The notes below the pieces were generated by a model. It was given only the letters and a program-made list of their open reading frames with translations, was not told the origin of the DNA and made no database searches. From positions 1,798,001 to 1,862,000 of the forward strand of contig NZ_CP099547.1 of NCBI RefSeq assembly GCF_023973165.1: a stretch of DNA of 64,000 nt, given 5' to 3'. Shown piece after piece: positions 1 to 64,000 of the stretch. Source of the DNA: Arcanobacterium pinnipediorum. Its GTDB lineage: Bacteria; Actinomycetota; Actinomycetes; Actinomycetales; Actinomycetaceae. Position numbers and translations under genes: made by a program. How positions within the stretch are numbered: position 1 is the stretch's first letter; each line of letters begins with the position of its first letter.

Positions 1-297
1 CACCCCACCGGCGTCGTCAGTAAAAATTTCTCCCAACCCTGGCATTCCACCGGTGGCGCGATATGTGTTCGGGATCGCGCGCGCGACCTCTTCAACCGAG
101 AGCGGATCGCCGATCCACCACAGACGTAGCATTAAACCCAGCTGACCACCGGCCGCTTGCGCGGCAACCTGGGCAGGGACGGCTTCGTCGCGTGCCAAGG
201 CCGCGAGCGCGCTATCACCTATTAGTTCCGCGATTTTCGCTGGGGTGTAGTCGCGGAGATCGCCGCGTAGGGCGTCAAAAAACTGAAAACTCATCAT
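1..297 (-). CDS. Class I SAM methyltransferase, DUF7059-type N-terminus (partial)
   Basis: The reverse strand is open from an ATG at 297 to the window edge, giving 99 codons that begin MMSFQFFDALRGDLRDYTP. The alpha-helical stretch with 'VPAQVAAQAA' and 'LWWIGDPLSVEEVARAIP' resembles the N-terminal domain (DUF7059) of actinobacterial HemK-like methyltransferases, which precedes the SAM-binding domain. That catalytic part would lie beyond position 1 and is not visible, so substrate and activity cannot be judged. A second ATG directly follows (294). The gene is separated from the nrdG stop by about 30 bp and runs the same way, so it may be transcribed with nrdD-nrdG. The family call is from resemblance only. 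Confidence 0.6.
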   Translation of the reverse strand, partial: MMSFQFFDALRGDLRDYTPAKIAELIGDSALAALARDEAVPAQVAAQAAGGQLGLMLRLWWIGDPLSVEEVARAIPNTYRATGGMPGLGEIFTDDAGGV

Positions 298-326
298 GGA
301 ACTATTATGCCGGGCTGATTGCGAAA

Positions 327-1088
327 TTACGCCGGGCGAATCGCCACCGTGGAAAAGCCGGCGTTTTCCACCATCGCTACGAGTTGAGTCCACGTTTGTT
401 GCCAGGCAGATAGATCCCACGAACGCGCTTGTTTTTGGAATTGCGGCGAGGTGCCGCGCTCGCGTGCTTCTTGGAGCGCAAAGTTCTCCACTCCGCGCGT
501 GCGTAGTTCTTCGACGATACGCGGCAGGTCGTGGGCAACTGTTGAGTTCGGATAGATGGTGGTGCGTACCTCGTAGGTTAGTGGGCGCTCGCTACCGGCT
601 CGCTCGGCTACCTGTGCCAATAACAGATCTAGGCAATGCCAGGCTTTTGCGCCGGCATCGGCGCCAATAATTGGGCGATAGCCATCTGGTAGTGCCTTAA
701 TATCGAGGCCTACCCAATCGACGTCGGGAAGTAGATGAGCAAACCGTGCCGGATATGCTCCTGCAGTGTGCAACCCGATCGCAAAACCTAGCTCACGGGT
801 GTGTTTGATTGCGGGTGCTAACGCCAACTGCCGGGTAGCTTCACCGCCACTAAATACGACGCCGTCAAGCAATCCTTGGCGTCGTTGTAAAAAGGCATCG
901 AATTCTTCCCAGGTCACTGTTCCGTTCGCGCGCGGATCGATCAGCTCAGTGTTTTGACAATACACGCATCGCCACGGGCAGCCTTGCAAGAAAACTGAAG
1001 CACACAGTGCGCCTGGCCAGTCGATCGTAGATAGTGGAACGTATCCTGCGATGGCTAGGTCAGACGCACTGGCAAGTGGTGTGCTCAT
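327..1088 (-). CDS. nrdG: Anaerobic ribonucleoside-triphosphate reductase activating protein
   Basis: Radical SAM activase of 253 residues that puts the glycyl radical on NrdD so that ribonucleotides can be reduced without oxygen. The [4Fe-4S] motif CPWRCVYC (Cys37, 41, 44; CX3CX2C) is intact, followed by a GGE-type segment 'FSGGEA' expected for SAM binding. The N-terminal 'IAGYVPLSTIDWPG' is typical of the NrdG/pyruvate-formate-lyase-activase group. The ATG at 1088 directly abuts the nrdD TAA (1091-1089), so the two genes are surely cotranscribed and probably translationally coupled. Longer than E. coli NrdG (about 154 aa), as is common for the YjjW/NrdG2-like type seen in actinobacteria. 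Confidence 0.93.
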   Translation of the reverse strand: MSTPLASASDLAIAGYVPLSTIDWPGALCASVFLQGCPWRCVYCQNTELIDPRANGTVTWEEFDAFLQRRQGLLDGVVFSGGEATRQLALAPAIKHTRELGFAIGLHTAGAYPARFAHLLPDVDWVGLDIKALPDGYRPIIGADAGAKAWHCLDLLLAQVAERAGSERPLTYEVRTTIYPNSTVAHDLPRIVEELRTRGVENFALQEARERGTSPQFQKQARSWDLSAWQQTWTQLVAMVENAGFSTVAIRPA

Positions 1089-2894
1089 TTATGACAGTGC
1101 TTTCTCCACAAACATCTGCCGCTCTGCGTATTCGCCCTTCTTTCCGATGTTGAAGGACTGAACTGGGCGGAAGTATCCCATGACGCGAGTCCACACTTCA
1201 CATTCTTGGGGTTGGCTTGGGTTCATTTCAGCGCATGTTGGGCAGGTTTCATGTTCACCTTTGAGATAGCCGTGGACTGGGCATATAGAGAAGGTTGGGG
1301 TGATGGTGATGTATGGCAGGGAGAATCGGGTTAGGGCACGACGAATGATTTCCTTGCACGCATCGGGGGAGGAGATTGCTTCGTTCATATATAGATGGAG
1401 CACAGTTCCGCCGGTGTACTTGCATTGAAGTTCGTCTTGAAGTTCGAGGGCTTCAAAAGCGTCATCTGTGAATCCGACGGGGAGTTGGGAGGAATTGGTG
1501 TAGTAGGGCTGATCTGGGGTTCCAGCTTGGATGATATTCGGGAAACGCTTTGCGTCTTCCTTTGCCAGCCGGTAGGTGGTGCCTTCGGCTGGGGTGGCTT
1601 CGAGGTTGTAGAGGTTTCCGGTGCGCTCTTGGAAATCGACGAGGCGAGCGTTGATGTGGTCGAGCATGTCGGCAACCATGGCGTGCCCGCGTTGGTCGGT
1701 GATGTCGTAGTCGTCGAGGGTGAAGTTGCGAACCATTTCGTTCATGCCGTTGACCCCGATGGTTGAGAAATGGTTGTTGAGCGTGCCCAAGTAGCGTTGG
1801 GAGTATGGGTAGAGTCCACCATCCATAAATCCTTGGACTGCGTTTCGACGGCGTTCGAGCGTATCGCAAGCCATGTCCAGTAGCGTATCGAGACGTTCGT
1901 AAAGGCGCTCAAGGTCACCGGCATACAGATAGCCCAGCCGAGCCATATTCATAGTGACGACGCCGATGGATCCGGTTAGTTCGGCTGAACCGAAGAGTCC
2001 GTTGCCACGTTTGAGTAGTTCGCGCATGTCTAGTTGGAGGCGGCAACACATCGATCGGATCATGCCTGGATCGAGTTCGGAGTTAATAAAGTTTTGGAAG
2101 TAGGGCAGGCCGTATTTGGCGGTCATTGCAAAGAGCAAGGTGGCATTATCGCTATCCCACGCGAAATCTTTAGTGATGTTGTAGGTAGGGATTGGGAAGG
2201 TGAAGACGCGGCCGTTGGCATCGCCTTCGATCATTACTTCCATGTAGGCGCGGTTAATCATCGCCATTTCTTCGGCGAGTTCACCGTAGGTGAAGTCGCA
2301 CAGTTCATCTCCGATTAAGGGGTTTTGTTCGGCTAAATCGGTTGGGCAATTCCAATCGAAGGTGAGGTTGGTGAACGGGCATTGGCTACCCCAGCGTGAT
2401 GGGACGTTGAGGTTGTAGATCAGTTCTTGGATGTGTTGTTTGACTTCGTCGTAGCTGAGCTGGTCGAGGCGAACGAATGGAGCCATATAGGTATCGAATG
2501 AGGAGAAGGCTTGGGCTCCGGCCCATTCATTTTGTAGGGTTCCGAGGAAATTGACGATTTGGCCGCATGCTGAGGAGAAGTGTTTTGGCGGATTGGCAGC
2601 AATCGCTCCGGAAACTCCGTTGAACCCTTCTTCGAGGAGGCGACGCAAGGACCAGCCGGCGCAGTAGCCGGAGAGCATATCGAGATCGTGAATATGGAAG
2701 TCACCTTCGCGGTGAGCGTGCCCTGCTTCAGGAGAAAAGACTTCATCGAGCCAGTAGTTGGCGACCATCTTTCCCGCATTGTTCAAGATAAGACCACCCA
2801 AGGAGTAGTCTTGGTTGGCGTTAGCATTAACTCGCCAGTCGGAACGGGTGAGATATTCTTGGATTGATTCGACGGGATCGATGTGGCGGCTCAC
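1089..2894 (-). CDS. nrdD: Anaerobic (class III) ribonucleoside-triphosphate reductase
   Basis: Catalytic subunit that makes deoxyribonucleotides under anaerobiosis. I choose the GTG at 2894 (601 aa, starting MSRHIDPVESI) because AGAAAGG lies 8 nt upstream; an in-frame TTG at 2933 has no such site. The C-terminal Zn cysteines (about C538, C551, C554, C565) and the glycyl-radical loop RVMGY (Gly about 573) are present, as is the long family-typical core with 'DFHIHDLDMLSGYCAGWS'. The protein begins almost directly with the catalytic domain, so the N-terminal ATP-cone of E. coli NrdD appears absent, implying different or no allosteric activity control. Directly followed by nrdG. Two NrdR-like boxes lie upstream. 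Confidence 0.95.
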   Translation of the reverse strand: MSRHIDPVESIQEYLTRSDWRVNANANQDYSLGGLILNNAGKMVANYWLDEVFSPEAGHAHREGDFHIHDLDMLSGYCAGWSLRRLLEEGFNGVSGAIAANPPKHFSSACGQIVNFLGTLQNEWAGAQAFSSFDTYMAPFVRLDQLSYDEVKQHIQELIYNLNVPSRWGSQCPFTNLTFDWNCPTDLAEQNPLIGDELCDFTYGELAEEMAMINRAYMEVMIEGDANGRVFTFPIPTYNITKDFAWDSDNATLLFAMTAKYGLPYFQNFINSELDPGMIRSMCCRLQLDMRELLKRGNGLFGSAELTGSIGVVTMNMARLGYLYAGDLERLYERLDTLLDMACDTLERRRNAVQGFMDGGLYPYSQRYLGTLNNHFSTIGVNGMNEMVRNFTLDDYDITDQRGHAMVADMLDHINARLVDFQERTGNLYNLEATPAEGTTYRLAKEDAKRFPNIIQAGTPDQPYYTNSSQLPVGFTDDAFEALELQDELQCKYTGGTVLHLYMNEAISSPDACKEIIRRALTRFSLPYITITPTFSICPVHGYLKGEHETCPTCAEMNPSQPQECEVWTRVMGYFRPVQSFNIGKKGEYAERQMFVEKALS

Positions 2895-2989
2895 GGTTCT
2901 GGCCTTTCTTTTTATGTCTTTTCTTTTGCACAACTTTGGATATTGCGCCGCTGCGTGCTTCGGTGCGCGTAAAAGTTACGGTACTCCGA

Positions 2990-3036
2990 ACACTACATAT
3001 CGGTCTAGCAGAACACGCCGACCCTATATGTAGTGA
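2990..3036 (-). promoter_or_regulatory. Pair of candidate NrdR boxes upstream of nrdDG
   Basis: Two 16-bp A/T-centred imperfect palindromes, acactacatatcggtc (2990-3005) and accctatatgtagtga (3021-3036), start 31 bp apart, i.e. three helical turns. The second read in reverse (tcactacatatagggt) closely matches the first. NrdR, the Zn/ATP-cone repressor of ribonucleotide reductase genes, is known to bind two such boxes 31-32 bp apart with a consensus near acaCwAtATaTwGwgtgt. They lie about 100-140 bp upstream of the nrdD start. No nrdR gene is in the window. Confidence 0.6.
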
Positions 3037-3202
3037 TTCTGGATGGGAAATTCTCTCGATGGTGAACTATGGCTAAAACTCGCGCAGGACACACCTTGCC
3101 GGAAAATCCGCTGTGGTTTATATCACGAGTTTTTTGTTACTGTGACGGAAATTGTGTGCCGGAAGAAGGCTATTTCGTATCAAAAAGTGAGACACTACAG
3201 CT

Positions 3203-5485
3203 ATGAATTCCTTGCCATCGAGTATTCATGACGCCGTCACTGGGCATCTGGTTCTTCCTCCTCGCCCACCAATCACTGCACCATGGCCATCACACATTTC
3301 ACCACTAATCCGTCACGCTTTAGCAAAACGTGGCGTTAACGAGCTGTGGACTCATCAAACTCAAGCAATCGAAGAGTTGAGCAAAAATAACCATGTGGTC
3401 TTAGCTACTGGAACTGGCTCTGGTAAATCATTGGCCGCCTGGATACCAGCGCTTAACGACATACTGTCTTATTCAATCTCGCAATCGTTAAAGCGTCACC
3501 GTAGCAAACCTACTGCACTCTACCTCTCACCCACTAAGGCTCTTGCGGCTGACCAATTAGCTAACTTATCCCAGCTCGCCAACGAGATAGACCCCCACAT
3601 CGTGGTTGCCACTGCCGACGGCGATAGCGATACCCCCACCCGGCACTTCGCCCGCGAGCATGCAGATATTATTTTATCCAACCCAGATTTTCTCCATTTT
3701 TCACTCCTCTCTAAGCATGAGAAATGGGCACGACTGTGGCGCGGATTGCGATATTTAATAGTTGATGAATTCCATCATTATCGCGGTAATTTCGGCGCAC
3801 ACGTATCTCTTATCGTCCGGCGTGCGTTACGCATCGCCGCTCACTACGGAGCTTTTCCTCGCGTTATTTTCCTTTCTGCTACATCGGCACATCCGCGCCA
3901 AGATGCACAACGTTTTCTCGGATCAGCCTTCGGGCCAGTATCTGCCATCACTCACGACGGTTCCCCTATAAGTTCCCGCGAAATATATACAGTCTCACCA
4001 TCTGATTCTGCTGCTCAAACCGCGGCGTTGCTAACTGCAGAACTTGTGCTAGAAGGCAAACAACTCTTGACTTTCGTGCGCTCTCGCCAAGGTGTAGAAC
4101 GAGTTGCCGAGCTTGCGCAAAACTTTCTGCTCCAACTTAATCCGGGTATATCTCAAAGCATCGCCGCATACCGTGGCGGCTACTTACCCGAAGAGCGACG
4201 CGATCTTGAAGCACGACTCAGTAATGGCTCACTGCGCGCCCTTGTGACCACCTCTGCTCTCGAACTCGGCATTGATATCGCGGGTTTGGATGCGGTGATT
4301 ACTACTGGCTGGCCGGGCACTCACGCATCTTTTCACCAACAAATGGGTAGAGCCGGTAGAGCTGGCTGTTCTGGAACGGGTATTTTTATCGCTCGTGATA
4401 ACCCACTTGATCAATACATCGTCAATCATCCTCAGATACTTAGCCAGCCACCGAAGGAATCATCAACTTTCGACCCCACGAACCCGGCAATCATGCCTGC
4501 ACATTTGTGCGCGGCAGCTCACGAGTTGCCATTGACGCAAAACGATATGCCGATTTTCTCCCTCCCTTCTACCGGTCTGCTTGATCAGATGGTAGCCAAT
4601 GACTTGTTGCGCACCCGCCCCACCGGCTGGTTTTGGAATACGGCTACCCGCATCGAGCCCCATACATTGTTGGATTTACGTGGCGAGAACACAACGATAG
4701 CTATTGTTAATTCCGTTGACGGAACGGTGCTTGGTACAGTTGATAGCGCACGTGCCGACACCACGGTGTTTCCCGGAGCTATCTATCTCCATCAGGGAAG
4801 AACCTTCGAAATTCTCCAATGCCAGGCTGATGTAGCACTGGCTCAACCTGCCCTGGACGCAGATATTCGCACATTTGCACGCACCAATAATTCAGTAGAT
4901 ATCATCTCAACCACTTATGCGATTGAATTACCTGACGGGCAATGGAGTTACGGCACAGTTAACGTCCGATCCCAGGTTATTGGATATGACGTGCGTAGAG
5001 CCAGTGACGGTATCTTCCTTGGCACTGTTCCACTTCAGATGCCGGAACGAGAATTCATTACTTCAGGAACATGGATCTCCATAGCTGAACATAAGACTCG
5101 GCAACAGCATATAGATACTGCCGATCTGCCTGGCGCTCTTCACGGTGGCGAGCACACCATGATTGCAATGCTCCCCTTACTGGCAACTTGTGACCGCTGG
5201 GATATCGGTGGTCTTTCAACACCTTTGCATCCTGATACGCAACAACCCACCATTATTATTCATGATGCGATTTCCGGTGGCTCGGGAGCAGCGTTGCGTG
5301 GATACCACGCTGGGCGAATGTGGCTCGAAGCAACCCATGAGACACTCACAACCTGCCCGTGTGAATCAGGATGCCCCTCATGCGTCCAATCTCCCAAATG
5401 CGGAAACAATAATCAGCCATTATCAAAAGGCGGTGCTTTAGACCTCATGTCTGTGCTTTTAGAGCAGATTGATGCAGCCAGCTAA
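3203..5485 (+). CDS. DEAD/DEAH-box helicase of the helicase/secretion neighbourhood, DUF1998 C-terminus
   Basis: Superfamily 2 helicase of 760 residues. Walker A (ATGTGSGKS, about 68-76), the DEFH box (about 188-191), motif III 'LSATSAHP' and the helicase C-terminal motif 'QMGRAGRAG' are all present. The C-terminal third carries a DUF1998-like domain with a five-cysteine cluster (about C718, C720, C724, C727, C733) in 'CPCESGCPSCVQSPKCG', as in MrfA/YprA-type DNA repair helicases. In actinobacteria this family (TIGR03817 type) sits beside the Tad-like secretion operon, exactly as here, where it converges on it. The functional link to secretion is unproven; a DNA-repair role is equally plausible by homology to MrfA. 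The ATG at 3203 is accepted; it lacks a strong Shine-Dalgarno. Confidence 0.88.
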   Translation: MNSLPSSIHDAVTGHLVLPPRPPITAPWPSHISPLIRHALAKRGVNELWTHQTQAIEELSKNNHVVLATGTGSGKSLAAWIPALNDILSYSISQSLKRHRSKPTALYLSPTKALAADQLANLSQLANEIDPHIVVATADGDSDTPTRHFAREHADIILSNPDFLHFSLLSKHEKWARLWRGLRYLIVDEFHHYRGNFGAHVSLIVRRALRIAAHYGAFPRVIFLSATSAHPRQDAQRFLGSAFGPVSAITHDGSPISSREIYTVSPSDSAAQTAALLTAELVLEGKQLLTFVRSRQGVERVAELAQNFLLQLNPGISQSIAAYRGGYLPEERRDLEARLSNGSLRALVTTSALELGIDIAGLDAVITTGWPGTHASFHQQMGRAGRAGCSGTGIFIARDNPLDQYIVNHPQILSQPPKESSTFDPTNPAIMPAHLCAAAHELPLTQNDMPIFSLPSTGLLDQMVANDLLRTRPTGWFWNTATRIEPHTLLDLRGENTTIAIVNSVDGTVLGTVDSARADTTVFPGAIYLHQGRTFEILQCQADVALAQPALDADIRTFARTNNSVDIISTTYAIELPDGQWSYGTVNVRSQVIGYDVRRASDGIFLGTVPLQMPEREFITSGTWISIAEHKTRQQHIDTADLPGALHGGEHTMIAMLPLLATCDRWDIGGLSTPLHPDTQQPTIIIHDAISGGSGAALRGYHAGRMWLEATHETLTTCPCESGCPSCVQSPKCGNNNQPLSKGGALDLMSVLLEQIDAAS

Positions 5486-5625
5486 GCGCACTTAACCTTC
5501 ATTACACATTCCATAAACACCCCCTACCATAAACACTCATCCCCTCACCTTTGACAATCGCAAAGCCAGTAGTTAGCTCTGGAAATCCGGACTCGAGTAA
5601 TCAGCTCGGCAACAGTGCAGTATCA

Positions 5626-6066
5626 TCATCGAGATTGGACACTGTTCTCAATTTGATATTGCGGACCAGCACGAGCAGTAGCGTGCAGTTCTATCGTCAT
5701 CAACCCCACGTCGAGATATGAGCGAACATCAACATGCCCATCACGGCCCTGAACCCAACATCTCATTGCTAAATCAGCTACGAACTTGCGGGCGCGCTCA
5801 CACGAAATCCGCGCATCTTGAGTTGAGCGATAGGTTTGCGCCACAGCAAGAGCTGCTAAATCTGTACGATCTTGTAGATCTTGTTGGGCATCCATAACCC
5901 TGCCTATGCCAGCAAGAATGCTAACTAAAGCCATGAGCGCACCAATCACACCCACAACCACTATTGTTGTAGATCCGCGTTCGACTCTATTACTCACCGT
6001 ATCGGTGTTACCAATGCTCGAGATTTGAATATATCTCGCTGCGTTTTCAGCACCACTCTTACCCAT
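5626..6066 (-). CDS. TadE-like secretion-neighbourhood protein (Rv3654c type)
   Basis: 146-residue protein with one N-terminal membrane segment preceded by 'ERGSTTIVVVGVIGALMAL' and then 'QQDLQDRTDLAALAVA', the pattern of the TadE-like/pseudopilin proteins at the 3' end of actinobacterial Tad loci. Two later cysteines (in 'ISCERARKF' and 'MRCWVQG') may form a disulfide outside the membrane. The ATG at 6066 has GAAGGTG upstream. It is last in the seven-gene operon, four bases after TadE. Likely a minor pseudopilin or assembly factor of the envelope-spanning apparatus; no direct functional evidence. Confidence 0.75.
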   Translation of the reverse strand: MGKSGAENAARYIQISSIGNTDTVSNRVERGSTTIVVVGVIGALMALVSILAGIGRVMDAQQDLQDRTDLAALAVAQTYRSTQDARISCERARKFVADLAMRCWVQGRDGHVDVRSYLDVGLMTIELHATARAGPQYQIENSVQSR

Positions 6067-6070
6067 AGCA

Positions 6071-6409
6071 TCACCTTCGAGGTTCCATCACAACTAGGTG
6101 AGTTCCAGCAATATCTATCCCTATCCAATCCAGAAAATCAGGCATTTTCTTAACCACTGTTATCTGGGCATATTCCCCTACGTGCTCAATACGCACATCA
6201 CCACCGCTGCTACGAACTTTTTCAATAAGACCCGAGGCGGACCGCGGCCCATGTATCGCATACTCACGCGCAATCTCGCGAGCGCTATGCCCAGCTTCGA
6301 TATGATACAACCATCCAACTAGGGGAAGCATCGCGCTTAACACCACAATAATGAGTGGCCCTACACTCAGTGCTGTTTCTACACTGACCATCGCTTTTTC
6401 GCGCTGCAT
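6071..6409 (-). CDS. TadE family pseudopilin-like protein
   Basis: 112 residues. Begins MQREKAMVSVETALSVGPL: a short basic start, then an E at the position +5-like site of a hydrophobic segment (VETALSV...), the type III/TadE signature processed by a prepilin peptidase. The remainder is a short extracytoplasmic domain. The ATG at 6409 follows GGAGAAAATAG. The gene lies in line with the DUF4244 pilin-like gene upstream and the TadE-like gene downstream. It is the counterpart of M. tuberculosis Rv3655c by gene order. No prepilin peptidase gene is visible in the window. Confidence 0.8.
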   Translation of the reverse strand: MQREKAMVSVETALSVGPLIIVVLSAMLPLVGWLYHIEAGHSAREIAREYAIHGPRSASGLIEKVRSSGGDVRIEHVGEYAQITVVKKMPDFLDWIGIDIAGTHLVVMEPRR

Positions 6410-6497
6410 CTATTTTCTCCTGCACTTTTTCTGTGGTGGCCACATTGGCGCAGCCACCACAGAAAATCATCGGTTTTAGTAGGTGAATTGCGTCGGA

Positions 6498-6689
6498 TTA
6501 GCTCATGAATAGCTCAAAAATAAATTTGAACAATGCGATAAACAATTCTTTGAACCAGTCTTGCTGGGCAATCCAAATAAGAATTCCGGCAATACTCGTC
6601 GTAGCGATGGTGCCTACTGCGTATTCAGCAGAGACCATCCCACTTTCAACACTGTTGCGATACTTGCGTAGCATAGATAACGCCTTCAT
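6498..6689 (-). CDS. DUF4244 small pilin-like protein
   Basis: 63 residues starting MKALSMLRKYRNSVESGMVSA. The ATG at 6689 is chosen because AAGGAGGG lies 6-7 nt upstream; an upstream in-frame ATG at 6731 has none. A basic N-terminus, then 'SGMVSAEYAVGTIATTSIA' and a hydrophobic tail match DUF4244, the presumed Flp-like major pilin of this actinobacterial locus (Rv3656c type), with E in the AEY position expected near the prepilin cleavage site. The strong ribosome-binding site and the gap separating it from tadC suggest it may have its own promoter and be made in excess over the machinery. Confidence 0.8.
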   Translation of the reverse strand: MKALSMLRKYRNSVESGMVSAEYAVGTIATTSIAGILIWIAQQDWFKELFIALFKFIFELFMS

Positions 6690-6945
6690 AATAACCCTCC
6701 TTGTTGTTGGTTTTTGATATTGTTTCATCATGTTTGATGACTCTTATAGTCTCTCAAAAACCCTGCCTTAGCTAAATGGATCTAGACCAATCAGTGGAAA
6801 GCTTGGTTGGCGCCGCCATCTGTGGAAAACGTAAATCGCCAACACCGAAGTGCAGTGCTTGTGGGCCACCCCCAATTCAACGGCGTAGGTACACTGACCA
6901 AAACCTCGCCCCAACGGCGTAGGTAGCGTGACCACAAGCCACCCT
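6690..6945. other. 256-bp gap inside the tad operon, with a direct repeat
   Basis: No convincing gene lies between tadC and the DUF4244 gene. Two copies of 'caacggcgtaggta' followed by a diverged 'tgacca' occur at about 6879 and 6914 (35 bp apart). Everywhere else in this operon genes abut or overlap, so the gap probably holds a promoter or leader for the pilin-like gene. Confidence 0.5.
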
Positions 6946-7473
6946 TCACCACAACGACGTCGCTAAACCAGCCACAATCGGCACCACACCAACAATGATG
7001 AATGCCGGTAGAAAACATAAGCCCAGCGGCATCACTAAGGCAGCCCCCAATCGCCCTGCAGACTCTTTCGCACGCCGCACTCGCGTTAGTTGCAAAGTGC
7101 GCGCAGCACGTTCTAGCAATGGCACTGGAGCAACCCCATCAACCCACGCCGGCTGAAGTGTTCGAGCAAGGAGCTCAAAACCTTCGACATCTCGCCAAGC
7201 TTCATCCCACGTTGCCCCCATAACCAACATATTGGCAGTTTCGTGAAGTTTATCGGCCGAGTATCCCCCTGCCCCGACTTTCGATCCGCCCAAAGACTTA
7301 CCGAGCATCCGCAATGTATCTGGCAACGAACTTCCCGATAATAATGCAGCGGCCGCAACATCTAAAACGACCGCCATATCTACTTTCCCTACCACTTGTG
7401 CACCTGATCGCTTCGGAAACCGTAAGGGCACTGATAGAAGCACAACCCAGGCAGCTACAACAATAAACACCAC
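6946..7473 (-). CDS. Type II secretion F-domain protein, TadC-like
   Basis: 175 residues with a hydrophobic N-terminus, a GspF/T2SF-type cytoplasmic middle ('LLERAARTLQLTRVRRAKESAGRLG' region) and a C-terminal membrane pair. It is one of the two inner-membrane platform proteins of Tad systems and would sit above the CpaF ATPase. The GTG at 7473 directly follows the tadB TAA (7476-7474), with GAGGAG 6 nt upstream of it, so translation is coupled. Short for TadC (usually about 270-320 aa), as in the reduced actinobacterial Rv3657c-type version. Confidence 0.8.
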   Translation of the reverse strand: MVFIVVAAWVVLLSVPLRFPKRSGAQVVGKVDMAVVLDVAAAALLSGSSLPDTLRMLGKSLGGSKVGAGGYSADKLHETANMLVMGATWDEAWRDVEGFELLARTLQPAWVDGVAPVPLLERAARTLQLTRVRRAKESAGRLGAALVMPLGLCFLPAFIIVGVVPIVAGLATSLW

Positions 7474-8175
7474 TTAAAACTCCTCGCTTTCGCGACGGGC
7501 ACGCGCAACTAATCGCCACACCCACCACACGCCGAGCATTTCAGCACTTAGACCACTTACCAAAACAACAATTCCAAACAGTGACGAGAAGAAGAATCCG
7601 ATTGGATCAGCCCCTAAAATAGATCCACTCGCTAGCCCGATAACCGGCAAACATGCCAACATCACTGCTGAAGTTTGTGGCCCTGCCAATGCAATATCGC
7701 GCGCCGCCACAGCTTCACCGGCCTCCGTGATACCTGTAGCGCACGAATCAAAAACATCTGCTACGGGTGCGCCCGTACCGTAGGACATTCGGCACACAAG
7801 AAAAACCGCAGGTAACGCTGTTATCGTCGCCTGCGGAATACGGTATCGACGTCGATACCACCAACTAGTTTTCCATAATTGGCGCAAAACATGTGGCACT
7901 CCCTCTTCATCTAAGCCACGCGGGCCAGGAAGCTCTCGTAAATAACTGTATGGCTCGATCGCTTTCTCCCAGGCCCGCTCAAGACCAGCACCCGAACGTA
8001 AGCGAGTAGCCACCTCCGATATCACCATTCCCATATCTAGGCCTCCCCCACTACGCTTCTTCCTCTTCGGGGCGGATAGACCTTTGATCTTTGAGCCCAG
8101 AGGCGGAATACGTGACTGGGGAAGACTTAACACCATCGCAAATACCAGGCATAAGCCAGCTATAAGGACGAACAT
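7474..8175 (-). CDS. Type II secretion F-domain protein, TadB-like
   Basis: Membrane platform protein of the Tad apparatus. I place the start at ATG 8175 (GGAG 5 nt upstream, MFVLIAGLCLVFAM...), giving 233 aa; an in-frame GTG at 8196 is the alternative. The 5' end overlaps cpaF by 16 bp. It has an N-terminal membrane segment, a T2SF domain with 'RLRSGAGLERAWEKA', and two C-terminal membrane segments. It partners with the TadC-like protein encoded next. Confidence 0.8.
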   Translation of the reverse strand: MFVLIAGLCLVFAMVLSLPQSRIPPLGSKIKGLSAPKRKKRSGGGLDMGMVISEVATRLRSGAGLERAWEKAIEPYSYLRELPGPRGLDEEGVPHVLRQLWKTSWWYRRRYRIPQATITALPAVFLVCRMSYGTGAPVADVFDSCATGITEAGEAVAARDIALAGPQTSAVMLACLPVIGLASGSILGADPIGFFFSSLFGIVVLVSGLSAEMLGVWWVWRLVARARRESEEF

Positions 8176-9320
8176 GGCAACTCCAATCTTTGACACAGTT
8201 CTGGAAAACTCGGGCCGTATTCGATACCATTGCGACCAATATCTACCGCGACTCGTGCCACTAATTCACCGCGAACCCGGTCAAAAGTGGCGATTTGAGT
8301 AATTCCTCGCCACGCACCTACCCGCTCCAGATGAATGACCGCATCAAGGGCTGAAGCCACTTGGGCACCAACCGTCGTTTCACTCATATTCGCCAAGGCA
8401 CCTAAAGCTACCAACCGCGCTGGCACATCTTGGGCGGAATTGGCGTGAATAGTTGCCCAGCCACCTTCATGCCCGGTGTTAAGTGCACCCAAGACATCTC
8501 GAACTTCGGGACCGCGGCACTCACCGAGAATAATGCGATCCGGGCGCATTCGCATCGCTGCTCGCACGAGATCGCTCATCGTTACTTCGCCCGCACCTTG
8601 AACATTGGCGCGACGTACTTGCAAATGCAAAACGTGCGGATGTTGTGGAGCAAGCTCCGCCGACTCTTCGATAATCAAAATTCGTTCAGTGCCCGCAACC
8701 CGGCTCAATACTGCATTCAAGAACGTAGTCTTTCCCGCACCCGTGGCTCCTGAAATAATCACATTGGCTCGTTTTTCCACAAGAGCATGCACTAACGGCA
8801 CCAAACTCGGCTTCAACCCACCTAGCTGCGCCAACTCCTCTAACGAAAAGACGCGCGCACGATGGGTGCGCAACGAAATCAACGTCCCCGAAGCTGACAG
8901 TGGCGCAATAACCGCATGCAAGCGCACCCCGGAGGCAAAGGTGCCGTCAACGATTGGGCTCGAGTCATCCAGGCGCTGACCACACAAAGCTGCCAGTCGC
9001 ACCGCCAGGGCACGAACTGCCCCGGCACTGCGCACGCTCTGATCGCCTTCGACTATCGGAACTGCAACCATTCCCTGACCTCGATCAGCCCATACTTGAC
9101 CCGGTCCGTTGACAACCACATCAGTGACGCTAGGATCTTCAAGCAAGGGCCCGATTGTGAGTCCGGCTCCTGTTACTTCGTGGCGTACTTGGGCATCAAC
9201 GTTCGCGATATCGATGTTGGTTAGTAGACCACGCTGGGCATTAATTGCTCCTGCCGGTGTGGTGCCACTAGCCAAACGACGCCGGATTGCAGCTATCTGT
9301 TCCGCCGGTAAAAACGCCAT
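8160..9320 (-). CDS. Secretion ATPase of the CpaF/TadA family
   Basis: Hexameric type II/IV secretion ATPase powering Tad pilus or pseudopilus assembly. The ATG at 9320 overlaps the cpaE-like stop as TAATG, indicating translational coupling; this gives 386 aa, without the ten extra residues of an upstream in-frame start. Walker A GATGAGKT is at about 191-198, the Asp box/Walker B region is 'RPDRIILGECRGPEVRD', and a His box follows ('GGWATIHANSAQD'). The N-terminal 'DPSVTDVVVNGPGQVW' is diagnostic of CpaF. Counterpart of Rv3659c (TIGR03819 type). Confidence 0.92.
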   Translation of the reverse strand: MAFLPAEQIAAIRRRLASGTTPAGAINAQRGLLTNIDIANVDAQVRHEVTGAGLTIGPLLEDPSVTDVVVNGPGQVWADRGQGMVAVPIVEGDQSVRSAGAVRALAVRLAALCGQRLDDSSPIVDGTFASGVRLHAVIAPLSASGTLISLRTHRARVFSLEELAQLGGLKPSLVPLVHALVEKRANVIISGATGAGKTTFLNAVLSRVAGTERILIIEESAELAPQHPHVLHLQVRRANVQGAGEVTMSDLVRAAMRMRPDRIILGECRGPEVRDVLGALNTGHEGGWATIHANSAQDVPARLVALGALANMSETTVGAQVASALDAVIHLERVGAWRGITQIATFDRVRGELVARVAVDIGRNGIEYGPSFPELCQRLELPCSSL

Positions 9321-10345
9321 TACATCACCGACTCTCGGATAATATCCCACAGTTGGCTCATGTCGTTAGCCATCTTGCCTCGGCTACGATCTCCTGGGCT
9401 TACACCGTGGTCAATATCTGCGCGAGCACTGGCCGCGTTTCGCACCCCAAAAACGTCCCGGTAGTCTAAAGCAATGGCTATTTCGTCAGCTTGGGCGTGG
9501 GCTTTGACTGTGTTTGCTACGATGAAGGTGTGTGAAGAATCGATTAGTTCTTGCTGTTTGCGCCGGCATGCTTCTACCGCTGGTGGCGTTGGATGGGTCA
9601 CGACGACGAGCACATCACACCATCGCAACCATTGCCGTTGGGTTTCCCAGTGCGCTCCAAGCACACCTAGATCAATAAAACTCCACGCATGAACTTGGCT
9701 AAGCGCACCAATTATTCGCGATCCTTGCTCGCCTGCATGTCCATCAACTTCGCAATCTCGGCTCGGCAACACGCTCACCTGGTTCCAGGTTGCCAAGGAA
9801 TGAGCAAGTTTGCCCGGCAAAATAACTCCCTGTGCACTAAATAAGTCTTGCCGGTTTGTTGCCGCGCTATCTATCCCGAGCAAAACATCCCACGAGTTCG
9901 AGGCAAGATTGAAATCTGCCAAAGCTACCTGCGATTTTTCCCGGGCCGCTAGACGCGCCAGCCAAGCCGCGATCGTCGTCGTTCCGGCTCCGCCATGAGC
10001 GCCAAGTACCCCGATGACGCTACCGCGCACGGTAGCCCCCACAGCACTCATCAATGCCATCACATCCGCAGCATCGTCTCGAACATGGAATTGAGCGACG
10101 CCACGAGCGAAATATGATGCAAACATATCGTGAAACTGGGCTTGAACCGTCAACGGTTCTAGGCCTTGGGAACGAAATGTCAACACCGCGTCGATAGTAC
10201 GATTCGCCAACGTTGTTACCTGAAAATCGAGACCGACCAATTGCGCTAACCGGCGTAATTCCTCCGCGATCAAATCATCATTGCCGCGGTAGAGCACAGA
10301 TACAAGTTCAAGTTCTGGGACTTTATGTTTCGAAGTTGTTCGCAT
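9320..10345 (-). CDS. CpaE-like MinD/ParA-fold protein of the Tad locus
   Basis: 341 residues: a response-receiver-like N-terminus (about 1-105) and a MinD/ParA P-loop domain from about residue 110. The P-loop reads GAHGGAGTTT (about 115-124): the signature and catalytic lysines of MinD (KGGxGKT) are replaced by H and T, a trait I recall for this family (TIGR03815, Rv3660c type), suggesting weak or no ATP hydrolysis and a scaffolding or localisation role. First gene of the tad operon. The ATG at 10345 has no clear ribosome-binding site, so the start is less certain. Confidence 0.82.
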   Translation of the reverse strand: MRTTSKHKVPELELVSVLYRGNDDLIAEELRRLAQLVGLDFQVTTLANRTIDAVLTFRSQGLEPLTVQAQFHDMFASYFARGVAQFHVRDDAADVMALMSAVGATVRGSVIGVLGAHGGAGTTTIAAWLARLAAREKSQVALADFNLASNSWDVLLGIDSAATNRQDLFSAQGVILPGKLAHSLATWNQVSVLPSRDCEVDGHAGEQGSRIIGALSQVHAWSFIDLGVLGAHWETQRQWLRWCDVLVVVTHPTPPAVEACRRKQQELIDSSHTFIVANTVKAHAQADEIAIALDYRDVFGVRNAASARADIDHGVSPGDRSRGKMANDMSQLWDIIRESVM

Positions 10346-10528
10346 ACATACAACCGTGCCCTAAGATGCTAGTGGCGCACCGTCGTCGTGCCTAAGAGGT
10401 GGAAAACCCAAACTATCCACAATTAATTGGACATGGTCTGCGTAACTTTTCCGTCAAAACACCGCCAAGTTCCCCAACATAAGCACCAGATAGCGATAGC
10501 GTTAGTTTAACTAACAATAGGAGGAATC

Positions 10529-11713
10529 GTGACTACACCGAACGATCCATATAATTCGGCCAATCCACGGCCGTTTAACGACGACGACATTCTCGAACCA
10601 ATCGTCGAGAATACCGAACGCCTACAGCCGGAATATATGCCCGAACAGGTCGCTGGTGAATCGGTAGAAATCGACGAGGATCTCACTATTGGCACCGATG
10701 CCCCTGACTTTGGTGAGACTCTAGCCGCGCACACCGAAGACACCCCAGATTTTGATGAACCTTCCGCACAGCACGACCAAGAGAACAACCTGCCGCAAAC
10801 CGATACTACACATTGGGGGGCACCCAAATACGTCAATGACGCTAACTACAGCGCAAACGAGTTCGCCGACGTCGAGCCACGCGAAGATCTGGTAGACCCA
10901 GACCTACCTGCACAACCACGTGACCGCCAGATGGTTGCAAACGAAACACCATCAAATCCGAACCCAACACTGGGCGGCTACCTCAACGAAACTGAGCACA
11001 GCGAAAAACCAAACACCGAAACCGGCGTTGCGATGGGCGTCGTCGCGCCTGCCGTCCCAGCCAGCCCCAATCGCACATCTGTTATGCCAGCTGGCGAAGA
11101 AGAACCAAACTTTGCTCCTCCGCGCGAAGAGTGGAGTGCAGATCCGGGCGATATCACCGAAATTCCTGATGAACCAAAAGGACGCGGTTGGATCCATACC
11201 GGCAGCTTCTTCCTCACTTTACTTCTGATACCTTTGGCATGGTATTTAATCTCCGACGCCGGTGCCCGCCTCTACCTTGTGGAAAACAACCCGTGGGATG
11301 CGCAAACATTTGCGTTCTTCCCATTCATTGAACTGCTCGGTGGCCTGGTTGTTCTCGCCATGCTCTGGCTAACTGCGCGCGCCTCCTCACTCGGCGCACA
11401 ATTCTGGGGAGGACTCGTTACCATAGCTGGAATGGTTGCCCTGATCGTGCCTTCACTCGGACATCACGCAGTTACCTGGTTGGATGCACATATCGGTCAC
11501 TACAATGACTTCACCGGCAACGTCGTCCATCATATCGAACTCGATTTGGGTACCGGGCGCGTCGTCATTCTCGGATTCTTACTGTTCATGACTGGCGTTG
11601 CTACCCATGCAGCTCGCCGTCGTGGCGCAACGCGCGCAATCGCTCAGACGCGTCGGGAGTTCTTGCTCAATACCGCATCAACACCAACGACGACGCCTGA
11701 CGAAACAAAGTAA
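10529..11713 (+). CDS. Acidic-headed polytopic membrane protein of unknown function
   Basis: 394 residues, GTG start at 10529 with AGGAGG 5-6 nt upstream. Residues 1 to about 220 are strongly acidic, low in complexity and probably disordered (rich in D, E, P, N). Four hydrophobic segments follow (about 230-245, 265-285, 295-315, 350-365), with a basic C-terminal tail (RRRGATRA). No family is recognised. The layout, a long cytoplasmic acidic head on a small membrane domain, is seen in uncharacterised actinobacterial envelope proteins. It stands alone between the divergent tad operon and a hydrolase gene. Confidence 0.75.
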   Translation: MTTPNDPYNSANPRPFNDDDILEPIVENTERLQPEYMPEQVAGESVEIDEDLTIGTDAPDFGETLAAHTEDTPDFDEPSAQHDQENNLPQTDTTHWGAPKYVNDANYSANEFADVEPREDLVDPDLPAQPRDRQMVANETPSNPNPTLGGYLNETEHSEKPNTETGVAMGVVAPAVPASPNRTSVMPAGEEEPNFAPPREEWSADPGDITEIPDEPKGRGWIHTGSFFLTLLLIPLAWYLISDAGARLYLVENNPWDAQTFAFFPFIELLGGLVVLAMLWLTARASSLGAQFWGGLVTIAGMVALIVPSLGHHAVTWLDAHIGHYNDFTGNVVHHIELDLGTGRVVILGFLLFMTGVATHAARRRGATRAIAQTRREFLLNTASTPTTTPDETK

Positions 11714-11771
11714 CCCAAAAGTAACCTACTAGCCGTCCGCGGCAACCCTTCAAACACATAAGGTCTATGCC

Positions 11772-12683
11772 ATGCCTGCCGATACTACGTGCATCACGCT
11801 ACCTGGCCCTTGGGAACATCGGCTTATCCAAGCCAATGGTGCCCAATTCCACGTCGTGAGCGCCGGAGAATACTCCGAAACGAAACCGTTAGTTCTTTTA
11901 GTTCACGGTTTTCCACAGTATTGGTGGGCATGGCGGCATCAGATCGCTCAAATCGCCCAAGCTGGATACCAGGTTGTTGCTATCGACCAACGCGGTATCG
12001 GCGGGTCGGATAAAACACCGAAATCAGAAGATGGTTTCACCCTCGCCCAAGATCTAACAAAAATCGTGCGATCTTTAGGTGCACGCAAAGTAGTCGTTGT
12101 TGGTCATGGGCGCGGCGGAGCACTTGCCTGGTCGGCAGCGTCTATGGAACCGACACTTTTTAGCGGTCTGATCACTATATCTTCACCACATCCGCGCACG
12201 TTGCAGCGTATTGGAGCACACGTGACGTTGCGGACGTGGAAATACGCCGCATCAACCTTTCTCCGCTCACTTTCGAAGCGGAAATTAAAAGATCCAGAAA
12301 AATTGCGTGAAATTCTTGCGAGCTGGTCAGCTCCTGGAAATGATGGTGCCAGCGCACAAGCAGATCTCTACGCTCAAGCCCTGAACCTGCCTATGGCTGC
12401 CGATATTGCCATTGACCAACTGCGATGGATGTATCTTGCTCAGCAGCGTCCCTCCGGGCGTGCATACCTGCGCGAATCAGCTCATTCGGTACGGTTGCCG
12501 ATCTTGGCTATCCGCGGCGAAAGTGACCCGTTACTACCGCAGCGCGCCTGGTCTCGAGACGGCGAATTCGCAATCGGAGACTATCAGTTTGTTTCCATCG
12601 CCAACGCCGGGCATTTCGTTCCTGAAGAACAGCCTGAGCGCGTAACTGAGGCGATTGTGGAGTTCTTAAACCGGATCACCTAA
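11772..12683 (+). CDS. Alpha/beta hydrolase, epoxide-hydrolase-like
   Basis: 303 residues. 'LVHGFPQYWWAWRHQ' (oxyanion HGFP and the W next to it), 'VVVGHGRGGALAW' (nucleophile elbow) and the late 'AGHFVPEEQPE' (catalytic His) are as in epoxide hydrolases and haloalkane dehalogenases. The nucleophile position reads GHGRGG: the usual Asp or Ser is replaced by Gly, so classical catalysis is doubtful unless another residue substitutes. The ATG at 11772 lies about 55 bp after the preceding gene, so cotranscription is possible. It converges with nth. The substrate cannot be predicted. Confidence 0.82.
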   Translation: MPADTTCITLPGPWEHRLIQANGAQFHVVSAGEYSETKPLVLLVHGFPQYWWAWRHQIAQIAQAGYQVVAIDQRGIGGSDKTPKSEDGFTLAQDLTKIVRSLGARKVVVVGHGRGGALAWSAASMEPTLFSGLITISSPHPRTLQRIGAHVTLRTWKYAASTFLRSLSKRKLKDPEKLREILASWSAPGNDGASAQADLYAQALNLPMAADIAIDQLRWMYLAQQRPSGRAYLRESAHSVRLPILAIRGESDPLLPQRAWSRDGEFAIGDYQFVSIANAGHFVPEEQPERVTEAIVEFLNRIT

Positions 12684-12716
12684 AACGTAAGGGTATTTTC
12701 CTTCAGCGAGGTCTAC

Positions 12717-13409
12717 TTAGCCTATTTCGAGTTCAAAACTGGGGCAAATATCTGCCATAGGGCAAGAACCGCACGCCGGTTTGCGAGAATGACATACCTG
12801 CCGGCCATGATCAATAACTCGATGGCAAATGATCGTCCACTGTGACTGCGGCAAAATCTTGGCTAGATCTGCTTCGGCTTTGACCGGGTCAGTTTCGCGC
12901 GTCCACGCCCATCGCCGCGCGAGTCGTCCGACGTGAGTATCGACTGTGATACCAGGAATATCGAACGCATTTCCCAAGACGACGTTGGCGGTTTTACGCC
13001 CTACACCTGGCAAAGTTACTAAGTCTTGGAGATTAGGTGGCACATTGCCATCGAAGCGATCAATAAGACCGGTGGCAAGACCGTTTAGCGAACGTGCTTT
13101 GGCTCGATAAAATCCTAGCGGATGCAAAATTTCTTCTAAGACTGCCAGCGGTGCTTGAGCCAGTGCGTGCGCGTTTGGGAAATTGTCGAAGAGTGTTGGG
13201 GTTACGGAATTGACTCGCGCATCGGTTGTTTGTGCCGAAAGAACGGTGGCGGTGAGGAGTTCGAATGGGTTGCGATGGTCGAGTGCACAGTGCGAATCTG
13301 GGTAGAGTTCGGCGAGGCGTTGGACGATGCGGTCTGCTTGTTGGCGACGTGCAGTTAGGGAGCGGGGTCGAAACGGCAGACGACGACGAACGCTTTTCTT
13401 TTCATTCAT
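12717..13409 (-). CDS. nth: Endonuclease III (DNA glycosylase/AP lyase)
   Basis: Base-excision repair enzyme removing oxidised pyrimidines, 230 aa. The helix-hairpin-helix 'LPGVGRKTANVVLG' carries the catalytic Lys, 'TVDTHVGRLARR' the catalytic Asp, and the C-terminal CX6CX2CX5C ('CHSRKPACGSCPMADIC') binds [4Fe-4S]. The first 22 residues form a basic, Arg-rich extension typical of actinobacteria. It is divergent from crp, the same neighbour pair as in M. tuberculosis. Confidence 0.96.
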   Translation of the reverse strand: MNEKKSVRRRLPFRPRSLTARRQQADRIVQRLAELYPDSHCALDHRNPFELLTATVLSAQTTDARVNSVTPTLFDNFPNAHALAQAPLAVLEEILHPLGFYRAKARSLNGLATGLIDRFDGNVPPNLQDLVTLPGVGRKTANVVLGNAFDIPGITVDTHVGRLARRWAWTRETDPVKAEADLAKILPQSQWTIICHRVIDHGRQVCHSRKPACGSCPMADICPSFELEIG

Positions 13410-13596
13410 ACTTCCTCCTTGGCCACTTTAGCTTAGCTTGGAACTGCCTTCGTCGCAGAAAAAATAACTCTGAGAGAAGAAAATTTGCGCTACCGCGTGC
13501 CTATCACTGTAAAACGTGGCACACTTAGATATGTATGACCTCGCACACACGAGCCGAGGTCTTGTCCTAGTAGCCTTCTATTTGAAAGGAATTCGG

Positions 13597-14274
13597 ATGG
13601 ATTCCACCGTTTTGGCTCATGTAGAGCTTTTCCGAGAGCTAGACGAAGCCGACCGCGCAGATCTTCTTGCTCTCATGTCCGAGACCACCTTAAAGCGTGG
13701 TGAATCACTTTTCCACGAGGGCGATTCTGGCGACCGTCTCTACGTAGTCACTGACGGTAAAGTCAAGCTTTCCCACACCGCAGATGATGGTCGTGAAAAC
13801 CTCATCGCCGTGCTGGGCCCTGGTGAAATCATTGGCGAACTGACCTTGTTTGATCTCGGTGCTCGTTCCTCAACAGTGACAGCTATTGCTGCCACAAGCC
13901 TATTATCGTTGTCCCACAAAGACATGATGACCTACATCGATTCCCACCCAGCCATGGCAAAGTCCATGTTGCGTGAACTTGCTCGCCGCCTTCGTACCAC
14001 GAATCAGCAGATGGCAGACTTGGTCTTCTCTGATGTTCCCGGCCGTGTAGCTAAAGCTCTCCTTGATCTTGCAGAGCGTTTTGGCGAACGTACCCAAGAA
14101 GGTATCTATGTAGCCCACGATCTAACCCAGGAAGAGCTCGCCCATCTCGTTGGCGCTTCTCGCGAAACAGTCAATAAGTCCTTGGCAGATTTTACTTCAC
14201 GTGGCTGGATTCGCCTTGAAGGGCGTGCCGTATTGCTCATCCAAGTCCAGCGCCTCCAGCGCCGCGCACACTGA
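13597..14274 (+). CDS. crp: Crp/Fnr-family global regulator (Crp/GlxR orthologue)
   Basis: 225-residue cAMP-binding-type regulator. The start is ATG 13597 (MDSTVLAHVELFRELD) with AAAGGA 8 nt upstream; a longer frame to 13516 lacks a signal. The cyclic-nucleotide domain occupies about 15-120 ('GDRLYVVTDGKVKL', 'GELTLFDLGARSSTV' with the cAMP-contacting E and R). The winged HTH is at about 165-215 ('THDL'-type start, 'QEELAHLVGASRETVNKSLA'). It closely matches mycobacterial Crp and corynebacterial GlxR, which bind TGTGA-N6-TCACA. A matching site lies 1.2 kb downstream at 15512. Confidence 0.94.
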   Translation: MDSTVLAHVELFRELDEADRADLLALMSETTLKRGESLFHEGDSGDRLYVVTDGKVKLSHTADDGRENLIAVLGPGEIIGELTLFDLGARSSTVTAIAATSLLSLSHKDMMTYIDSHPAMAKSMLRELARRLRTTNQQMADLVFSDVPGRVAKALLDLAERFGERTQEGIYVAHDLTQEELAHLVGASRETVNKSLADFTSRGWIRLEGRAVLLIQVQRLQRRAH

Positions 14275-14316
14275 GCTCAGCTCATACCCAAACCACACAT
14301 AAGTTGAATATGGTGA

Positions 14317-14360
14317 GATGGTGGTTGGGTGGCACTAGCTAGTGCCACCCAACCACCATC
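14317..14360. terminator. Perfect 44-nt palindrome, bidirectional terminator between crp and ridA
   Basis: Two 22-nt arms, gatggtggttgggtggcact + ag and its exact complement, meet without a spacer. It lies 40 bp after the crp stop and about 100 bp beyond the ridA stop on the other strand, so it most likely ends both convergent transcripts. No long T-run follows on either side. Confidence 0.75.
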
Positions 14361-14464
14361 AGACTTATAAAACCTACTGATTTTCATAGCCGGCGCATTC
14401 CATGCACCACTACTGCTAGCGCACAGAATTCGTCATTGTCCACACCTGCCTATTACGGCATGGA

Positions 14465-14938
14465 TCAATCGGCAATAACGACGCTTAATTCAATTTCAAC
14501 CGGAGCATTCAACGGTAGGACCGCAACCCCAACAGCGGACCGCGTGTGAACGCCGTCGTCACCAAAAATATCGTGAAGCAAATCTGAAGCACCGTTCACA
14601 ACACGCGATTGACCATAAAACTCAGGTGCTGAAGCCACAAACCCGGTAACATGCGAGACTGAAACAATTCGATCAAGATCACCATCTAACGCCCAAGCAA
14701 TCGCGGCAAGCGCATTAAGTGCACAGATCCGCGCCTGATCGTATGCTTGGCTTTCAGATACCTCATCGCCAACTTTGCCCTGCACCTCTAATTGCCCGGC
14801 AACAAAAGGCAACTGCCCCGAGGTGCGCACAACATTGCCAGATAACTGCGCCGGAATATAGGAAGCAACCGGTGGCGCAAGCGGCACAAGATCAATACCG
14901 AGTTCTGCTAGGCGCTGGCGAACTGGAATCCTAGCCAT
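14465..14938 (-). CDS. RidA/YjgF family protein
   Basis: 157 residues of the Rid (reactive intermediate deaminase) fold, which clears enamine/imine intermediates in canonical members. Recognisable segments are 'VRTSGQLPFVAGQLEVQGKVGD' (about 35-55) and the C-terminal 'HTRSAVGVAVLPLNAPVEIELS'. The Arg that anchors the substrate carboxylate in RidA (R105, in 'P.R....V') corresponds here to 'TRSAVGV', consistent with retained binding. The ATG at 14938 immediately abuts the stop of the DUF4177 gene (14941-14939). This is the Rv3678c-like position beside a DUF4177 gene. Confidence 0.85.
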   Translation of the reverse strand: MARIPVRQRLAELGIDLVPLAPPVASYIPAQLSGNVVRTSGQLPFVAGQLEVQGKVGDEVSESQAYDQARICALNALAAIAWALDGDLDRIVSVSHVTGFVASAPEFYGQSRVVNGASDLLHDIFGDDGVHTRSAVGVAVLPLNAPVEIELSVVIAD

Positions 14939-15097
14939 TTACTGCTTCTCACGCTTCATGTAGGCAACGGGGTTTTGGCTACCATTTGGGCCTGGAATAA
15001 CACTGACAAGCTCCCAGCCATCTTCGCCCCATTGATCAAGAATGGCTTTGGTGTTGTGTACTAGCAGCGGTAAAGTAACATATTCAAATTTCTTCAT
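14939..15097 (-). CDS. DUF4177 small protein
   Basis: 52 residues beginning MKKFEYVTLPLLVHNTKAI, with 'LDQWGEDGWELVSVIPGP' in the middle and a basic end (YMKREKQ). The 'FEY...L...L...WG..GWELV' pattern is the DUF4177 signature. ATG at 15097; it ends with TAA directly before the ridA ATG, so the two are one operon. M. tuberculosis carries a small gene (Rv3678A) at the same place. Function unknown. Confidence 0.85.
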   Translation of the reverse strand: MKKFEYVTLPLLVHNTKAILDQWGEDGWELVSVIPGPNGSQNPVAYMKREKQ

Positions 15098-15150
15098 ACC
15101 TCTAGCCTACTGCATCACTGGGTATGCGAAAGACTCAACGAAGAAACGAC

Positions 15151-15468
15151 TCAACTCAATCTCGGAACTCGTCCGGCACGTAATTCAACAACTAACTGTT
15201 CGTTTGAATTCTTTAAACGTTCCGCCCAATTATTTTCATCTGGGAACATACGAAGGATAGCGCGGCGTTCGCGCTCAGTTAGGCCACCCCACACTCCGAA
15301 TGCCGCATTGGAATCCAAGGCATCCGCTAAACATTCCATACGCACCGGGCACGAAAAGCACACATTACGAACTTGCCGCTGTGCGGCACCGCGAACGAAA
15401 AGCGAATCTGGATCCACATCCGCACATGCAGCATGTACCGCCCATGTCTGTTCTTCATAAGCCAGACT
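15151..15468 (-). CDS. whiB4: WhiB-family iron-sulfur regulator (WhiB4-like by synteny)
   Basis: 105 residues from ATG 15468 (MSLAYEEQTW), with GGAGGG 9 nt upstream. The [4Fe-4S] cysteines are in 'AACADVDP' and 'VCFSCPVRMEC' (CX2CX5C), followed by the 'GVWGGLTERERR' turn. The C-terminus has the basic DNA-binding tail (RAGRVPRL). It is divergent from ponA2, as whiB4 is in M. tuberculosis, hence the symbol; WhiB paralogues are hard to separate, so the number rests on gene order. A Crp-type palindrome lies in the intergenic region. Confidence 0.85.
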   Translation of the reverse strand, partial: SLAYEEQTWAVHAACADVDPDSLFVRGAAQRQVRNVCFSCPVRMECLADALDSNAAFGVWGGLTERERRAILRMFPDENNWAERLKNSNEQLVVELRAGRVPRLS

Positions 15469-15511
15469 CATAACGATATCCCTCCGAGTGAAGCCTCTTC
15501 GCCCCATTCTG

Positions 15512-15529
15512 TCGTGACTTCTATCACGA
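15512..15529. promoter_or_regulatory. Candidate Crp/GlxR operator in the whiB-ponA2 intergenic region
   Basis: TCGTGA-CTTCTA-TCACGA is an 18-bp site with perfect 6-bp arms and the 6-bp spacing of the Crp/GlxR consensus TGTGA-N6-TCACA. It lies 44 bp upstream of the whiB start and about 100 bp upstream of ponA2. The Crp gene is 1.2 kb away. Confidence 0.6.
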
Positions 15530-15627
15530 ATATCCTACCTTCCTTATGGCTAAACGTCACATCGAGATTTTGGCAATGTTCATCTCTGTCCCGCGCGCCC
15601 AGAGAAAATAGGCAGTATTCTGTATGT

Positions 15628-18045
15628 ATGGCAACACAAAAACGGAATTTGACCTTCAAGCAAGCACTAGCCGCTCTGCTGTCATTCTTCTTACTCTGCG
15701 GACTCGGCGGTAGCCTGCTGGCAGCAATGGCTATCCCGGTAGCTGCCGCATCTGGCACGGCAGTTAATGCCATAACAAAAATTTTCGACGATCTACCAAC
15801 GAACGTCGACTTTACGGTTCCATCCGAAGTCTCAACCATTGTTGCAGCCGATGGAACCAAATTAGCTAGCTTCTATTCGGAAAACCGCATCGTCGTCGGC
15901 TCGGAAAATATTTCCCAGTACATTAAAGACGCTGCCGTCTCGATCGAAGATCAACGCTTCTATCAACACAACGGCATCGACGCCCAAGGCATCCTTGGCG
16001 CAGCCTTTTCCAATCTCACAGGATCCTCGCTTGCAGGTGGCTCAACAATCACCCAGCAGTATGTCAAAAACGCGTTACTAGAAAAAGGACGTATCGAAGA
16101 CGACGATGAACAAATAGCAGCCGCAACTGAACAAACAATTGCGCGAAAGCTCAACGAAGCACGCTTCGCGATCGCCGTCGAAAACCAAATGACGAAAGAT
16201 GAAATCCTCACCGCATACCTCAATATTGCGCAATTTGGACCATCCCAATACGGCGTCGAAGTAGCATCTCGATATTTCTTTTCAAAACCAGCCAAAGATG
16301 TCACCTTGGAACAAGCCGCGATGCTTGCAGGAATCACCCAGGCTCCCGGACGTTGGGATCCGGTATCAAATCCCGAAGGCGCACTCAAACGCCGCAACAC
16401 AGTGCTGGGAACCATGTTGGATCAAGGCTACATCACTCAAGAACAATACGATGGCGCTGCCGCAGTATCCATTGAGGATATGCTCCAAGTTTCACCTGCC
16501 TACAACGGGTGTGACGAGGCTGGAATATCGGCCAACTTCTGTGAATACGTTGTACGCGACGTCTTAAATTATGAAGAATTGGGTCAGACTCGTGACGAGC
16601 GCATCGCCAAACTCTACCGGGGTGGCCTAGTTATACACACCACCATCAACCCTACCGAACAGCAAATCGCATACGACTCCATCGTTAATCGGGTTCCAGT
16701 AGGCGATCCATCCGGTATCGACATTGCGTTATCCTCAATCGAACCTGGCACCGGAAACATCCGCGCAATGGTTCAAAACCGTCCCTTTGGCAACCCCTCA
16801 GAGGCACAGCCAAACGCAACTAAGGTCAACAATAACGTCGGCGAAGACATGGGCGGCGGCGCAGGCTTCCAACCAGGATCGACTTTCAAGATTTTCACCC
16901 TAGTGGACTGGATAGCTAAAGGACACAGCCCCTACGAGCGCCTAACTGGTTCGCGAAAGATCACCATTCCGGCACGCGACTGGAAAATTCCATGCGCTCC
17001 AGGGTTAGCAGATACGTTTAGTCCATCTAATAACGACGGCGAAAGCTTTGGACCGATTCCGTCGACTACAGCAGCAAAGTATTCAGTTAATACCGCCTTT
17101 GCCCAGATGTCGTCAAAACTTGATCTATGCGAAATCACTCGCACAGCAGAAATGATGGGTGCTCGCCAAGGTAGTTACATTACTCCGGACATCCTCGATG
17201 AGCTCCATCGAGCTGGCATGACGAATGTTAAAGAAGGCGATATTACCCCCATTATTCCGCGCCCTTCACAAGTCCTTGGTGTAAACCCGACCACGCCACT
17301 TTCGATGGCGTCGTCAGTGGCAACGTTGGGCGCAGATGGGCTTGCCTGCAAGCCGCATTCATTTACCAAGATCACTGACCGAGCTGGCAATGTTCTCGCA
17401 GAACGGCAGCCAGAATGCCGCCAAGTCATTGACAAAGACGTAGCGCGAACCGTCAATGGGATTTTGCAACTCGTTCCCCAACCAGGTGCTACTGGTTCAG
17501 CGGCACAACTTGCCGCCGGGCGACCATCTGCTGGCAAGACTGGTACGACGGATAGCTCATACCACATGTGGTATGTCGGTTACACCCCACAGCTTGCATC
17601 GGCTGTATGGACTGGTCACATGAATGGCAATATTCCGATGCTCGACGTTACCGTCAACGGTGTTTTCTACAGCATCGTCTATGGTGGAACGCTCGCCGCT
17701 CCAGCCTTCCGTGATTACATGAATCAAGCGTTGGCAGATCAACCTATTGTGCCATTTGCTCAACCCGCTAAAGCAATACAGCCGCCAGATACGCAAGCTG
17801 AAGATAGCAAAGAAAAAGATGAGGCAGAAAAGAAGGAGCAAGACCCGCAATCGGCGGTTCCTTCGGTCATCGGTATGAGTGAAGCTGATGCGGTTGCTAC
17901 GTTGCAAGGCGCAGGCTACGTCGTTGCCGTCGGTAGTGACTACTCCGATCTGCCACGTGGTCAGGTAGCTCGTCAAGAAGTTGTCGGAGACGGCAGTCCC
18001 GGTAGTCGTGTTGATTTGTGGCTTTCGATTGGGCCGCGCCCATGA
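15628..18045 (+). CDS. ponA2: Bifunctional class A penicillin-binding protein with PASTA domain
   Basis: 805 residues from ATG 15628 (MATQKRNLTF); the frame is open further upstream, but this start gives a short cytoplasmic tail before the single membrane anchor (about 10-45). The glycosyltransferase domain shows 'EDQRFYQHNGID' (catalytic Glu) and 'GGSTITQQYVKNAL'. The transpeptidase domain has the SxxK serine in 'GSTFKIF', an SxN-type 'SVNTAFAQ' and 'KTGTT'. One PASTA domain ('PSVIGMSEADAVATLQ') closes the protein after a Lys/Glu-rich linker. Length and order match mycobacterial PonA2. It overlaps the metallophosphoesterase gene by ATGA. Confidence 0.95.
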   Translation: MATQKRNLTFKQALAALLSFFLLCGLGGSLLAAMAIPVAAASGTAVNAITKIFDDLPTNVDFTVPSEVSTIVAADGTKLASFYSENRIVVGSENISQYIKDAAVSIEDQRFYQHNGIDAQGILGAAFSNLTGSSLAGGSTITQQYVKNALLEKGRIEDDDEQIAAATEQTIARKLNEARFAIAVENQMTKDEILTAYLNIAQFGPSQYGVEVASRYFFSKPAKDVTLEQAAMLAGITQAPGRWDPVSNPEGALKRRNTVLGTMLDQGYITQEQYDGAAAVSIEDMLQVSPAYNGCDEAGISANFCEYVVRDVLNYEELGQTRDERIAKLYRGGLVIHTTINPTEQQIAYDSIVNRVPVGDPSGIDIALSSIEPGTGNIRAMVQNRPFGNPSEAQPNATKVNNNVGEDMGGGAGFQPGSTFKIFTLVDWIAKGHSPYERLTGSRKITIPARDWKIPCAPGLADTFSPSNNDGESFGPIPSTTAAKYSVNTAFAQMSSKLDLCEITRTAEMMGARQGSYITPDILDELHRAGMTNVKEGDITPIIPRPSQVLGVNPTTPLSMASSVATLGADGLACKPHSFTKITDRAGNVLAERQPECRQVIDKDVARTVNGILQLVPQPGATGSAAQLAAGRPSAGKTGTTDSSYHMWYVGYTPQLASAVWTGHMNGNIPMLDVTVNGVFYSIVYGGTLAAPAFRDYMNQALADQPIVPFAQPAKAIQPPDTQAEDSKEKDEAEKKEQDPQSAVPSVIGMSEADAVATLQGAGYVVAVGSDYSDLPRGQVARQEVVGDGSPGSRVDLWLSIGPRP

Positions 18046-19049
18046 CTAACGTGCCAGCACGAATCCTCGGGGGACTTATCGCTTCCGGCACCGCGATAAC
18101 TGCTGGAGCTTTGGTTCATGCACATGCCTATACTGTTCGGCGGCGCACCGCTTTAATCCCGGCACGAGGGGCTTCACTATCACAGCCTGCCCAGCTGCGG
18201 ATCTTACATATCTCTGATACTCACCTGGTGCCATATCAACGCAAACGGCGTAGCTTTATTCGTTCGCTCGCAGATTTAGGTCCCGATTTTGTGGTGGCTA
18301 CCGGTGATCTTATTGCAGATGATAGCGCTATAGATCCGTTATTGGATGATCTTGGTCCGCTCTTATCTGTACCGGGCGCATTTGTTTTTGGGTCCAATGA
18401 TTACTCTGGGCCAACGCTGAAGAATCCGTTGCGTTATCTTCTTGGTCCGAGCAGCAAAACGGCGAACGCGGATGAAGACGATTCTCCCGATGGCGCTCCA
18501 CATTCTGGTAAGCCCTTAGCAACAGAGGTTTTACGGGACGGTTTGACCAGTGGAGGCTGGGTAGATCTCAATAATGCCCGCACCCGGATCAGTGTAAATG
18601 CTTGGACGCTAGATCTGGTAGGAATCGATGACCCGCATATCCAACGCCATGCCATGCCCGCTCCAGATAATAACGAAACAGTTGCGGGCCCTCATATGCG
18701 GATTGCTTTAGCTCATGCACCCTACACTTGGGTGTTGGATATGATGGCTGCAGATCATGCAGATCTGACATTCGCTGGCCACACCCACGGTGGCCAAGTT
18801 AATCTGCCTGGTTCGCGTGCGTTAGTTACCAATTGCGATCTGCCAACAGCTTTTGCAAATGGATTGTTCCGCTGGCCGCCTCATAATGACAATACAGACC
18901 GTGCGCGCGTGTTGAAGAAAAACGGCACGCTTGATGCCGCGGAGCATATGCTTGTCAATATTTCTGCCGGGATTGGCACATCGCCCTATACTCCAATCCG
19001 AACTTTTTGTGCTCCTGAAGCAATTATGCTCGATGTTGTTCAGTTGTAG
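18042..19049 (+). CDS. Membrane-anchored metallophosphoesterase
   Basis: 335 residues from ATG 18042, overlapping the ponA2 stop by 4 bp (translational coupling). An N-terminal membrane segment (about 5-25) is followed by calcineurin-like motifs: 'HISDTHL', 'ATGDLI', 'GSNDY', 'HAPY' and 'GHTHGGQ'. It belongs to the YaeI/YkuE-like group and is the fixed partner of ponA2 in actinobacteria (Rv3683 position). Some relatives act on undecaprenyl or lipid pyrophosphates, which would suit peptidoglycan synthesis, but the substrate is inferred only from context. Confidence 0.9.
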   Translation: MTNVPARILGGLIASGTAITAGALVHAHAYTVRRRTALIPARGASLSQPAQLRILHISDTHLVPYQRKRRSFIRSLADLGPDFVVATGDLIADDSAIDPLLDDLGPLLSVPGAFVFGSNDYSGPTLKNPLRYLLGPSSKTANADEDDSPDGAPHSGKPLATEVLRDGLTSGGWVDLNNARTRISVNAWTLDLVGIDDPHIQRHAMPAPDNNETVAGPHMRIALAHAPYTWVLDMMAADHADLTFAGHTHGGQVNLPGSRALVTNCDLPTAFANGLFRWPPHNDNTDRARVLKKNGTLDAAEHMLVNISAGIGTSPYTPIRTFCAPEAIMLDVVQL

Positions 19050-19184
19050 GGCCGTAAAGGAATGTAGGGCCGTGATAGAAGAAGTACATGCAGATCATGT
19101 GTGATGTCTTGCGCAGGCTCGGGGCATAAATTTCCCAAAAAGCTCTCGTAGCGTTATCATTAACTGGTTGGTTAACAACGTTCA

Positions 19185-19258
<74 letters not shown>

Positions 19259-19265
19259 CTCGTGT

Positions 19266-19300
19266 AATCTCCCCCGACTTATGTCGGGGGAGATTCTTTG
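19266..19300 (+). terminator. Terminator after tRNA-Pro
   Basis: Stem aatctcccccgac / gtcgggggagatt around a ttat loop, followed by a T-rich stretch (ctttgctttt), 8 bp after the tRNA. Confidence 0.85.
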
Positions 19301-19528
19301 CTTTTGGGGCTTTACACTTGGTAGCACCGGCTTGTAAGGCTGTTCGAACCGACCCGCACAGCCCGCCATAACACCAGCCGACTAGCCCAATCTCCCGGCG
19401 CATGCCGCAATCTCCCAGTCAACCTAACACAACACCCAACTAACCAGCTCAAATCCTCCATTAATCAGCCTAAAATCCTCGCTAGCCCGACATAACGCCC
19501 AGCCAACCGTCTCAATCTCTCGACGCCT

Positions 19529-19604
19529 TGTCGCGAAACCGGGGTATATGGGGTGATGTCCTCATATACGGGGACATCACCCCATATACCCCGGTTTTGG
19601 AACA
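19529..19604. repeat. 76-bp palindromic repeat, copy 1 of 5
   Basis: TGTCGCG, then a 26-nt arm starting AAACCGGGGTATATGGGG, a 10-nt centre (tcatatacgg), the exact complementary 26-nt arm ending CCCCGGTTT, and TGGAACA. The inner 62 bp (19536-19597) is palindromic except for its centre. In this copy the inner arms read GGGGTGATGTCC/GGACATCACCCC, a paired change from the GGGGCGATGTCC arm of the other copies. Confidence 0.9.
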
Positions 19605-19690
19605 CGTTCCAGTCTGAGTCAGGTTTAAAATGAGGTTTGAGAGCGCCGATTAGCTGCGAAAAGTGCCTAACGCCCGGTTTGGATAGATTA

Positions 19691-19754
19691 GCTAGTTGTT
19701 GAACTGGCTAATTGCTGGTCTGGCTAGTTGCTGAACTGGCTAGCAGTCAGACCA
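19691..19754. repeat. 16-bp tandem repeat, four units
   Basis: Four consecutive 16-bp units beginning gctagttgttgaactg, gctaattgctggtctg, gctagttgctgaactg and gctagcagtcagacca. It lies 14 bp beyond the stop codon of the kinase remnant, on its 3' side. Confidence 0.75.
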
Positions 19755-19767
19755 GCAACTAGATTAA

Positions 19768-20172
19768 CTAGCTGTACGATAACTGAGCAAGTTCTTCAGC
19801 CGTGGCGTACGAGGTCTGAGTACCTAGTTTCGTGACCGAATCTGCCGCATAACGATTTGCTTTGCGCAACGATTCAAGCACGTTTCCAGTTTTCACTAGG
19901 TAGTGACTAAAACAACCAATAAATGCATCTCCTGCACCTGTAGTATCACGAGCTTGAACAGTATGGGCACTAACGAGTTCATCTATTCCCTCAGCCATCC
20001 ACAAAACACCACGCGATCCAAGAGTAACAATCACATTCTTCACCCCTGCTTCTAACAATGCTGAGGTAGCATTACGAACATCGTCAATCGTTTCAACTGG
20101 CATTCCAGTGAGCAAAGACAACTCTGACTCATTAGGCATGAAGTATTGACAATCCTTGACCTCAAATAAAAG
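19768..20172 (-). pseudogene. PfkB/ribokinase-family sugar kinase, 3' remnant
   Basis: The reading frame encodes only the C-terminal half of a ribokinase-like kinase: 'FMPNESELSLL', then 'NVIVTLGSRGVLW' and the catalytic 'DTTGAGDAFIGCFSHYL' (anion hole GAGD), about 125 residues against the usual 300. Kinase-like residues (LFEVKDCQYF) continue upstream of the first ATG (20139), until an in-frame TAG just before 20172; upstream sequence shows no N-terminal kinase half. It is most simply a deletion remnant, and it lacks the sugar-binding N-terminus, so it should be inactive. Confidence 0.8.
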
Positions 20173-20281
20173 CCTTATCTAACAAGGAACAACAGGTGAG
20201 CGGTGGAAAGTTTGAGATACTGGCGCCCGACTATTGCCTACTGATTACCAGATTCGGCACTACGTAACGCGGTGTGGTTAA

Positions 20282-20325
20282 TAAGTAAAGCTCCAAGAAT
20301 GCGGGCATTCTTGGAGCTTTACTTA
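20282..20325. terminator. Perfect 21-bp stem terminator downstream of the GlsB-type gene
   Basis: Arms taagtaaagctccaagaatg... and its exact complement are separated by two G's at 20303-20304. It lies about 40 bp after the small membrane protein's stop on the minus strand, with A/T-rich ends that can act as the U-tract in either direction. Confidence 0.8.
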
Positions 20326-20363
20326 GACTGTATTAGTTACATTAGGCAACTATGACAGATAGA

Positions 20364-20618
20364 TTACTTCTTTGACTTAGTACCGGCGTAGATACCGATC
20401 GCAGCCATTGCGACGAGCGTGCAGACAACCCAGCGAATCCAGTCGATTCCGCCGGTGTTTGCCGGGTAACCGAAGATCGAGAGAGCCAAATTACCGAGGA
20501 GGACGCCAGCGACACCCAAAACTACAGTAGCGAGAACAGATAGCTCTGCACCTTTAAAGAACTTAGCAAGAAAACCGATAACTGCACCAAAAATAATTGT
20601 GCCAATAATATTGATCAT
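20364..20618 (-). CDS. GlsB/YeaQ/YmgE-family small membrane protein
   Basis: 84 residues from ATG 20618 (MINIIGTIIFGAVIGFLAKF), preceded by GGAAGGT. Three hydrophobic segments with many glycines ('GAVIGFLA', 'LGVAGVLLGNLAL') are diagnostic of the transglycosylase-associated/GlsB family of stress-induced membrane proteins. A strong terminator follows, so it is a monocistronic unit. The molecular function of the family is unknown. Confidence 0.88.
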   Translation of the reverse strand: MINIIGTIIFGAVIGFLAKFFKGAELSVLATVVLGVAGVLLGNLALSIFGYPANTGGIDWIRWVVCTLVAMAAIGIYAGTKSKK

Positions 20619-21018
20619 AATAAGACCTTCCACTTTAACTCGAAAAATCGAGGGATAGTTGAAATATTTACATTCTAACCCTATCAGGCTCAGCGCAAAT
20701 ACGTTCCGAATCAGCTTATGGTGGAAAAGCTAGACGAGGCACATGCCATTCATCGAATCCGTTAGATACAAGCGAGCGACCACCGTTGAGGTAGTCGCTC
20801 GCTTGCCATGAGAGCCCTTAGCGCCGAATCAAAGTCGCACAAATCCTTGACCAGCAGGCTTTCAAATATTCACTTTCCGCATTCTTTAGGAGTTACACAC
20901 TAGGAATTCCTTCAGATATACATATCTAAACATACTTAACTCGAAAACCAATGCGCACAAACTGGGAAAACCCTGAGAGTTTTAACGAACCTCCAACCAC
21001 AGAAAACCTCGCTAAAAA
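20619..21018. other. 400-bp intergenic region with one hairpin
   Basis: No gene is supported here. It should hold the promoter of the GlsB-type gene and the end of the ctpE transcript. A 12-bp stem (caagcgagcgac/gtcgctcgcttg, 20769-20805) is the only clear structure and may be the ctpE operon terminator, although it lies 214 bp past the stop and lacks a T-run. Confidence 0.45.
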
Positions 21019-23439
21019 TCAGCGCTGTGACAGTAACGGATCGTTGCGCCACAAGATCGTCGGCTCACCCTGATAGCGCTTAACAGTCCACCACAGCCCT
21101 TCGATAAGAACCGCAGCAACCAAGCCAATAATCGCCGCCTGCTGCATGATTGCACCGTTAGATGAATCCAACATGAATATCTTTTGGGTGAAATCCCATG
21201 TGAAGATCACGCCATAACCCAGCAACGGCAAAACAACAAGAATCGACTTCCACCATGATAGCGGGCGAGCAATACACACCAACACCCACGTCGACGGAAT
21301 AATCAAAGCCAGCAAAGCCGCCGTCGACTCTTCAACATAGACCTGACCGGAAACAAACTCGCCACCAGTAGCGGCCCAGAACGAAACAAACGCACTAATA
21401 CCAACCACAACTCCAGCAGGTACCGCAAACCACAAAACACGGCGTACAAACCCCGAACGAGCACGTTGATTATTAGGCGGCAAAGACAAAACAAATGCCG
21501 GAATACCAATCGTAAACCAACCAGTAATCGTGACATGGATCGGCTGGAATGGGAACGGAATAGCCGAAATAATCACCAAAATTGCCAACACTGCTGAATA
21601 GATCGTCTTCGTCAAAAACAAATTAGCGACCCGCTCGATGTTACCGATCACGCGGCGGCCCTCAGCCACCACATACGGCAACGTTGCAAACTTATCGTCC
21701 AATAACACAATCTTGGCAACCGAACGCGTCGCCGGAGCACCCGAGCCCATCGCAACACCGATATCGGCGTCTTTTAACGCCAGTACGTCATTGACACCAT
21801 CGCCAGTCATCGCAACTGTATGCCCGGCCTCTTGCAACGAGGCCACCATCGAACGCTTCTGATCTGGAGTGACCCGCCCGAAAACCAAATTATTCGCAAC
21901 CTGCGCATCGAAATTCTCCGACGTCAACGTGCGCGCATCAATCGCCTGACCAGAATCCACACCCAACTTGCGCGTCACCGCACCAACTGAGGCCGCGTTG
22001 TCACCAGAAATAACCTTCACAGTCACATTCTGTTCCGCAAAATATTCCAAGGTCTGGGCAGCATCGGGACGAACCTTCTGCTCAAAAACTACCAACGCAA
22101 CCGGTTCGACGTCGGTCAATTCAGTATCGTCATCGACCACCTGATCCGTATGGGCAAGCATAATCACACGCAAACCAGTCGAACCTAACTCCTGGGCACT
22201 CTTGGCATACGCGCTGCCTTCAGCAAGCACATCCGCAGCACCCAACAGCCAGCTACCGTGCTCGGCAAATGTGATACCTGACCACTTCGTCGCCGACGTA
22301 AACGCGTGCCGGCTGCGCACCTCCCACTTCTTAGTACCCGCATCCAAACCATGGGCCTCAATAATCGCTGCCATAGTAGAATTAGGATCTTGATCAGCAC
22401 CACCTAACTGTCCAAGAACCTCCTCTAACTGTGCAAAACTCCATGTGCCAGAAGCAGAACGAGAATCAGCCAACCCGCCCTCGTCGTCAAACAAACGAAT
22501 CGACTCAAAAATCATCCGATTCTCAGTCAACGTACCCGTCTTATCCGCACACACCACGTCCACTCGGGCAAGACCCTCGATAGCCGGCAATTCTTGAACT
22601 AAACACTTGCGCTTACCCAACCGGATAACACCCAACGCAAACGCCGTGGAGGTAATCAAAACCAAGCCCTCTGGAATCATCGGTACTAACGCACCCGAAA
22701 TCTTCAAAATGACTTGATCCCACTGGCTCGTCCCCTGCGAAACCTGCGAATAAATAATCAGGATACCCACCGGAATCAAAACCCACGTAATATACTTCAA
22801 AATCGTGTTGATACCAGATTGAAGCTGCGATTTAGCCAGCGTGAAACGTGATGCCTCCGCAGTCAGCCGCGCCGCATACGAATCCGCTCCAACTTTCGTT
22901 ACCCGATACGCGCCAGTACCCGAAACCACAAACGACCCAGACAAAATCTCATCATCTAGCTGCTTGCGCACCGCATCTGACTCACCAGTAAGCATCGACT
23001 CATCGATACTTAAACCGTCAGAGTCCACAACCTCACCATCAACAACAATCTGGTTGCCAGAACGCAATGCAATCACGTCGTCAAGAACCACATCTTCTTG
23101 GGCAACCTCGACGATCTTCCCATCGCGCCATACCCGCGGTTTTTCCTCGCCAATCAGCGACAGCGAATCAAGCGTGCGCTTCGCCCGCAGCTCCTGGACG
23201 ATTCCAATACCCGAATTAACGATAATCAGCAGACCAAACGCCGCATTAATAATTGAACCGGTCGTCATCACCATAACAAACAGCACCGACAACATGGCAT
23301 TAATCCGCGTAAACACATTCGAACGAATAATATCGCCCACCGTTTTCCCCGTACGCGGCGGCAACGTATTGACCCGGCCATCACGACGACGATCGGCCAC
23401 TTCTTCAGATGTTAAGCCCAACGATAGCTTCTGAGACAT
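21019..23439 (-). CDS. ctpE: P-type ATPase, CtpE-like (probable calcium transporter)
   Basis: About 806 residues. P-type motifs are all present: 'LTGESDAV' (actuator), 'CADKTGTLTENRM' (phosphorylation Asp) and 'MTGDGVNDVLALKDADIGVAMGSG' region (hinge), with ten membrane segments including a long C-terminal set. The N-terminal 'LTSEEVADRRRDGRVN' and 'NVFTRINAMLSVLF' closely resemble mycobacterial CtpE, reported to import Ca2+; ion specificity here is by similarity only. The ATG at 23439 is preferred, with GAAGAAG upstream; a GTG at 23445 overlaps the DUF1846 stop as GTGA. It is the second gene of a two-gene operon. Confidence 0.9.
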   Translation of the reverse strand: MSQKLSLGLTSEEVADRRRDGRVNTLPPRTGKTVGDIIRSNVFTRINAMLSVLFVMVMTTGSIINAAFGLLIIVNSGIGIVQELRAKRTLDSLSLIGEEKPRVWRDGKIVEVAQEDVVLDDVIALRSGNQIVVDGEVVDSDGLSIDESMLTGESDAVRKQLDDEILSGSFVVSGTGAYRVTKVGADSYAARLTAEASRFTLAKSQLQSGINTILKYITWVLIPVGILIIYSQVSQGTSQWDQVILKISGALVPMIPEGLVLITSTAFALGVIRLGKRKCLVQELPAIEGLARVDVVCADKTGTLTENRMIFESIRLFDDEGGLADSRSASGTWSFAQLEEVLGQLGGADQDPNSTMAAIIEAHGLDAGTKKWEVRSRHAFTSATKWSGITFAEHGSWLLGAADVLAEGSAYAKSAQELGSTGLRVIMLAHTDQVVDDDTELTDVEPVALVVFEQKVRPDAAQTLEYFAEQNVTVKVISGDNAASVGAVTRKLGVDSGQAIDARTLTSENFDAQVANNLVFGRVTPDQKRSMVASLQEAGHTVAMTGDGVNDVLALKDADIGVAMGSGAPATRSVAKIVLLDDKFATLPYVVAEGRRVIGNIERVANLFLTKTIYSAVLAILVIISAIPFPFQPIHVTITGWFTIGIPAFVLSLPPNNQRARSGFVRRVLWFAVPAGVVVGISAFVSFWAATGGEFVSGQVYVEESTAALLALIIPSTWVLVCIARPLSWWKSILVVLPLLGYGVIFTWDFTQKIFMLDSSNGAIMQQAAIIGLVAAVLIEGLWWTVKRYQGEPTILWRNDPLLSQR

Positions 23440-23441
23440 AA

Positions 23442-24935
23442 TCACTTCTTCTGGTAGAGAGACTTGCGCTGAAAGACCGGCTCGCTGGTCACGTACAATC
23501 CCAAATTACGGAAAATAGCCTCATCAACCGTACCCAGAATCGTCGTAACATGAACATCGCATCGAGCTAGATTCTTTAATTGTGCCATTGCATTGCGTGC
23601 ATCTTGACTAGTACCAGCCGACACACTTAACGCAATCAAAACTTCATCCGTGTGCAGCCGCGGATTACGCGACCCCAAATGCTCAACCTTGAGTTTTTGA
23701 ATCGGCTCGATCGACTGCGGCGACAACAACAAAGCCTCTCGGTCAATACCTGCCAACTGCTTTAACGCATTCAACAACATAGCTGCCGAACAACCCAACA
23801 GCTCCGAGGTTTTGCCCGTGACGATACTACCGTCGGGAAGCTCAATAGCAGAGGCTGGACTGCCTGTTTCCTCTGCCAACTTCAACGCCGGCGCAACCAC
23901 ATTGCGATCAGCCGTGGTCACACCCGCCTTGCGCATCACATGACGAACCCGATCCGAAAGAGTCGTATCCAAAGCTTCCTTGCGTTCTTCAACACGTGCC
24001 TGATAATAGCGGCGAATAATTTCCTGCCGGGAAGCCTCCCGCACCGCTTCGTCGTCGCTAATACAATAGCCAGCCATATTCACCCCCATATCGGTTGGGC
24101 TCTGGTATGGCGACTGGCCGGCAATCCGCTCCAACATTGTGCGCACCAACGGAAAGACGTCGATGTCTCGGTTATACGACGAAACTGACTCGCCATACGC
24201 TTCTAAATGGAAGGGATCAATAAGATTAGCGTCATCAAGATCCACAGTTGCAGCCTCGTAGGCTAAATTAACCGGATGCTCAAGAGCAACATTCCAAATC
24301 GGGAACGTTTCAAACTTCGCATAACCTGCCTTCGTGCCGCGCTTAGCCTCGTGATAAATCTGCGACAAGCATGTTGCCAGTTTGCCTGAGCCTGGGCCCG
24401 GAGCAGTCACAACAACAAGATCACGCGAAGTTTGAACAAAATCGTTCTTCCCTAGCCCTTCCTCAGAAACAATCACATCAACATTTGCCGGATATCCGGC
24501 AATCACGCGATGGCGAGCAACCTTAATTCCCATCCGCTCCAAGCGCTGCATAAACGTCACAGCCAACGTATTGGACTCATCGAATTGAGTCATCACAACA
24601 TTTTCCACGAGGAAACCACGCTCCCGGAAAACATCAATCAGCCGCAGCACATCTTCGTCGTAAGTAATGCCAACATCCGAACGCATTTTTTGGCGTTGCA
24701 AATCCTTAGCATTCAAACACACGATAATCTCGATCTCATCTGCAATCTTTTCCAGCATAACGATCTTGTTATCGGGAGTAAAACCAGGCAATACTCGCGA
24801 GGCATGGTTGTCGTCAAACAACTTGCCTCCCATCTCAAGATAGAGCTTCCCGCCTATCTTCGCCCGCCGCTCCAAAATATGCTTTGACTGCATCTCAATG
24901 TATTTTTCGCGGTCGAACCCTACTGTGAAGGCCAT
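23442..24935 (-). CDS. DUF1846 family protein
   Basis: 497 residues from ATG 24935 ([16 protein letters not shown]), with AAGGAG 7-8 nt upstream. The N-terminal '[18 protein letters not shown]' and '[13 protein letters not shown]' and the later '[20 protein letters not shown]' are the family's hallmark; the last is P-loop-like. A Mg/Mn-dependent or nucleotide-linked role has not been established for DUF1846. It is usually solitary in Firmicutes and Actinobacteria; here its stop overlaps the ctpE start, which suggests coordinated expression with cation transport. Confidence 0.9.
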
Positions 24936-24972
24936 GATTTTCTCCTTAATGTCCCCAACCATCTTCACTGGT

Positions 24973-24986
24973 GGAAACCGGTTTCC
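24973..24986. promoter_or_regulatory. 14-bp palindrome upstream of the DUF1846-ctpE operon
   Basis: GGAAACCGGTTTCC lies 38 bp upstream of the DUF1846 start codon. The central CCGG with flanking AAA/TTT resembles operators of LacI-family repressors. No LacI-type gene is in the window, so the regulator is unknown. Confidence 0.35.
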
Positions 24987-25074
24987 CCATAGTCAACAAT
25001 TCGTCGCGAACAGTGACTCATCGCAATAATTCCTCACGTTCCCAACTCCTCATTTCCACCATAATAAGGAAAAG

Positions 25075-25123
25075 CTCCCTTGCCGAAATCATCATTCAGA
25101 ACTGAGATGACTTCCAGGGAGCC
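25075..25123 (-). promoter_or_regulatory. Long hairpin in the leader of the DUF1846-ctpE operon
   Basis: On the minus strand gctccct ... agggagc encloses further complementary segments (gaagtcatc / gatgatttc and tcag / ctga) and is followed by TTTTCC, so it could fold as a multi-branched leader ending in a terminator-like stem about 140 nt before the start codon. No known riboswitch class is recognised. Confidence 0.35.
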
Positions 25124-25290
25124 CAACAATGGAGCTTACGCGCCATCGATTATCCTCGTCAAATGCTTAGCCTTTCTTCACACCAATTGAGTACCGGGAA
25201 TGGCTGGGGTTGCGGGCCTGGTCAGCTAGGTTTGCTGGGGTATCTCGCTGGGGTAGCCACGACATCTGCCAAAACTTAGTACTAGAACAG

Positions 25291-25380
25291 ACCGTAACTA
25301 TGCCAGACCGCGACTAAGCCAAACCGCAACTATGCCAAACCGCAACTATGCCAGACCGAAACTATGCCAAACCGAAACTT
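25291..25380. repeat. 16-bp tandem repeat running into the 3' end of def
   Basis: About five and a half 16-bp units of the form accgNaactatgccaR. The last units encode the final residues of peptide deformylase (SFGLA) and its stop codon, so the array has grown across the gene end. Confidence 0.85.
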
Positions 25381-26045
25381 GCACCTTTATCAGGCAATTC
25401 TGATTCTGCCGCTGCGGAGTCTTCCGGAACTCCAGCAAAATAACGAGTCATCTCGTCAAGGTTCGCGAGCGCGGCGTCGTCGAGATCAAAAAGCTCATCT
25501 TGCCCCGGTAACCAAGCAATTCCTGGCACATTCCACTTCTCGCGCTTCATCACCTTAGATACTTGGTGGGCAGACTTCCCAGTCAATCGATCAACATAAA
25601 TTCGGCCGTGCAAATGGTCATACTCGTGCTGCATAATACGCGCGAACCAACCATCAGCTTCCAGCTCATACCATTGACCTTCAACGTCTTGGGCACGCAA
25701 AACTGCCCGAGGTGAGCGACGAAGTCCATACTGGTAGCCAGGGAAAGATAAGCATCCTTCCTCGTCGGCTGGCGTTGGTTCGAGAGTATCGACCGGTTCA
25801 ATAAGTAGCGTCGGATTGATCGCCACACCTCGCTGCGGGCCCTTATGTTCTGGACCATCATACATCCACACGTACATCGCCAAATCGAGACCAATTTGTG
25901 GTGCAGCAAGACCTACACCAGGAGCGGCTTCACAGGTTTCAAACATATCTTCGGTGAGTTTTTTGAGCTTGTCATCGAAAACAGTAACTGGACGGCTGGT
26001 TTTGTGGAGAACCGGCGAACCATATACATGAATGGGGTAAAGCAT
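25362..26045 (-). CDS. def: Peptide deformylase
   Basis: 227 residues. Removes the N-formyl group from nascent proteins. The three metal-site motifs are intact: 'GVGLAAPQIG', 'EEGCLSFPG' (Cys ligand) and 'QHEYDHLHG' (HEXDH, two His ligands and the catalytic Glu). The protein is longer than E. coli Def (169 aa) because of a C-terminal extension ('LFDLDDAALANLDEMTRYFAG...'), common in actinobacteria. Its last six codons lie in the 16-bp tandem repeat. ATG at 26045. It stands alone, without the usual fmt neighbour. Confidence 0.95.
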   Translation of the reverse strand: MLYPIHVYGSPVLHKTSRPVTVFDDKLKKLTEDMFETCEAAPGVGLAAPQIGLDLAMYVWMYDGPEHKGPQRGVAINPTLLIEPVDTLEPTPADEEGCLSFPGYQYGLRRSPRAVLRAQDVEGQWYELEADGWFARIMQHEYDHLHGRIYVDRLTGKSAHQVSKVMKREKWNVPGIAWLPGQDELFDLDDAALANLDEMTRYFAGVPEDSAAAESELPDKGASFGLA

Positions 26046-26140
26046 ATACCTAGACTACGCGATTGGCGGACAGATATGCATTCGATCCACCCGACTTTCC
26101 CGATTATCTGCCCGTCTGCCGGGTTGGTGAACCTCACCCT

Positions 26141-26248
26141 GTCCGCCGGATTGGCTACCCTAGGCTTGTCCGCCGGATTGGCTACCCTAGGCTTGTCCGC
26201 CGGATTGGCTACCCTAGGCTTGTCCGCCGGATTGGCTACCCATCCATT
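26141..26248. repeat. 27-bp tandem repeat, four units
   Basis: The core gtccgccggattggctaccc recurs at 26141, 26168, 26195 and 26222, i.e. with an exact 27-bp period, and a diverged unit precedes it (about 26114). It lies just upstream of def. Because 27 is divisible by three, both strands give repetitive reading frames, which I do not regard as genes. Confidence 0.9.
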
Positions 26249-26330
26249 CACTCGCGAGATAGTTTTCTGCCACACAAACCAGTCAAATAACGTAAATCGC
26301 TCGTTTATCTGCTGTTCTATCAGCCCACAC

Positions 26331-26406
26331 TGTCACGAAACCGGGGTATACGGGGCGATGTCCCCGTATATGAGGCGATCGCCCCATATACCCCGGTTTT
26401 GGCACA
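26331..26406. repeat. 76-bp palindromic repeat, copy 2 of 5
   Basis: TGTCACG - arm starting AAACCGGGGTATACGGGG - centre - arm ending ATACCCCGGTTT - TGGCACA. This copy has an asymmetric variant centre (gatgtcc on the left against ggcgatcgcc on the right) shared only with copy 3. Confidence 0.9.
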
Positions 26407-26655
26407 AGCATCCACCGACTTCAGCCATAATCCTCCCACCACCAGTCACACAGAGCACACCAACCACACGACTACCTTCCGTCGGCAGGCACCAACCACA
26501 CCAGCCACTATTCTTAGAAAGCCTCAACCTGACCTTGTTGCTCGTCACCTAAAATACCTTCAACTTTATCCACAACCTGCTACCCTCAACATCGTTTTCC
26601 ATAGGTAAGGGATATTCGTCCACTTTTAATCAGCCGCTCAGCCATCCTTGAGAGT

Positions 26656-27513
26656 ATGGAAAAACGAGTTTTTCGTCGCCACCAACTACCTCATCCCTTT
26701 GTCACCAATAACCGCTTACTACAAAAGGCATGCGACGAAGGGATTATCATTCGGCTACCTCATCGCTGGTATGGGTCTCCATCAATTACTGAACTTGAAC
26801 GGAATGCCGCACAACATGGTTACCTGATAGGTTGTTGTTCTGCTGCGAAAGAATGGGGATTGTGGGTCCCTGAGACACGATACCCGCATCTGATCTGCCG
26901 CAGTAGAGATTCTAGTGCTCGCGCTACTCAGCTTACGATTCATCGGTCACTGACCAGTGATGGGCTGCTCGGTATCCACCCGTCACCCGCAAAATCGCCC
27001 CATATTTATAGCACTCTTGTTGAATCTCTGGAACACATCGTGCGCTACCACCATGAAGAGACAGGTTTAATTGTTCTGGAATCTGCATTGAATCAACGGA
27101 AAATAGATATGCCCACGGCAGATAAGATCATTGCTGGTGCACAGCGCCACAAGCAACAAGTTCTTCGTAGACGAATACGTGATGCACAATCAGGCAGTGA
27201 AACCCGCGTGAGAAACTACCTTCACTCATTACGCGTCCCGGTTTCGGCACAGGTCTATGTTCCAACTGTTGGGCGTATCGACTTGCTCGTCGGAAGATCT
27301 TTATCTATCGAGTGTGATAGCACAGCGTTTCATAGCAAAGGGCTCAACGTCAACGAAGATCGATACCGGGATGCACAACAAACACTTCTCGGATATAAAC
27401 ATATACGGCTAAGTTATCAACAAATTTGGGGTGACTGGGAAAATACTAAGTCCTATATTCTTACCGTTTTAAGGACTCGGGAACATCTACTATTTCCGCG
27501 CCCGTTACTGTGA
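26656..27513 (+). CDS. AbiEi/DUF559-like protein with PD-(D/E)XK endonuclease-type C-terminus
   Basis: 285 residues. The N-terminal half resembles the winged-helix/antitoxin-like part of actinobacterial 'type IV toxin-antitoxin AbiEi / DUF559' proteins ('LPHRWYGSP' basic turn). The C-terminal part has E182 ('SETRVRNYL'), 'VGRIDLLVG' (D209) and 'SIECDS' (E219, D221), consistent with a Vsr/DUF559-like PD-(D/E)XK nuclease fold with all acidic residues kept. ATG at 26656. No toxin gene adjoins it. Role unknown; related genes are common accessory genes in Actinobacteria. It is bracketed by two copies of the 76-bp palindrome. Confidence 0.7.
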   Translation: MEKRVFRRHQLPHPFVTNNRLLQKACDEGIIIRLPHRWYGSPSITELERNAAQHGYLIGCCSAAKEWGLWVPETRYPHLICRSRDSSARATQLTIHRSLTSDGLLGIHPSPAKSPHIYSTLVESLEHIVRYHHEETGLIVLESALNQRKIDMPTADKIIAGAQRHKQQVLRRRIRDAQSGSETRVRNYLHSLRVPVSAQVYVPTVGRIDLLVGRSLSIECDSTAFHSKGLNVNEDRYRDAQQTLLGYKHIRLSYQQIWGDWENTKSYILTVLRTREHLLFPRPLL

Positions 27514-27887
27514 TAAATCGTGAGGTTTGGGTAGCTACAGATAGCTCAGCGCCAGCACTTCGCAAATAGGGTCTATGGATACGCTAGACATGCACTGATA
27601 AGTAGAAGATAGGTCATGAGCAAATAGGATCGGAAATCTTATGAGAGCTATCCTTTTAAAGTATTCGCCATGAGTAGCTAGGTTGGATATAACTAGGGAG
27701 GACATCTCGAGGGTGTCAAGGGCAGATGAACCATCGGTAAAGCCGTACAAAACACTGTGGAATTCCCCTGAATATCTAGGGTGGCACATCTCAATATATG
27801 CAGCGCGGGTCAGGGAAGCTGGAAAAATGAACCTGACTAACGCCAACACCTCTGACATCTGCACACCGCCTGCTGATACCTAAGATC
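27514..27887. other. Intergenic region without a supported gene
   Basis: Open frames of 60-110 codons exist on both strands (for example 27535-27864 on the minus strand), but none has a ribosome-binding site or a recognisable sequence, and their composition is unlike the neighbouring genes. Confidence 0.4.
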
Positions 27888-27963
27888 GGTGACAAAACCG
27901 GGGTATATGGGGCGATGTCCCCGTATATGAGGCGATCGCCCCATATACCCCGGTTTTGAAACA
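27888..27963. repeat. 76-bp palindromic repeat, copy 3 of 5
   Basis: GGTGACA - arm starting AAACCGGGGTATATGGGG - centre - arm ending ATACCCCGGTTT - TGAAACA. Its centre is identical to copy 2 (ccccgtatatgaggcgatcg). The left terminal trinucleotide has drifted from TGT to GGT. Confidence 0.9.
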
Positions 27964-27989
27964 TATATACCTGTTATTAGACTAAATCT

Positions 27990-29390
27990 ATGCGCATCTG
28001 GACTCTTGAGCATCCCACCTTCGGTCGTTTCGAAATCATCGAAGCGCCTGCGGTAGAAATGCGCAGAATCGACCCGGAATGGGATGCGCCACCTGAATCA
28101 GAAACAGATATAAAGCCTGAAACTGACACAAGTACGGTCTCTAACTCCGGAGCCGAGACCACCACCAATCCGCAAGCTCAGACAACCTCCGACTCGGAAA
28201 TCAACGAACAAAATCTACGACTTAAAAATCTCGCTCACAGGTTTGAACGCTGGGCAAACAGGTTACCTCGCGTGCTGGCTCCAATGAAGCAGCGATTCTT
28301 TGAATACACTGACCGAATCCGATCTAATGTTGGCAATCAAGTTGCTGTGCAACTCAACGGTCACACAATAGCTCGATTAGGTCACCCGCGTTGTGGATCT
28401 CTTGGGCTTCGCGCAATCTTTGCCGGTGAAGATGATTCTTCAGAAACTAGCCAATCTAAAGACTCCATCCAGCCCGAAGACACCAACCCAACCAAAGACA
28501 ACGACCCAACCAAAGGAACCAACTCAGCTAAAGACACCAACCCAACCGAAAACATCACTATCTCCTATCCTGAACCTGGCGAATTCACAAACGTTTCCCT
28601 AGCTTCCAAACCGAAAATAGTGATCGAATCTTCACCGTTTGGGGATATTATTTCAGCGTATTACTTGGGCACAAATCAACCATTGGGTGCCAACCAACCA
28701 CTAAACTCCAACCAACCAGACACCAACCAACCAGACACCAACCAACCGGATACCATCCAACCGGATACCATCCAACCGGATACCACCCATCAATCACCAA
28801 ATCCAACCTCTCACACCACAATCACCCCAACCACAGACGGAATATTCGAATTCACTGCCCCGCAAAACAGCTACGCCGAAAAACGACAACTCATGCTAGA
28901 GGCCTCCCCGATAAAGCGCTTTTTCCTGCCAATTCTCATTGGTTTGGGCAAAGTAGGGTGGGGATGGTTTCTGTTTCTAGCCGTGCCTTTCTTTGAAGCT
29001 CTTTTTCACCCTATTTGGGATGCAGTTAAGTCTTATGTAAGCTGGATTTTCTCACCGATTGTCTGGTTGTGGACATCTTTTTGGTGGCTAATTGGAAAGA
29101 TTTTATCGCCAGTATGGTGGCTGATAAAGAAAATCTGGTGGCCAATCGACTGGCTCTTCGATAAGCTCGGCGCGTTCTTGTCTCCAGTATGGGATTCCAT
29201 CACGCACTTCTTTAAGTGGCTTGCTTCGTTCCTGCCAACCTTGCCCGATCTGCCCGATTGGCTCGCCTGGCTTGTTGACCATCCCAAACTATGGATACCG
29301 TTAGTAACCGGAGTTATTTTTGGAATTGTTGCCATCATTCGACACCAAAGAGTGCGACGCTATCGCAATAAAAACTCCGATTCACAATGA
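27990..29390 (+). CDS. Tryptophan-rich membrane protein with internal peptide repeats
   Basis: 466 residues, not assigned to any family. Residues 1-50 start MRIWTLEHPTFGRFEIIEAP and look folded. Two low-complexity blocks follow: four six-residue repeats (TNPTKD-like, 18-bp DNA units, 28478-28553) and five or six five-residue NQPDT/IQPDT repeats (15-bp units, 28706-28790). From about residue 305 the chain is hydrophobic and exceptionally Trp-rich, with recurring 'SPIVWLW', 'SPVWWLIKKIWWPIDWLF' and 'SPVWDSI' modules, then a classical final membrane segment (about 433-452) and a basic tail. The repeating SPVW modules may form amphipathic membrane-lying helices. ATG at 27990 without a clear ribosome-binding site. 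Confidence 0.7.
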   Translation: MRIWTLEHPTFGRFEIIEAPAVEMRRIDPEWDAPPESETDIKPETDTSTVSNSGAETTTNPQAQTTSDSEINEQNLRLKNLAHRFERWANRLPRVLAPMKQRFFEYTDRIRSNVGNQVAVQLNGHTIARLGHPRCGSLGLRAIFAGEDDSSETSQSKDSIQPEDTNPTKDNDPTKGTNSAKDTNPTENITISYPEPGEFTNVSLASKPKIVIESSPFGDIISAYYLGTNQPLGANQPLNSNQPDTNQPDTNQPDTIQPDTIQPDTTHQSPNPTSHTTITPTTDGIFEFTAPQNSYAEKRQLMLEASPIKRFFLPILIGLGKVGWGWFLFLAVPFFEALFHPIWDAVKSYVSWIFSPIVWLWTSFWWLIGKILSPVWWLIKKIWWPIDWLFDKLGAFLSPVWDSITHFFKWLASFLPTLPDLPDWLAWLVDHPKLWIPLVTGVIFGIVAIIRHQRVRRYRNKNSDSQ

Positions 29391-29499
29391 TTTTCGCGAT
29401 ACTCATCCCTTTCTTATCTCCTTCGATACCGTGGTCCGGTGCAAAAACTAACGTCTCCGCTCGCTAGAATGATTAATAGGAAACGACACCAAACCATCC

Positions 29500-29612
29500 A
29501 CCAACCCAACCTCCCACCACCCACCAACCAACCAACCACCAACCAAACCAACCAACCACCCACCTCCCACCACCCACCAACCACCAACCACCAACCACCC
29601 ACCAAACCAGCT
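29500..29612. repeat. C/A-only simple-sequence tract
   Basis: About 110 bp consisting almost only of ccaacc/ccaccaacc units on the plus strand, immediately upstream of the acyltransferase start. The pyrimidine-poor bias of one strand makes slippage and length polymorphism likely. It could modulate expression of the gene 12 bp downstream. Confidence 0.8.
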
Positions 29613-29623
29613 AATGTGAAACC

Positions 29624-30697
29624 GTGAACATATTCCTCGTCCTGATCGTGCTCGTGTGCCTAGCTGGCATCAAGATTTTCCCGCGCCCTGACTTAGATTC
29701 GTATATTTCACAGGCCCACACCACGCAAATTAATGGCCTGTTCATTCTGATCGTGTTTTATGCCCACGTGCGGACCTATATTCCGTTGGTCCCAGCAGCA
29801 GATGGCTGGATGTATGGTTTGGCGACGGGGTTGGGTCAGCTAATGGTGGCCTTGTTTTTGTTTTATTCGGGGTTCGGCGTCCATGAGTCGATTCGGCGAA
29901 AGCCGGGGTATGTTGATTCGATTCCGGCTAAGCGGGTAGCGGTGACGTGGATTAATTTCGCCGTGGCGGTATGTATGTATGCGTTATTGTCTGTGGCGTT
30001 AGATCGTGAAATTACGGTTGTTCAGACGATATTAGCAATGGTCGGGTGGACGAGTGTTGGCAATTCGGCATGGTATATTTTTGCGATTTTGGTGCTGTAT
30101 GTGATGACGTTTGTTGTCTATAAACTTCTTGGCGATTTAGCTGCCCGTATGCCAGGCGCGGGGGTTGCGTTGATGTTTGGGGCCGGCTTGGTTTTTGGTG
30201 CGCTAATGTGGTGGGCGAAGGGTTCGAGCGGCGCTTATACGTTTAATACGGTGTTGTGTTATCCGTTGGGGATGGCATGGTCTGCTTTCCGCGCTCCGCT
30301 AGAAGCGCGGCTGCGTGGCAGGCATGGTTGGTTTTTGTGGTCGGTTCTTGTAGCGACGACGACGGCGGTTTTCGTTGCGGTCAAGAGTGTTGCGGGGCTG
30401 CATTATCTGGTTTTCCAGTCAGCTGCTTTGGCGTATTGTGCGGTTGCAGTTCTGGTGACGATGGTTGTTCATTTCAATAGTCCGATTTTGGCATGGTGTG
30501 GGCGGAATTTGTTTTGGATTTACGTTTTGCAGCGCCTGCCGATGCTGGTGTTGTCGTATTACGGGTTTGGTGAAAGTCACCGGTATTGGTTTGTGATTAT
30601 TTCGTTTGCGCTCACCGTTATCCTGTCAATTGTTATGTCCAGATTAATGCCGCGCCTACAACGAAAACTTCTCACTACCGCCACCACCGGGAAATAG
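29624..30697 (+). CDS. Integral-membrane acyltransferase (acyltransferase 3 family-like)
   Basis: 357 residues with about ten membrane segments. 'INGLFILIVFYAHVRTYI' near the N-terminus places a histidine in the position of the catalytic His of family-3 acyltransferases, and 'GFGVHESIRRKPGYVDSIPAKRV' is a typical cytoplasmic loop before the next helix. Such enzymes O-acetylate cell-surface sugars; substrate unknown. The start is GTG 29624, directly after the C/A tract, and no good Shine-Dalgarno is seen. It stands alone; surface-modifying genes next to simple repeats are often phase-variable, though this tract lies outside the frame. Confidence 0.75.
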   Translation: MNIFLVLIVLVCLAGIKIFPRPDLDSYISQAHTTQINGLFILIVFYAHVRTYIPLVPAADGWMYGLATGLGQLMVALFLFYSGFGVHESIRRKPGYVDSIPAKRVAVTWINFAVAVCMYALLSVALDREITVVQTILAMVGWTSVGNSAWYIFAILVLYVMTFVVYKLLGDLAARMPGAGVALMFGAGLVFGALMWWAKGSSGAYTFNTVLCYPLGMAWSAFRAPLEARLRGRHGWFLWSVLVATTTAVFVAVKSVAGLHYLVFQSAALAYCAVAVLVTMVVHFNSPILAWCGRNLFWIYVLQRLPMLVLSYYGFGESHRYWFVIISFALTVILSIVMSRLMPRLQRKLLTTATTGK

Positions 30698-30852
30698 CAT
30701 AGTTCCCAAACTAGCCAACATTGGGACTTGAGTCCTCATTTGGGCTTCAATATGTCCTGAATCCACGATAGGATGAGAATGGGTTTTCTTAACTCGAGCG
30801 CAATTCAACAGACGTTGGCATCGTTGCGCAAATACAACAGAAAGGAGATCAT

Positions 30853-31296
30853 ATGCTACCTGAAGTAACATTTGATCGCGTTAAGCTTCTTTTGGAAGCC
30901 GAAGAACTGAAGTATGAAGTCACTGATGACGAACGTATTGTTATTCATTTTGAGTCTCTCATCGCATTCATGCGCGTAACTGAAAATCTTCTGACGATTA
31001 CCGGACTGTGGCGTGCAGACATCGTCGAACAAGACGACGTCGAACAAGCTTATCTTTTGGCAAACAAGCTCAATACTGAGCGCACGCTACCTAAGACTTA
31101 CGTTGAGGATCCCACAGAGGGCGCTAGCGGTTCGCTCATTTTTGAGTTCAACCTTCCTATCGATGACGGTTTGAGTGACGAACAGCTCCAAGCTGCCTTC
31201 CGTAATGCTATGGGTTCCTTCTTTGGAGCAGAAGCTGAAGTTGCCGAAGCGTTGCCACATTTGGTGACGTGGACTGTCGAAGATCAAGGAGAGTAA
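30853..31296 (+). CDS. YbjN domain protein (first of two)
   Basis: 147 residues, ATG at 30853 with a near-perfect AGAAAGGAG site. The pattern 'TFDRVKLLLEAEELKYEVTDDERIVIHF' followed by 'ENLLTITGLWRADI' and 'AYLLANKLNTERTLPKTYVED' is the YbjN/bacterial sensory-transduction-like fold, related to type III secretion chaperones. It is the first gene of the four-gene operon with the Hsp90-like and TPR proteins; the next gene starts one base after its stop. Probably a protein-binding adaptor; no catalytic residues are expected. Confidence 0.8.
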   Translation: MLPEVTFDRVKLLLEAEELKYEVTDDERIVIHFESLIAFMRVTENLLTITGLWRADIVEQDDVEQAYLLANKLNTERTLPKTYVEDPTEGASGSLIFEFNLPIDDGLSDEQLQAAFRNAMGSFFGAEAEVAEALPHLVTWTVEDQGE

Positions 31297-31297
31297 C

Positions 31298-31777
31298 ATG
31301 GCGTGGTTTAAGAAGAATAAGGATACTTTAACTCCTAGCCCGGTAACGATTGAACGCGTTAAGCAGGTTTTTGACAATAATGAGTGGACCTTCGACGTCG
31401 ATGAGGAACGCGACAACACGCTACTTACGGGCTTTGATGGTCGCTTCACAGTTGTTCGCCTCATTGAAGAATCGAACATTCTTACGATTGCAACCTATGG
31501 CACGGGTGCGATTTTGCCTGCGGAACGTTTTGGCGAAGCACTTGCTTGGGCAAATAACTGGAACAAGGAAACGGTATTCGGTACCGCACATCCTCATGTC
31601 GATGACGATAACGATCTGATCATGAACGTGGATGTTTCCTTCCCGCTTGAAGCTGGCGCAACCGATGAGCAGCTAGAGCGCTATGTTGGTCTCTCAGTAA
31701 GCCTCAATGTTCAGGCGATCGACAAATACATCGAGGATCTACAGATCCCACAACCAGAGCAAAACGAGAACGAATAG
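31298..31777 (+). CDS. YbjN domain protein (second of two)
   Basis: 159 residues, ATG at 31298 with AAGGAGAG upstream inside the previous gene. It is a diverged paralogue of the preceding protein: 'VTIERVKQVFDNNEWTFDVDE', 'ESNILTIATYGTGAIL', 'ALAWANNWNKETVFGTAHP' align with it segment by segment. The C-terminus 'YIEDLQIPQPEQNENE' is acidic. The pair probably forms a heterodimer or binds the same partner in different states, which is inference from the tandem arrangement. Confidence 0.82.
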   Translation: MAWFKKNKDTLTPSPVTIERVKQVFDNNEWTFDVDEERDNTLLTGFDGRFTVVRLIEESNILTIATYGTGAILPAERFGEALAWANNWNKETVFGTAHPHVDDDNDLIMNVDVSFPLEAGATDEQLERYVGLSVSLNVQAIDKYIEDLQIPQPEQNENE

Positions 31778-31785
31778 GGTTTTTT

Positions 31786-33642
31786 ATGGCGGAGCATAAT
31801 TTTGCAGATAACGGTAACGTCGAACAGTTTTTCCAAGTTGATCTAGGCGGTCTTGTAGAGCTGTTATCTCGCAATCTATACTCCAGTTCGGCTGTATTCG
31901 TGCGCGAGCTCCTACAAAACGGGCTCGATGCGATCACGGCTCGCCGGCAACTCGATCCGAGTGCCGCCCGCCGGATTCGGTTCATCACGAACGGCTCTAC
32001 CCTACGAGTAACCGATACCGGAGTGGGCTTGACCTTTGATGAGGTCAAGAATCTCCTCTCAACAATCGGCGCGTCATCTAAGCGTGACGATTTCGGTTTT
32101 TCTCGTGCTGACTATTTGGGACAATTCGGCATCGGGTTACTCTCATGCTTTATGGTCTCGCATACCATCACCGTCTACTCGCGGTCAGCTAAAGAAGCTG
32201 ATCCGCGAGTGGTGCGGTGGGTTGGCCGCTCCGACGGTACTTGGCTAGTTGACTACCCGCAGCCAGGTGACGTCCCGGCAGAATTAGGCGATGCTGGTAC
32301 CACTGTCGTCTTGGAAAGCCTGCCCGGTGATCGGAGTTTCGATTACGCCAAACTCCAGTCACTAATTAGCAGTTACGGCCAATTCCTACCTATAACTGTG
32401 ACGCTCGAGCGCGAGAACTCCTCTAGCGTCACCCTAACTGACACCACGCCACCCTGGGAGCTACCTCGCGGTCAAAAAGCTCGTTGGTGCATGGAAAACT
32501 TTGGTTTTTCTCCCTTCGACATGATCGACATCGATGTTCCTATTGCAGGCATCAAAGGTGTAGCATTCGTACTCTCTTCCGGGGCAAGCCCCGGCCAGTC
32601 CTTACACCACCATGTGTACTTGCGCTCAATGCTCCTAGGGAAAAAGGTCACCGACATTTTGCCAGAGTGGGCATATTTTGTGCGCGTAGTTCTCAACACT
32701 GACAATCTCAAACCCACCGCTTCGCGCGAGCAGCTTTTTGACAACGAGATTCTTGACGCAGCTCGCGAACAGATGGGCGATCAGATCCGCGCTTGGCTAC
32801 AGAATCTCGCCAAGTTCGATATTGAACGCTTCCATCGTTTCACCTCTGTTCACATCAACGGGTTAAAATCGCTGGCTATCACCGATCGCGCCACACGCGA
32901 TCTGGTTGTTTCAGCAGTTCCGTTTACCACGAGCCAAGGCCAGCTAACTTTAGCTCAAGTAATAGATAAGTTCGGCGCGATTCGCTTTACTCGCACCGAT
33001 AACGAGTTCCGCACTCTTGAAACTATTTTTGAACGCAACGGATTATGCGTTGTCAACGCCGGTTTCGCGTTCGACGAAGAACTCCTGGCACAACTTGCCC
33101 TAGACCGTCCACATCTTTCGATTAGCGAGCTCGACGTCGAAGAAGTGCTGAGCGTGCTCGAACCTGTCAGCATTTCCCAAGAAGCCTATTTTATGACCTT
33201 GCTCGACGTGGCAACCAAAGTGCTCGACGGTCAATCGTTAGTGGTTGAAGCTCGAAGTTTCGATCCGACGTCGTTACCTGTTCTCTTCTTACCCAACGGC
33301 AACTTGGCCGGAAAACTCATCGAAAAAGAAGAACGTGATACTAGCGATGATTTATTTGCTGGACTTCTCGATTCTGCGGATGCTGCACGCCGTAACGGCC
33401 AAATTAAAGACGATGCGCCTCGTCTTATTTTCAATGCGCGTTCTAGTGTGATTAATGAGCTCGCCGGCGCAGTGACCACTGAACAGGAGGCCGTCAAGAG
33501 TGCGATTCGCGGCTTTTATGTCCAGGCGCTACTTGCTGGGCGCCATCCGATGAACCAGCAGGCCAGGTCGTGGTCTGCAACCGTTTTTACAACCTTAGTT
33601 TCGGCGTTGATTTCTCGCCGTGGCACGACAGGAGAAAAGTAG
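31786..33642 (+). CDS. Hsp90-family ATPase, diverged from HtpG
   Basis: 618 residues. GHKL ATP-binding motifs are intact: N-box 'ELLQNGLDAI' (E41, N45, D48), 'DTGVG' (77-81), and 'GQFGIG' lid glycine motif (112-117). The middle domain keeps 'SREQLFDN' and an Hsp90-like 'LRSMLLGKKVTDILPEWAYFVRVVLNT'. The chain is close in length to HtpG but lacks the typical charged linker and a recognisable HtpG dimerisation end. The family is annotated as 'HSP90 family protein' in other actinobacteria, where it also adjoins a TPR gene. ATG at 31786, 8 bp after the YbjN gene. An operon-specific chaperone is the likely role. Confidence 0.88.
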   Translation: MAEHNFADNGNVEQFFQVDLGGLVELLSRNLYSSSAVFVRELLQNGLDAITARRQLDPSAARRIRFITNGSTLRVTDTGVGLTFDEVKNLLSTIGASSKRDDFGFSRADYLGQFGIGLLSCFMVSHTITVYSRSAKEADPRVVRWVGRSDGTWLVDYPQPGDVPAELGDAGTTVVLESLPGDRSFDYAKLQSLISSYGQFLPITVTLERENSSSVTLTDTTPPWELPRGQKARWCMENFGFSPFDMIDIDVPIAGIKGVAFVLSSGASPGQSLHHHVYLRSMLLGKKVTDILPEWAYFVRVVLNTDNLKPTASREQLFDNEILDAAREQMGDQIRAWLQNLAKFDIERFHRFTSVHINGLKSLAITDRATRDLVVSAVPFTTSQGQLTLAQVIDKFGAIRFTRTDNEFRTLETIFERNGLCVVNAGFAFDEELLAQLALDRPHLSISELDVEEVLSVLEPVSISQEAYFMTLLDVATKVLDGQSLVVEARSFDPTSLPVLFLPNGNLAGKLIEKEERDTSDDLFAGLLDSADAARRNGQIKDDAPRLIFNARSSVINELAGAVTTEQEAVKSAIRGFYVQALLAGRHPMNQQARSWSATVFTTLVSALISRRGTTGEK

Positions 33643-33646
33643 TCCT

Positions 33647-36373
33647 ATGACAAGCAATAACAACTGGGTTGATGATGGCATTGACGAACTCACCGATCTG
33701 ATCCAACGCGCCGAAGCCACCCCGTGGGGGAAAACGTGTTCCGCATTGTGGGCTCAGGCAGCCAAGGTGGCTGAAGATCGTGGCGATATGAAAACTGCTG
33801 TGCGCTGTTACGTCGATCTCGTAACCGCCTACGTTCAAGGTGGCGAATCGACTCGCGTGATTGCCCCGTTTGCGTGGCTAGAACGCAATTATAAGGAAAA
33901 TCCGCAGTGGTTTGACGACGTCGAACTACCCGGTTATTCAGACGGCTTAGTTCACCAACTCGGCTGGTTTTACAAGTATGTTTTCTCTGCCGCACGCGAA
34001 CTTCCCAATGTTTCGGTCGCCCAAACCGAACAGATTTTGCAGCGCATGCATGATTTTTATCAACAGCAATCCGATCCGCAGCGTGCCTGGTATTTCCGTA
34101 ACTATGAAATGTATCGCCGTCTGGGTGAAAAAGACAAGGCTGAAGGGTTTTATCAGCAATGGCTCAATGCCGACCGCTCAGATCTTTCCGATTGTGCGTT
34201 GTGCGATCCGGGTCATCAAGTCGATTATTTTGCGCGCCTAGAACAGTGGGATAAGGCTATCGAGATTGGCGAAGAAGCTCTAGGCGCAGAAAGCCAATGC
34301 AGTAATCAACCCGAACAGTTGTTAAGCGATCTAATGTTGCCGTGGCTATATTCAGGCCGCGACGATAAAGCCTGGGCTGCACATTTGCGCGCATACCGCC
34401 GCTATCAGCAGTCGGCAAGCTACCTACAAAACCTCGATCAGCAGTTGGTGTATTTGGCTGTATCTGGCCGAGCTGGACGCCCCGAACGCCTAGAACGCGC
34501 CCTAACAATTTCTTTACGCCATACTCCGTGGATGAAGGAAGCTGAGTCCCCTCGAGTTTTGTTGGATTTTGCTATTGCTGTGGTCTTGGTGCTAGATAGT
34601 TTTGATACTGAGCGTGGCTCAGAAGTTCTCGATGTCACTTTACCTGGTGAGGAACTGCCCTGGATTTCTGCCCCGCAACTAGTGCGCCCAACATTAAGCG
34701 AAGCACGCCAATGGTTCTACCAGCTTGCTGTCGACCTCACCGAACAGTTCGCCCAGCGTCCCGGACATCCACATCCAGAACGCGAAATGGAACGACTCAA
34801 TGAGATCCTCAACCCTAAACCTGCACCCGAACCTACCACAACAACCCCGATTCCTGACGTTTCGGGAATGAAGATTAGCGAAGCGTTACCGAAACCAGCC
34901 GCATCCGACGTCGTCGATGATGAAGAACTCTCCACTCTCGAAAGTGAACCTGGCTTGTCAGCCGAACAACTCTCCGGCCCGTGGAAAGATCTCTCACTGC
35001 GCGAACTGCTCGAAGCTGACGCCAAATTCGGCGCGGCAGTCAATACGATTTACTGGATGCAGGCCCTCGAACACGTCGTGGCAGCGCCAGAACTACTTAA
35101 TGACGATCTTGATGGGCTCACCGAGACCGCACGCGCCGAATGGGATCAGTTGCGCGCTGAGGCCAACGAACTGCTCTATGAAGCCGATGAAGCCCCAGAC
35201 CGCTTGCCGGAAGTGGTCTCTGATCCGGCCTTTACCCTTATCGCCCAAGCTGAGCGTCACATGAAAGATAAGGAATACATGGAGGCCGCGCAAAGTGCCG
35301 ATGAGGCGCTGGGGGCACACACTGACGATCCGCTCGGTGCCCGGTTGCGCGCATTGCGTCTATTGTCTCATGCGGCGGAAGAGGCCGGTTATATTGATGA
35401 AGCGATTGAACCAGCGCGCGACATGCTCAACGTATCGTCAGCTGCACAATTGCCCTACCGCCAAGGCGTGGCAGCCGTTTATTTATCCCAGCTTCTTGCT
35501 CGCCGGCGTCGGTGGGAAGAAATGGCGGAAGTAGCCCAAAATGCGCTCGATGTTTTAGAACGTCAGCATTTAGGTGGCGTCGTCGTGCCGCATTTACATC
35601 TGGCACTGGCCCAAGCATCTGGAAAGATGGAGCACGCCGAGACTGCCGCGATTCATTTGGAACGTGGCGCCCAAACTATGCCGGTCAAGGAGCAAGACGC
35701 TCATACTCAGGCGTTAATGCGGGCTGCGAATGCTTACCGGGAAGCTCACCGGTTTAGTGATGCGATCCGCGTCTGGCAACATGTTGTGACCTTAGTTGAT
35801 GCAGAATTTGACCGGGCTTCCCGCACTCTTGATGAACTGACGATTGCCGATAATGACAACGACGCAATTTTGGCTGCGGAAAAGTCCTACAATAATGCGT
35901 TGCGTAAATTATGCCAGACGCTCTATCAATTCAGTGAAGCAATCGGTCAGCAACCCGGCCAGGTACCTGATGAAGATATTGCCTTGCTGGAATCGACGAT
36001 GGAACGGTTGCGTTCGTTGGTAACTGATCCTGGGCATACTGAGTTTTTGGGTCGTAGCCCGCAGTGGTATGAGGCTGACTGGTCTTCTGATATGGGCCAC
36101 ATGTACATGTTGTGCTACAAGTACGGCATGGCGCAAGACTATTTGCAGGCTGCGATTGCTGGGTTTGAGAAGATCGATCATGGAGATTCTGCCCTTGAGG
36201 TACAGTGCCGCCTAGCGCACATGTACCTTATTACTGGTCAGCTTGACCGGGCGCAAGAACTCATTACTCAGGTTTCTGAAACGGTGGCGCAGCCACGGTA
36301 TGCCGGAAAGAATGTGCGTACCTATGCTCGCCAGCTCAAGCAGCATCTGGAGTCGTTGCTCGAAAACGAGTGA
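33647..36373 (+). CDS. Large TPR-like helical repeat protein, partner of the Hsp90-like ATPase
   Basis: 908 residues from ATG 33647 (MTSNNNWVDDGIDELTD), 4 bp after the Hsp90 stop, with GGAGAA upstream. The sequence is almost wholly alpha-helical: an N-terminal TPR-like half (for example 'YRRLGEKDKAEGFYQQWL', 'EQWDKAIEIGEEALG'), an acidic/proline linker near 395-440 ('KPAPEPTTTTPIPD'), and a second repeat half ('KEYMEAAQSADEALG', 'HRFSDAIRVWQHVV', 'GQLDRAQELITQV'). 'CALCDPGHQ' may be a small metal site. Last gene of the operon. TPR domains are the standard docking modules of eukaryotic Hsp90 co-chaperones, which makes the pairing suggestive. Confidence 0.85.
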   Translation: MTSNNNWVDDGIDELTDLIQRAEATPWGKTCSALWAQAAKVAEDRGDMKTAVRCYVDLVTAYVQGGESTRVIAPFAWLERNYKENPQWFDDVELPGYSDGLVHQLGWFYKYVFSAARELPNVSVAQTEQILQRMHDFYQQQSDPQRAWYFRNYEMYRRLGEKDKAEGFYQQWLNADRSDLSDCALCDPGHQVDYFARLEQWDKAIEIGEEALGAESQCSNQPEQLLSDLMLPWLYSGRDDKAWAAHLRAYRRYQQSASYLQNLDQQLVYLAVSGRAGRPERLERALTISLRHTPWMKEAESPRVLLDFAIAVVLVLDSFDTERGSEVLDVTLPGEELPWISAPQLVRPTLSEARQWFYQLAVDLTEQFAQRPGHPHPEREMERLNEILNPKPAPEPTTTTPIPDVSGMKISEALPKPAASDVVDDEELSTLESEPGLSAEQLSGPWKDLSLRELLEADAKFGAAVNTIYWMQALEHVVAAPELLNDDLDGLTETARAEWDQLRAEANELLYEADEAPDRLPEVVSDPAFTLIAQAERHMKDKEYMEAAQSADEALGAHTDDPLGARLRALRLLSHAAEEAGYIDEAIEPARDMLNVSSAAQLPYRQGVAAVYLSQLLARRRRWEEMAEVAQNALDVLERQHLGGVVVPHLHLALAQASGKMEHAETAAIHLERGAQTMPVKEQDAHTQALMRAANAYREAHRFSDAIRVWQHVVTLVDAEFDRASRTLDELTIADNDNDAILAAEKSYNNALRKLCQTLYQFSEAIGQQPGQVPDEDIALLESTMERLRSLVTDPGHTEFLGRSPQWYEADWSSDMGHMYMLCYKYGMAQDYLQAAIAGFEKIDHGDSALEVQCRLAHMYLITGQLDRAQELITQVSETVAQPRYAGKNVRTYARQLKQHLESLLENE

Positions 36374-36424
36374 TGCACATGAATAACGGCTGCACATGAA
36401 TAACGGCTGCACATGAATAACGGC
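36374..36424. repeat. 17-bp tandem repeat starting at the TPR gene stop codon
   Basis: Three exact copies of tgcacatgaataacggc begin at the base after the TGA stop, directly before the terminator stem. Confidence 0.92.
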
Positions 36425-36477
36425 TGCATAGCAATAGGGCGCAGAGTTTTCGCTAACTCCGCGCCCTATTGCTATGC
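36425..36477 (+). terminator. Terminator of the YbjN-Hsp90-TPR operon
   Basis: A 17-bp perfect stem (gcatagcaatagggcgc and complement) with a further inner pairing gagtt/aactc. It ends the operon; strength comes from the stem because only TTG follows. Confidence 0.85.
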
Positions 36478-36618
36478 TTGCTAGCTACTTTCCTATCCTC
36501 ATCGCCTATATCTCCACCTCAGCACCGGCAACCTTTGCTCGCATAAGCTACTGTTCTCCGCGTTGAACACCACTTTGCGCGTTAAAACCTCACTTCAATC
36601 CTGATTAAGGCTATAAAG

Positions 36619-36694
36619 TGTTTCAAAACCGGGGTATATGGGGCGATGTCCTCGTATATGGGGACATCGCCCCATATACCCCGGTTTCGCGACA
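36619..36694. repeat. 76-bp palindromic repeat, copy 4 of 5
   Basis: TGTTTCA - arm starting AAACCGGGGTATATGGGG - centre tcgtatatgg - arm ending ATACCCCGGTTT - CGCGACA. The outer heptamers show it is in the opposite orientation to copies 1 and 2 (its right end reads TGTCGCG on the other strand). Confidence 0.9.
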
Positions 36695-36995
36695 GTACAT
36701 CCTAGCTTCGTGGCAGGTAGACCCCTCTATTTACCCCGAAAACCCGACAAATTAGACTAGATTCGGCATGTATTGGTAGGCGTGGCTGCGTTTCATGTGC
36801 TTTTAGGCCGACCAACAGGATCGATGACTGCTTGAATGGTGAATTTTGTTTCGACTGCCATTTGGATAGCTGTTTAAAACTTGAATTTTGGCCAACCAAC
36901 AGGATCGATGGCTGCTTGGATAGATGTGCGTGCTGTTGGTGGTCGGTAGGAACCGTTATCGTTTCACTGGTATGCATAGGGTATGCAAAGCCTTA
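36695..36995. repeat. Intergenic region with an 84-bp spaced direct repeat
   Basis: accaacaggatcgatg occurs at 36811 and 36895, both followed by a 'ctgcttg' segment; 'tgaatttt' is repeated as well. The minus-strand open frame across it gives a repetitive peptide and no ribosome-binding site, so I do not call a gene. Confidence 0.5.
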
Positions 36996-37003
36996 AAACA
37001 GAA

Positions 37004-37040
37004 CCCCCTGGTTTCAACTTTTCATTGATATACCAGGGGG
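37004..37040 (-). terminator. Terminator of tRNA-Ser(CGA)
   Basis: Stem ccccctggt / accaggggg on the strand of the tRNA, followed on that strand by TTCTGTTTT, 7 bp past the tRNA end. Confidence 0.75.
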
Positions 37041-37046
37041 AACTAG

Positions 37047-37137
37047 TGGCGGTAGCGGAGGGATTTGAACCCTCGGTACGGGGTTACCGTACACAGCATT
37101 TCGAGTGCTGCACCTTCGGCCGCTCGGACACGCTACC
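37047..37137 (-). tRNA. tRNA-Ser (anticodon CGA)
   Basis: Class II tRNA with a long variable arm (tgtacggtaaccccgtacc). Acceptor GGTAGCG/CGCTACC, anticodon loop CTCGAAA (anticodon CGA), T-arm GAGGGTTCAAATCCCTC, discriminator G, and an encoded CCA (tgg at 37047-37049 on the plus strand). It lies beside tadA. Confidence 0.96.
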
Positions 37138-37256
37138 TTGCCAGCCAATCCTATCGCGCCGGTATGCCAACGCGCAAAATTACACGCATTCAGTTACGTC
37201 ACATAGTTCGCCGACTACGATTCGCGGCGCACTTGAAGAGTTTCACAGCTTCCGTC

Positions 37257-37292
37257 AAAGGCACTACCAAAGGCACTACCAAAGGCACTACC
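37257..37292. repeat. 12-bp tandem repeat across the tadA stop codon
   Basis: Three exact copies of aaaggcactacc; the tadA stop (cta, 37288-37290 on the plus strand) lies in the third copy, so its own 3' end is part of the array. Confidence 0.9.
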
Positions 37293-37788
37293 GCCGTTGT
37301 TGGAACCACTGACGCAAAAGCTCAACATTCTCAGCTTCACAAATCCCGCCAACAACTTCGACCGTATGGTTTAACCTGGCGTCCCGCAACACGTCCCGCA
37401 CCGACCCCGCAGCTCCAGCTTTTTCATCCCACGCTCCGAAAACCACCCGCGAAATCCGCGAGTTTACAATCGCACCCGCACACATCGTGCACGGTTCGAG
37501 AGTGACCACCAACGTACATCCACTTAAATTCCACCGACCCAATGTACGTGCTGCTTGACGCAAGGCATTAATCTCGGCATGCCCACACGGATCTGCTGCG
37601 ACCTCACGCGTGTTCCATCCACTCCCAATCAATACGCCAAGCTCGCCGACAGTTTCGCCGCTCAGATCGCCATCAATATCGTTGCTAACCACCACCGCAC
37701 CAACGGGTACATCACCGGATTGCCCGGCTCGTTGAGCTAGCTCCATTGCGTAACGCATAGCTACTTCTTCGGATTCATACATAGTCAT
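37288..37788 (-). CDS. tadA: tRNA-specific adenosine deaminase
   Basis: 166 residues from ATG 37788 (MTMYESEEVAMRYAMELA); an in-frame ATG at 37782 is nearly as likely, and the open frame further upstream runs through a tandem repeat. It makes inosine-34 in tRNA-Arg(ACG). The zinc/catalytic motifs 'CGHAEINALRQA' (HAE) and 'PCTMCAGAI' (PCXXC) are intact. A tract of about 12 extra residues ('NDIDGDLSGETVGELG') is inserted before 'IGSGWN'. The 3' end lies in a 12-bp repeat. Confidence 0.92.
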   Translation of the reverse strand: MTMYESEEVAMRYAMELAQRAGQSGDVPVGAVVVSNDIDGDLSGETVGELGVLIGSGWNTREVAADPCGHAEINALRQAARTLGRWNLSGCTLVVTLEPCTMCAGAIVNSRISRVVFGAWDEKAGAAGSVRDVLRDARLNHTVEVVGGICEAENVELLRQWFQQRR

Positions 37789-37818
37789 ATTTTCGCATGT
37801 TTGATGGTGTGCATGTGC

Positions 37819-37877
37819 ACCCACTCCGCCCGCACACCCACTCCGCCCGCACACCCACTCCGCCCGCACACCCACTT
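37819..37877. repeat. 17-bp tandem repeat upstream of tadA
   Basis: Three exact copies of acccactccgcccgcac (37819, 37836, 37853) and a partial fourth, starting about 30 bp upstream of the tadA start. Confidence 0.9.
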
Positions 37878-38027
37878 CACGTATGCGCTTTCCCAGCCTA
37901 GATCCGCCCACACTAAACCCGCCAACCACCCACGCGCGCCACAAGACATCGCCCGCTTGGATTTTTGATACATACTCCTCACCAGTAAAACATGTCTAGC
38001 GCCCGTAAAACCGGTAAATTAATAAGT

Positions 38028-38666
38028 ATGGAACTCCAGGTAATTAGCCACCCACTTGTGGCACATAAACTGACAACTCTGCGCGATAAGAACACTCCTT
38101 CACCTGTTTTCCGCCAGCTAGTTGAAGAAATCATTATGCTTTTGTCATACGAAGCAACCCGCGATATTCTCACCGAGCCAAAAGACATCGAGACCCCGGT
38201 TGCTCACATGACCGGTACAACAATGGCCCATCCTCGCCCGGTGGTTGTCCCGATTCTGCGCGCCGGTTTGGGCATGCTTGATGGCATGGTTCGAGTAATC
38301 CCAGCCGCCGAAGTTGGCTTCCTGGGCATGAAGCGTGATGAGCAGACTCTCGAAGCAATCACTTACGCCAATCGTCTTCCAGATGATCTCCACGATCGCC
38401 AATGTTTCGTTCTCGATCCGATGCTGGCCACCGGGCACACGTTAATCGCCTCGATTGATTATCTGCTTGAGCGTGGTGCTCGCGACGTCACTGCCATCTG
38501 CATTTTGGCGGCGCCCGAAGGCTTGAAAGCTCTCGAAGAACATATTGGCGATCGCGGCAATGTTCGCATTATTGTGGCCGCGGTTGACGAAAAGCTCAAC
38601 GAGAAGGGCTTTATTGTTCCCGGTTTGGGCGATGCCGGGGATCGCTTGTACGGAATCGTTGATTAA
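38028..38666 (+). CDS. upp: Uracil phosphoribosyltransferase
   Basis: 212 residues, ATG at 38028 ([20 protein letters not shown]). It salvages uracil to UMP with PRPP. '[14 protein letters not shown]' and the PRPP loop '[17 protein letters not shown]' are diagnostic, and the C-terminal '[16 protein letters not shown]' is the uracil-binding end. The following hydrolase starts two bases after the stop. Confidence 0.97.
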
Positions 38667-38667
38667 T

Positions 38668-39666
38668 ATGTACTCTGGTCTTATTCCCACATTTGGTCCA
38701 CGGGTGCCTGATTATTTGGGTCCGAATTGGGTTGCTCGCACCGCATTTTTGAACGACGTCGACGCCGGTACCCCGCCGGGCCGTCCAGATGTGGCGGTGT
38801 TGGTCAGCGAGGTCGACGCCGATACACGAGTTGCACACTCCGGCGTTGCCGCCTTGTGGTTGCCTGGGTTCTTGGATTCGTTTTTCCATGTGGAGCAAGC
38901 TCAAGCGTGGGCTGAAGCTGGCATCCCCCTGTATGGTCTGGATTTTCGCCGTTCGGGACGCTCCTTACGGGTCCCTTCGCGCCGTGATGATTTACGAGAT
39001 TTGCTCATCCGCGAAGAAGAGATCCATGCGGCACTGACTCATATCCGTGCCCAAGGCGCGGAGAAGATCGTACTCATTGGTCATTCAACTGGCGGATTAC
39101 AAGCGGTGTTATTTGCCGATCGTCACCCTGGCGCAGTTGATGCAGTGATTCTTAATTCGCCGTGGCTAGATCACAATGGGCCAACATGGCAACGCACAGC
39201 GGCAACATCGGTCTTTGAAAAGATTGCTCGAGTCGCTCCGCTCACTCCGATCGCACGGTTAAAACCAGCTTATGCTCGGAGTTTGCACGTGGATTATGGA
39301 GGTGAGTTCTATTTTAATCCGCAACATAAACCACTCACTTCTGCCACCGTCTTTGCTGGTTTCTTCACTGCGGCACGGCGCGGGCACGCGATGGTTGCTC
39401 GCGGTCTGGATATCAAGGAACCAGTGCTTCTTGCTCATTCAGATAAGTCTGGCAGCCGTACTCATCCAAGTGAGTACGAGCTTGCGCATACTGATGTGGT
39501 GCTCGACGTCGAAGACATGAAGCGCTTAGCTCCAGCGTTGGGTTCTCACGTGGAGACGGTAGAGATCATCGGCGGTCGCCACGATCTCGCATTGTCTGAG
39601 ACGCCAGCACGTAACCGCTACACGCGCGAAACGATCCGGTGGGCGTTACGCCAGGTGGGCCGGTGA
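38668..39666 (+). CDS. Alpha/beta hydrolase (serine aminopeptidase S33/lysophospholipase-like)
   Basis: 332 residues from ATG 38668 (MYSGLIPTFGPRVPDYLG), immediately after upp. Motifs: 'LPGFLDSFFHVEQAQAW' (oxyanion loop), 'YGLDFRRSGRS', the nucleophile elbow 'GHSTGG', and a late 'GGRHDLALSE' with the catalytic His. It resembles actinobacterial monoacylglycerol-lipase/lysophospholipase-like proteins. Coupling to upp is positional and gives no metabolic clue. The stop codon overlaps the first unit of a 21-bp tandem repeat. Confidence 0.85.
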   Translation: MYSGLIPTFGPRVPDYLGPNWVARTAFLNDVDAGTPPGRPDVAVLVSEVDADTRVAHSGVAALWLPGFLDSFFHVEQAQAWAEAGIPLYGLDFRRSGRSLRVPSRRDDLRDLLIREEEIHAALTHIRAQGAEKIVLIGHSTGGLQAVLFADRHPGAVDAVILNSPWLDHNGPTWQRTAATSVFEKIARVAPLTPIARLKPAYARSLHVDYGGEFYFNPQHKPLTSATVFAGFFTAARRGHAMVARGLDIKEPVLLAHSDKSGSRTHPSEYELAHTDVVLDVEDMKRLAPALGSHVETVEIIGGRHDLALSETPARNRYTRETIRWALRQVGR

Positions 39667-39790
39667 TCTGCCACCCGGTCAAAATGATCTGCCACCCGGT
39701 CAAAATGATCTGCCACCCGGCCAAAACGATCTGCCACCCGGCCAAAACGATCTGCCACCCGGTCAAAATGATCTGCCACCCGGCCAAAAT
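39665..39790. repeat. 21-bp tandem repeat starting at a stop codon, six units
   Basis: Six contiguous 21-bp units beginning gatctgccacccggYcaaaa at 39665, 39686, 39707, 39728, 39749 and 39770. The first unit overlaps the hydrolase TGA. Variation is confined to Y/T positions (ggtc/ggcc, aaat/aaac). On the minus strand it would give a heptad-like peptide (VADHFDR), but no start or ribosome-binding site supports a gene. Confidence 0.92.
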
Positions 39791-39821
39791 GACTGGTGAA
39801 CAAGATCAACCTCGATAACTG

Positions 39822-39844
39822 GCGCCAGCAACGGTTGCTGGCGC
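39822..39844 (+). terminator. Terminator of the upp-hydrolase operon
   Basis: Inverted repeat gcgccagcaac g gttgctggcgc, followed by ACTTTCC, just after the 21-bp repeat array. Confidence 0.65.
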
Positions 39845-39928
39845 ACTTTCCACCACGCGTTTACTGCTAAAATACCTATCATGTGCCGCTTTTAGCGGCG
39901 TAACCTGATGAACAATAAGGAGATGCCG

Positions 39929-40786
39929 ATGGGCAAGGCAAGCCGCCGAAACAAAGAAAAGAAGCCAAAGAAGGCACGGATCCAGTTTGTGGATCGTCCG
40001 TTTGACGGCTTAGCGTTCGAACCGCAACTAGTTGCGATGCGTGAGATTATTCCGGCAGCAACATTGCCGGTGCGCACCACTGCCGAATATGGCAGTGAAG
40101 ACCTCCTAATCGTCACACTACTTCCTGGCATGGCTGCAGCTTCTCGCCGCAACGACGGCGTCTTGCTCGTCGCCGCTCAAACTGTGATGAATTCCGGCGA
40201 CGTTTCGCTCGATATTGCCGATCGCATTATTAAAGGCTTAGACCTTAAGCCGGGCGATACCTTAGCGCAAACTGATCAGCCGGTTCCAGGACCTCGCCTG
40301 CAAGATATTCTCGATCTCAGTGTAGATTCTGAGATGACGTTGCACGAAAATTACAGCTTCTGGGTCGATCCAGCTGAACTAAACGATCCACAAGTACAGT
40401 CTGCGATTGAGCAAACCCGCGAACAGGTTTTACCAACCGCCCATGTTCCACACATCGATGGCGCATACTGGTGCCGGATGCAACGTGAGTTCGTCCGTTG
40501 GGTGCGCCCAGAGCCAGAGGCCCACGTTCTCGACGCATTGGCTCGCCTACACCAGGCACGTGAACTCGGTTTCGACGGCGGTCGTTTCGTTGGCGCCTTC
40601 CGTGCACTTGGTTTAATGATTCCGGTTTTTGAGCTTGACGCGGGCAGTGAAGCCGATGAGCTAAGTGAGCCGATGGCTGTGCTTGCCCAGCGCCTTGACG
40701 AGGCGTTGGCTGTCACTGAGCCGTTGACTGCTGAAGAGCGCCGGGCGCGGGCTGGCATTATTTCTCGCCAAGTGACTTTGCGCTAA
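39929..40786 (+). CDS. DUF5926 family protein
   Basis: 285 residues from ATG 39929 (MGKASRRNKEKKPKKA), with AAGGAG 6 nt upstream; an in-frame ATG at 39908 has none. A strongly basic N-terminal tail is followed by a conserved 'PFDGLAFEPQLVAMREIIPAAT'-type domain, which identifies DUF5926, an actinobacteria-specific family often next to a glycosyltransferase or preprotein translocase genes. The basic head suggests nucleic-acid or ribosome contact. Function unknown. Confidence 0.85.
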   Translation: MGKASRRNKEKKPKKARIQFVDRPFDGLAFEPQLVAMREIIPAATLPVRTTAEYGSEDLLIVTLLPGMAAASRRNDGVLLVAAQTVMNSGDVSLDIADRIIKGLDLKPGDTLAQTDQPVPGPRLQDILDLSVDSEMTLHENYSFWVDPAELNDPQVQSAIEQTREQVLPTAHVPHIDGAYWCRMQREFVRWVRPEPEAHVLDALARLHQARELGFDGGRFVGAFRALGLMIPVFELDAGSEADELSEPMAVLAQRLDEALAVTEPLTAEERRARAGIISRQVTLR

Positions 40787-40979
40787 TCAATTTTGTTGCG
40801 GGGGTAGAGATCGTGAGCTTACTCCTGGAAAGTTGGATGTAATAATTAGCTTCCTTCTTTCTTGGACCAGTCCACGTCTCTGCCCTCCTTCATGTCATCA
40901 ATGTGGGCTTGTCCACGACGCAAACATATTCCATCACTAACGAGAACTTTACTGAAAATTTGGAGTATTGTTACATACT

Positions 40980-41750
40980 GTGAATATCGAACAACATGTT
41001 GCAGTCATTATCCCGGCAATGAATGAAGAAGAGCGGATTTCCGCCACCATCGGCGCCGCCCGGGCTATTCCGCATGTCGATCTCGTCGTCGTCGTCGATG
41101 ACGGTTCGTCAGACAAAACCCAAGAAGTTGCTCGCCAAAATGGTGCAACTGTTGTCCGCCATGCCGTTAATCGGGGCAAAGCTGCTGCGATGGAAACAGG
41201 GGCTGCAGTTGTTGCCATGCGCGACGTCGAAGGGCAACCGGCTCGTGCGCTTCTCTTTCTCGATGCCGACCTGGGCGAATCAGCTATAGAATGCGCCCCG
41301 CTCGTCCACACCGTATTCAGTGGAACAGTTGACTGCGCAATCGCCTATCTACCGCCACAAAAAGGCGCTGGCGGTCACGGGATCGTCACGAAAACCGGAC
41401 GCAACGGGATTAAAGCACTCACTGGCTGGGTTCCCCGCCAACCACTATCTGGTCAGCGATGCATCACCCGCACCGCGTTCGATGTTATCACCCCACTAGC
41501 GCCGGGTTGGGGTGTGGAAGTAGGAATGACGATCGACCTGCTCGTTGCCGGATTCACCGTACAAGAAGTGCCGTGCGATCTACATCATCGCGTCTCAACT
41601 AACGATTTTGCCGGCCAACTCCACCGGGCTGCCCAACTGCGTGGCGTACTCAAAGCATTGGCTTCACGTACGATCCACCGTCATACGGTACACACCGCAC
41701 ATCGTCCCCCAGTCATCGACGGCGAACCGTTTAACGCCTACGGAGCCTAA
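40980..41750 (+). CDS. Family 2 glycosyltransferase
   Basis: About 256 residues. GT-A fold motifs: 'VIIPAMNEEERISATI', 'VVVDDGSSDKT', 'NRGKAAAME' and 'LFLDADLGE' (DXD-like). The end has 'VEVGMTIDLLVAGFTVQEV', as in dolichyl-phosphate-type or glucosyl-3-phosphoglycerate-like synthases. The start is uncertain: GTG 40980 is used; a TTG at 40968 lies just after GGAG. No membrane segment. Its 3' end overlaps the convergent membrane-protein gene by 20 bp. Confidence 0.82.
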   Translation: MNIEQHVAVIIPAMNEEERISATIGAARAIPHVDLVVVVDDGSSDKTQEVARQNGATVVRHAVNRGKAAAMETGAAVVAMRDVEGQPARALLFLDADLGESAIECAPLVHTVFSGTVDCAIAYLPPQKGAGGHGIVTKTGRNGIKALTGWVPRQPLSGQRCITRTAFDVITPLAPGWGVEVGMTIDLLVAGFTVQEVPCDLHHRVSTNDFAGQLHRAAQLRGVLKALASRTIHRHTVHTAHRPPVIDGEPFNAYGA

Positions 41751-44007
41751 ACCGCGTTCTTGGCGCGTTGCGCGCCACTAGGGATAGCGGGGCACCGAAG
41801 CCAACTCCGATCAAGAGAATAACCAAACCAGAATCATTGAGCGCGATCGCAACAAAAATCAACACCAGCACAGAGCGATCAACCCAGGCAATATCTGGCC
41901 CTAGACCGTTATCATCCGAATACCTATCAGCGGTAGTAACCAACTCGGCGATACGTGCGCGATAATTCCAGTAGCCCGCCGCAACGAGTGCGACGATGAG
42001 CCACACAAACCACGGCGCCGAACCAAGCATAAACATCAATTTGCGATAGACGATAGTGACCGCCTCGCCGTCGATAAGGCTTTGGAAAAAGCGGGCCACG
42101 TGAGTCCAGGATTCCTCAGGGCGTAACCAGTCTACAAACGCAACCGCGATCCCGATCCCAGTTCCAACGCCAAGGACAGTGAGGAGTGTTCGGGGCGTGA
42201 GAGTTCGTCCACCCAAGGCAATAAAAAGCACGAAGAAGGCAGTGAATAACGCCGGGACGCCACCAAAATCTGCACCCAGGGAACCAGCTCCGTCAAGAAT
42301 AATTGCACTCAGTCCCATCACGATTACGGTGCCTGGAACTGTCACGTTGCGATAGCGCAACCGCATAAACTGCACTGCGATAATCGTCAACCACAACATC
42401 GAAATAGCAAAAATAGTAAACGGCGCATTGGATAAACCATAAAAACGCCCACCTTGTTGCGGCTGATCGCCGAGCACCGACGACGAATGCAACATCGAAC
42501 CGGCCAGCACATCGATGCTCAAAACGCTGGCGCTCACTAGCGCCACAACTGCCGAAGGCTTACTTGTACCAGCACTCAGATAAGCACCGCAGGCACTCAC
42601 CGCCATCACGATGAGTAGAAATACAACCGTCGAATATGGCCAATTCCACCACGGAAGCAAGTTGGCAAGGAAAGAAGAAACCGGCATCATAGCTACACTC
42701 AAGCCAAAAAGTGTGTGCGCCTGGCTCATATCAAGATGCTCACCGCTGCGAATTGCTCTCCACCTCAGCCAGCCCCACCAGCCCAGAAAAATAACAGCCA
42801 TCGCGCTAAAAAGCACATAGAACGGGCCAACAGCTGGACGTACCGCGATTGCGCGCGCATCGTCGTCGCGTAGCTGGGTAGCGATATCTGAGGCTGGAAC
42901 CGGCCCGGAGGTGTTAGTTGCAATAGCTGATCCGACGAAGTCAGGAATTGGCCGTTCGCCAAGCTGAGTCATAATAAACTGTGGCAGGTCGGTAAGCTGA
43001 ATAAGGCCGCGGTGCCGTGTGGAATTCGTATATGCCAAACTACTTGGTTCAATATCTGCCCCGATAGCAGTAAAGAACTGCAAGTGGGCTGTTTGACTAT
43101 CAGAATCAGCAACTGAAGCAAGGATTATCGTAGCGCCTGGATCAATATGTTCGACGAGTTTCCCAATCTGCTCATCGAGCACCGCAATATCTGCCGTTGC
43201 TTGAACTGATCGAGTATCGGCACTAGCAAAAGCGGCTCGCAAATCAGCGAGCATACCTTTCGATTTTTGCCCCACTGCTGGCTCAACCCGCCCATCACCT
43301 GCCCGCCGGTTAATGATCTGGCCCATATCCACCACAACGAGATCAGCGTCAGAAACCTGGCGATAGAGCTGTGCAGCGTCAACAGTCAAACCGTTTTCCG
43401 TCTTCGCGTTGCGATGTTGGCGCTGTGCCAGTGGCATATTCGACGACGAACGGGTAGCCAACGCCGCACCAGAACCAATCGTTGCCACCGAAATATCGGC
43501 ACGGGCAAGTTCGTCACCCAAGGTAGTATCTGGAACATCATAGGGTGAAGATTTTTCGCCCTCCAACCGTGCCGCTTCAACCTCCTGCGGTAAAACCCCA
43601 TCGTGTGAAGCTGTTACCTGGCCGGCGCAGCCATCGGCGATCGGGTCACCTGCCCGCACACCTTGGCTGATAGTTAGCCAGCCGGCGTTCGGACAAGTTG
43701 TTACTCCCAGAGTTTTAACAACCATATTCGCCGATGCGCCACGCTGGTAAAGCTCAGCCAAAACCGGGGTTTTTTCTGGCGAAATATCTTCCCATACCAC
43801 CCCGCTAAACCCGATGAAAACTGTCTTGTTCCCCGGGCCAACGTGGACTGCGCCGTCGTCACTAATCACCGTTCCACGCCACGCTGGAGCTAAGAGGATG
43901 CTGAGGAAAACAACCACAATCGTTACCAGGCACCCCCACCATCGGCGCACATCACGGCGACTGCTTCGCGTGTTCGAGGTGGGTTCTTCGCTTCCCGATC
44001 TGCTCAT
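41731..44007 (-). CDS. Large envelope protein: AlkP-like ectodomain plus polytopic membrane domain (paralogue A)
   Basis: 758 residues. An N-terminal membrane anchor (about 25-45) precedes an extracytoplasmic region with 'VFIGFSGVVWEDI' and 'ADLVVVDMGQIINR', suggestive of an alkaline-phosphatase/sulfatase-like fold, though metal ligands cannot be confirmed. About nine membrane segments follow (from residue 395), with conserved 'GGRFYGLSN', 'GADFGGVPALFTAF' and 'LNDSGLVIL'. The same three motifs recur in the protein encoded at 47580-49790. ATG at 44007 overlaps the stop of the lipid-kinase gene (ATGA). Its neighbourhood (lipid kinase, glycosyltransferase) fits envelope lipid or glycan metabolism. 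No family name is known to me. Confidence 0.8.
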   Translation of the reverse strand: MSRSGSEEPTSNTRSSRRDVRRWWGCLVTIVVVFLSILLAPAWRGTVISDDGAVHVGPGNKTVFIGFSGVVWEDISPEKTPVLAELYQRGASANMVVKTLGVTTCPNAGWLTISQGVRAGDPIADGCAGQVTASHDGVLPQEVEAARLEGEKSSPYDVPDTTLGDELARADISVATIGSGAALATRSSSNMPLAQRQHRNAKTENGLTVDAAQLYRQVSDADLVVVDMGQIINRRAGDGRVEPAVGQKSKGMLADLRAAFASADTRSVQATADIAVLDEQIGKLVEHIDPGATIILASVADSDSQTAHLQFFTAIGADIEPSSLAYTNSTRHRGLIQLTDLPQFIMTQLGERPIPDFVGSAIATNTSGPVPASDIATQLRDDDARAIAVRPAVGPFYVLFSAMAVIFLGWWGWLRWRAIRSGEHLDMSQAHTLFGLSVAMMPVSSFLANLLPWWNWPYSTVVFLLIVMAVSACGAYLSAGTSKPSAVVALVSASVLSIDVLAGSMLHSSSVLGDQPQQGGRFYGLSNAPFTIFAISMLWLTIIAVQFMRLRYRNVTVPGTVIVMGLSAIILDGAGSLGADFGGVPALFTAFFVLFIALGGRTLTPRTLLTVLGVGTGIGIAVAFVDWLRPEESWTHVARFFQSLIDGEAVTIVYRKLMFMLGSAPWFVWLIVALVAAGYWNYRARIAELVTTADRYSDDNGLGPDIAWVDRSVLVLIFVAIALNDSGLVILLIGVGFGAPLSLVARNAPRTRFRLRRR

Positions 44008-45170
44008 CGCAGCACTCGAACATTGAGAGCCTGCGGAAGGATCTGGGAATGAACTCGGTTGGTATATCCCAAAACGTCACCATCGACCTGCACCGGATGA
44101 GCATGCTCGGTTTCCAGTGAGGCTTGGGTAATACGGTGAACATCGAGGGCAGCTTGTGCCGGAATACCCGGGATTTCAGTACTTGTTTGCCCGCGGCTTT
44201 GGTTACCAGCCCGGCGCAGCAGATCAATCCAGCCGATAAGCCCGCGCTTGGTGTCAATAATAGCCAACTCAATCCAACCATCGTCAGCTTGAGCAGTTGC
44301 ATCAAGAACGATTCCACCAACAAGTTCACCGCAGTTGAGGAACATAACAGTGCGAGCATCAGTTTTCAGCGGTCTGCCGTTCCGGCCGGTCGTAATCGTT
44401 GCCTTCATCTTAGGCGCTAAAATGTGGGGCAGTGCGGCCTTAACATAGGCTGCCCAACCGAGATAGTCTTTAAGTTTCTGATTGGCTTGGGCTTCGGCCA
44501 TGATTTCAGCATCGAGCCCCATTCCAGAATTGACGACGAAGACGTATCGTCCTGCTTCAGCAACATAATTGTGTTCGCCTCGCAAATGTTCCGGCAACGC
44601 AACTGAAGGTTTACGCACCGTCAGTACGCCGACGTCGATCTTGCGGTTCGCGCCAGTTAGTGCAATCGTTGCCAGCTGGTGGATATCGTCTAGGGGTAGA
44701 TTCAGATTTCGTGCCAATAAGTTGCCGGTACCCACTGGCAGTAACCCGATGGGAATACCGGAGTGGATTAATCCCTCAGCAACCACTCGCACCGTACCAT
44801 CCCCACCGGCTGCAATCACTACCGAGGCTCCTGCCTCTATTGCTTGCTGGGTTTGGCTAACACCTGGATCCTCAGCGGTGGTCTCTAACCAGATCGGTTC
44901 GGGCAGTGAGGCATCGTGGGCCACACGGCTCAGCTCGGCACGAATCTGATCCCAGTTTGCTTTCTTCGTCGGGTTATATACCACGTAGACCGGCCCGTGG
45001 TCGGACTGCAAACTAGGCACACTCGATTCTGTTTCCTCCACGCGCGCCGTGCTAGTTCGACGTCGTTCTAGGACTATCGCGCGAATGGCGCGCCTGTTTT
45101 CTAGCATGCCGATTAGTGCCACAAGGCTAACGATAAAAGTCAAGACTAAGAGCACTAATTCCCATTTCAT
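44004..45170 (-). CDS. Diacylglycerol/lipid kinase (YegS/DagK catalytic family)
   Basis: 388 residues from ATG 45170 (MKWELVLLVLTFIVSLVALI); a GTG at 45209 would add 13 residues. Uniquely, an N-terminal membrane anchor (about 4-22) precedes the kinase. 'VYVVYNPTKK', the nucleotide loop 'AAGGDGTVR' and 'LPVGTGNLLARNL' are the lipid-kinase signatures, and 'GWIELAIID' is near the C-terminus. It phosphorylates a lipid such as diacylglycerol; substrate not predictable. It is divergent from serS, sharing about 100 bp of promoter region. Confidence 0.9.
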   Translation of the reverse strand: MKWELVLLVLTFIVSLVALIGMLENRRAIRAIVLERRRTSTARVEETESSVPSLQSDHGPVYVVYNPTKKANWDQIRAELSRVAHDASLPEPIWLETTAEDPGVSQTQQAIEAGASVVIAAGGDGTVRVVAEGLIHSGIPIGLLPVGTGNLLARNLNLPLDDIHQLATIALTGANRKIDVGVLTVRKPSVALPEHLRGEHNYVAEAGRYVFVVNSGMGLDAEIMAEAQANQKLKDYLGWAAYVKAALPHILAPKMKATITTGRNGRPLKTDARTVMFLNCGELVGGIVLDATAQADDGWIELAIIDTKRGLIGWIDLLRRAGNQSRGQTSTEIPGIPAQAALDVHRITQASLETEHAHPVQVDGDVLGYTNRVHSQILPQALNVRVLR

Positions 45171-45272
45171 AGTCTTGATTCTACTAGAAGTTGTTCTACT
45201 CTTTGACACTGCTTCGTCTCATTGCGCGCTGAGCATTAGGAAGGCGGGCAAAAACGCATTAAACTTGTGGCT

Positions 45273-46553
45273 ATGATCGATATTCGTACCCTTCGCGATA
45301 ATCCAGAAGCAGTCCGCGCCTCCCAACGTGCCCGCGGCGATGATCCCGCACTTGTTGATGCTGTTCTTGCTACAGATGAAAAACGCCGCTCCACCCAGCA
45401 GGCCTTTGAAGATCTGCGCGCTCAGCAAAAGAATCTTTCTCGCACGGTGGGTAAAGCCTCACCTGAGGAACGTCCAGCGATTTTGGCTCAGGCAAAAGAA
45501 ATGTCGGAACAGGTCAAGCGCCTAGAATCCGAAGCCAGTGCGGCGGCAGCTGATTTCCAGGCTGCGATGCTCAAGATTGCCAACCTTGTTCTGCCTGGCG
45601 TTCCAGCCGGCGGTGAAGATGATTACGAAGTATTGCGCGAGGTCGGCACGATCCGCGATTTTGCTGCCGAAGGATTTGAGCCTCTCGATCATCTCGACGT
45701 GGCTGAGGGCCTCGACGCAGTTGATATGGAACGCGGCACGAAGGTTTCTGGTTCGCGTTTCTACTACCTTAAAGGCATCGGGGCTCGGCTCGAGCTCGCA
45801 TTGCTGACGATGGCTGCCGATCAGGCAGAAGCCAACGGTTTTACGTTGATGAACACCCCCACTCTGGTGCGACCAGAAGTGATGGGCGGTACCGGATTCT
45901 TAGGTGCACACGCCGATGAAATCTACTATCTTCCAGCCGATGATCTCTACCTAACTGGCACCTCAGAAGTAGCTCTGGCCGGCTACCACACTGATGAGAT
46001 TCTCGATCTGAGCGCAGGCGCAAAGCGTTACGCTGGCTGGTCTACCTGTTATCGTCGCGAAGCTGGCTCCTATGGCCGTGATACGCGCGGAATTATTCGC
46101 GTCCACCAATTCAACAAAGTTGAAATGTTCTCGTTTTGCACGGCTGAAGAAGCAGCTGAAGAACATTTGCGTTTCTTGGCCTGGGAAGAAGAAATGATCC
46201 AAAAGATGGAACTTCCTTACCGGGTCATCAATACTGCTGCGGGCGATCTTGGCTCTTCGGCGGCACAAAAGTTTGATTGTGAAGCATGGCTTCCAACCCA
46301 AAACCGTTATATGGAAGTGACCTCGACGTCGAATTGTACAACCTTCCAGGCTCGCCGCCTTGGTATCCGCGAGCGCGCTGGTGATGGCTCAACCCAAGCT
46401 GTTGCTACCCTCAACGGCACGTTAGCAACTACGCGATGGCTGGTTGCTATGTTTGAAAACCATCAGCAAGCTGACGGTTCCCTATATATTCCACAAGCCT
46501 TGCGTCCTTATCTTGGTGGCCGCGAGCTTGTCTCACCGATTGGTGTTTCGTAA
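45273..46553 (+). CDS. serS: Seryl-tRNA synthetase
   Basis: 426 residues from ATG 45273 ([17 protein letters not shown]), the normal N-terminus of SerRS. The long coiled-coil arm (about 30-105) precedes the class II core with 'GSRFYYLKG', '[12 protein letters not shown]', '[15 protein letters not shown]' and 'VEMFSFC', and ends with '[17 protein letters not shown]' plus '[12 protein letters not shown]'. Three tRNA-Ser genes lie in the same window (CGA, TGA, GCT). A HAD phosphatase gene follows after 4 bp. Confidence 0.97.
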
Positions 46554-46557
46554 AAAC

Positions 46558-47493
46558 GTGACTATACATAACTCTCAACAGTCCGCAGATGATTTGCCGG
46601 ACTCGTTGCCATACTTTACTGACGTCCTGCGCGCTTCGTCGCTCCCCAAAGCAGGACCAGACTTGTTGCTTGCTATTGATCTAGATGGCACAACCTTGCA
46701 TCATGACGCAACGGTCTCTGAGCGGATGCGTCAGGCGGTTCATGCTCATATTGCTGCCGGAACAACTCTTATTTTCGCTACCGGACGCGGTATTACCGGA
46801 ACTCAGGTAGCACTGGGGGATATTGGGATTGAGCGCGGTGTAGTAGTGGCCTGTAATGGCGCTATCACTGCCTCAATCGGAGGTGTAATTCCTGATTCTG
46901 AAACTACCCCGCTACCTGATTTTTTGGGTGAGAACGGTCCGGCATTCCGATTGGTTGCTTCGCATACGTTTGATCCTAGTCGCGAGATTGAGATTTTATC
47001 TGCGGGGCTACCTAGCGATGTGTGGTTTGCTTTGGAAACCCTTGACGAACCTACGCGCGTAACCTATCCGTTCCCTCCCGATGAATTGTCTGGTCCGAGC
47101 AGGCTGGTACCGTTATCGGAATTATCTTCAACAAAAGCTACCCGGCTAACTGTTCGCGCTGCGAAAATGACGGCACGCGAACTCCTTGATGCGGTAGCGG
47201 AGTTGGGTTTGCATGGCGTGGAGTATGCGGTGGGTTGGTCTGCCTGGATGGATATTACTCCCGAGGGTGTTTCTAAAGCCTCAGCGCTCGAAGAGTTGCG
47301 CCTGCGGTTTGGCATTGACCCATACAACACTGTTGCGGTGGGCGATTCCGGGAACGATGTGGCTATGTTGGAGTGGGCAACGGTCGGTGTTGCGATGGGC
47401 AATGCTCCCCAGTATGTTCGCGAGTATGCCGATGCGTTAACTGACCATGTTGACGACGACGGGTGTGCCGCTGTTTTAGAGGCTTTGCTATAA
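46558..47493 (+). CDS. HAD-superfamily (Cof-type) phosphatase
   Basis: 311 residues from GTG 46558, 4 bp after serS; the open frame extends back into serS but no better start is seen. 'LLLAIDLDGTTLHHDATVS' (DXDGT nucleophile), 'FATGRG' and 'VAVGDSGNDVAMLEWA' are the HAD motifs I, II and IV of the Cof/HAD-IIB type, with the C2 cap between. Acts on phosphorylated sugars or cofactors in characterised members. Pairing with serS is common in actinobacteria. Confidence 0.9.
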   Translation: MTIHNSQQSADDLPDSLPYFTDVLRASSLPKAGPDLLLAIDLDGTTLHHDATVSERMRQAVHAHIAAGTTLIFATGRGITGTQVALGDIGIERGVVVACNGAITASIGGVIPDSETTPLPDFLGENGPAFRLVASHTFDPSREIEILSAGLPSDVWFALETLDEPTRVTYPFPPDELSGPSRLVPLSELSSTKATRLTVRAAKMTARELLDAVAELGLHGVEYAVGWSAWMDITPEGVSKASALEELRLRFGIDPYNTVAVGDSGNDVAMLEWATVGVAMGNAPQYVREYADALTDHVDDDGCAAVLEALL

Positions 47494-47579
47494 CTATCCC
47501 GGCGTGGCACGTTGGTTAGGCTCAGTGGCACGTTGAGCTTGGCTCTCAGCTGCACGTTTGGGAGGGCTCGGTTGCACTT
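47494..47579. repeat. Imperfect repeat between convergent genes
   Basis: Variants of gtggcacgttgg / gtggcacgttga / ctgcacgtttgg recur in this 86-bp stretch right after the HAD phosphatase stop codon. Confidence 0.5.
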
Positions 47580-49790
47580 CTAGCTGCGCTTAGCTGCCTG
47601 TCCGGCAATCATGGCAGCCAATGCCGGCAAAGCAATATAGAGCCCTTCTTTAATCATAATTGCGCCCGAATCATTGATCGGAACAGCTATGAAAATCCCG
47701 GCAGCAATACCGGCTGCAACCGGCAAGAAACCATATCCCGCAGTGATCTCCCGCAAGGACGCCAGATGCACTCCGCTGCGAGAATTAAGATACGACGTAG
47801 CATAAACAGCTGCAATAGCAAAAATAATCACTACAGCTATCAAGATAAGCAAATCCGGACGCCCCACGAACGAACGAACAACGTCACGGATTTTCCCGCC
47901 AACGATAGCCCAGCTATCTGTGCTACCAAACCTAGACCAGAATCTACCGATATGTGACTGTCCGCCGCGCGCAACATCAACGAATCCAACCGCAGACATC
48001 ACAGCAACGGTGAGAAGAATCCAGGCAAGCACATGCCACCAACGCAATTTCTTGCCCGCGACAAGCAGCGCCGCTATACCAAATCCAGCAATAATTCCTG
48101 GAGGCCCACCAAAATCAGCACCCCAACCTGGCATGGCATCAACAGCGAGCATCAATAGCCCAACAGCAGAAATAATATAAGCGCTTACCTGCCCCACAGT
48201 CATCGAACCCCAAGGCAACGCCGCAATATCGTGTGTTGCTAGTTCGCCGTCGGAAACACTGCGTTGGCTGCTAGCCCGGCGTCGAAGATACGCAATAATC
48301 AGCAACGCGCCAACAAGTCCGCCCACGACAAGTATGAGATAGGTGCGATTAGAAATTCCGTAGTAGCGCCGTGAGGTTAAGATAAGTGAGCCCATAAACC
48401 CGTTGCGTTGGTGGGGTGAACCGGCAACGATATCCAGACTCAATATCACTGTTGCCACCAGCGCAATGAAACCGGCACGGTGTGGAGTTAGATGAGCGCA
48501 TGCCACCATGCCGCCAGCAATCACACTGGTTGCCCCGATCGCCCAGGTTTGCATCATGCCCGGGCCACCCGGAAGATTCCACCAGGGCAAGAAATTTAAG
48601 ATCATCGCAGCCGGCACCCACGCAAACGCCCACAGATTAAATTTTTCTAACCCAATCCAGATCCAGCGTGGTCCGCCCCAGCTAAGACCTTCTCGTTGTG
48701 GTTTGATCAAGAATACGGCCGTCAGGGCACTTGCGCCAAGCAAAACCACAATATTAAAGACCTGATACCATTTTGCCGACGATGACGCCGCAACACTAGA
48801 ATGGCGTGCAATATCGAGCACTGGCTGTAGTGCGCTGGTCAAAGAATCTTCTGGCTGAACATGGAGTCCGGTGAGTTTTCCGGTGAGCAGATTGCGCACG
48901 TCGGCGGCGGTTATGAAACCTGTTGCCCGCGTCAAATCTGATTCGAGAACACTCGGGCCGCCGTGCCCATTGATCGCCATATTGGTTGCGAAGAAGTGCA
49001 GGTGAGCCCGCCGCCATTGATCTGCCATAGAGGCAATAATCACGGTACGCGGATGGTCAGCGTTGTTGTTTGCCGTCAATATGTTGATCAGCTTTTGTTC
49101 GATGAGTTTGGTTTGTGCAGGCACATCGAGATAGCGGGGCGCTCCACGAACACTTCCGATATCGGCGACGACGTCGCCGGGTGACGTTTGTAAAATTCGG
49201 GTTAATTCTCGCTGTGCTTTGGCGGCATTTGCTGGGTCTCCACCATCTGGAAGCGCATACCACTGCTGGACGCTACCATCGTTGGATGCCACTGGAATCG
49301 TCGCGTTTGTTCCGATGGCAACGACGTCGTGCGAAAAAAGCAGATCTTGCGGCCACTGGGTTTTCTCGATATGTTGGGTGAAATTTCGAATATGTACCGG
49401 TTGAGGTTGCGTTTTGGGTAGGCTTGCCGGATCTTCAATAATTGTGGCGGCGTGACAATCGTCGCCATATTTCTCGATGTATGTTTCTGGAAGCCGATCT
49501 GAGACATCTCGTGACGTACGTAACTGCATCCATCCTTCTGACGGACATGTGAGCGGAGACACGGATCGTGGACTCAACGCCGCAAGTGAATAGTTTTCGA
49601 GCAAGGTTGCTAACTGGGGATCGGCGAGATTAAGATCGCTCGGGCTAACCCCTGACATACCAATGAAAAGTATGGAATCTCGGGAAGAAGTCGGTGCCGC
49701 AGGCGATAAAGCCAGAGCAGAACTAGCCGCTCCGGCCATACCTAAAACACCGAGCAAAGCCAACATTATGGAAATAATTCGTCGCCGCAC
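47580..49790 (-). CDS. Large envelope protein: AlkP-like ectodomain plus polytopic membrane domain (paralogue B)
   Basis: 736 residues from GTG 49790 (MRRRIISIMLALLG), chosen because AAAGGG lies 5 nt upstream and a signal anchor follows; ATG 49820 and GTG 49853 are in-frame alternatives. It is a diverged copy of the protein at 41731-44007: 'ILFIGMSGVSPSDL' matches 'VFIGFSGVVWEDI', 'CPSEGWMQL' matches 'CPNAGWLTI', and the membrane domain repeats 'RRYYGISN', 'GADFGGPPGII' and 'INDSGAIM'. The two lie on the same strand on either side of the serS-HAD unit. Function unknown; likely a polymer- or lipid-linked envelope enzyme or transporter. Confidence 0.78.
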   Translation of the reverse strand: MRRRIISIMLALLGVLGMAGAASSALALSPAAPTSSRDSILFIGMSGVSPSDLNLADPQLATLLENYSLAALSPRSVSPLTCPSEGWMQLRTSRDVSDRLPETYIEKYGDDCHAATIIEDPASLPKTQPQPVHIRNFTQHIEKTQWPQDLLFSHDVVAIGTNATIPVASNDGSVQQWYALPDGGDPANAAKAQRELTRILQTSPGDVVADIGSVRGAPRYLDVPAQTKLIEQKLINILTANNNADHPRTVIIASMADQWRRAHLHFFATNMAINGHGGPSVLESDLTRATGFITAADVRNLLTGKLTGLHVQPEDSLTSALQPVLDIARHSSVAASSSAKWYQVFNIVVLLGASALTAVFLIKPQREGLSWGGPRWIWIGLEKFNLWAFAWVPAAMILNFLPWWNLPGGPGMMQTWAIGATSVIAGGMVACAHLTPHRAGFIALVATVILSLDIVAGSPHQRNGFMGSLILTSRRYYGISNRTYLILVVGGLVGALLIIAYLRRRASSQRSVSDGELATHDIAALPWGSMTVGQVSAYIISAVGLLMLAVDAMPGWGADFGGPPGIIAGFGIAALLVAGKKLRWWHVLAWILLTVAVMSAVGFVDVARGGQSHIGRFWSRFGSTDSWAIVGGKIRDVVRSFVGRPDLLILIAVVIIFAIAAVYATSYLNSRSGVHLASLREITAGYGFLPVAAGIAAGIFIAVPINDSGAIMIKEGLYIALPALAAMIAGQAAKRS

Positions 49791-49917
49791 ATCTACCCTT
49801 TCACGTCGTTCTCTTTCCATAGTAAAACAAATATCTGCGTTACCAGCTTTCACTCGGGTCGCAATTCCCTTACAATAATGGAGGTGTTAAGATTCCTTCG
49901 TGGTTTCTTGAGACTAA

Positions 49918-50005
49918 GGAGAGTTGTCAGAGCGGCCGAATGAGCTGGTCTTGAAAACCAGTATGCAGTAACCCTGCATCAAGGGTTCGAATCCCTTACT
50001 CTCCG
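49918..50005 (+). tRNA. tRNA-Ser (anticodon TGA)
   Basis: 88-nt class II tRNA: acceptor GGAGAGT/ACTCTCC, anticodon loop CTTGAAA (anticodon TGA), long variable arm tatgcagtaaccctgcatc, T-arm AAGGGTTCGAATCCCTT, discriminator G. CCA is not encoded. Confidence 0.96.
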
Positions 50006-50030
50006 CTGTTTGCCTCGCGCAAACATTCAA

Positions 50031-50122
50031 GGAGACGTGGCTGAGTGGCCGAAAGCGCTCCCCTGCTAAGGGAGTAGTCGCCTAAAAGCGGCTCGCGGGT
50101 TCAAATCCCGCCGTCTCCGCCA
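50031..50122 (+). tRNA. tRNA-Ser (anticodon GCT)
   Basis: Class II tRNA: acceptor GGAGACG/CGTCTCC, anticodon loop CTGCTAA (anticodon GCT), long variable arm, T-arm GCGGGTTCAAATCCCGC, discriminator G and an encoded CCA (50120-50122). It follows tRNA-Ser(TGA) by 25 bp, so they share a transcript. Confidence 0.96.
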
Positions 50123-50127
50123 TATCG

Positions 50128-50171
50128 GATATCCCCCGAGACCAGCGAACTGGTCTCGGGGGATATCTTTT
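50128..50171 (+). terminator. Terminator of the tRNA-Ser pair
   Basis: An 18-bp perfect stem (gatatcccccgagaccag and complement) with loop cgaa and a TTTT tail. Confidence 0.95.
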
Positions 50172-50198
50172 CTGATGAGCCGGTGCGCGGGCAGGTTA

Positions 50199-50232
50199 GG
50201 GACAACTAGCCCACTCCAATCCCTCCTAAACG
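50199..50232. repeat. Left part of a 65-bp tandem repeat unit interrupted by the IS
   Basis: gggacaactagcccactc... up to the cctaaacg target site matches the units at 51903 and 51967. Removing the IS and one copy of the target duplication restores a continuous array. Confidence 0.8.
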
Positions 50233-51864
50233 GGCTCTTCGCGTTTTAGCGGGGTGTGGAGATGCAGAAGTGGTGAAGGTAGTTCATGCTTAGAGTGTGA
50301 ATCAAAAACTTGAACGTACCTTCACCGCTTATGATCCTACCGTAATTCTTGCTCGGCTTGTGAGTTTGAAAGATATTCGCGTCTTGGCGTATCACCGTCA
50401 TGGCTCTCAACAGGAAATCGAAATTGAACAAGTCCTTAAGAGACCAACATGCCCACGTTGTGAAAGTCTTGCACGCGTTAAAGAAAGGCCAAGAGTACGG
50501 TATATAGATTTACCTGTCTATGGTCGGTCTATGAGCTTGTTATGGCGTAAGCACCGCTGGTATTGTCCAAACGTTGCATGTGATGTTGGTTCATGGACAA
50601 GTCAAGATAAACGTATTGCTGCTCAACGTTGCCAGATGACTACCAGGGCAGCTAAATGGGCGACCCAGCAAGTAGGCATGGGACGAACAATTAGCGAAGT
50701 CGCAGCTGAACTTGGTTGTTCTTGGCACACAGTCAATGATGCAGTAACTATGTATGGTCAAGTGTTACTACAAGCAGACCGTAAGCGTTTAAACAAGACT
50801 CACGCAATCGGGCTTGATGAAACAAGTTTCGTTCGCATACAAGGACACCGCACAAGTTATGTCACTACGGTATGTGACGTCGAGCATCATCAAATCATTG
50901 ATATTATCCCAAGCTGTAACTACATAGACGTAGCCCGCTATTTAAAAGACCAGCCCAACGCTTGGAAAGCACGAATCCGCTATGCCACTTTAGACATGAG
51001 CCCAACATACCGTGCTGTGTATAACGTGGTATTACCCCAGGCAACTCAAATAGCTGATCATTTCCATGTGATTACGTTAGCCAATCGTGTGTTAGATACT
51101 GTACGTAGACGCGTACAAAATCAGACCTTGGGACACCGTGGGCATAAAAAAGATCCTTTATACAAGATTCGGCGTTTACTGACATATGGTAGTGAAAAAC
51201 TACTGCCAGCAATGGTCCAGCGTCTAGAAAGCATGCTTGTGTTAGGAGATCCTCACGCTGAAGTAGCGATTGCGTATCGGATAAAAGAACGCTTACGAGA
51301 GTTTTATCAGCAAACAGATCTTGGTGTTGCGACCACCATGCTTGCAGAATTGATACAAACATGCCTGGATGTGGCTATGCCCCCAGAAATTCAGCAGCTA
51401 GGACGCACGCTACAACGATGGCAGCTTCAAATCTTGGCGTATCATCAAACGCATCTTTCTAATTCCATCACCGAGGCGTTAAACAATCTCATCAAACGTA
51501 TTAAACGTATCGGATTTGGGTTCACGAATTTCAACAACTATCGCATTCGTGCATTACTGTATGCCGGTAAACCTAACTGGAGACTGCTGCATAATATCTT
51601 CGTGTAACCTGTTTACCAGTGAGAAGATCACAAGGCATTTTCTATCATCGAGTGTTGCTCGCACTAACACCAACGGGTTAACAAAGACAATGTATGTTGC
51701 TTACTTTTATATAGTTATTCCGGGCCACTAAAAATCTCATCACCACCACATTAACGCCAACGAAAACACAGCTGCTAACTTTAAAATCACTACACCAGCA
51801 CCTGATACTAGGCCAGTAAACCCACCGAGTAACAACGTTTCACCCCGCTAAAACGCGAAGAGCC
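50233..51864 (+). mobile_element. ISL3-family insertion sequence, intact
   Basis: 1632-bp element with perfect 24-bp terminal inverted repeats (GGCTCTTCGCGTTTTAGCGG + GGTG at 50233-50256; exact complement at 51841-51864) and a perfect 8-bp target duplication CCTAAACG (50225-50232 and 51865-51872). It carries one full-length transposase. The identical ends and duplication point to recent insertion. Family assignment rests on the transposase, the end length and the 8-bp duplication, all typical of ISL3. Confidence 0.93.
50297..51607 (+). CDS. tnp: ISL3-family transposase
   Basis: 436 residues, GTG start at 50297. An N-terminal zinc ribbon ('CPRCESLARVK' with 'CPNVACDVG') and an HTH ('TISEVAAELGCSWHTVNDAV') precede the DDE domain with 'GLDETSFVR' (first D), 'TLDMSPTYRAVY' (second D) and 'SITEALNNLIKRIKR' (E). 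No frameshift; it should be active. About 230 bp of non-coding sequence separates its stop from the right end, which is long for the family but shows no second gene. Confidence 0.95.
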   Translation: MNQKLERTFTAYDPTVILARLVSLKDIRVLAYHRHGSQQEIEIEQVLKRPTCPRCESLARVKERPRVRYIDLPVYGRSMSLLWRKHRWYCPNVACDVGSWTSQDKRIAAQRCQMTTRAAKWATQQVGMGRTISEVAAELGCSWHTVNDAVTMYGQVLLQADRKRLNKTHAIGLDETSFVRIQGHRTSYVTTVCDVEHHQIIDIIPSCNYIDVARYLKDQPNAWKARIRYATLDMSPTYRAVYNVVLPQATQIADHFHVITLANRVLDTVRRRVQNQTLGHRGHKKDPLYKIRRLLTYGSEKLLPAMVQRLESMLVLGDPHAEVAIAYRIKERLREFYQQTDLGVATTMLAELIQTCLDVAMPPEIQQLGRTLQRWQLQILAYHQTHLSNSITEALNNLIKRIKRIGFGFTNFNNYRIRALLYAGKPNWRLLHNIFV

Positions 51865-52070
51865 CCTAAACGACCCACTTACCTATAAACAGCAGCATCG
51901 CAGGGACAACTAGCCCACTCCGATCCCTCCTAAATGGCCCACTTACCTATAAACAGCAGTATCGCAGGGACAGCCAGCCCACTCCGATCCCCTACTCAAC
52001 CACTTCCAAGCAATATGAGCAGAATTTAGTCCTAATTGTCCGCTTATCGGGTTGGGGTGAGCGGTGCGCC
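51865..52070. repeat. 65-bp tandem repeat, right part
   Basis: Two further near-identical units, starting at about 51903 and 51967, each with cagggacaR...agcccactccgatccc; the second ends in a diverged copy. The target duplication of the IS occupies its left border. Confidence 0.8.
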
Positions 52071-52146
52071 TGTTCCGAAACCGGGGTATATGGGGCGATG
52101 TCCTCATATACGAGGACATCGCCCCATATACCCCGGTTTTGACACA
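52071..52146. repeat. 76-bp palindromic repeat, copy 5 of 5
   Basis: TGTTCCG - arm starting AAACCGGGGTATATGGGG - centre tcatatacga - arm ending ATACCCCGGTTT - TGACACA. The inner arms (26 nt each) are exactly complementary. Confidence 0.92.
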
Positions 52147-52195
52147 CGTTAGGGTTTTACGTAGCCGTGAAATTGGATTTATGCGGGTTGAGTGA

Positions 52196-52322
52196 CAGTA
52201 ACAGCCAAGTTTCACTGGACCAGGCAACAACCAGAACCCGATTCCGCCGAGCCGGTGGCAGTACCAGCCAGGTTTCACTAAACAATTAGCAGTAACAGCC
52301 AAGTTTCACTGAGCCGGTGGCA
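52196..52322. repeat. Interspersed short repeats upstream of the CMD gene
   Basis: cagtaacagccaagtttcac occurs at 52196 and 52290 and as a two-base variant at 52259; gagccggtggca occurs at 52249 and 52311. No gene is seen in this stretch (52147-52462). Confidence 0.7.
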
Positions 52323-52462
52323 CTCAAAACGGGTTAGGCTGATTCGTTAGCCATTATTTTGCCGAGAGCTTGGCAGGTAGGTTCTAATCGGCTGGGATGT
52401 TTATACTTAAATTAATGTGCGGGTGCTCTTCTGGCATCGCGCGTGACTTATAAGGAGTAAAT

Positions 52463-52966
52463 ATGACTGACGTTTCATCCTCAGCCAACGAGAACCCACG
52501 TTTCAAGCCACCCTACATCGACGTTGAAATGCCTTCGGTTTATAACGCCATGGAAGGTGTTGCAGTTGCATTGGGCTCGGCATTTGACGAGGTGGAACTC
52601 GACCGCAATTTTGTCGAGTTGGCTTATGTTCGCGCCTCACAGCTTAACGGTTGCAGCACATGTCTCTCCGTACACGTACCGCGTGCATTAAGCGTTGGCG
52701 TTACTCAACAACAAATCGATCTACTACCATCGTGGCGGCACGCGAAGAAGGTTTATTCCGATGCGGAAAAGATGGTGATCGAGATGGCCGAAGTTATTAC
52801 TCGCCTGCCCGAAGATGCCTCCTACGAAGATCTGCTTAGCCGTGCTCGGGAGTTCTTCACCAAAGAACAGCTAGTTGCCTTGGAATGGGGAATCATCGCA
52901 ATCAATGCCTTTAACCGAGTTTCCGTCGTTTCCCAACATCCGGTTCGCAAGCGGCCACGCAACTAA
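52463..52966 (+). CDS. Carboxymuconolactone decarboxylase/AhpD-family protein
   Basis: 167 residues, ATG at 52463 with AAGGAG 8 nt upstream. The AhpD-type motif is complete: 'ELAYVRASQLNGCSTCLSVH', that is E-x(7)-N-x-C-x(2)-C-x(3)-H, a redox-active CXXC with proton relay Glu and His. Such proteins act as alkylhydroperoxidases or disulfide reductases; 'AINAFNRVSV' closes the fold. Monocistronic, ending at a strong terminator shared with galE. Peroxide defence is probable but the partner is unknown. Confidence 0.88.
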   Translation: MTDVSSSANENPRFKPPYIDVEMPSVYNAMEGVAVALGSAFDEVELDRNFVELAYVRASQLNGCSTCLSVHVPRALSVGVTQQQIDLLPSWRHAKKVYSDAEKMVIEMAEVITRLPEDASYEDLLSRAREFFTKEQLVALEWGIIAINAFNRVSVVSQHPVRKRPRN

Positions 52967-52997
52967 CCCTTTGGTGCACAACCACTCTAGGATCGTC

Positions 52998-53040
52998 ATA
53001 AAGGTTGAGGGCCACGCAGCGCGTGGCCCTCAACCTTTAT
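52998..53040. terminator. Bidirectional terminator between the CMD gene and galE
   Basis: A 20-bp perfect stem (ataaaggttgagggccacgc and complement) with loop agc. A/T-rich ends supply U-tracts in both directions for the convergent transcripts. Confidence 0.93.
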
Positions 53041-53073
53041 AGGTATTGAAAATGTTTACGAATTCAACACGGC

Positions 53074-54090
53074 TTACTTCTGGTATCCGTGTGGATTCTT
53101 TTGCTGCCAGTTCATCGAGGTAGCTGCCATATCATCCATGGTGTACTGGGCTTCCCACTGCAGGTCCTGGCGAGCCTTGGACGCATCGGCGTATGAGGAC
53201 GCAACGTCGCCGTCACGACGCGGCTGGATAACGTACGGAATCTCTTTGCCCACTGCCTTCTCGTATGCCTTGATAACTTCGAGTACGGAGTAGCCGTGAC
53301 CAGTTCCCAAGTTGTATACATAAACACCGGCCTGTTCGATATTCGACGCGGCAGCAACGTGACCTTGGGCTAGATCCATGACGTGGATATAGTCGCGCAC
53401 ACCGGTACCGTCGGCAGTATCGTAATCATCGCCAAACACATTGACCTTTTCGAGTTCTCCGATCGCAACTTTGGCAACATATGGGGTCAGATTTGCTGGA
53501 ATACCCTTAGGATCTTCACCGATCAACCCGGATTCGTGTGCACCTACTGGGTTGAAGTACCGTAGCAAGACGACTGTCCATTCTGGATCAGCGCGATGCA
53601 GATCGGTCAAAATCTGCTCTTCAAATACCTTCGTCCAACCATATGGGTTAGTTGCTTGAGCAGCCGGAGTTTCTTCGGTGATCGGCAGGGTTTGCGGATC
53701 GCCATAGACGGTTGCCGAAGATGAGAAGATAATCTTCTTCACTCCGTGGCGGCGCATCGAACGTAGCAAGACCAGTGCGCCACCGACGTTGTTGTCATAG
53801 TATTCGAGTGGCTTTTCAACGGACTCACCCACTGCCTTCATTCCCGCGAAGTGAATAACCCAGTCGATCGTGTTCTCGGTGAAAATCTGATCGAGGAGTT
53901 CTTCGTCGCGCAGGTCGCCTTCATAGGCGCGTACTGGTTTGCCGATGATCTGTTCGACGCGTTGGAGAGCTTGCGGGGATGAGTTGGAATAGTTATCGAC
54001 GCACACGACGTCGAAGCCTTTTTCCACGAGTGCCACGGTGGTGTGGGTACCGATATATCCAGCGCCACCGGCAACAAGAACTGTTGTCAT
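53074..54090 (-). CDS. galE: UDP-glucose/UDP-N-acetylglucosamine 4-epimerase
   Basis: 338 residues from ATG 54090 (MTTVLVAGGAGYIGTH), with AGGTGAA upstream; an in-frame ATG at 54120 has none. The Rossmann GXXGXXG (GGAGYIG), 'SSSATVYG' and the catalytic 'YGWTK' are present. As last gene of the lacto-N-biose operon it would regenerate UDP-glucose (or UDP-GlcNAc) from UDP-Gal/GalNAc, equivalent to bifidobacterial LnpD. About 40 bp after galT. Confidence 0.95.
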   Translation of the reverse strand: MTTVLVAGGAGYIGTHTTVALVEKGFDVVCVDNYSNSSPQALQRVEQIIGKPVRAYEGDLRDEELLDQIFTENTIDWVIHFAGMKAVGESVEKPLEYYDNNVGGALVLLRSMRRHGVKKIIFSSSATVYGDPQTLPITEETPAAQATNPYGWTKVFEEQILTDLHRADPEWTVVLLRYFNPVGAHESGLIGEDPKGIPANLTPYVAKVAIGELEKVNVFGDDYDTADGTGVRDYIHVMDLAQGHVAAASNIEQAGVYVYNLGTGHGYSVLEVIKAYEKAVGKEIPYVIQPRRDGDVASSYADASKARQDLQWEAQYTMDDMAATSMNWQQKNPHGYQK

Positions 54091-54129
54091 TTCATTCACC
54101 TGTCTTAGTTGATTGTTCAAAGGTTCCGT

Positions 54130-55620
54130 TTAGTTTTCGGGGGTGAATCCGAGGCCTTCAAGGAAGCCTTGAGTGATTCGGTGGTCCTTAAACACTGCGG
54201 TATTTTCTAGGATACGCTGGCAGACGCTTCCAAGCTCGTCCCGAATCGCTTGTGCGATAACATCCGCATCACGACTATCTCCAATCAGCTCGCGCAATTC
54301 TGCGAAAACACCAGCAAATTCGCTGAGTTCTTCGGGCAGTTCGCGGTCTTCTTGTAGGAGTTGAGCTAGCTGGTCGAGCTGAGTGTCCAGGCGGCCAGGC
54401 AAAATAAACAGACCTTGAGCTTCAATCAGTCCGATCGATTCTTGCTTGATGGCAAAGAACTCTGGGTGGGCGTGGAAGACTCCTTCAGGGTACTCTTCGC
54501 TGGTGATATTCGATCGGAGAATGATCGACATTTCATATCCGCGTTCAGTGAGTAAAACTGTTGGCGATACGGCAGAAAATACATCGTCACCATCGCGCGG
54601 AATAATGCCGAGTTCTTCGTTATGGTAGTTGATCCAGGCTTCGTGGATGCGTGCGGAGAGCTCTTCAATCGCTTCACGATCCGTTGATACGACGCGCACT
54701 GCAGTGTTGTGCCAGTCTAGGATCTCGATTCGTGCTTGCGGGAAGTCAGCAGCGATGAAGGTCTTCCAGCTCCCAGCAACATGCATTGGGAGCTTTTCGC
54801 CACCGGCCTGATAGTGATCGTGACCTAATACTGATCCTCCAATACGTGGCAGTGCCGCGTTGGAGCCGATAAACAGATCCGGGAACTGGTCTACGAAATC
54901 CATTAATCGGCGGAAAGTTCCGCGATCGACGTGCATAGGCGTATGCTCGTAATTTACTGCAATGCCATGCTCGTAGAGGTAGCCGTATGGGGAGAATTGC
55001 CAGAACCACGACTGCCCATCAAGGGTTAATGGCACGGTACGCAACGTGAATTTGGTTCGGCCAGCAAAGCCTTCATTTTCGTGGCAGATTGAGCACTTGG
55101 GGTAGCCGCCTGCTACTGAGTTTCCTGCTTGGGCTTTAGCTGCGCTCTTAAACTCCGGCTTGGCTTTGTTAATGGTAATAATCAGACCGTTGGTTTCAAA
55201 GCGTGGATTTTGATCGAGTACCGAGCGGCGAACATAGTTGTTCTTGATCGAATAATCGTAGAGGTTCGCCATGGCTTGGGAGCCACCGTGGGTTTCGACG
55301 TCGGTGAGAAAGACGCGTTTCATCGCCGAGGGCGATAAGCTCACGATCCCCATCATTTGGTCGCATAGGGACTCAGCTTGGCTCTCGTCGAACAACCCGG
55401 CAGCTATTCCGGTTTCGCGTAACTGTTCGAGGATCGCATCGGGGCGCTCATGGTCACTGCCGGTTGCGCCGGTTGGGCGATATGAGTTCAATCCGAAAAG
55501 CGCGAAGATCTGGTTGCGTGCCCAGTCACTATCGGTGGGGTCGAGTTTGAGATGAGTGTGAGCGTAGTCGATGAGAGCATCGACTGCAGAATAGAAATCG
55601 GTGAGCTTATCGTCGCTCAT
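54130..55620 (-). CDS. galT: Hexose-1-phosphate uridylyltransferase, GalT type 2
   Basis: 496 residues from ATG 55620 (MSDDKLTDFYSAVDAL), one base after the nahK stop, with GAGAAG upstream; the frame is open much further upstream through nahK. It is of the class found in Firmicutes and bifidobacteria rather than the E. coli type. 'SIKNNYVRRSVLDQNPRFET', 'YPKCSICHENEGFAGR', 'LGHDHYQAGGEKLPMH' and 'HPEFFAIKQESIGLIEAQG' show it, and HDH can hold the catalytic His. In the operon it exchanges UMP between UDP-glucose and Gal-1-P. Confidence 0.93.
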   Translation of the reverse strand: MSDDKLTDFYSAVDALIDYAHTHLKLDPTDSDWARNQIFALFGLNSYRPTGATGSDHERPDAILEQLRETGIAAGLFDESQAESLCDQMMGIVSLSPSAMKRVFLTDVETHGGSQAMANLYDYSIKNNYVRRSVLDQNPRFETNGLIITINKAKPEFKSAAKAQAGNSVAGGYPKCSICHENEGFAGRTKFTLRTVPLTLDGQSWFWQFSPYGYLYEHGIAVNYEHTPMHVDRGTFRRLMDFVDQFPDLFIGSNAALPRIGGSVLGHDHYQAGGEKLPMHVAGSWKTFIAADFPQARIEILDWHNTAVRVVSTDREAIEELSARIHEAWINYHNEELGIIPRDGDDVFSAVSPTVLLTERGYEMSIILRSNITSEEYPEGVFHAHPEFFAIKQESIGLIEAQGLFILPGRLDTQLDQLAQLLQEDRELPEELSEFAGVFAELRELIGDSRDADVIAQAIRDELGSVCQRILENTAVFKDHRITQGFLEGLGFTPEN

Positions 55621-55621
55621 G

Positions 55622-56716
55622 TTACTTCTCCTCGTGTCCGTTGTGATCGCCGTCGTTGCCGTTGTAGACGTCGGTGGCGATCTTACGCATCTGGTCATAT
55701 TTGCGTTCAATATCGGCAACGAGAGCGATTTGGTTGCGGGCACGCACGAGATTATGTTCGCTGTAGGCGGTCGCAAAGTAAATATCGCCATCGATATAGT
55801 CGGTTAAGAAACGCATACCGCATTCGGCGGTCATCAGCTTTACCGAAAACGCTAACAGGTCGAGTTCGGCTGGGGTGAGGGTTTCGCGCAATACCGGGAT
55901 AAATCCTTGACAGTATGCGGTGTAGAGTTCGAGCCCGAAGCCGACTTTCGCGGTGTCTTTTTCGTCTTCGTCAGCCAGGGCGGCTCCGGTTCGTAGCGCG
56001 TCTCCGAAGTCGTAGAGTAGCGATCCGGGCATCACGGTATCGAGATCGATCACGGCTCGGGCTGCGCCGGAGTCTGCGTCGAGCAAGATGTTGTTGATCT
56101 TGGTGTCGTTGTGCGTTACGCGCGACGGGATCTCGCCAGTAGCCAAGAGGTCGGTGACGTGTGAGTATTGTTCGGCGCGCTCGGTAAAGAACGCGATTTC
56201 TGCCTCGACGTCAGCTACGCGCCCGGCCGCATCCTTTTCCACTGCTGCCAGCAGGTTTTGGTAGCGTGTTGGCGTGTGATGGAAAAACGGAATGGTTTCG
56301 GCTAGGAGTGTGGCATCGAAGTCGGCTAGGTCGTTTTGGAACTGGCCGAATGTGCGCGCTACTGATCGCACCATCTGCGATGAGGTAGCTAAGGAGTAAG
56401 ACAGTGAATTATCGATGTAGCGATACATCCGGAAGAATTCATCTGCGTGCTCGTAGTAGAGTTTGCCATCGCGAGTGGGAATGATCTCCAAGGTTTCCTT
56501 ACCTTTACGGGCAAGGTGCTCGGTGACGAGCTTGATGTTGTTCATCAAGCTCGCTACGTCTTTGAAGATTGTGGTGTTGATGTGTTGCAAGATGTAGTCG
56601 CCGCTCGTGGTCTTGACCCGATAGGTGCGGTTGATGTGCCCATCACCCCACGGAATGCTAGATTCTAGCTCACCTGAGATAGCGAACTGGGTTGCAATAT
56701 CTAATACTTCACTCAT
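55622..56716 (-). CDS. nahK: N-acetylhexosamine 1-kinase
   Basis: 364 residues from ATG 56716 (MSEVLDIATQFAISGEL), overlapping the lnpA stop by ATGA. It phosphorylates GlcNAc/GalNAc at C1 after phosphorolysis. An aminoglycoside-phosphotransferase fold: 'YILQHINTTIF' (ATP site Lys region), catalytic 'HNDTKINNILLD' and 'VIDLDTVMPGSLLYDFGDALR' (metal-binding Asp). Matches bifidobacterial LnpB/NahK by sequence and position. Confidence 0.94.
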   Translation of the reverse strand: MSEVLDIATQFAISGELESSIPWGDGHINRTYRVKTTSGDYILQHINTTIFKDVASLMNNIKLVTEHLARKGKETLEIIPTRDGKLYYEHADEFFRMYRYIDNSLSYSLATSSQMVRSVARTFGQFQNDLADFDATLLAETIPFFHHTPTRYQNLLAAVEKDAAGRVADVEAEIAFFTERAEQYSHVTDLLATGEIPSRVTHNDTKINNILLDADSGAARAVIDLDTVMPGSLLYDFGDALRTGAALADEDEKDTAKVGFGLELYTAYCQGFIPVLRETLTPAELDLLAFSVKLMTAECGMRFLTDYIDGDIYFATAYSEHNLVRARNQIALVADIERKYDQMRKIATDVYNGNDGDHNGHEEK

Positions 56717-58875
56717 GACAGTGACTTCCATTCGATTGCTGATGGTGCGAGATCGAACGAATCGGTCGTTCCGTCAGGCAACGTAACAACGGTTTGCTGT
56801 GGGTTTTCGGAGTTGTTCGTCACGGCATACATGTTGTTGTGGGCAAAGTAGGCAACTTCGCACTCGGGGTTCGATGAACTCCACGTCACGTACTGGTCTT
56901 CTTTTTGGGCAGCATAGAACAAGATGCGTTCAAGCAACCGTGCATTGAGTGCAGAGTATGGCAGGCCGGAGAGGTAAACACCGCGCCCAGCATCGTAGGA
57001 ATTGACTGCGAGCTGGACTTGTCCGTCAAGACCAGAAATTACTGTGGTGTTTTCCGAGATCGGGAAGGTGTTCATAATCGCTTCACCGAAATCGAGTGCT
57101 TGACGTGGAATATCGTCGATGACGAAGTGTTCTTGCGTGATTTCTGGCCAGTATTTGTCTACGTTGAGGCTGTGGTAGATTTCTTGATCGACGCCGAGAA
57201 TATCGGCGAGCTGGAAGTGACGGCCACCGTGTTCGATAGCGCTCGGCTGGCCGATACCAACGAAGCCTTTACCACCGCTGACCCAAGAACGAATGAGGGC
57301 TACAAGTTCGGGGTTCTTCCATGCTTGTGCGCCGGAATATGAGGTTCCTTGTGGTCCGGCGTTGATAATGACGTCGATGTCTGGGTCGATACCGTTGGTG
57401 AGGATGTCATCAAAGCTCAAGAATCGTACATTGACGCGCATGCCCGATAGTGCTTCGAGGATTCCGTAGAACGAGCGGTTGTACTTGTTCGGTAGCGCGT
57501 GGGCCACGGTAAATTCTTGCCATGAGCGGCGCGCACCCCAAGCGTCAAGCAGTGCAACAGTGAGCTGGGTTTGTGCGCCTTGACCACCGGACTTTTCGTA
57601 AATGTCGCGGAATTCGTTGGAAATTGTGGCGACGTCGTCGACGAATTTCGGGAACTGGTATGCCAAGGAGAGGTATCCGCCGTATCCCATACGCTCTAGT
57701 GGGGAACGAAGGATTGCGCGGCGTGCCTTACGCCAGTTATCCCAAGCTTCGATCGAAGGATCAGCACCTTCATAGAAAGAATCTGGGAAGAAGTAAGGCA
57801 AGAAGCGACCCTCATGATACTTTACGCCTTTGATGTCGGCGATCATGCGGGTGGTGGTGCCATCGCCAACCGAGCCAACGATCGCATCCATTCCTACTGC
57901 CGGGAATGTGTCCGAGTAAGGTTCGGTGCCGATCCACTGATCGCCAAGGAACATCATGGCTTCTTTGCCAGCGGCTTGGACTCGCTCAACCATTTGCTTC
58001 ATTAATGAGTGGACGAAATTGGCGGTGAAATCGAGCCAGTCGCGCTGTTCCTTGCTGGGGTAGACGAAGGAAGAACCGTAGGAACCGCCGTCGACGAAAT
58101 GTTCTGGGCGCATCCGATATCCGTATTCTTTTTCGAACTCGTCAAGTGCCCGCGGGGAGACGGTGACGGCGAAACCAGTCCAGTCCACGATCTTTTCTTT
58201 GCGTTCGTTGTTGAAGATCAGCGTGAACTGGTAGAAGAAGGTGGTGAATCGAACGACGTCGACGTGTGGGTTATCCACTAGCCACTGATCGAGCGTGTTG
58301 AGCATGAACTCTTGGATTTCGGGGTGGCGCGGATCGAAGGCGATTTCGTGTTCCTTATCGCCCCAATCGTTGGTGATGTGGTTATACATCTGCACTGGAT
58401 CCCAAATGACGTAGGCCAAGAAGGTCACGGTGTATTCGTGCATCGGCTGTGCCTGGTCAATGTGAACGACGTCGGCTTCGGCGTCAAGTGACCACTGCTC
58501 GGTTGGGATAATCTCACCGGAGGTGCGATCGATAACTTCCCAGAATCTCTGTGGGCTAGCATCGCGGTTGATGGTGAGTTGCTCAGCAAAGTAGGTGTGC
58601 ATCAGCGGCACGTCGACTGTGCTGCTTGTGGCGCGGGTCCGCTCGGACATGAGGTATACCATCGGGACACAATCCATGTGGTCTTTGATGAAATAGTTGT
58701 GACCACGGGTTGGGAAGTATGCCGAATAGATACGTTTGCCCATCTTGATGACGTCTTCATCAAGGTGGGTGCCGTCTGAATTACGGATTGCGTCCGCGCC
58801 CCATTTTTGGGCAAGTTCGTGTGACTGTTCCACGAAGTTTTCTTCAGTAGGCATCGTAAAGCGACCAACGCTCAT
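56713..58875 (-). CDS. lnpA: 1,3-beta-galactosyl-N-acetylhexosamine phosphorylase (GH112)
   Basis: 720 residues, ATG at 58875 with GGAG 7 nt upstream. It splits lacto-N-biose or galacto-N-biose with phosphate into Gal-1-P and GlcNAc/GalNAc. 'GRFTMPTEENFVE', 'FKDHMDCVPMVYL'-like and 'MMFLGDQWIGTEPYS' are GH112 hallmarks; D312 in the last matches in position the catalytic acid (about D313) of the B. longum enzyme as I recall it. The C-terminal domain has a ThuA-like region ('DVIINAGPQGTSYSG'). First gene of lnpA-nahK-galT-galE. A GH112 enzyme implies use of host mucin core-1 or milk-type glycans. Confidence 0.95.
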   Translation of the reverse strand: MSVGRFTMPTEENFVEQSHELAQKWGADAIRNSDGTHLDEDVIKMGKRIYSAYFPTRGHNYFIKDHMDCVPMVYLMSERTRATSSTVDVPLMHTYFAEQLTINRDASPQRFWEVIDRTSGEIIPTEQWSLDAEADVVHIDQAQPMHEYTVTFLAYVIWDPVQMYNHITNDWGDKEHEIAFDPRHPEIQEFMLNTLDQWLVDNPHVDVVRFTTFFYQFTLIFNNERKEKIVDWTGFAVTVSPRALDEFEKEYGYRMRPEHFVDGGSYGSSFVYPSKEQRDWLDFTANFVHSLMKQMVERVQAAGKEAMMFLGDQWIGTEPYSDTFPAVGMDAIVGSVGDGTTTRMIADIKGVKYHEGRFLPYFFPDSFYEGADPSIEAWDNWRKARRAILRSPLERMGYGGYLSLAYQFPKFVDDVATISNEFRDIYEKSGGQGAQTQLTVALLDAWGARRSWQEFTVAHALPNKYNRSFYGILEALSGMRVNVRFLSFDDILTNGIDPDIDVIINAGPQGTSYSGAQAWKNPELVALIRSWVSGGKGFVGIGQPSAIEHGGRHFQLADILGVDQEIYHSLNVDKYWPEITQEHFVIDDIPRQALDFGEAIMNTFPISENTTVISGLDGQVQLAVNSYDAGRGVYLSGLPYSALNARLLERILFYAAQKEDQYVTWSSSNPECEVAYFAHNNMYAVTNNSENPQQTVVTLPDGTTDSFDLAPSAIEWKSLS

Positions 58876-59224
58876 TTTTTCTCCAGTGCTCGTATATAGG
58901 TTCTGTTTTTAGGTTGATGCGAAGTCATTTTTTGCAGCTGTTTGTGGTTGCGACGTTAGAAGTATACGGAAGTATCTTCATTATCCCTCCCCCTTGAGGA
59001 CTGACTGGTACGTGTTCATGATTCACGCGGTTTCGACCATTTTGTGGTTTCGACCGTTGCTCAGGAGAATCGGTTCAATCGACATTCAACCGCGAAAATC
59101 GTAACACATTTGAGACCCAAACGACACACTTTATTCGCACGTTGCATTTTCTTTTTACAACTTAACAAAAGTTATTTTTATCTATACCATATTGGCCATA
59201 CGACGAGGTGTTGCCAGCGTTGGA
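58876..59224. promoter_or_regulatory. Divergent promoter region of the lnp operon and the ROK regulator
   Basis: 349 bp without a gene. Visible structures are a direct repeat ggtttcgacc at 59029 and 59046, an inverted pair 'cgtg...cacg' at 59011-59027 that is one base too wide for a standard Crp site, and a repeated gaagtatac/gaagtatctt at 58969-58979. The operator of the adjacent ROK protein most likely lies here, but I cannot fix it. Confidence 0.45.
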
Positions 59225-60406
59225 ATGACGACGGCGATATCCCAACAAACTTACGAACTGAGGCTAAGCGTGGCACGTGAGAAATACTCAACTTCGGCTT
59301 ATCAACTGATTAAATCTGGAGCCGTAGCACACCGGTCTGACTTGGTTCGCGAACTGGGCGTCTCGGCGTCTACCGCGTCGAATATCGTGCGCGACCTTCT
59401 AGCCCAAGGGCTGATCTCCGAGATCAACTCCCAGCAATCAACTGGTGGACGTCCAGCAAAAATTCTTGAATCGTCTGCGGTACCCGACGTCGTCGCCGTC
59501 GCCGAACTCGGAACTAGACATATTCGATATGCTGTGACGAACTCCGTCGAACCAACGATGCCAGCGCGCGAAATCCATCTACCGCAACTCACCGAACCCG
59601 AAGAAACAATCGATCGTCTCGTAAAGCTCTGGGGGCAGTTGCGCGACGAACTCTATCCCGGTGCCTCTATCTGCGCATACGGATTATCGGTATCAGCCCC
59701 GGTCAATTCCGCTACCCAACGCATTGTTATGCCGGCGCGAATGCTCGGCTGGCACAACACCGACTTAGCGGAACTGATCTTTCGGCGCACCGGCAGGCCG
59801 GCATGGATCGAAAACGATGCGCGCGCAGCCGCGCTTGGCGAAGTGCGGCGCGATGCGAACTGCCCGCAAACATTTATATACGTCAAGGCCGGATCTGGTA
59901 TCGGTGGGGCGTTAGTGGTCAACGGGGAAGTGTTTGCCGGAGCAGGCGGAATGGCTGGAGACTTGGGGCATGCCCAGGTGGCCTCCGGATCGACGATCGT
60001 CTGCGGCTGTGGCCGCAGGGGATGTTTGGAAAAAGAGGCTTCTGGCAGCGCGATTCGAGAAAAAGCACTCGCGGCCGGGATCGTTTTGAATAGTATGCAA
60101 GATATTATTGATGCTAGCTTGTCACAAATGCCAGAAATAGTGCCGATGATTCGCCGCTCGGGCGAACTCGTTGGGCGGGCACTAACCCCGCTGGTGAACT
60201 TCATGAACCCCGAAGCCGTTATTGTTGGCGGGGCGCTTTCTGAAATCGGTGCTTTTATGAGCTCTCTGCGCGCCTCACTGTTTGCCACCGCCAGCTCCAG
60301 CTCCACCACCACCTTGAGCATCGAACCGTCTTTCTACAACAATAACTCTGCGCTAATTGGCGCTGCTCGCGCTGCCCACCGGCTGCTCGTCGATGCACAG
60401 GCGTGA
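59225..60406 (+). CDS. ROK-family transcriptional regulator
   Basis: 393 residues from ATG 59225 (MTTAISQQTYELRL); a GTG at 59270 is an alternative start. The N-terminal winged HTH (about 15-75) has 'HRSDLVRELGVSASTASNIV'. The ROK sugar-kinase-like domain follows, with the zinc motif 'CGCGRRGCLEKEAS' (CXCX4C, with the upstream His in 'GHAQV') and 'GSGIGGALVVNG'. It is divergent from lnpA and so most likely represses the lnp operon, with GlcNAc, GalNAc or a phosphorylated form as inducer. A 13-bp repeat follows the stop. Confidence 0.9.
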   Translation: MTTAISQQTYELRLSVAREKYSTSAYQLIKSGAVAHRSDLVRELGVSASTASNIVRDLLAQGLISEINSQQSTGGRPAKILESSAVPDVVAVAELGTRHIRYAVTNSVEPTMPAREIHLPQLTEPEETIDRLVKLWGQLRDELYPGASICAYGLSVSAPVNSATQRIVMPARMLGWHNTDLAELIFRRTGRPAWIENDARAAALGEVRRDANCPQTFIYVKAGSGIGGALVVNGEVFAGAGGMAGDLGHAQVASGSTIVCGCGRRGCLEKEASGSAIREKALAAGIVLNSMQDIIDASLSQMPEIVPMIRRSGELVGRALTPLVNFMNPEAVIVGGALSEIGAFMSSLRASLFATASSSSTTTLSIEPSFYNNNSALIGAARAAHRLLVDAQA

Positions 60407-60413
60407 CGGAAAT

Positions 60414-60439
60414 GGATGATGTGGGTGGATGATGTGGGT
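60414..60439. repeat. 13-bp tandem duplication after the ROK gene
   Basis: ggatgatgtgggt twice in tandem, starting 8 bp after the stop codon, followed by gggtgg. Confidence 0.8.
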
Positions 60440-60475
60440 GGGTGGTTTCCTAAGCTAGCTAAAGCATCCGATAGT

Positions 60476-60531
60476 TGTGGATAATTAACACCTCCAGTTT
60501 TTATAAAAACTGGAGGTGTTAATTATCCACA
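60476..60531. terminator. Perfect 56-nt palindrome between the ROK gene and cas5
   Basis: Two 28-nt arms (starting tgtggataattaacacctcc) meet without a spacer at TTTTTA|TAAAAA. It lies four bases past the cas5 stop and 70 bp past the ROK stop, so it probably terminates both; the central T-run/A-run favours this in either direction. Confidence 0.85.
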
Positions 60532-60535
60532 TGAG

Positions 60536-61273
60536 TTACTCAGGAATTCTGCGGATATCTAAGTTCTCCGAAATAAAATCAAACTGAGTTGATCGTGATT
60601 TAACTACTGGAATCAACTGTTGTTGTCTGCGACCTTTCTCCGGATGGAATTTTCCGTATATTACCATGGCGAGCGGCTTAGATTTTTGCGCATCATCTTC
60701 ATCGAGTCGTTTGCTGCTTTCGTTGAGAAAAACAGGGATTTTCTCGATGAGATCAGCTGATCCACGTCCCAAATAGAATGGGAAGTCTGGAGCGAACGCT
60801 TTACGTCCTAGATAGGTTGCAAAACCAGGTGAAGCCAGCGCATTTTCGAGCTCGTCGATATGGTCAGAGGTGATACGGACGAGGAATTCACCATCTGCCA
60901 GATACGTCCTGTTGACTACTGAGGTTCCACCTTGTGCATCGGGTGTGAAAACGAGCGCCTTGCCTTTGGCTTTGCCGGCAGAAGCTCCTTGAACTATCAG
61001 ATGTCTACGCCGAAAAAGTATCGATTCCGTCCTTGGATTAATCGTATGGAAATCATCAACGATGTTCGGGCGACGATCTTGACGAACAACAAATTCGACG
61101 TCGTTTAACCAATCTGGCCATTTTCCACGCTCAGCTCCCAAGGCGCCTGCAAGTAGCCCAAGAAGACCCGAACGAGTGGGCCATGACTCGGTACGAACGA
61201 TGTTACCACTCACCGCTGGTCCAGCCCACGACTGTATCGGAGCACTGAGTCGGATGTACAACGATTCGATCAT
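60536..61273 (-). CDS. cas5e: CRISPR type I-E Cascade protein Cas5e (CasD)
   Basis: 245 residues from ATG 61273 (MIESLYIRLSAPIQSWAG), which overlaps the cas7 stop by ATGA. The N-terminal 'LYIRLSAPIQSWAG' and 'TESWPTRSGLLGLLAGALG' are the Cas5e signature. It caps the crRNA 5' handle in Cascade. Last gene of the operon: no Cas6e, Cas1 or Cas2 follows, and a palindromic terminator begins four bases after the stop. The C-terminus is complete (RRIPE). Confidence 0.94.
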   Translation of the reverse strand: MIESLYIRLSAPIQSWAGPAVSGNIVRTESWPTRSGLLGLLAGALGAERGKWPDWLNDVEFVVRQDRRPNIVDDFHTINPRTESILFRRRHLIVQGASAGKAKGKALVFTPDAQGGTSVVNRTYLADGEFLVRITSDHIDELENALASPGFATYLGRKAFAPDFPFYLGRGSADLIEKIPVFLNESSKRLDEDDAQKSKPLAMVIYGKFHPEKGRRQQQLIPVVKSRSTQFDFISENLDIRRIPE

Positions 61274-62325
61274 TGCAAAATCCAATCCACAATACGATCA
61301 ATCATGCCGTCAAGACTGTCGCGTTCCACACCTGCAAAAAGCTCATCGGAAAATTCAGCAGTGCCGGACAGAACTTCAACTGGACCGAAATTATGTGGAT
61401 CGAATGAGCGTGCTCGTTGATATTGTGCTGCGAGTTCTTTTATTGTTTCAGCTTCGTAACCACCATCCGGACCGACCAATACAGGCTTTTCAAAGCTATA
61501 TGCGGTGCGGTAACGCTGTTCTTCAGCTAACACAAGGCTCGGCATTGTGTAAGGTGCAGTAGAGTTTTCCTTACCGCGTGGCATACCGTAAATCGCGGCT
61601 CGAATGAACTCCCGTAAGTTATCTCGCGTTTCTGGGAGTTCAAATGCGGTCCAAACTGCTTTAAGCTGATCTTTGTCGATCGAAATCGTTCGATAAAACG
61701 TGCCGTTAACATACCGAGACACTCCCAAATAGGTGGCACCAGATTCACGATTGCGCTCACGCACATCATCACCCGTGGAGAAATAATCTGACTCAATAGT
61801 CGCCGCGTGAGTAGTAACTCCAGGCGAAACAGATATCGCTGCTTCAGTATTTTTTTCTGGCGCATTAGCGAACATACGACCAAAAGCAGCAATCGCTAAT
61901 GATCCCGTCTTACCATCGGCAATATATTCATTGTTTTCTTCACCATCGATTAGGCTCTGCGCTAAGGTTGTTAATTCTTCTACCGAGAGCCACGCGGAAC
62001 GATCTGATTCTTTCTCTGCTGCTTCGCTTTTGGTTAGCTCACCGATACGTTTCGCTGCGGGCTTGCGCAATGATTCTTTTTCAATCTCTGGATTCAATTT
62101 AGTGGCGATATCGAGCACTTCGTCAACAAGTTTTCCAGAACGCACTGAGAGATCTAGGCTAGCTTCTTCATATTTTCCGCGGATACCACGCTTAATGCTC
62201 TGAGATGAGTGCATCGCGCGCAATGCACCACCCAGCATAAGACGTTTCGGAGTTCCGGAATCGTCGCGATTAAGGTTCGAATATGGGACGTTAGAAATTA
62301 TGTGTAGTGTTAGATTCTTTGCCAT
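61270..62325 (-). CDS. cas7e: CRISPR type I-E Cascade backbone protein Cas7e (CasC/Cse4)
   Basis: 351 residues, ATG at 62325 with AAGGAAA upstream. 'LTLHIISNVPYSNLNRDDSGTPK' and 'LGGALRAMHSSQSIKRGIR' are the N-terminal signature of Cas7e. Six copies would coat the crRNA spacer. It is about 31 bp after cse2 and overlaps cas5e. Confidence 0.95.
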   Translation of the reverse strand: MAKNLTLHIISNVPYSNLNRDDSGTPKRLMLGGALRAMHSSQSIKRGIRGKYEEASLDLSVRSGKLVDEVLDIATKLNPEIEKESLRKPAAKRIGELTKSEAAEKESDRSAWLSVEELTTLAQSLIDGEENNEYIADGKTGSLAIAAFGRMFANAPEKNTEAAISVSPGVTTHAATIESDYFSTGDDVRERNRESGATYLGVSRYVNGTFYRTISIDKDQLKAVWTAFELPETRDNLREFIRAAIYGMPRGKENSTAPYTMPSLVLAEEQRYRTAYSFEKPVLVGPDGGYEAETIKELAAQYQRARSFDPHNFGPVEVLSGTAEFSDELFAGVERDSLDGMIDRIVDWILQ

Positions 62326-62356
62326 GATTTTCCTTAAGTTGCTTTATGGATGGTAA

Positions 62357-62965
62357 TTAGTTCTCAGAAGTATCAGCAGTTTGGCCGATACTGCCGTAAT
62401 AGTCTTTTAAAATTTGCATTCTTAACGCACGGGACTCCTCGCTTACGCCATTTCCCCATCGGGTAAGTAATCGATAAATTGAGAAATAATCGCATGCTGG
62501 AGGATTCGTTAATGAGTTTGCCATTTGCATTAATCGCCAGATAGACCGAAATGCTTCTTCAAAATCTTGGGTGTGAATGTAGGATAAACGTCGAGCAATC
62601 TCATCTGGTTTTCTAGGGTCGAAAGAAACCTGTTGGTCTTGTTTCTTTTGTCTAGCCCACGCTACCGTCAATTCACTACACCAAGTACCAAATGATTTGA
62701 ATTTTCGTTCCTCAGTTTCTTGAGACTGTGGAATATCAATAAATTCAGCAATAAGAGCAGCCACTCGCACTGCTGTTGTGCGAACTTCTGGTCGCACATC
62801 GGGCCCTAACGCAGGGTATATGTATGGATATGCGTAATGTTCAGTAAACGGATCAGCTCCACGCCGAATGTTGGCTCGTTGTTGCCTAAAAGTATCTTTT
62901 GTTCGTCGATCTAGAATTTGATAGATCAACGCGTATTTTGCCTTATCGTCTACATTATTAACCAC
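62357..62965 (-). CDS. cse2: CRISPR type I-E Cascade small subunit Cse2 (CasB)
   Basis: 202 residues from GTG 62965 (MVNNVDDKAKYALIYQIL), chosen because AGGAGGGG lies 4-5 nt upstream; the frame extends upstream into cse1 but without a site. All-helical, basic, with 'RRGADPFTEHYAYPYIYP' and 'RRLSYIHTQDFEEAFRSIWRLM' (the RRL motif) as in Cse2. The gap to cse1 is 19 bp. Confidence 0.92.
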   Translation of the reverse strand: MVNNVDDKAKYALIYQILDRRTKDTFRQQRANIRRGADPFTEHYAYPYIYPALGPDVRPEVRTTAVRVAALIAEFIDIPQSQETEERKFKSFGTWCSELTVAWARQKKQDQQVSFDPRKPDEIARRLSYIHTQDFEEAFRSIWRLMQMANSLTNPPACDYFSIYRLLTRWGNGVSEESRALRMQILKDYYGSIGQTADTSEN

Positions 62966-62984
62966 GTTACCCCTCCTATTCTTT

Positions 62985-64000
62985 CTAATTTTCCTCGGTT
63001 GTGCTGTAGTGATCGCGAATGATTTTACGAATGATACGCGAAAGACTTGCACGCACTGCATAAATTTGTTGCGAATGTTGACCAATAAATGGATCTGTTA
63101 CTCGATCAAACGTTTGCATTGCCGCACGATACATTCCTTCTGCTAGTTCCTCACTGGCTAGAGTGCCAGCTCGAAGCTCACTCATATATGTTTCGTAAAC
63201 TGGAGTTATTTGGCGCCAAAACTCAGCTGAAGCATCTGCCTTTGAGTTTTCTAGGGCATCTAATGCAAGTGCCGGGTAGCCACTAGCTTCACGTTTCGAA
63301 TCTGAGGCATTTCGACGGCGGAACACTCCTGTAACACTACGATGGATAGTACGAATTAACTGCGCTTTCCATCGAACTTCGTTTCGCTGTTGAGGCCTTA
63401 ACCCGAAACCCCAAACGTCAGGATCGGCGAAAAAGACCTCGGAGGCTCTTACACTGGGTGACGATGCAGTTCCTTCAATCTGGTGCCTAAAGAAAATAGG
63501 CATACGATCTTCAGCATCGCTTGGGAGCACATTAGCATTACCGGAATTCAATAAAGCAGCAAGTTTATCTTCGGCAGCCCACTCGATTGCCAAATCAGTT
63601 CCATCTCGACCAAAGTCGATTCGTTGAGCTTTCTTGGCACCATCACCCAATTTTGAATCTCCCATATAGAGGTACATTGGGTCATTCTCATTTCGAATAT
63701 CCCACCACTCTTTTAACGCTTTTTCAGAGTCTTTACCGACATAACTAATTGGTAACCACTGTGGTGGAACACCTCCAACACGAACTCCAGCCAAAAGATA
63801 TTGGCCATTTTCTTCGTTCCAATAACAAGCTGCAGTATTGGAGCTCCACGTCCCCATCCACAACGGATGAAGCAGTTCGTTTGGCAGCTTCGATAAACTC
63901 ATTTCTCGGTCTGCCCATGCCGGAAGTCCTTGTCCTTCAACCCATTTCTTCGGCAATGACGCAAGGAGTGAATACAGGAAACTCTCTCCGTCGACTCTCC
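62985..64000 (-). CDS. cse1: CRISPR type I-E Cascade large subunit Cse1 (CasA), partial
   Basis: About 338 C-terminal residues; the open frame runs off the window end with 'GESFLYSLLASLPKKWVEG', so the start is missing. 'LPNELLHPLWMGTWSS' and 'EVFFADPDVWGFGLRPQQR' fit the Cse1 family, whose N-terminal part recognises the PAM and whose C-terminal four-helix bundle recruits Cas3. Ends with TAG at 62985. The type-I nuclease/helicase Cas3 would lie beyond position 64000 if present. Confidence 0.92.
   Translation of the reverse strand, partial: RVDGESFLYSLLASLPKKWVEGQGLPAWADREMSLSKLPNELLHPLWMGTWSSNTAACYWNEENGQYLLAGVRVGGVPPQWLPISYVGKDSEKALKEWWDIRNENDPMYLYMGDSKLGDGAKKAQRIDFGRDGTDLAIEWAAEDKLAALLNSGNANVLPSDAEDRMPIFFRHQIEGTASSPSVRASEVFFADPDVWGFGLRPQQRNEVRWKAQLIRTIHRSVTGVFRRRNASDSKREASGYPALALDALENSKADASAEFWRQITPVYETYMSELRAGTLASEELAEGMYRAAMQTFDRVTDPFIGQHSQQIYAVRASLSRIIRKIIRDHYSTTEEN

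Follow-up and report, generated by a model that had tools for sequence, protein, structure and literature searches.

Dispersed palindromes and an endonuclease gene bracketed by them point to an unnamed mobile system in Actinobacteria

Palindromes dispersed in the genome of Arcanobacterium pinnipediorum are paired with a single gene for a predicted endonuclease that is itself enclosed by two of them, and the bracketed gene is found repeatedly in Actinomycetaceae, Propionibacteriaceae and Brachybacterium, where the bracketing palindromes differ in sequence from those described here and, in several of the genomes, have additional copies at other places. These findings suggest a mobile system that has not yet been named, best read as a partnership of the REP/RAYT kind in which an endonuclease takes the part of the RAYT. 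The window, by which we mean the entire analysed stretch of 64,000 nucleotides (contig NZ_CP099547.1, positions 1,798,001 to 1,862,000), contains the following features:

19529..19604, no strand assigned: solo palindrome, copy 1, 76 bp
26331..26406, no strand assigned: palindrome upstream of the endonuclease gene
26656..27513, plus strand: endonuclease gene, 285 aa, predicted AbiEi-like half and EDxHD/Vsr-like nuclease domain
27888..27963, no strand assigned: palindrome downstream of the endonuclease gene
36619..36694, no strand assigned: solo palindrome, copy 4
52071..52146, no strand assigned: solo palindrome, copy 5

All five 76-bp copies named in a preliminary description of the window were recovered at their coordinates, far above chance, and the family extends well beyond them, with the 76-mer present at at least 33 places in the genome. 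Its arm pattern gives 29 exact matches, and the same pattern read backwards none. The expectation that the element would also occur in relatives holds for elements of the same kind with other arms, but of 213 family genomes only two contain the exact arm pattern. Several structural details have to be qualified. The copy at 27888 begins with GGTGACA instead of TGT, and the NN positions of the TGTNNCR box are mostly unpaired (in 25/33 and 27/33 copies). The proposed 10-nt centre does not describe the copies at 26331 and 27888, in which uninterrupted pairing ends 18 nt apart because mismatches adjoin the centre. Against shared flanks, the centre is oriented one way in five copies and the opposite way in seven, with one ambiguous. 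We treat the sites as intergenic, as originally proposed, with the reservation that the copy at 26331 overlaps a mechanical 235-aa ORF (25845-26552), which is partly antisense to the peptide deformylase gene (25365-26045, minus strand). A longer repeat was rejected as the mobile unit: the right flank is common to 12 places over up to 152 nt, and all of these adjoin a palindrome. GC skew switches at the palindrome in part of the copies, an uncontrolled observation that was dropped, and IS elements were noted near palindrome copies.

The claim that pairing of the arms is maintained is supported but not proven. Covariation at columns 17/60, 20/57 and 21/56 of 33 copies yields a score reached by none of 500 shuffles, in a test that relatedness of the copies can inflate, but 176 of 500 shuffles contain as many pairs in which both partners have changed, for which reason the claim falls short of proof. 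Two of these column pairs, 20/57 and 21/56, lack pairing in 11/18 and 9/18 copies, respectively, of the A. haemolyticum family.

Rfam, applied at gathering scores to positions 17001-54000, returned four tRNAs only and no match to the palindrome. Plasmid, phage and viral contig collections contained no palindrome match and a first pattern scan of genome contigs gave none either, in collections that may leave out the genome's own record. With regard to a MITE of an IS, which would have matching terminal repeats on a transposase gene, the whole-genome matches listed included no half-sites, and no consistent target-site duplication was detected outside the element in 33 and 18 copies of the two families (exact repeats of 2-9 nt, 13 offsets).

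The gene between the copies at 26331 and 27888, which had been overlooked in the first reading, is bracketed by palindromes that match as direct repeats in 93% of 75 nt and as inverted repeats in 83%. Its predicted fold combines an AbiEi-type N-terminal half (residues about 2-177), which resembles 6y8q, with a nuclease domain of the EDxHD/Vsr-like catalytic fold (residues about 177-277), while a sequence search of the PDB returned weak matches only. Residues E182, D209, E219, H226 and D235 are invariant in 29 sequences and are, by analogy, the putative catalytic residues. In earlier studies, an AbiEi protein binds two 23-bp inverted repeats that are 3 bp apart (PMC7319586), an EDxHD enzyme forms a dimer on its target, which spans nearly 60 bp (PMC3943268), and a Vsr-type REase domain is fused to other domains in MTES_1575 (PMC3710099).

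Gene and palindrome type are paired across genomes. We collected 87 homologue loci; once duplicates on either strand had been taken out, 74 were left, of which 73 were testable. The same palindrome is found on both sides of the gene in 38 of the 73 by a loose rule, fixed after the first 30 loci had been seen, and in 25 by a stricter rule, whose thresholds were set after the data had been seen and whose inverted-repeat limit of 69.5% just admits genome G001. Among 335 non-overlapping control intervals beside those genes, drawn from the same loci, two are positive by the loose and one by the stricter rule. An earlier control set gave one positive among 84 same-locus intervals and four among 197 from the window genome; of these four, one spans the real gene, and three lie between neighbouring copies of the family. 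The solo palindromes follow the gene of their own genome, whose bracketing pair is their best match in 31/31 cases in the window genome, 16/16 in A. haemolyticum and 11/11 in T. bernardiae, which in each case took in all known solos, most of them found with models or patterns of these same families, with palindromes of other types outside the comparison. A further type, common to G001, G004, G005 and G006, gives 8, 16, 9 and 16 exact matches, respectively, and none in the other five genomes; one match in G004 and one in G005 differ at the centre and may fall outside the type. The solos compared match this type in 8/8 cases in G006 (of 14 solos) and 5/5 in G001 (of six). G004 contains a second gene of this kind, bracketed by a palindrome type other than that of the first, and two of the seven solos tested there (of 17) match the type of the second gene.

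The palindrome-gene-palindrome arrangement of A. haemolyticum is an inserted unit. The five relatives examined have the corresponding junction without interruption, but they do not amount to five independent tests because G004 and G005 are very close relatives that have the middle of the endonuclease gene in common. The corresponding place in the window is:

12583..12742, no strand assigned: uninterrupted junction at the place of the A. haemolyticum unit, outside the element

Three orthologous solo sites have kept a palindrome in place while its sequence type differs between species, which constitutes an in-place turnover of palindrome type. Most copies of the window genome have no counterpart among the loci of relatives that were compared.

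Taken together, we consider it rather probable that the AbiEi/EDxHD endonuclease, itself encoded by a bracketed mobile unit, has the palindromes as its DNA partner sites, and that cutting is followed by repair from other copies. The enzyme, a presumed dimer, would bind the two half-sites of the palindrome and cut near its TATA-like centre, and the break would be repaired from another copy of the palindrome or from a gene-bearing copy. Repair from other copies would thus keep them alike, copy the centre in either orientation and spread the gene. Solos may be sites that were given the palindrome alone, or scars of past occupation. Where an enzyme-site pair drifts to a new sequence, repair would consequently overwrite existing copies. 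The dispersed families, the gene-palindrome pairing, the inserted unit, the differing types at orthologous sites and the predicted fold are results of the analysis, and dimerisation, binding, cutting and conversion, as well as the arrival of a palindrome at a site that had none, are inferred.

A REP/RAYT-like transposition would attribute a different role to the same protein. Here the endonuclease would work as a transposase, responsible for excision and insertion of the palindrome in the form of a hairpin or duplex and for the movement of solos in trans, and the likeness of the copies would reflect recent copying instead of conversion. This is suggested by the alike architecture of REPtrons, which contain a gene between two palindromes and family-specific dispersed copies (PMC2817692, PMC3733652), and it is consistent with the inserted unit in A. 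haemolyticum and with the window-genome copies that lack a counterpart. We nevertheless regard it as unlikely: the differing types at orthologous sites require more than insertion, and 24 of 38 bracketing pairs align better in direct than in inverted orientation, whereas RAYT genes lie between inverted REPs. The genus also contains no PF01797 transposase, with 0 of 9 Arcanobacterium genomes positive, that of the window included, compared with 5 of 14 control genomes, and a RAYT/IS200 mover was rejected on this result. The preliminary idea that a REP-like element goes together with an enzyme gene whose ends bear the same palindrome was sound in its logic, but the enzyme is not a RAYT.

Three further explanations were weighed. 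The AbiEi-like half might repress its own gene from the bracketing palindromes and control a regulon via the solos, with the nuclease domain serving in defence. AbiEi antitoxins autoregulate through inverted repeats (PMC7319586), and a palindrome is located upstream of the gene in 38/38 positive loci, as the definition of the test demands. Such an operator function appears quite improbable in light of the second palindrome downstream of the gene and of arms that change faster than expected of a regulon; moreover, few solos look like promoter sites, because in A. haemolyticum they are usually faced by a stop codon of a mechanical ORF on at least one side. Ordinary bidirectional terminators, repeated by chance and with the endonuclease gene as passenger, would account for a stem whose foot is A-rich and whose end is T-rich, as well as for positions behind genes, but we give this reading very little credence, as the T-runs are short, the 76-bp length is constant, outer boxes beyond the stem are conserved in two families and the pairing with one gene family extends across genera, with only the 2/335 control intervals noted above. 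Sites of a chromosome-organising protein, as initially considered, would likewise be dispersed, intergenic and palindromic. This proposal is disfavoured to the point of being barely tenable, because the arms are species-specific in the families compared and thus rewritten between species; in addition, the palindromes bracket an inserted gene, and copy number varies widely, with 33 in one species but no copy detected in its congeners G002 and G008 by a survey whose filters were stricter and which scored 22 candidates in each genome, so that weak members escape it.

The cut-and-repair reading matters because the movers of dispersed palindromes, such as CGTC REPs, are a standing puzzle, and here such a family gains a partner gene not known as a transposase. 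It would give a role to some genes that so far bear no other name than 'endonuclease domain-containing' or 'AbiEi family antitoxin domain-containing', and it provides a predicted nuclease with a predicted site of 60-76 bp, known in variants from several species, so that a direct test is possible. With some hesitation, and at slightly less than even confidence, we propose an undescribed class of selfish system in Actinobacteria, in which an endonuclease would cut and convert the dispersed palindromes that belong to it; enzyme and site would consequently co-evolve, and the palindrome set of a genome would be rewritten in place. If true, this would stand beside REP/RAYT as its gene-drive-like, transposase-free counterpart. 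The literature searched, which left most subscription journals outside, contained no description of the gene-palindrome pairing.

Among known systems, a possible resemblance of the A. haemolyticum arms to Tn3 terminal repeats was considered and dropped. AbiEi antitoxins of type IV toxin-antitoxin systems, which bind inverted repeats, are alike in the N-terminal half, which resembles 6y8q, but here this half is fused to a nuclease, and no DUF1814 nucleotidyltransferase toxin gene is present in the six ORFs that adjoin the gene at three loci (deformylase, hydrolase, endonuclease III, phosphate transporter, SpoU methylase and one without match). In contrast to the EDxHD homing endonuclease I-Bth0305I and to Vsr, the protein is encoded by a free-standing bacterial gene and fused to an AbiEi-like half, and the bracketing palindromes and dispersed solo copies set it further apart. 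CGTC-tagged REPs are similarly dispersed palindromes without known transposase, and the ends in A. haemolyticum often read CGTCA, but those REPs have stems of 8-9 bp (PMC3733652) and no known partner gene, whereas the stems here span about 26-33 bp in two families. Closest are the REPtrons and TIRtrons of REP/RAYT systems, in which an enzyme gene is also bracketed by two copies of a dispersed intergenic palindrome and enzyme and palindrome family go together. The distinction lies in the enzyme, an AbiEi-EDxHD endonuclease in place of a Y1 HUH transposase, and in palindromes of about 54-80 bp with two long half-sites in place of 20-40 bp, whose ends in the two families examined (TGTNNCR on both sides in the window genome, TKACRN in A. 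haemolyticum) carry no unpaired GTAG or CGTC tag at one foot of a short stem.

All five 76-bp palindromes of the preliminary description are present, at 19529-19604, 26331-26406, 27888-27963, 36619-36694 and 52071-52146, and a search of the whole window assembly (1,952,277 bases, one contig), together with a reading of the retrieved places, brought the total to 33, including a strongly diverged copy. Across these 33 copies, paired arm positions co-vary in three column pairs and the NN of the outer heptamer TGTNNCR is mostly unpaired. Relative to flanks shared by 13 copies, the 10-nt centre is oriented one way in 5, reversed in 7 and ambiguous in 1. Twelve of the 33 places have in common up to 152 nt of right-flanking sequence, each adjoining a palindrome (for example 4079-4230 of locus L013), and transposase genes, which we take to be ISL3-like and IS1249-like, are found about 0.2-2 kb from many palindromes (50297-51607; loci L012-L015, L020-L023, L025, L029 and L031). 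Other repeats in the window include a 56-bp perfect palindrome at 60476-60531, whose arms are unrelated to the 76-bp family and whose ends TGTGGATAA ... TTATCCACA are presumably DnaA-box-like, further long palindromes, perfect or nearly so, whose arms are likewise unrelated (14317-14360, 20282-20325, 36426-36477, 50128-50167, 52998-53040), and short arrays of 16-, 27- and 21-nt repeats plus a 64-nt duplication (25281-25392, 26114-26248, 39644-39811, 51865-51991).

Two of the five copies bracket a gene:

26656..27513 (+), endonuclease gene (285 aa; AbiEi-like N-terminal half and EDxHD/Vsr-like nuclease domain)

Homologues of this endonuclease occur in 85 of 213 Actinomycetaceae genomes (E up to 1e-15). 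From the best 30 of the family search, one per genome, and 57 further loci drawn from named genomes, 73 testable loci remained after removal of duplicates. A palindromic pair surrounds the gene in 38 of these (25 by a stricter rule), compared to 2 of 335 control intervals (1 by the stricter rule), and in 4 of 16 further paralogue loci by the same rule. Pair-positive loci include Arcanobacterium, Trueperella, Mobiluncus, Tessaracoccus, Arachnia, Propionibacteriaceae MAGs and Brachybacterium; the 35 of 73 testable loci where no pair was found include some that are not distant (L187, 43% identical). Five homologues (G008:C1:1693591, G004:C1:284085, G006:C1:228796, G190:C64:9380, G191:C1:119137) contain one in-frame stop each and appear from their sequence to be decaying copies.

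The arms differ between relatives. With a covariance model built from the 33 copies, a second 76-bp family came to light in A. haemolyticum (G003), with 18 copies counted; about half of these show G-T pairing or no pairing in one short arm block, and of 16 loci examined (within L075-L092) 6 lie clearly between convergent genes, or 9 if short unsupported ORFs are ignored. A joint model finds members in 11 of 213 genomes and 2 of 36 genera under strict filters, the second genus being, as we infer, Trueperella; T. bernardiae carries at least 13 copies. What these families share is a centre that resembles TATA and, as an inner box, a GATAG- or GATC-like motif; their arms are not shared, and together they make up a superfamily with species-specific arms.

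Arm type and gene are associated. In the Arcanobacterium genomes G001, G004, G005 and G006, ATAGYGCAAA...TTTGCRCTAT is the type that brackets the syntenic endonuclease gene, with 8, 16, 9 and 16 matches, respectively; the five remaining genomes of the genus have no match. Palindromes away from the gene resemble either the bracketing pair of the same genome or that of the genome's type, with some exceptions, and G004 has a second endonuclease gene with a second type. At the thresholds used, G002 contains neither gene nor palindromes; in G008 the endonuclease search gave two weaker hits, one of them interrupted by an in-frame stop, and palindromes were absent under strict filters. Beyond the genus, 14 palindrome places were counted in the Trueperella genome G195, the bracketing pair among them, as well as one short match. 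Tessaracoccus sp. MC1679 carries four in addition to its bracketing pair, and T. lapidicaptus its bracketing pair alone. Any match to this Tessaracoccus arm type was found in 3 of 7 genomes scanned, in one of which (G219) the scanned gene is bracketed by another type.

The exact window arm pattern is confined to 2 of the 213 genomes, the window genome and G001. The two copies in G001 probably arrived by recent exchange, since the surrounding 2.9 kb are 97.5 and 98.8% identical to the window genome, within longer blocks of 92-97%, whereas identity across most of the homologous DNA in the 12-kb test stretch of the window is 64-77% (92% for a tRNA-bearing piece). A segment of about 10 kb that lies between a truB-like and a ribF-like gene (G000:C1:697882-710441; L068, L069), with a palindrome at each side and, by ORF reading, lipoprotein paralogues, a lactococcin-like ORF and ABC genes, is mostly 92-97% identical to A. 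buesumense and 97.5-98.8% near the palindromes; this segment was probably exchanged recently.

Comparison of orthologous sites points to insertion and to turnover in place. One unit concerns us here:

A. haemolyticum palindrome-gene-palindrome unit, flanked by genes for a hydrolase and endonuclease III

Alignments run continuously across its junction in the window genome, G001, G004, G005 and G006, relative to which A. haemolyticum has about 1.2 kb extra. At the solo site 47437 of the window genome, between glycerophosphodiesterase-like and sugar-dehydratase-like genes (by ORF-sequence reading), and at 110713, beside a lipoprotein-like gene, the window genome's palindrome is of its own type and those of G001 and G006 are of theirs, in register. 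At 709007, before ribF, the flanks are about 95% identical, yet the palindromes differ between G006 and G001, the latter having the window genome's type. The palindromes that bracket the syntenic endonuclease gene likewise differ in type from species to species. The solo sites remain in place, with a different palindrome sequence.

We propose that the enzyme acts as a dimer, whose two AbiEi-like halves would fit the two inverted half-sites of the palindrome. AbiEi binds a pair of 23-bp inverted repeats with 3 bp between them (PMC7319586), and an EDxHD enzyme dimerises on nearly 60 bp (PMC3943268). The enzyme would cut the palindrome at its centre and the break would be repaired from another copy, a cycle that could maintain similarity among the copies, invert the centre, move the gene from site to site and replace types genome-wide. 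Rival explanations would assign the endonuclease a transposase-like role, the endonuclease and palindromes an operator role, or regard the palindromes as terminators.

The initial suggestion that a RAYT transposase moves the palindromes did not hold: PF01797 is absent from all nine Arcanobacterium genomes searched, with matches in 5 of 14 control genomes, and a consistent target-site duplication at the palindromes was not found; the system is not a REP/RAYT. In REPtrons two inverted REPs enclose the RAYT gene (PMC2817692), and several REP families in one species correspond to repeat-specific REPtrons (PMC3733652). The palindrome-endonuclease architecture works alike but differs from REPtrons in the defining enzyme and tag. 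It has the nuclease fold in common with a homing endonuclease, and homing is a possibility. No description of the endonuclease-palindrome pairing was found in the literature searched; the parts are known already and, as far as could be seen, their pairing is new.
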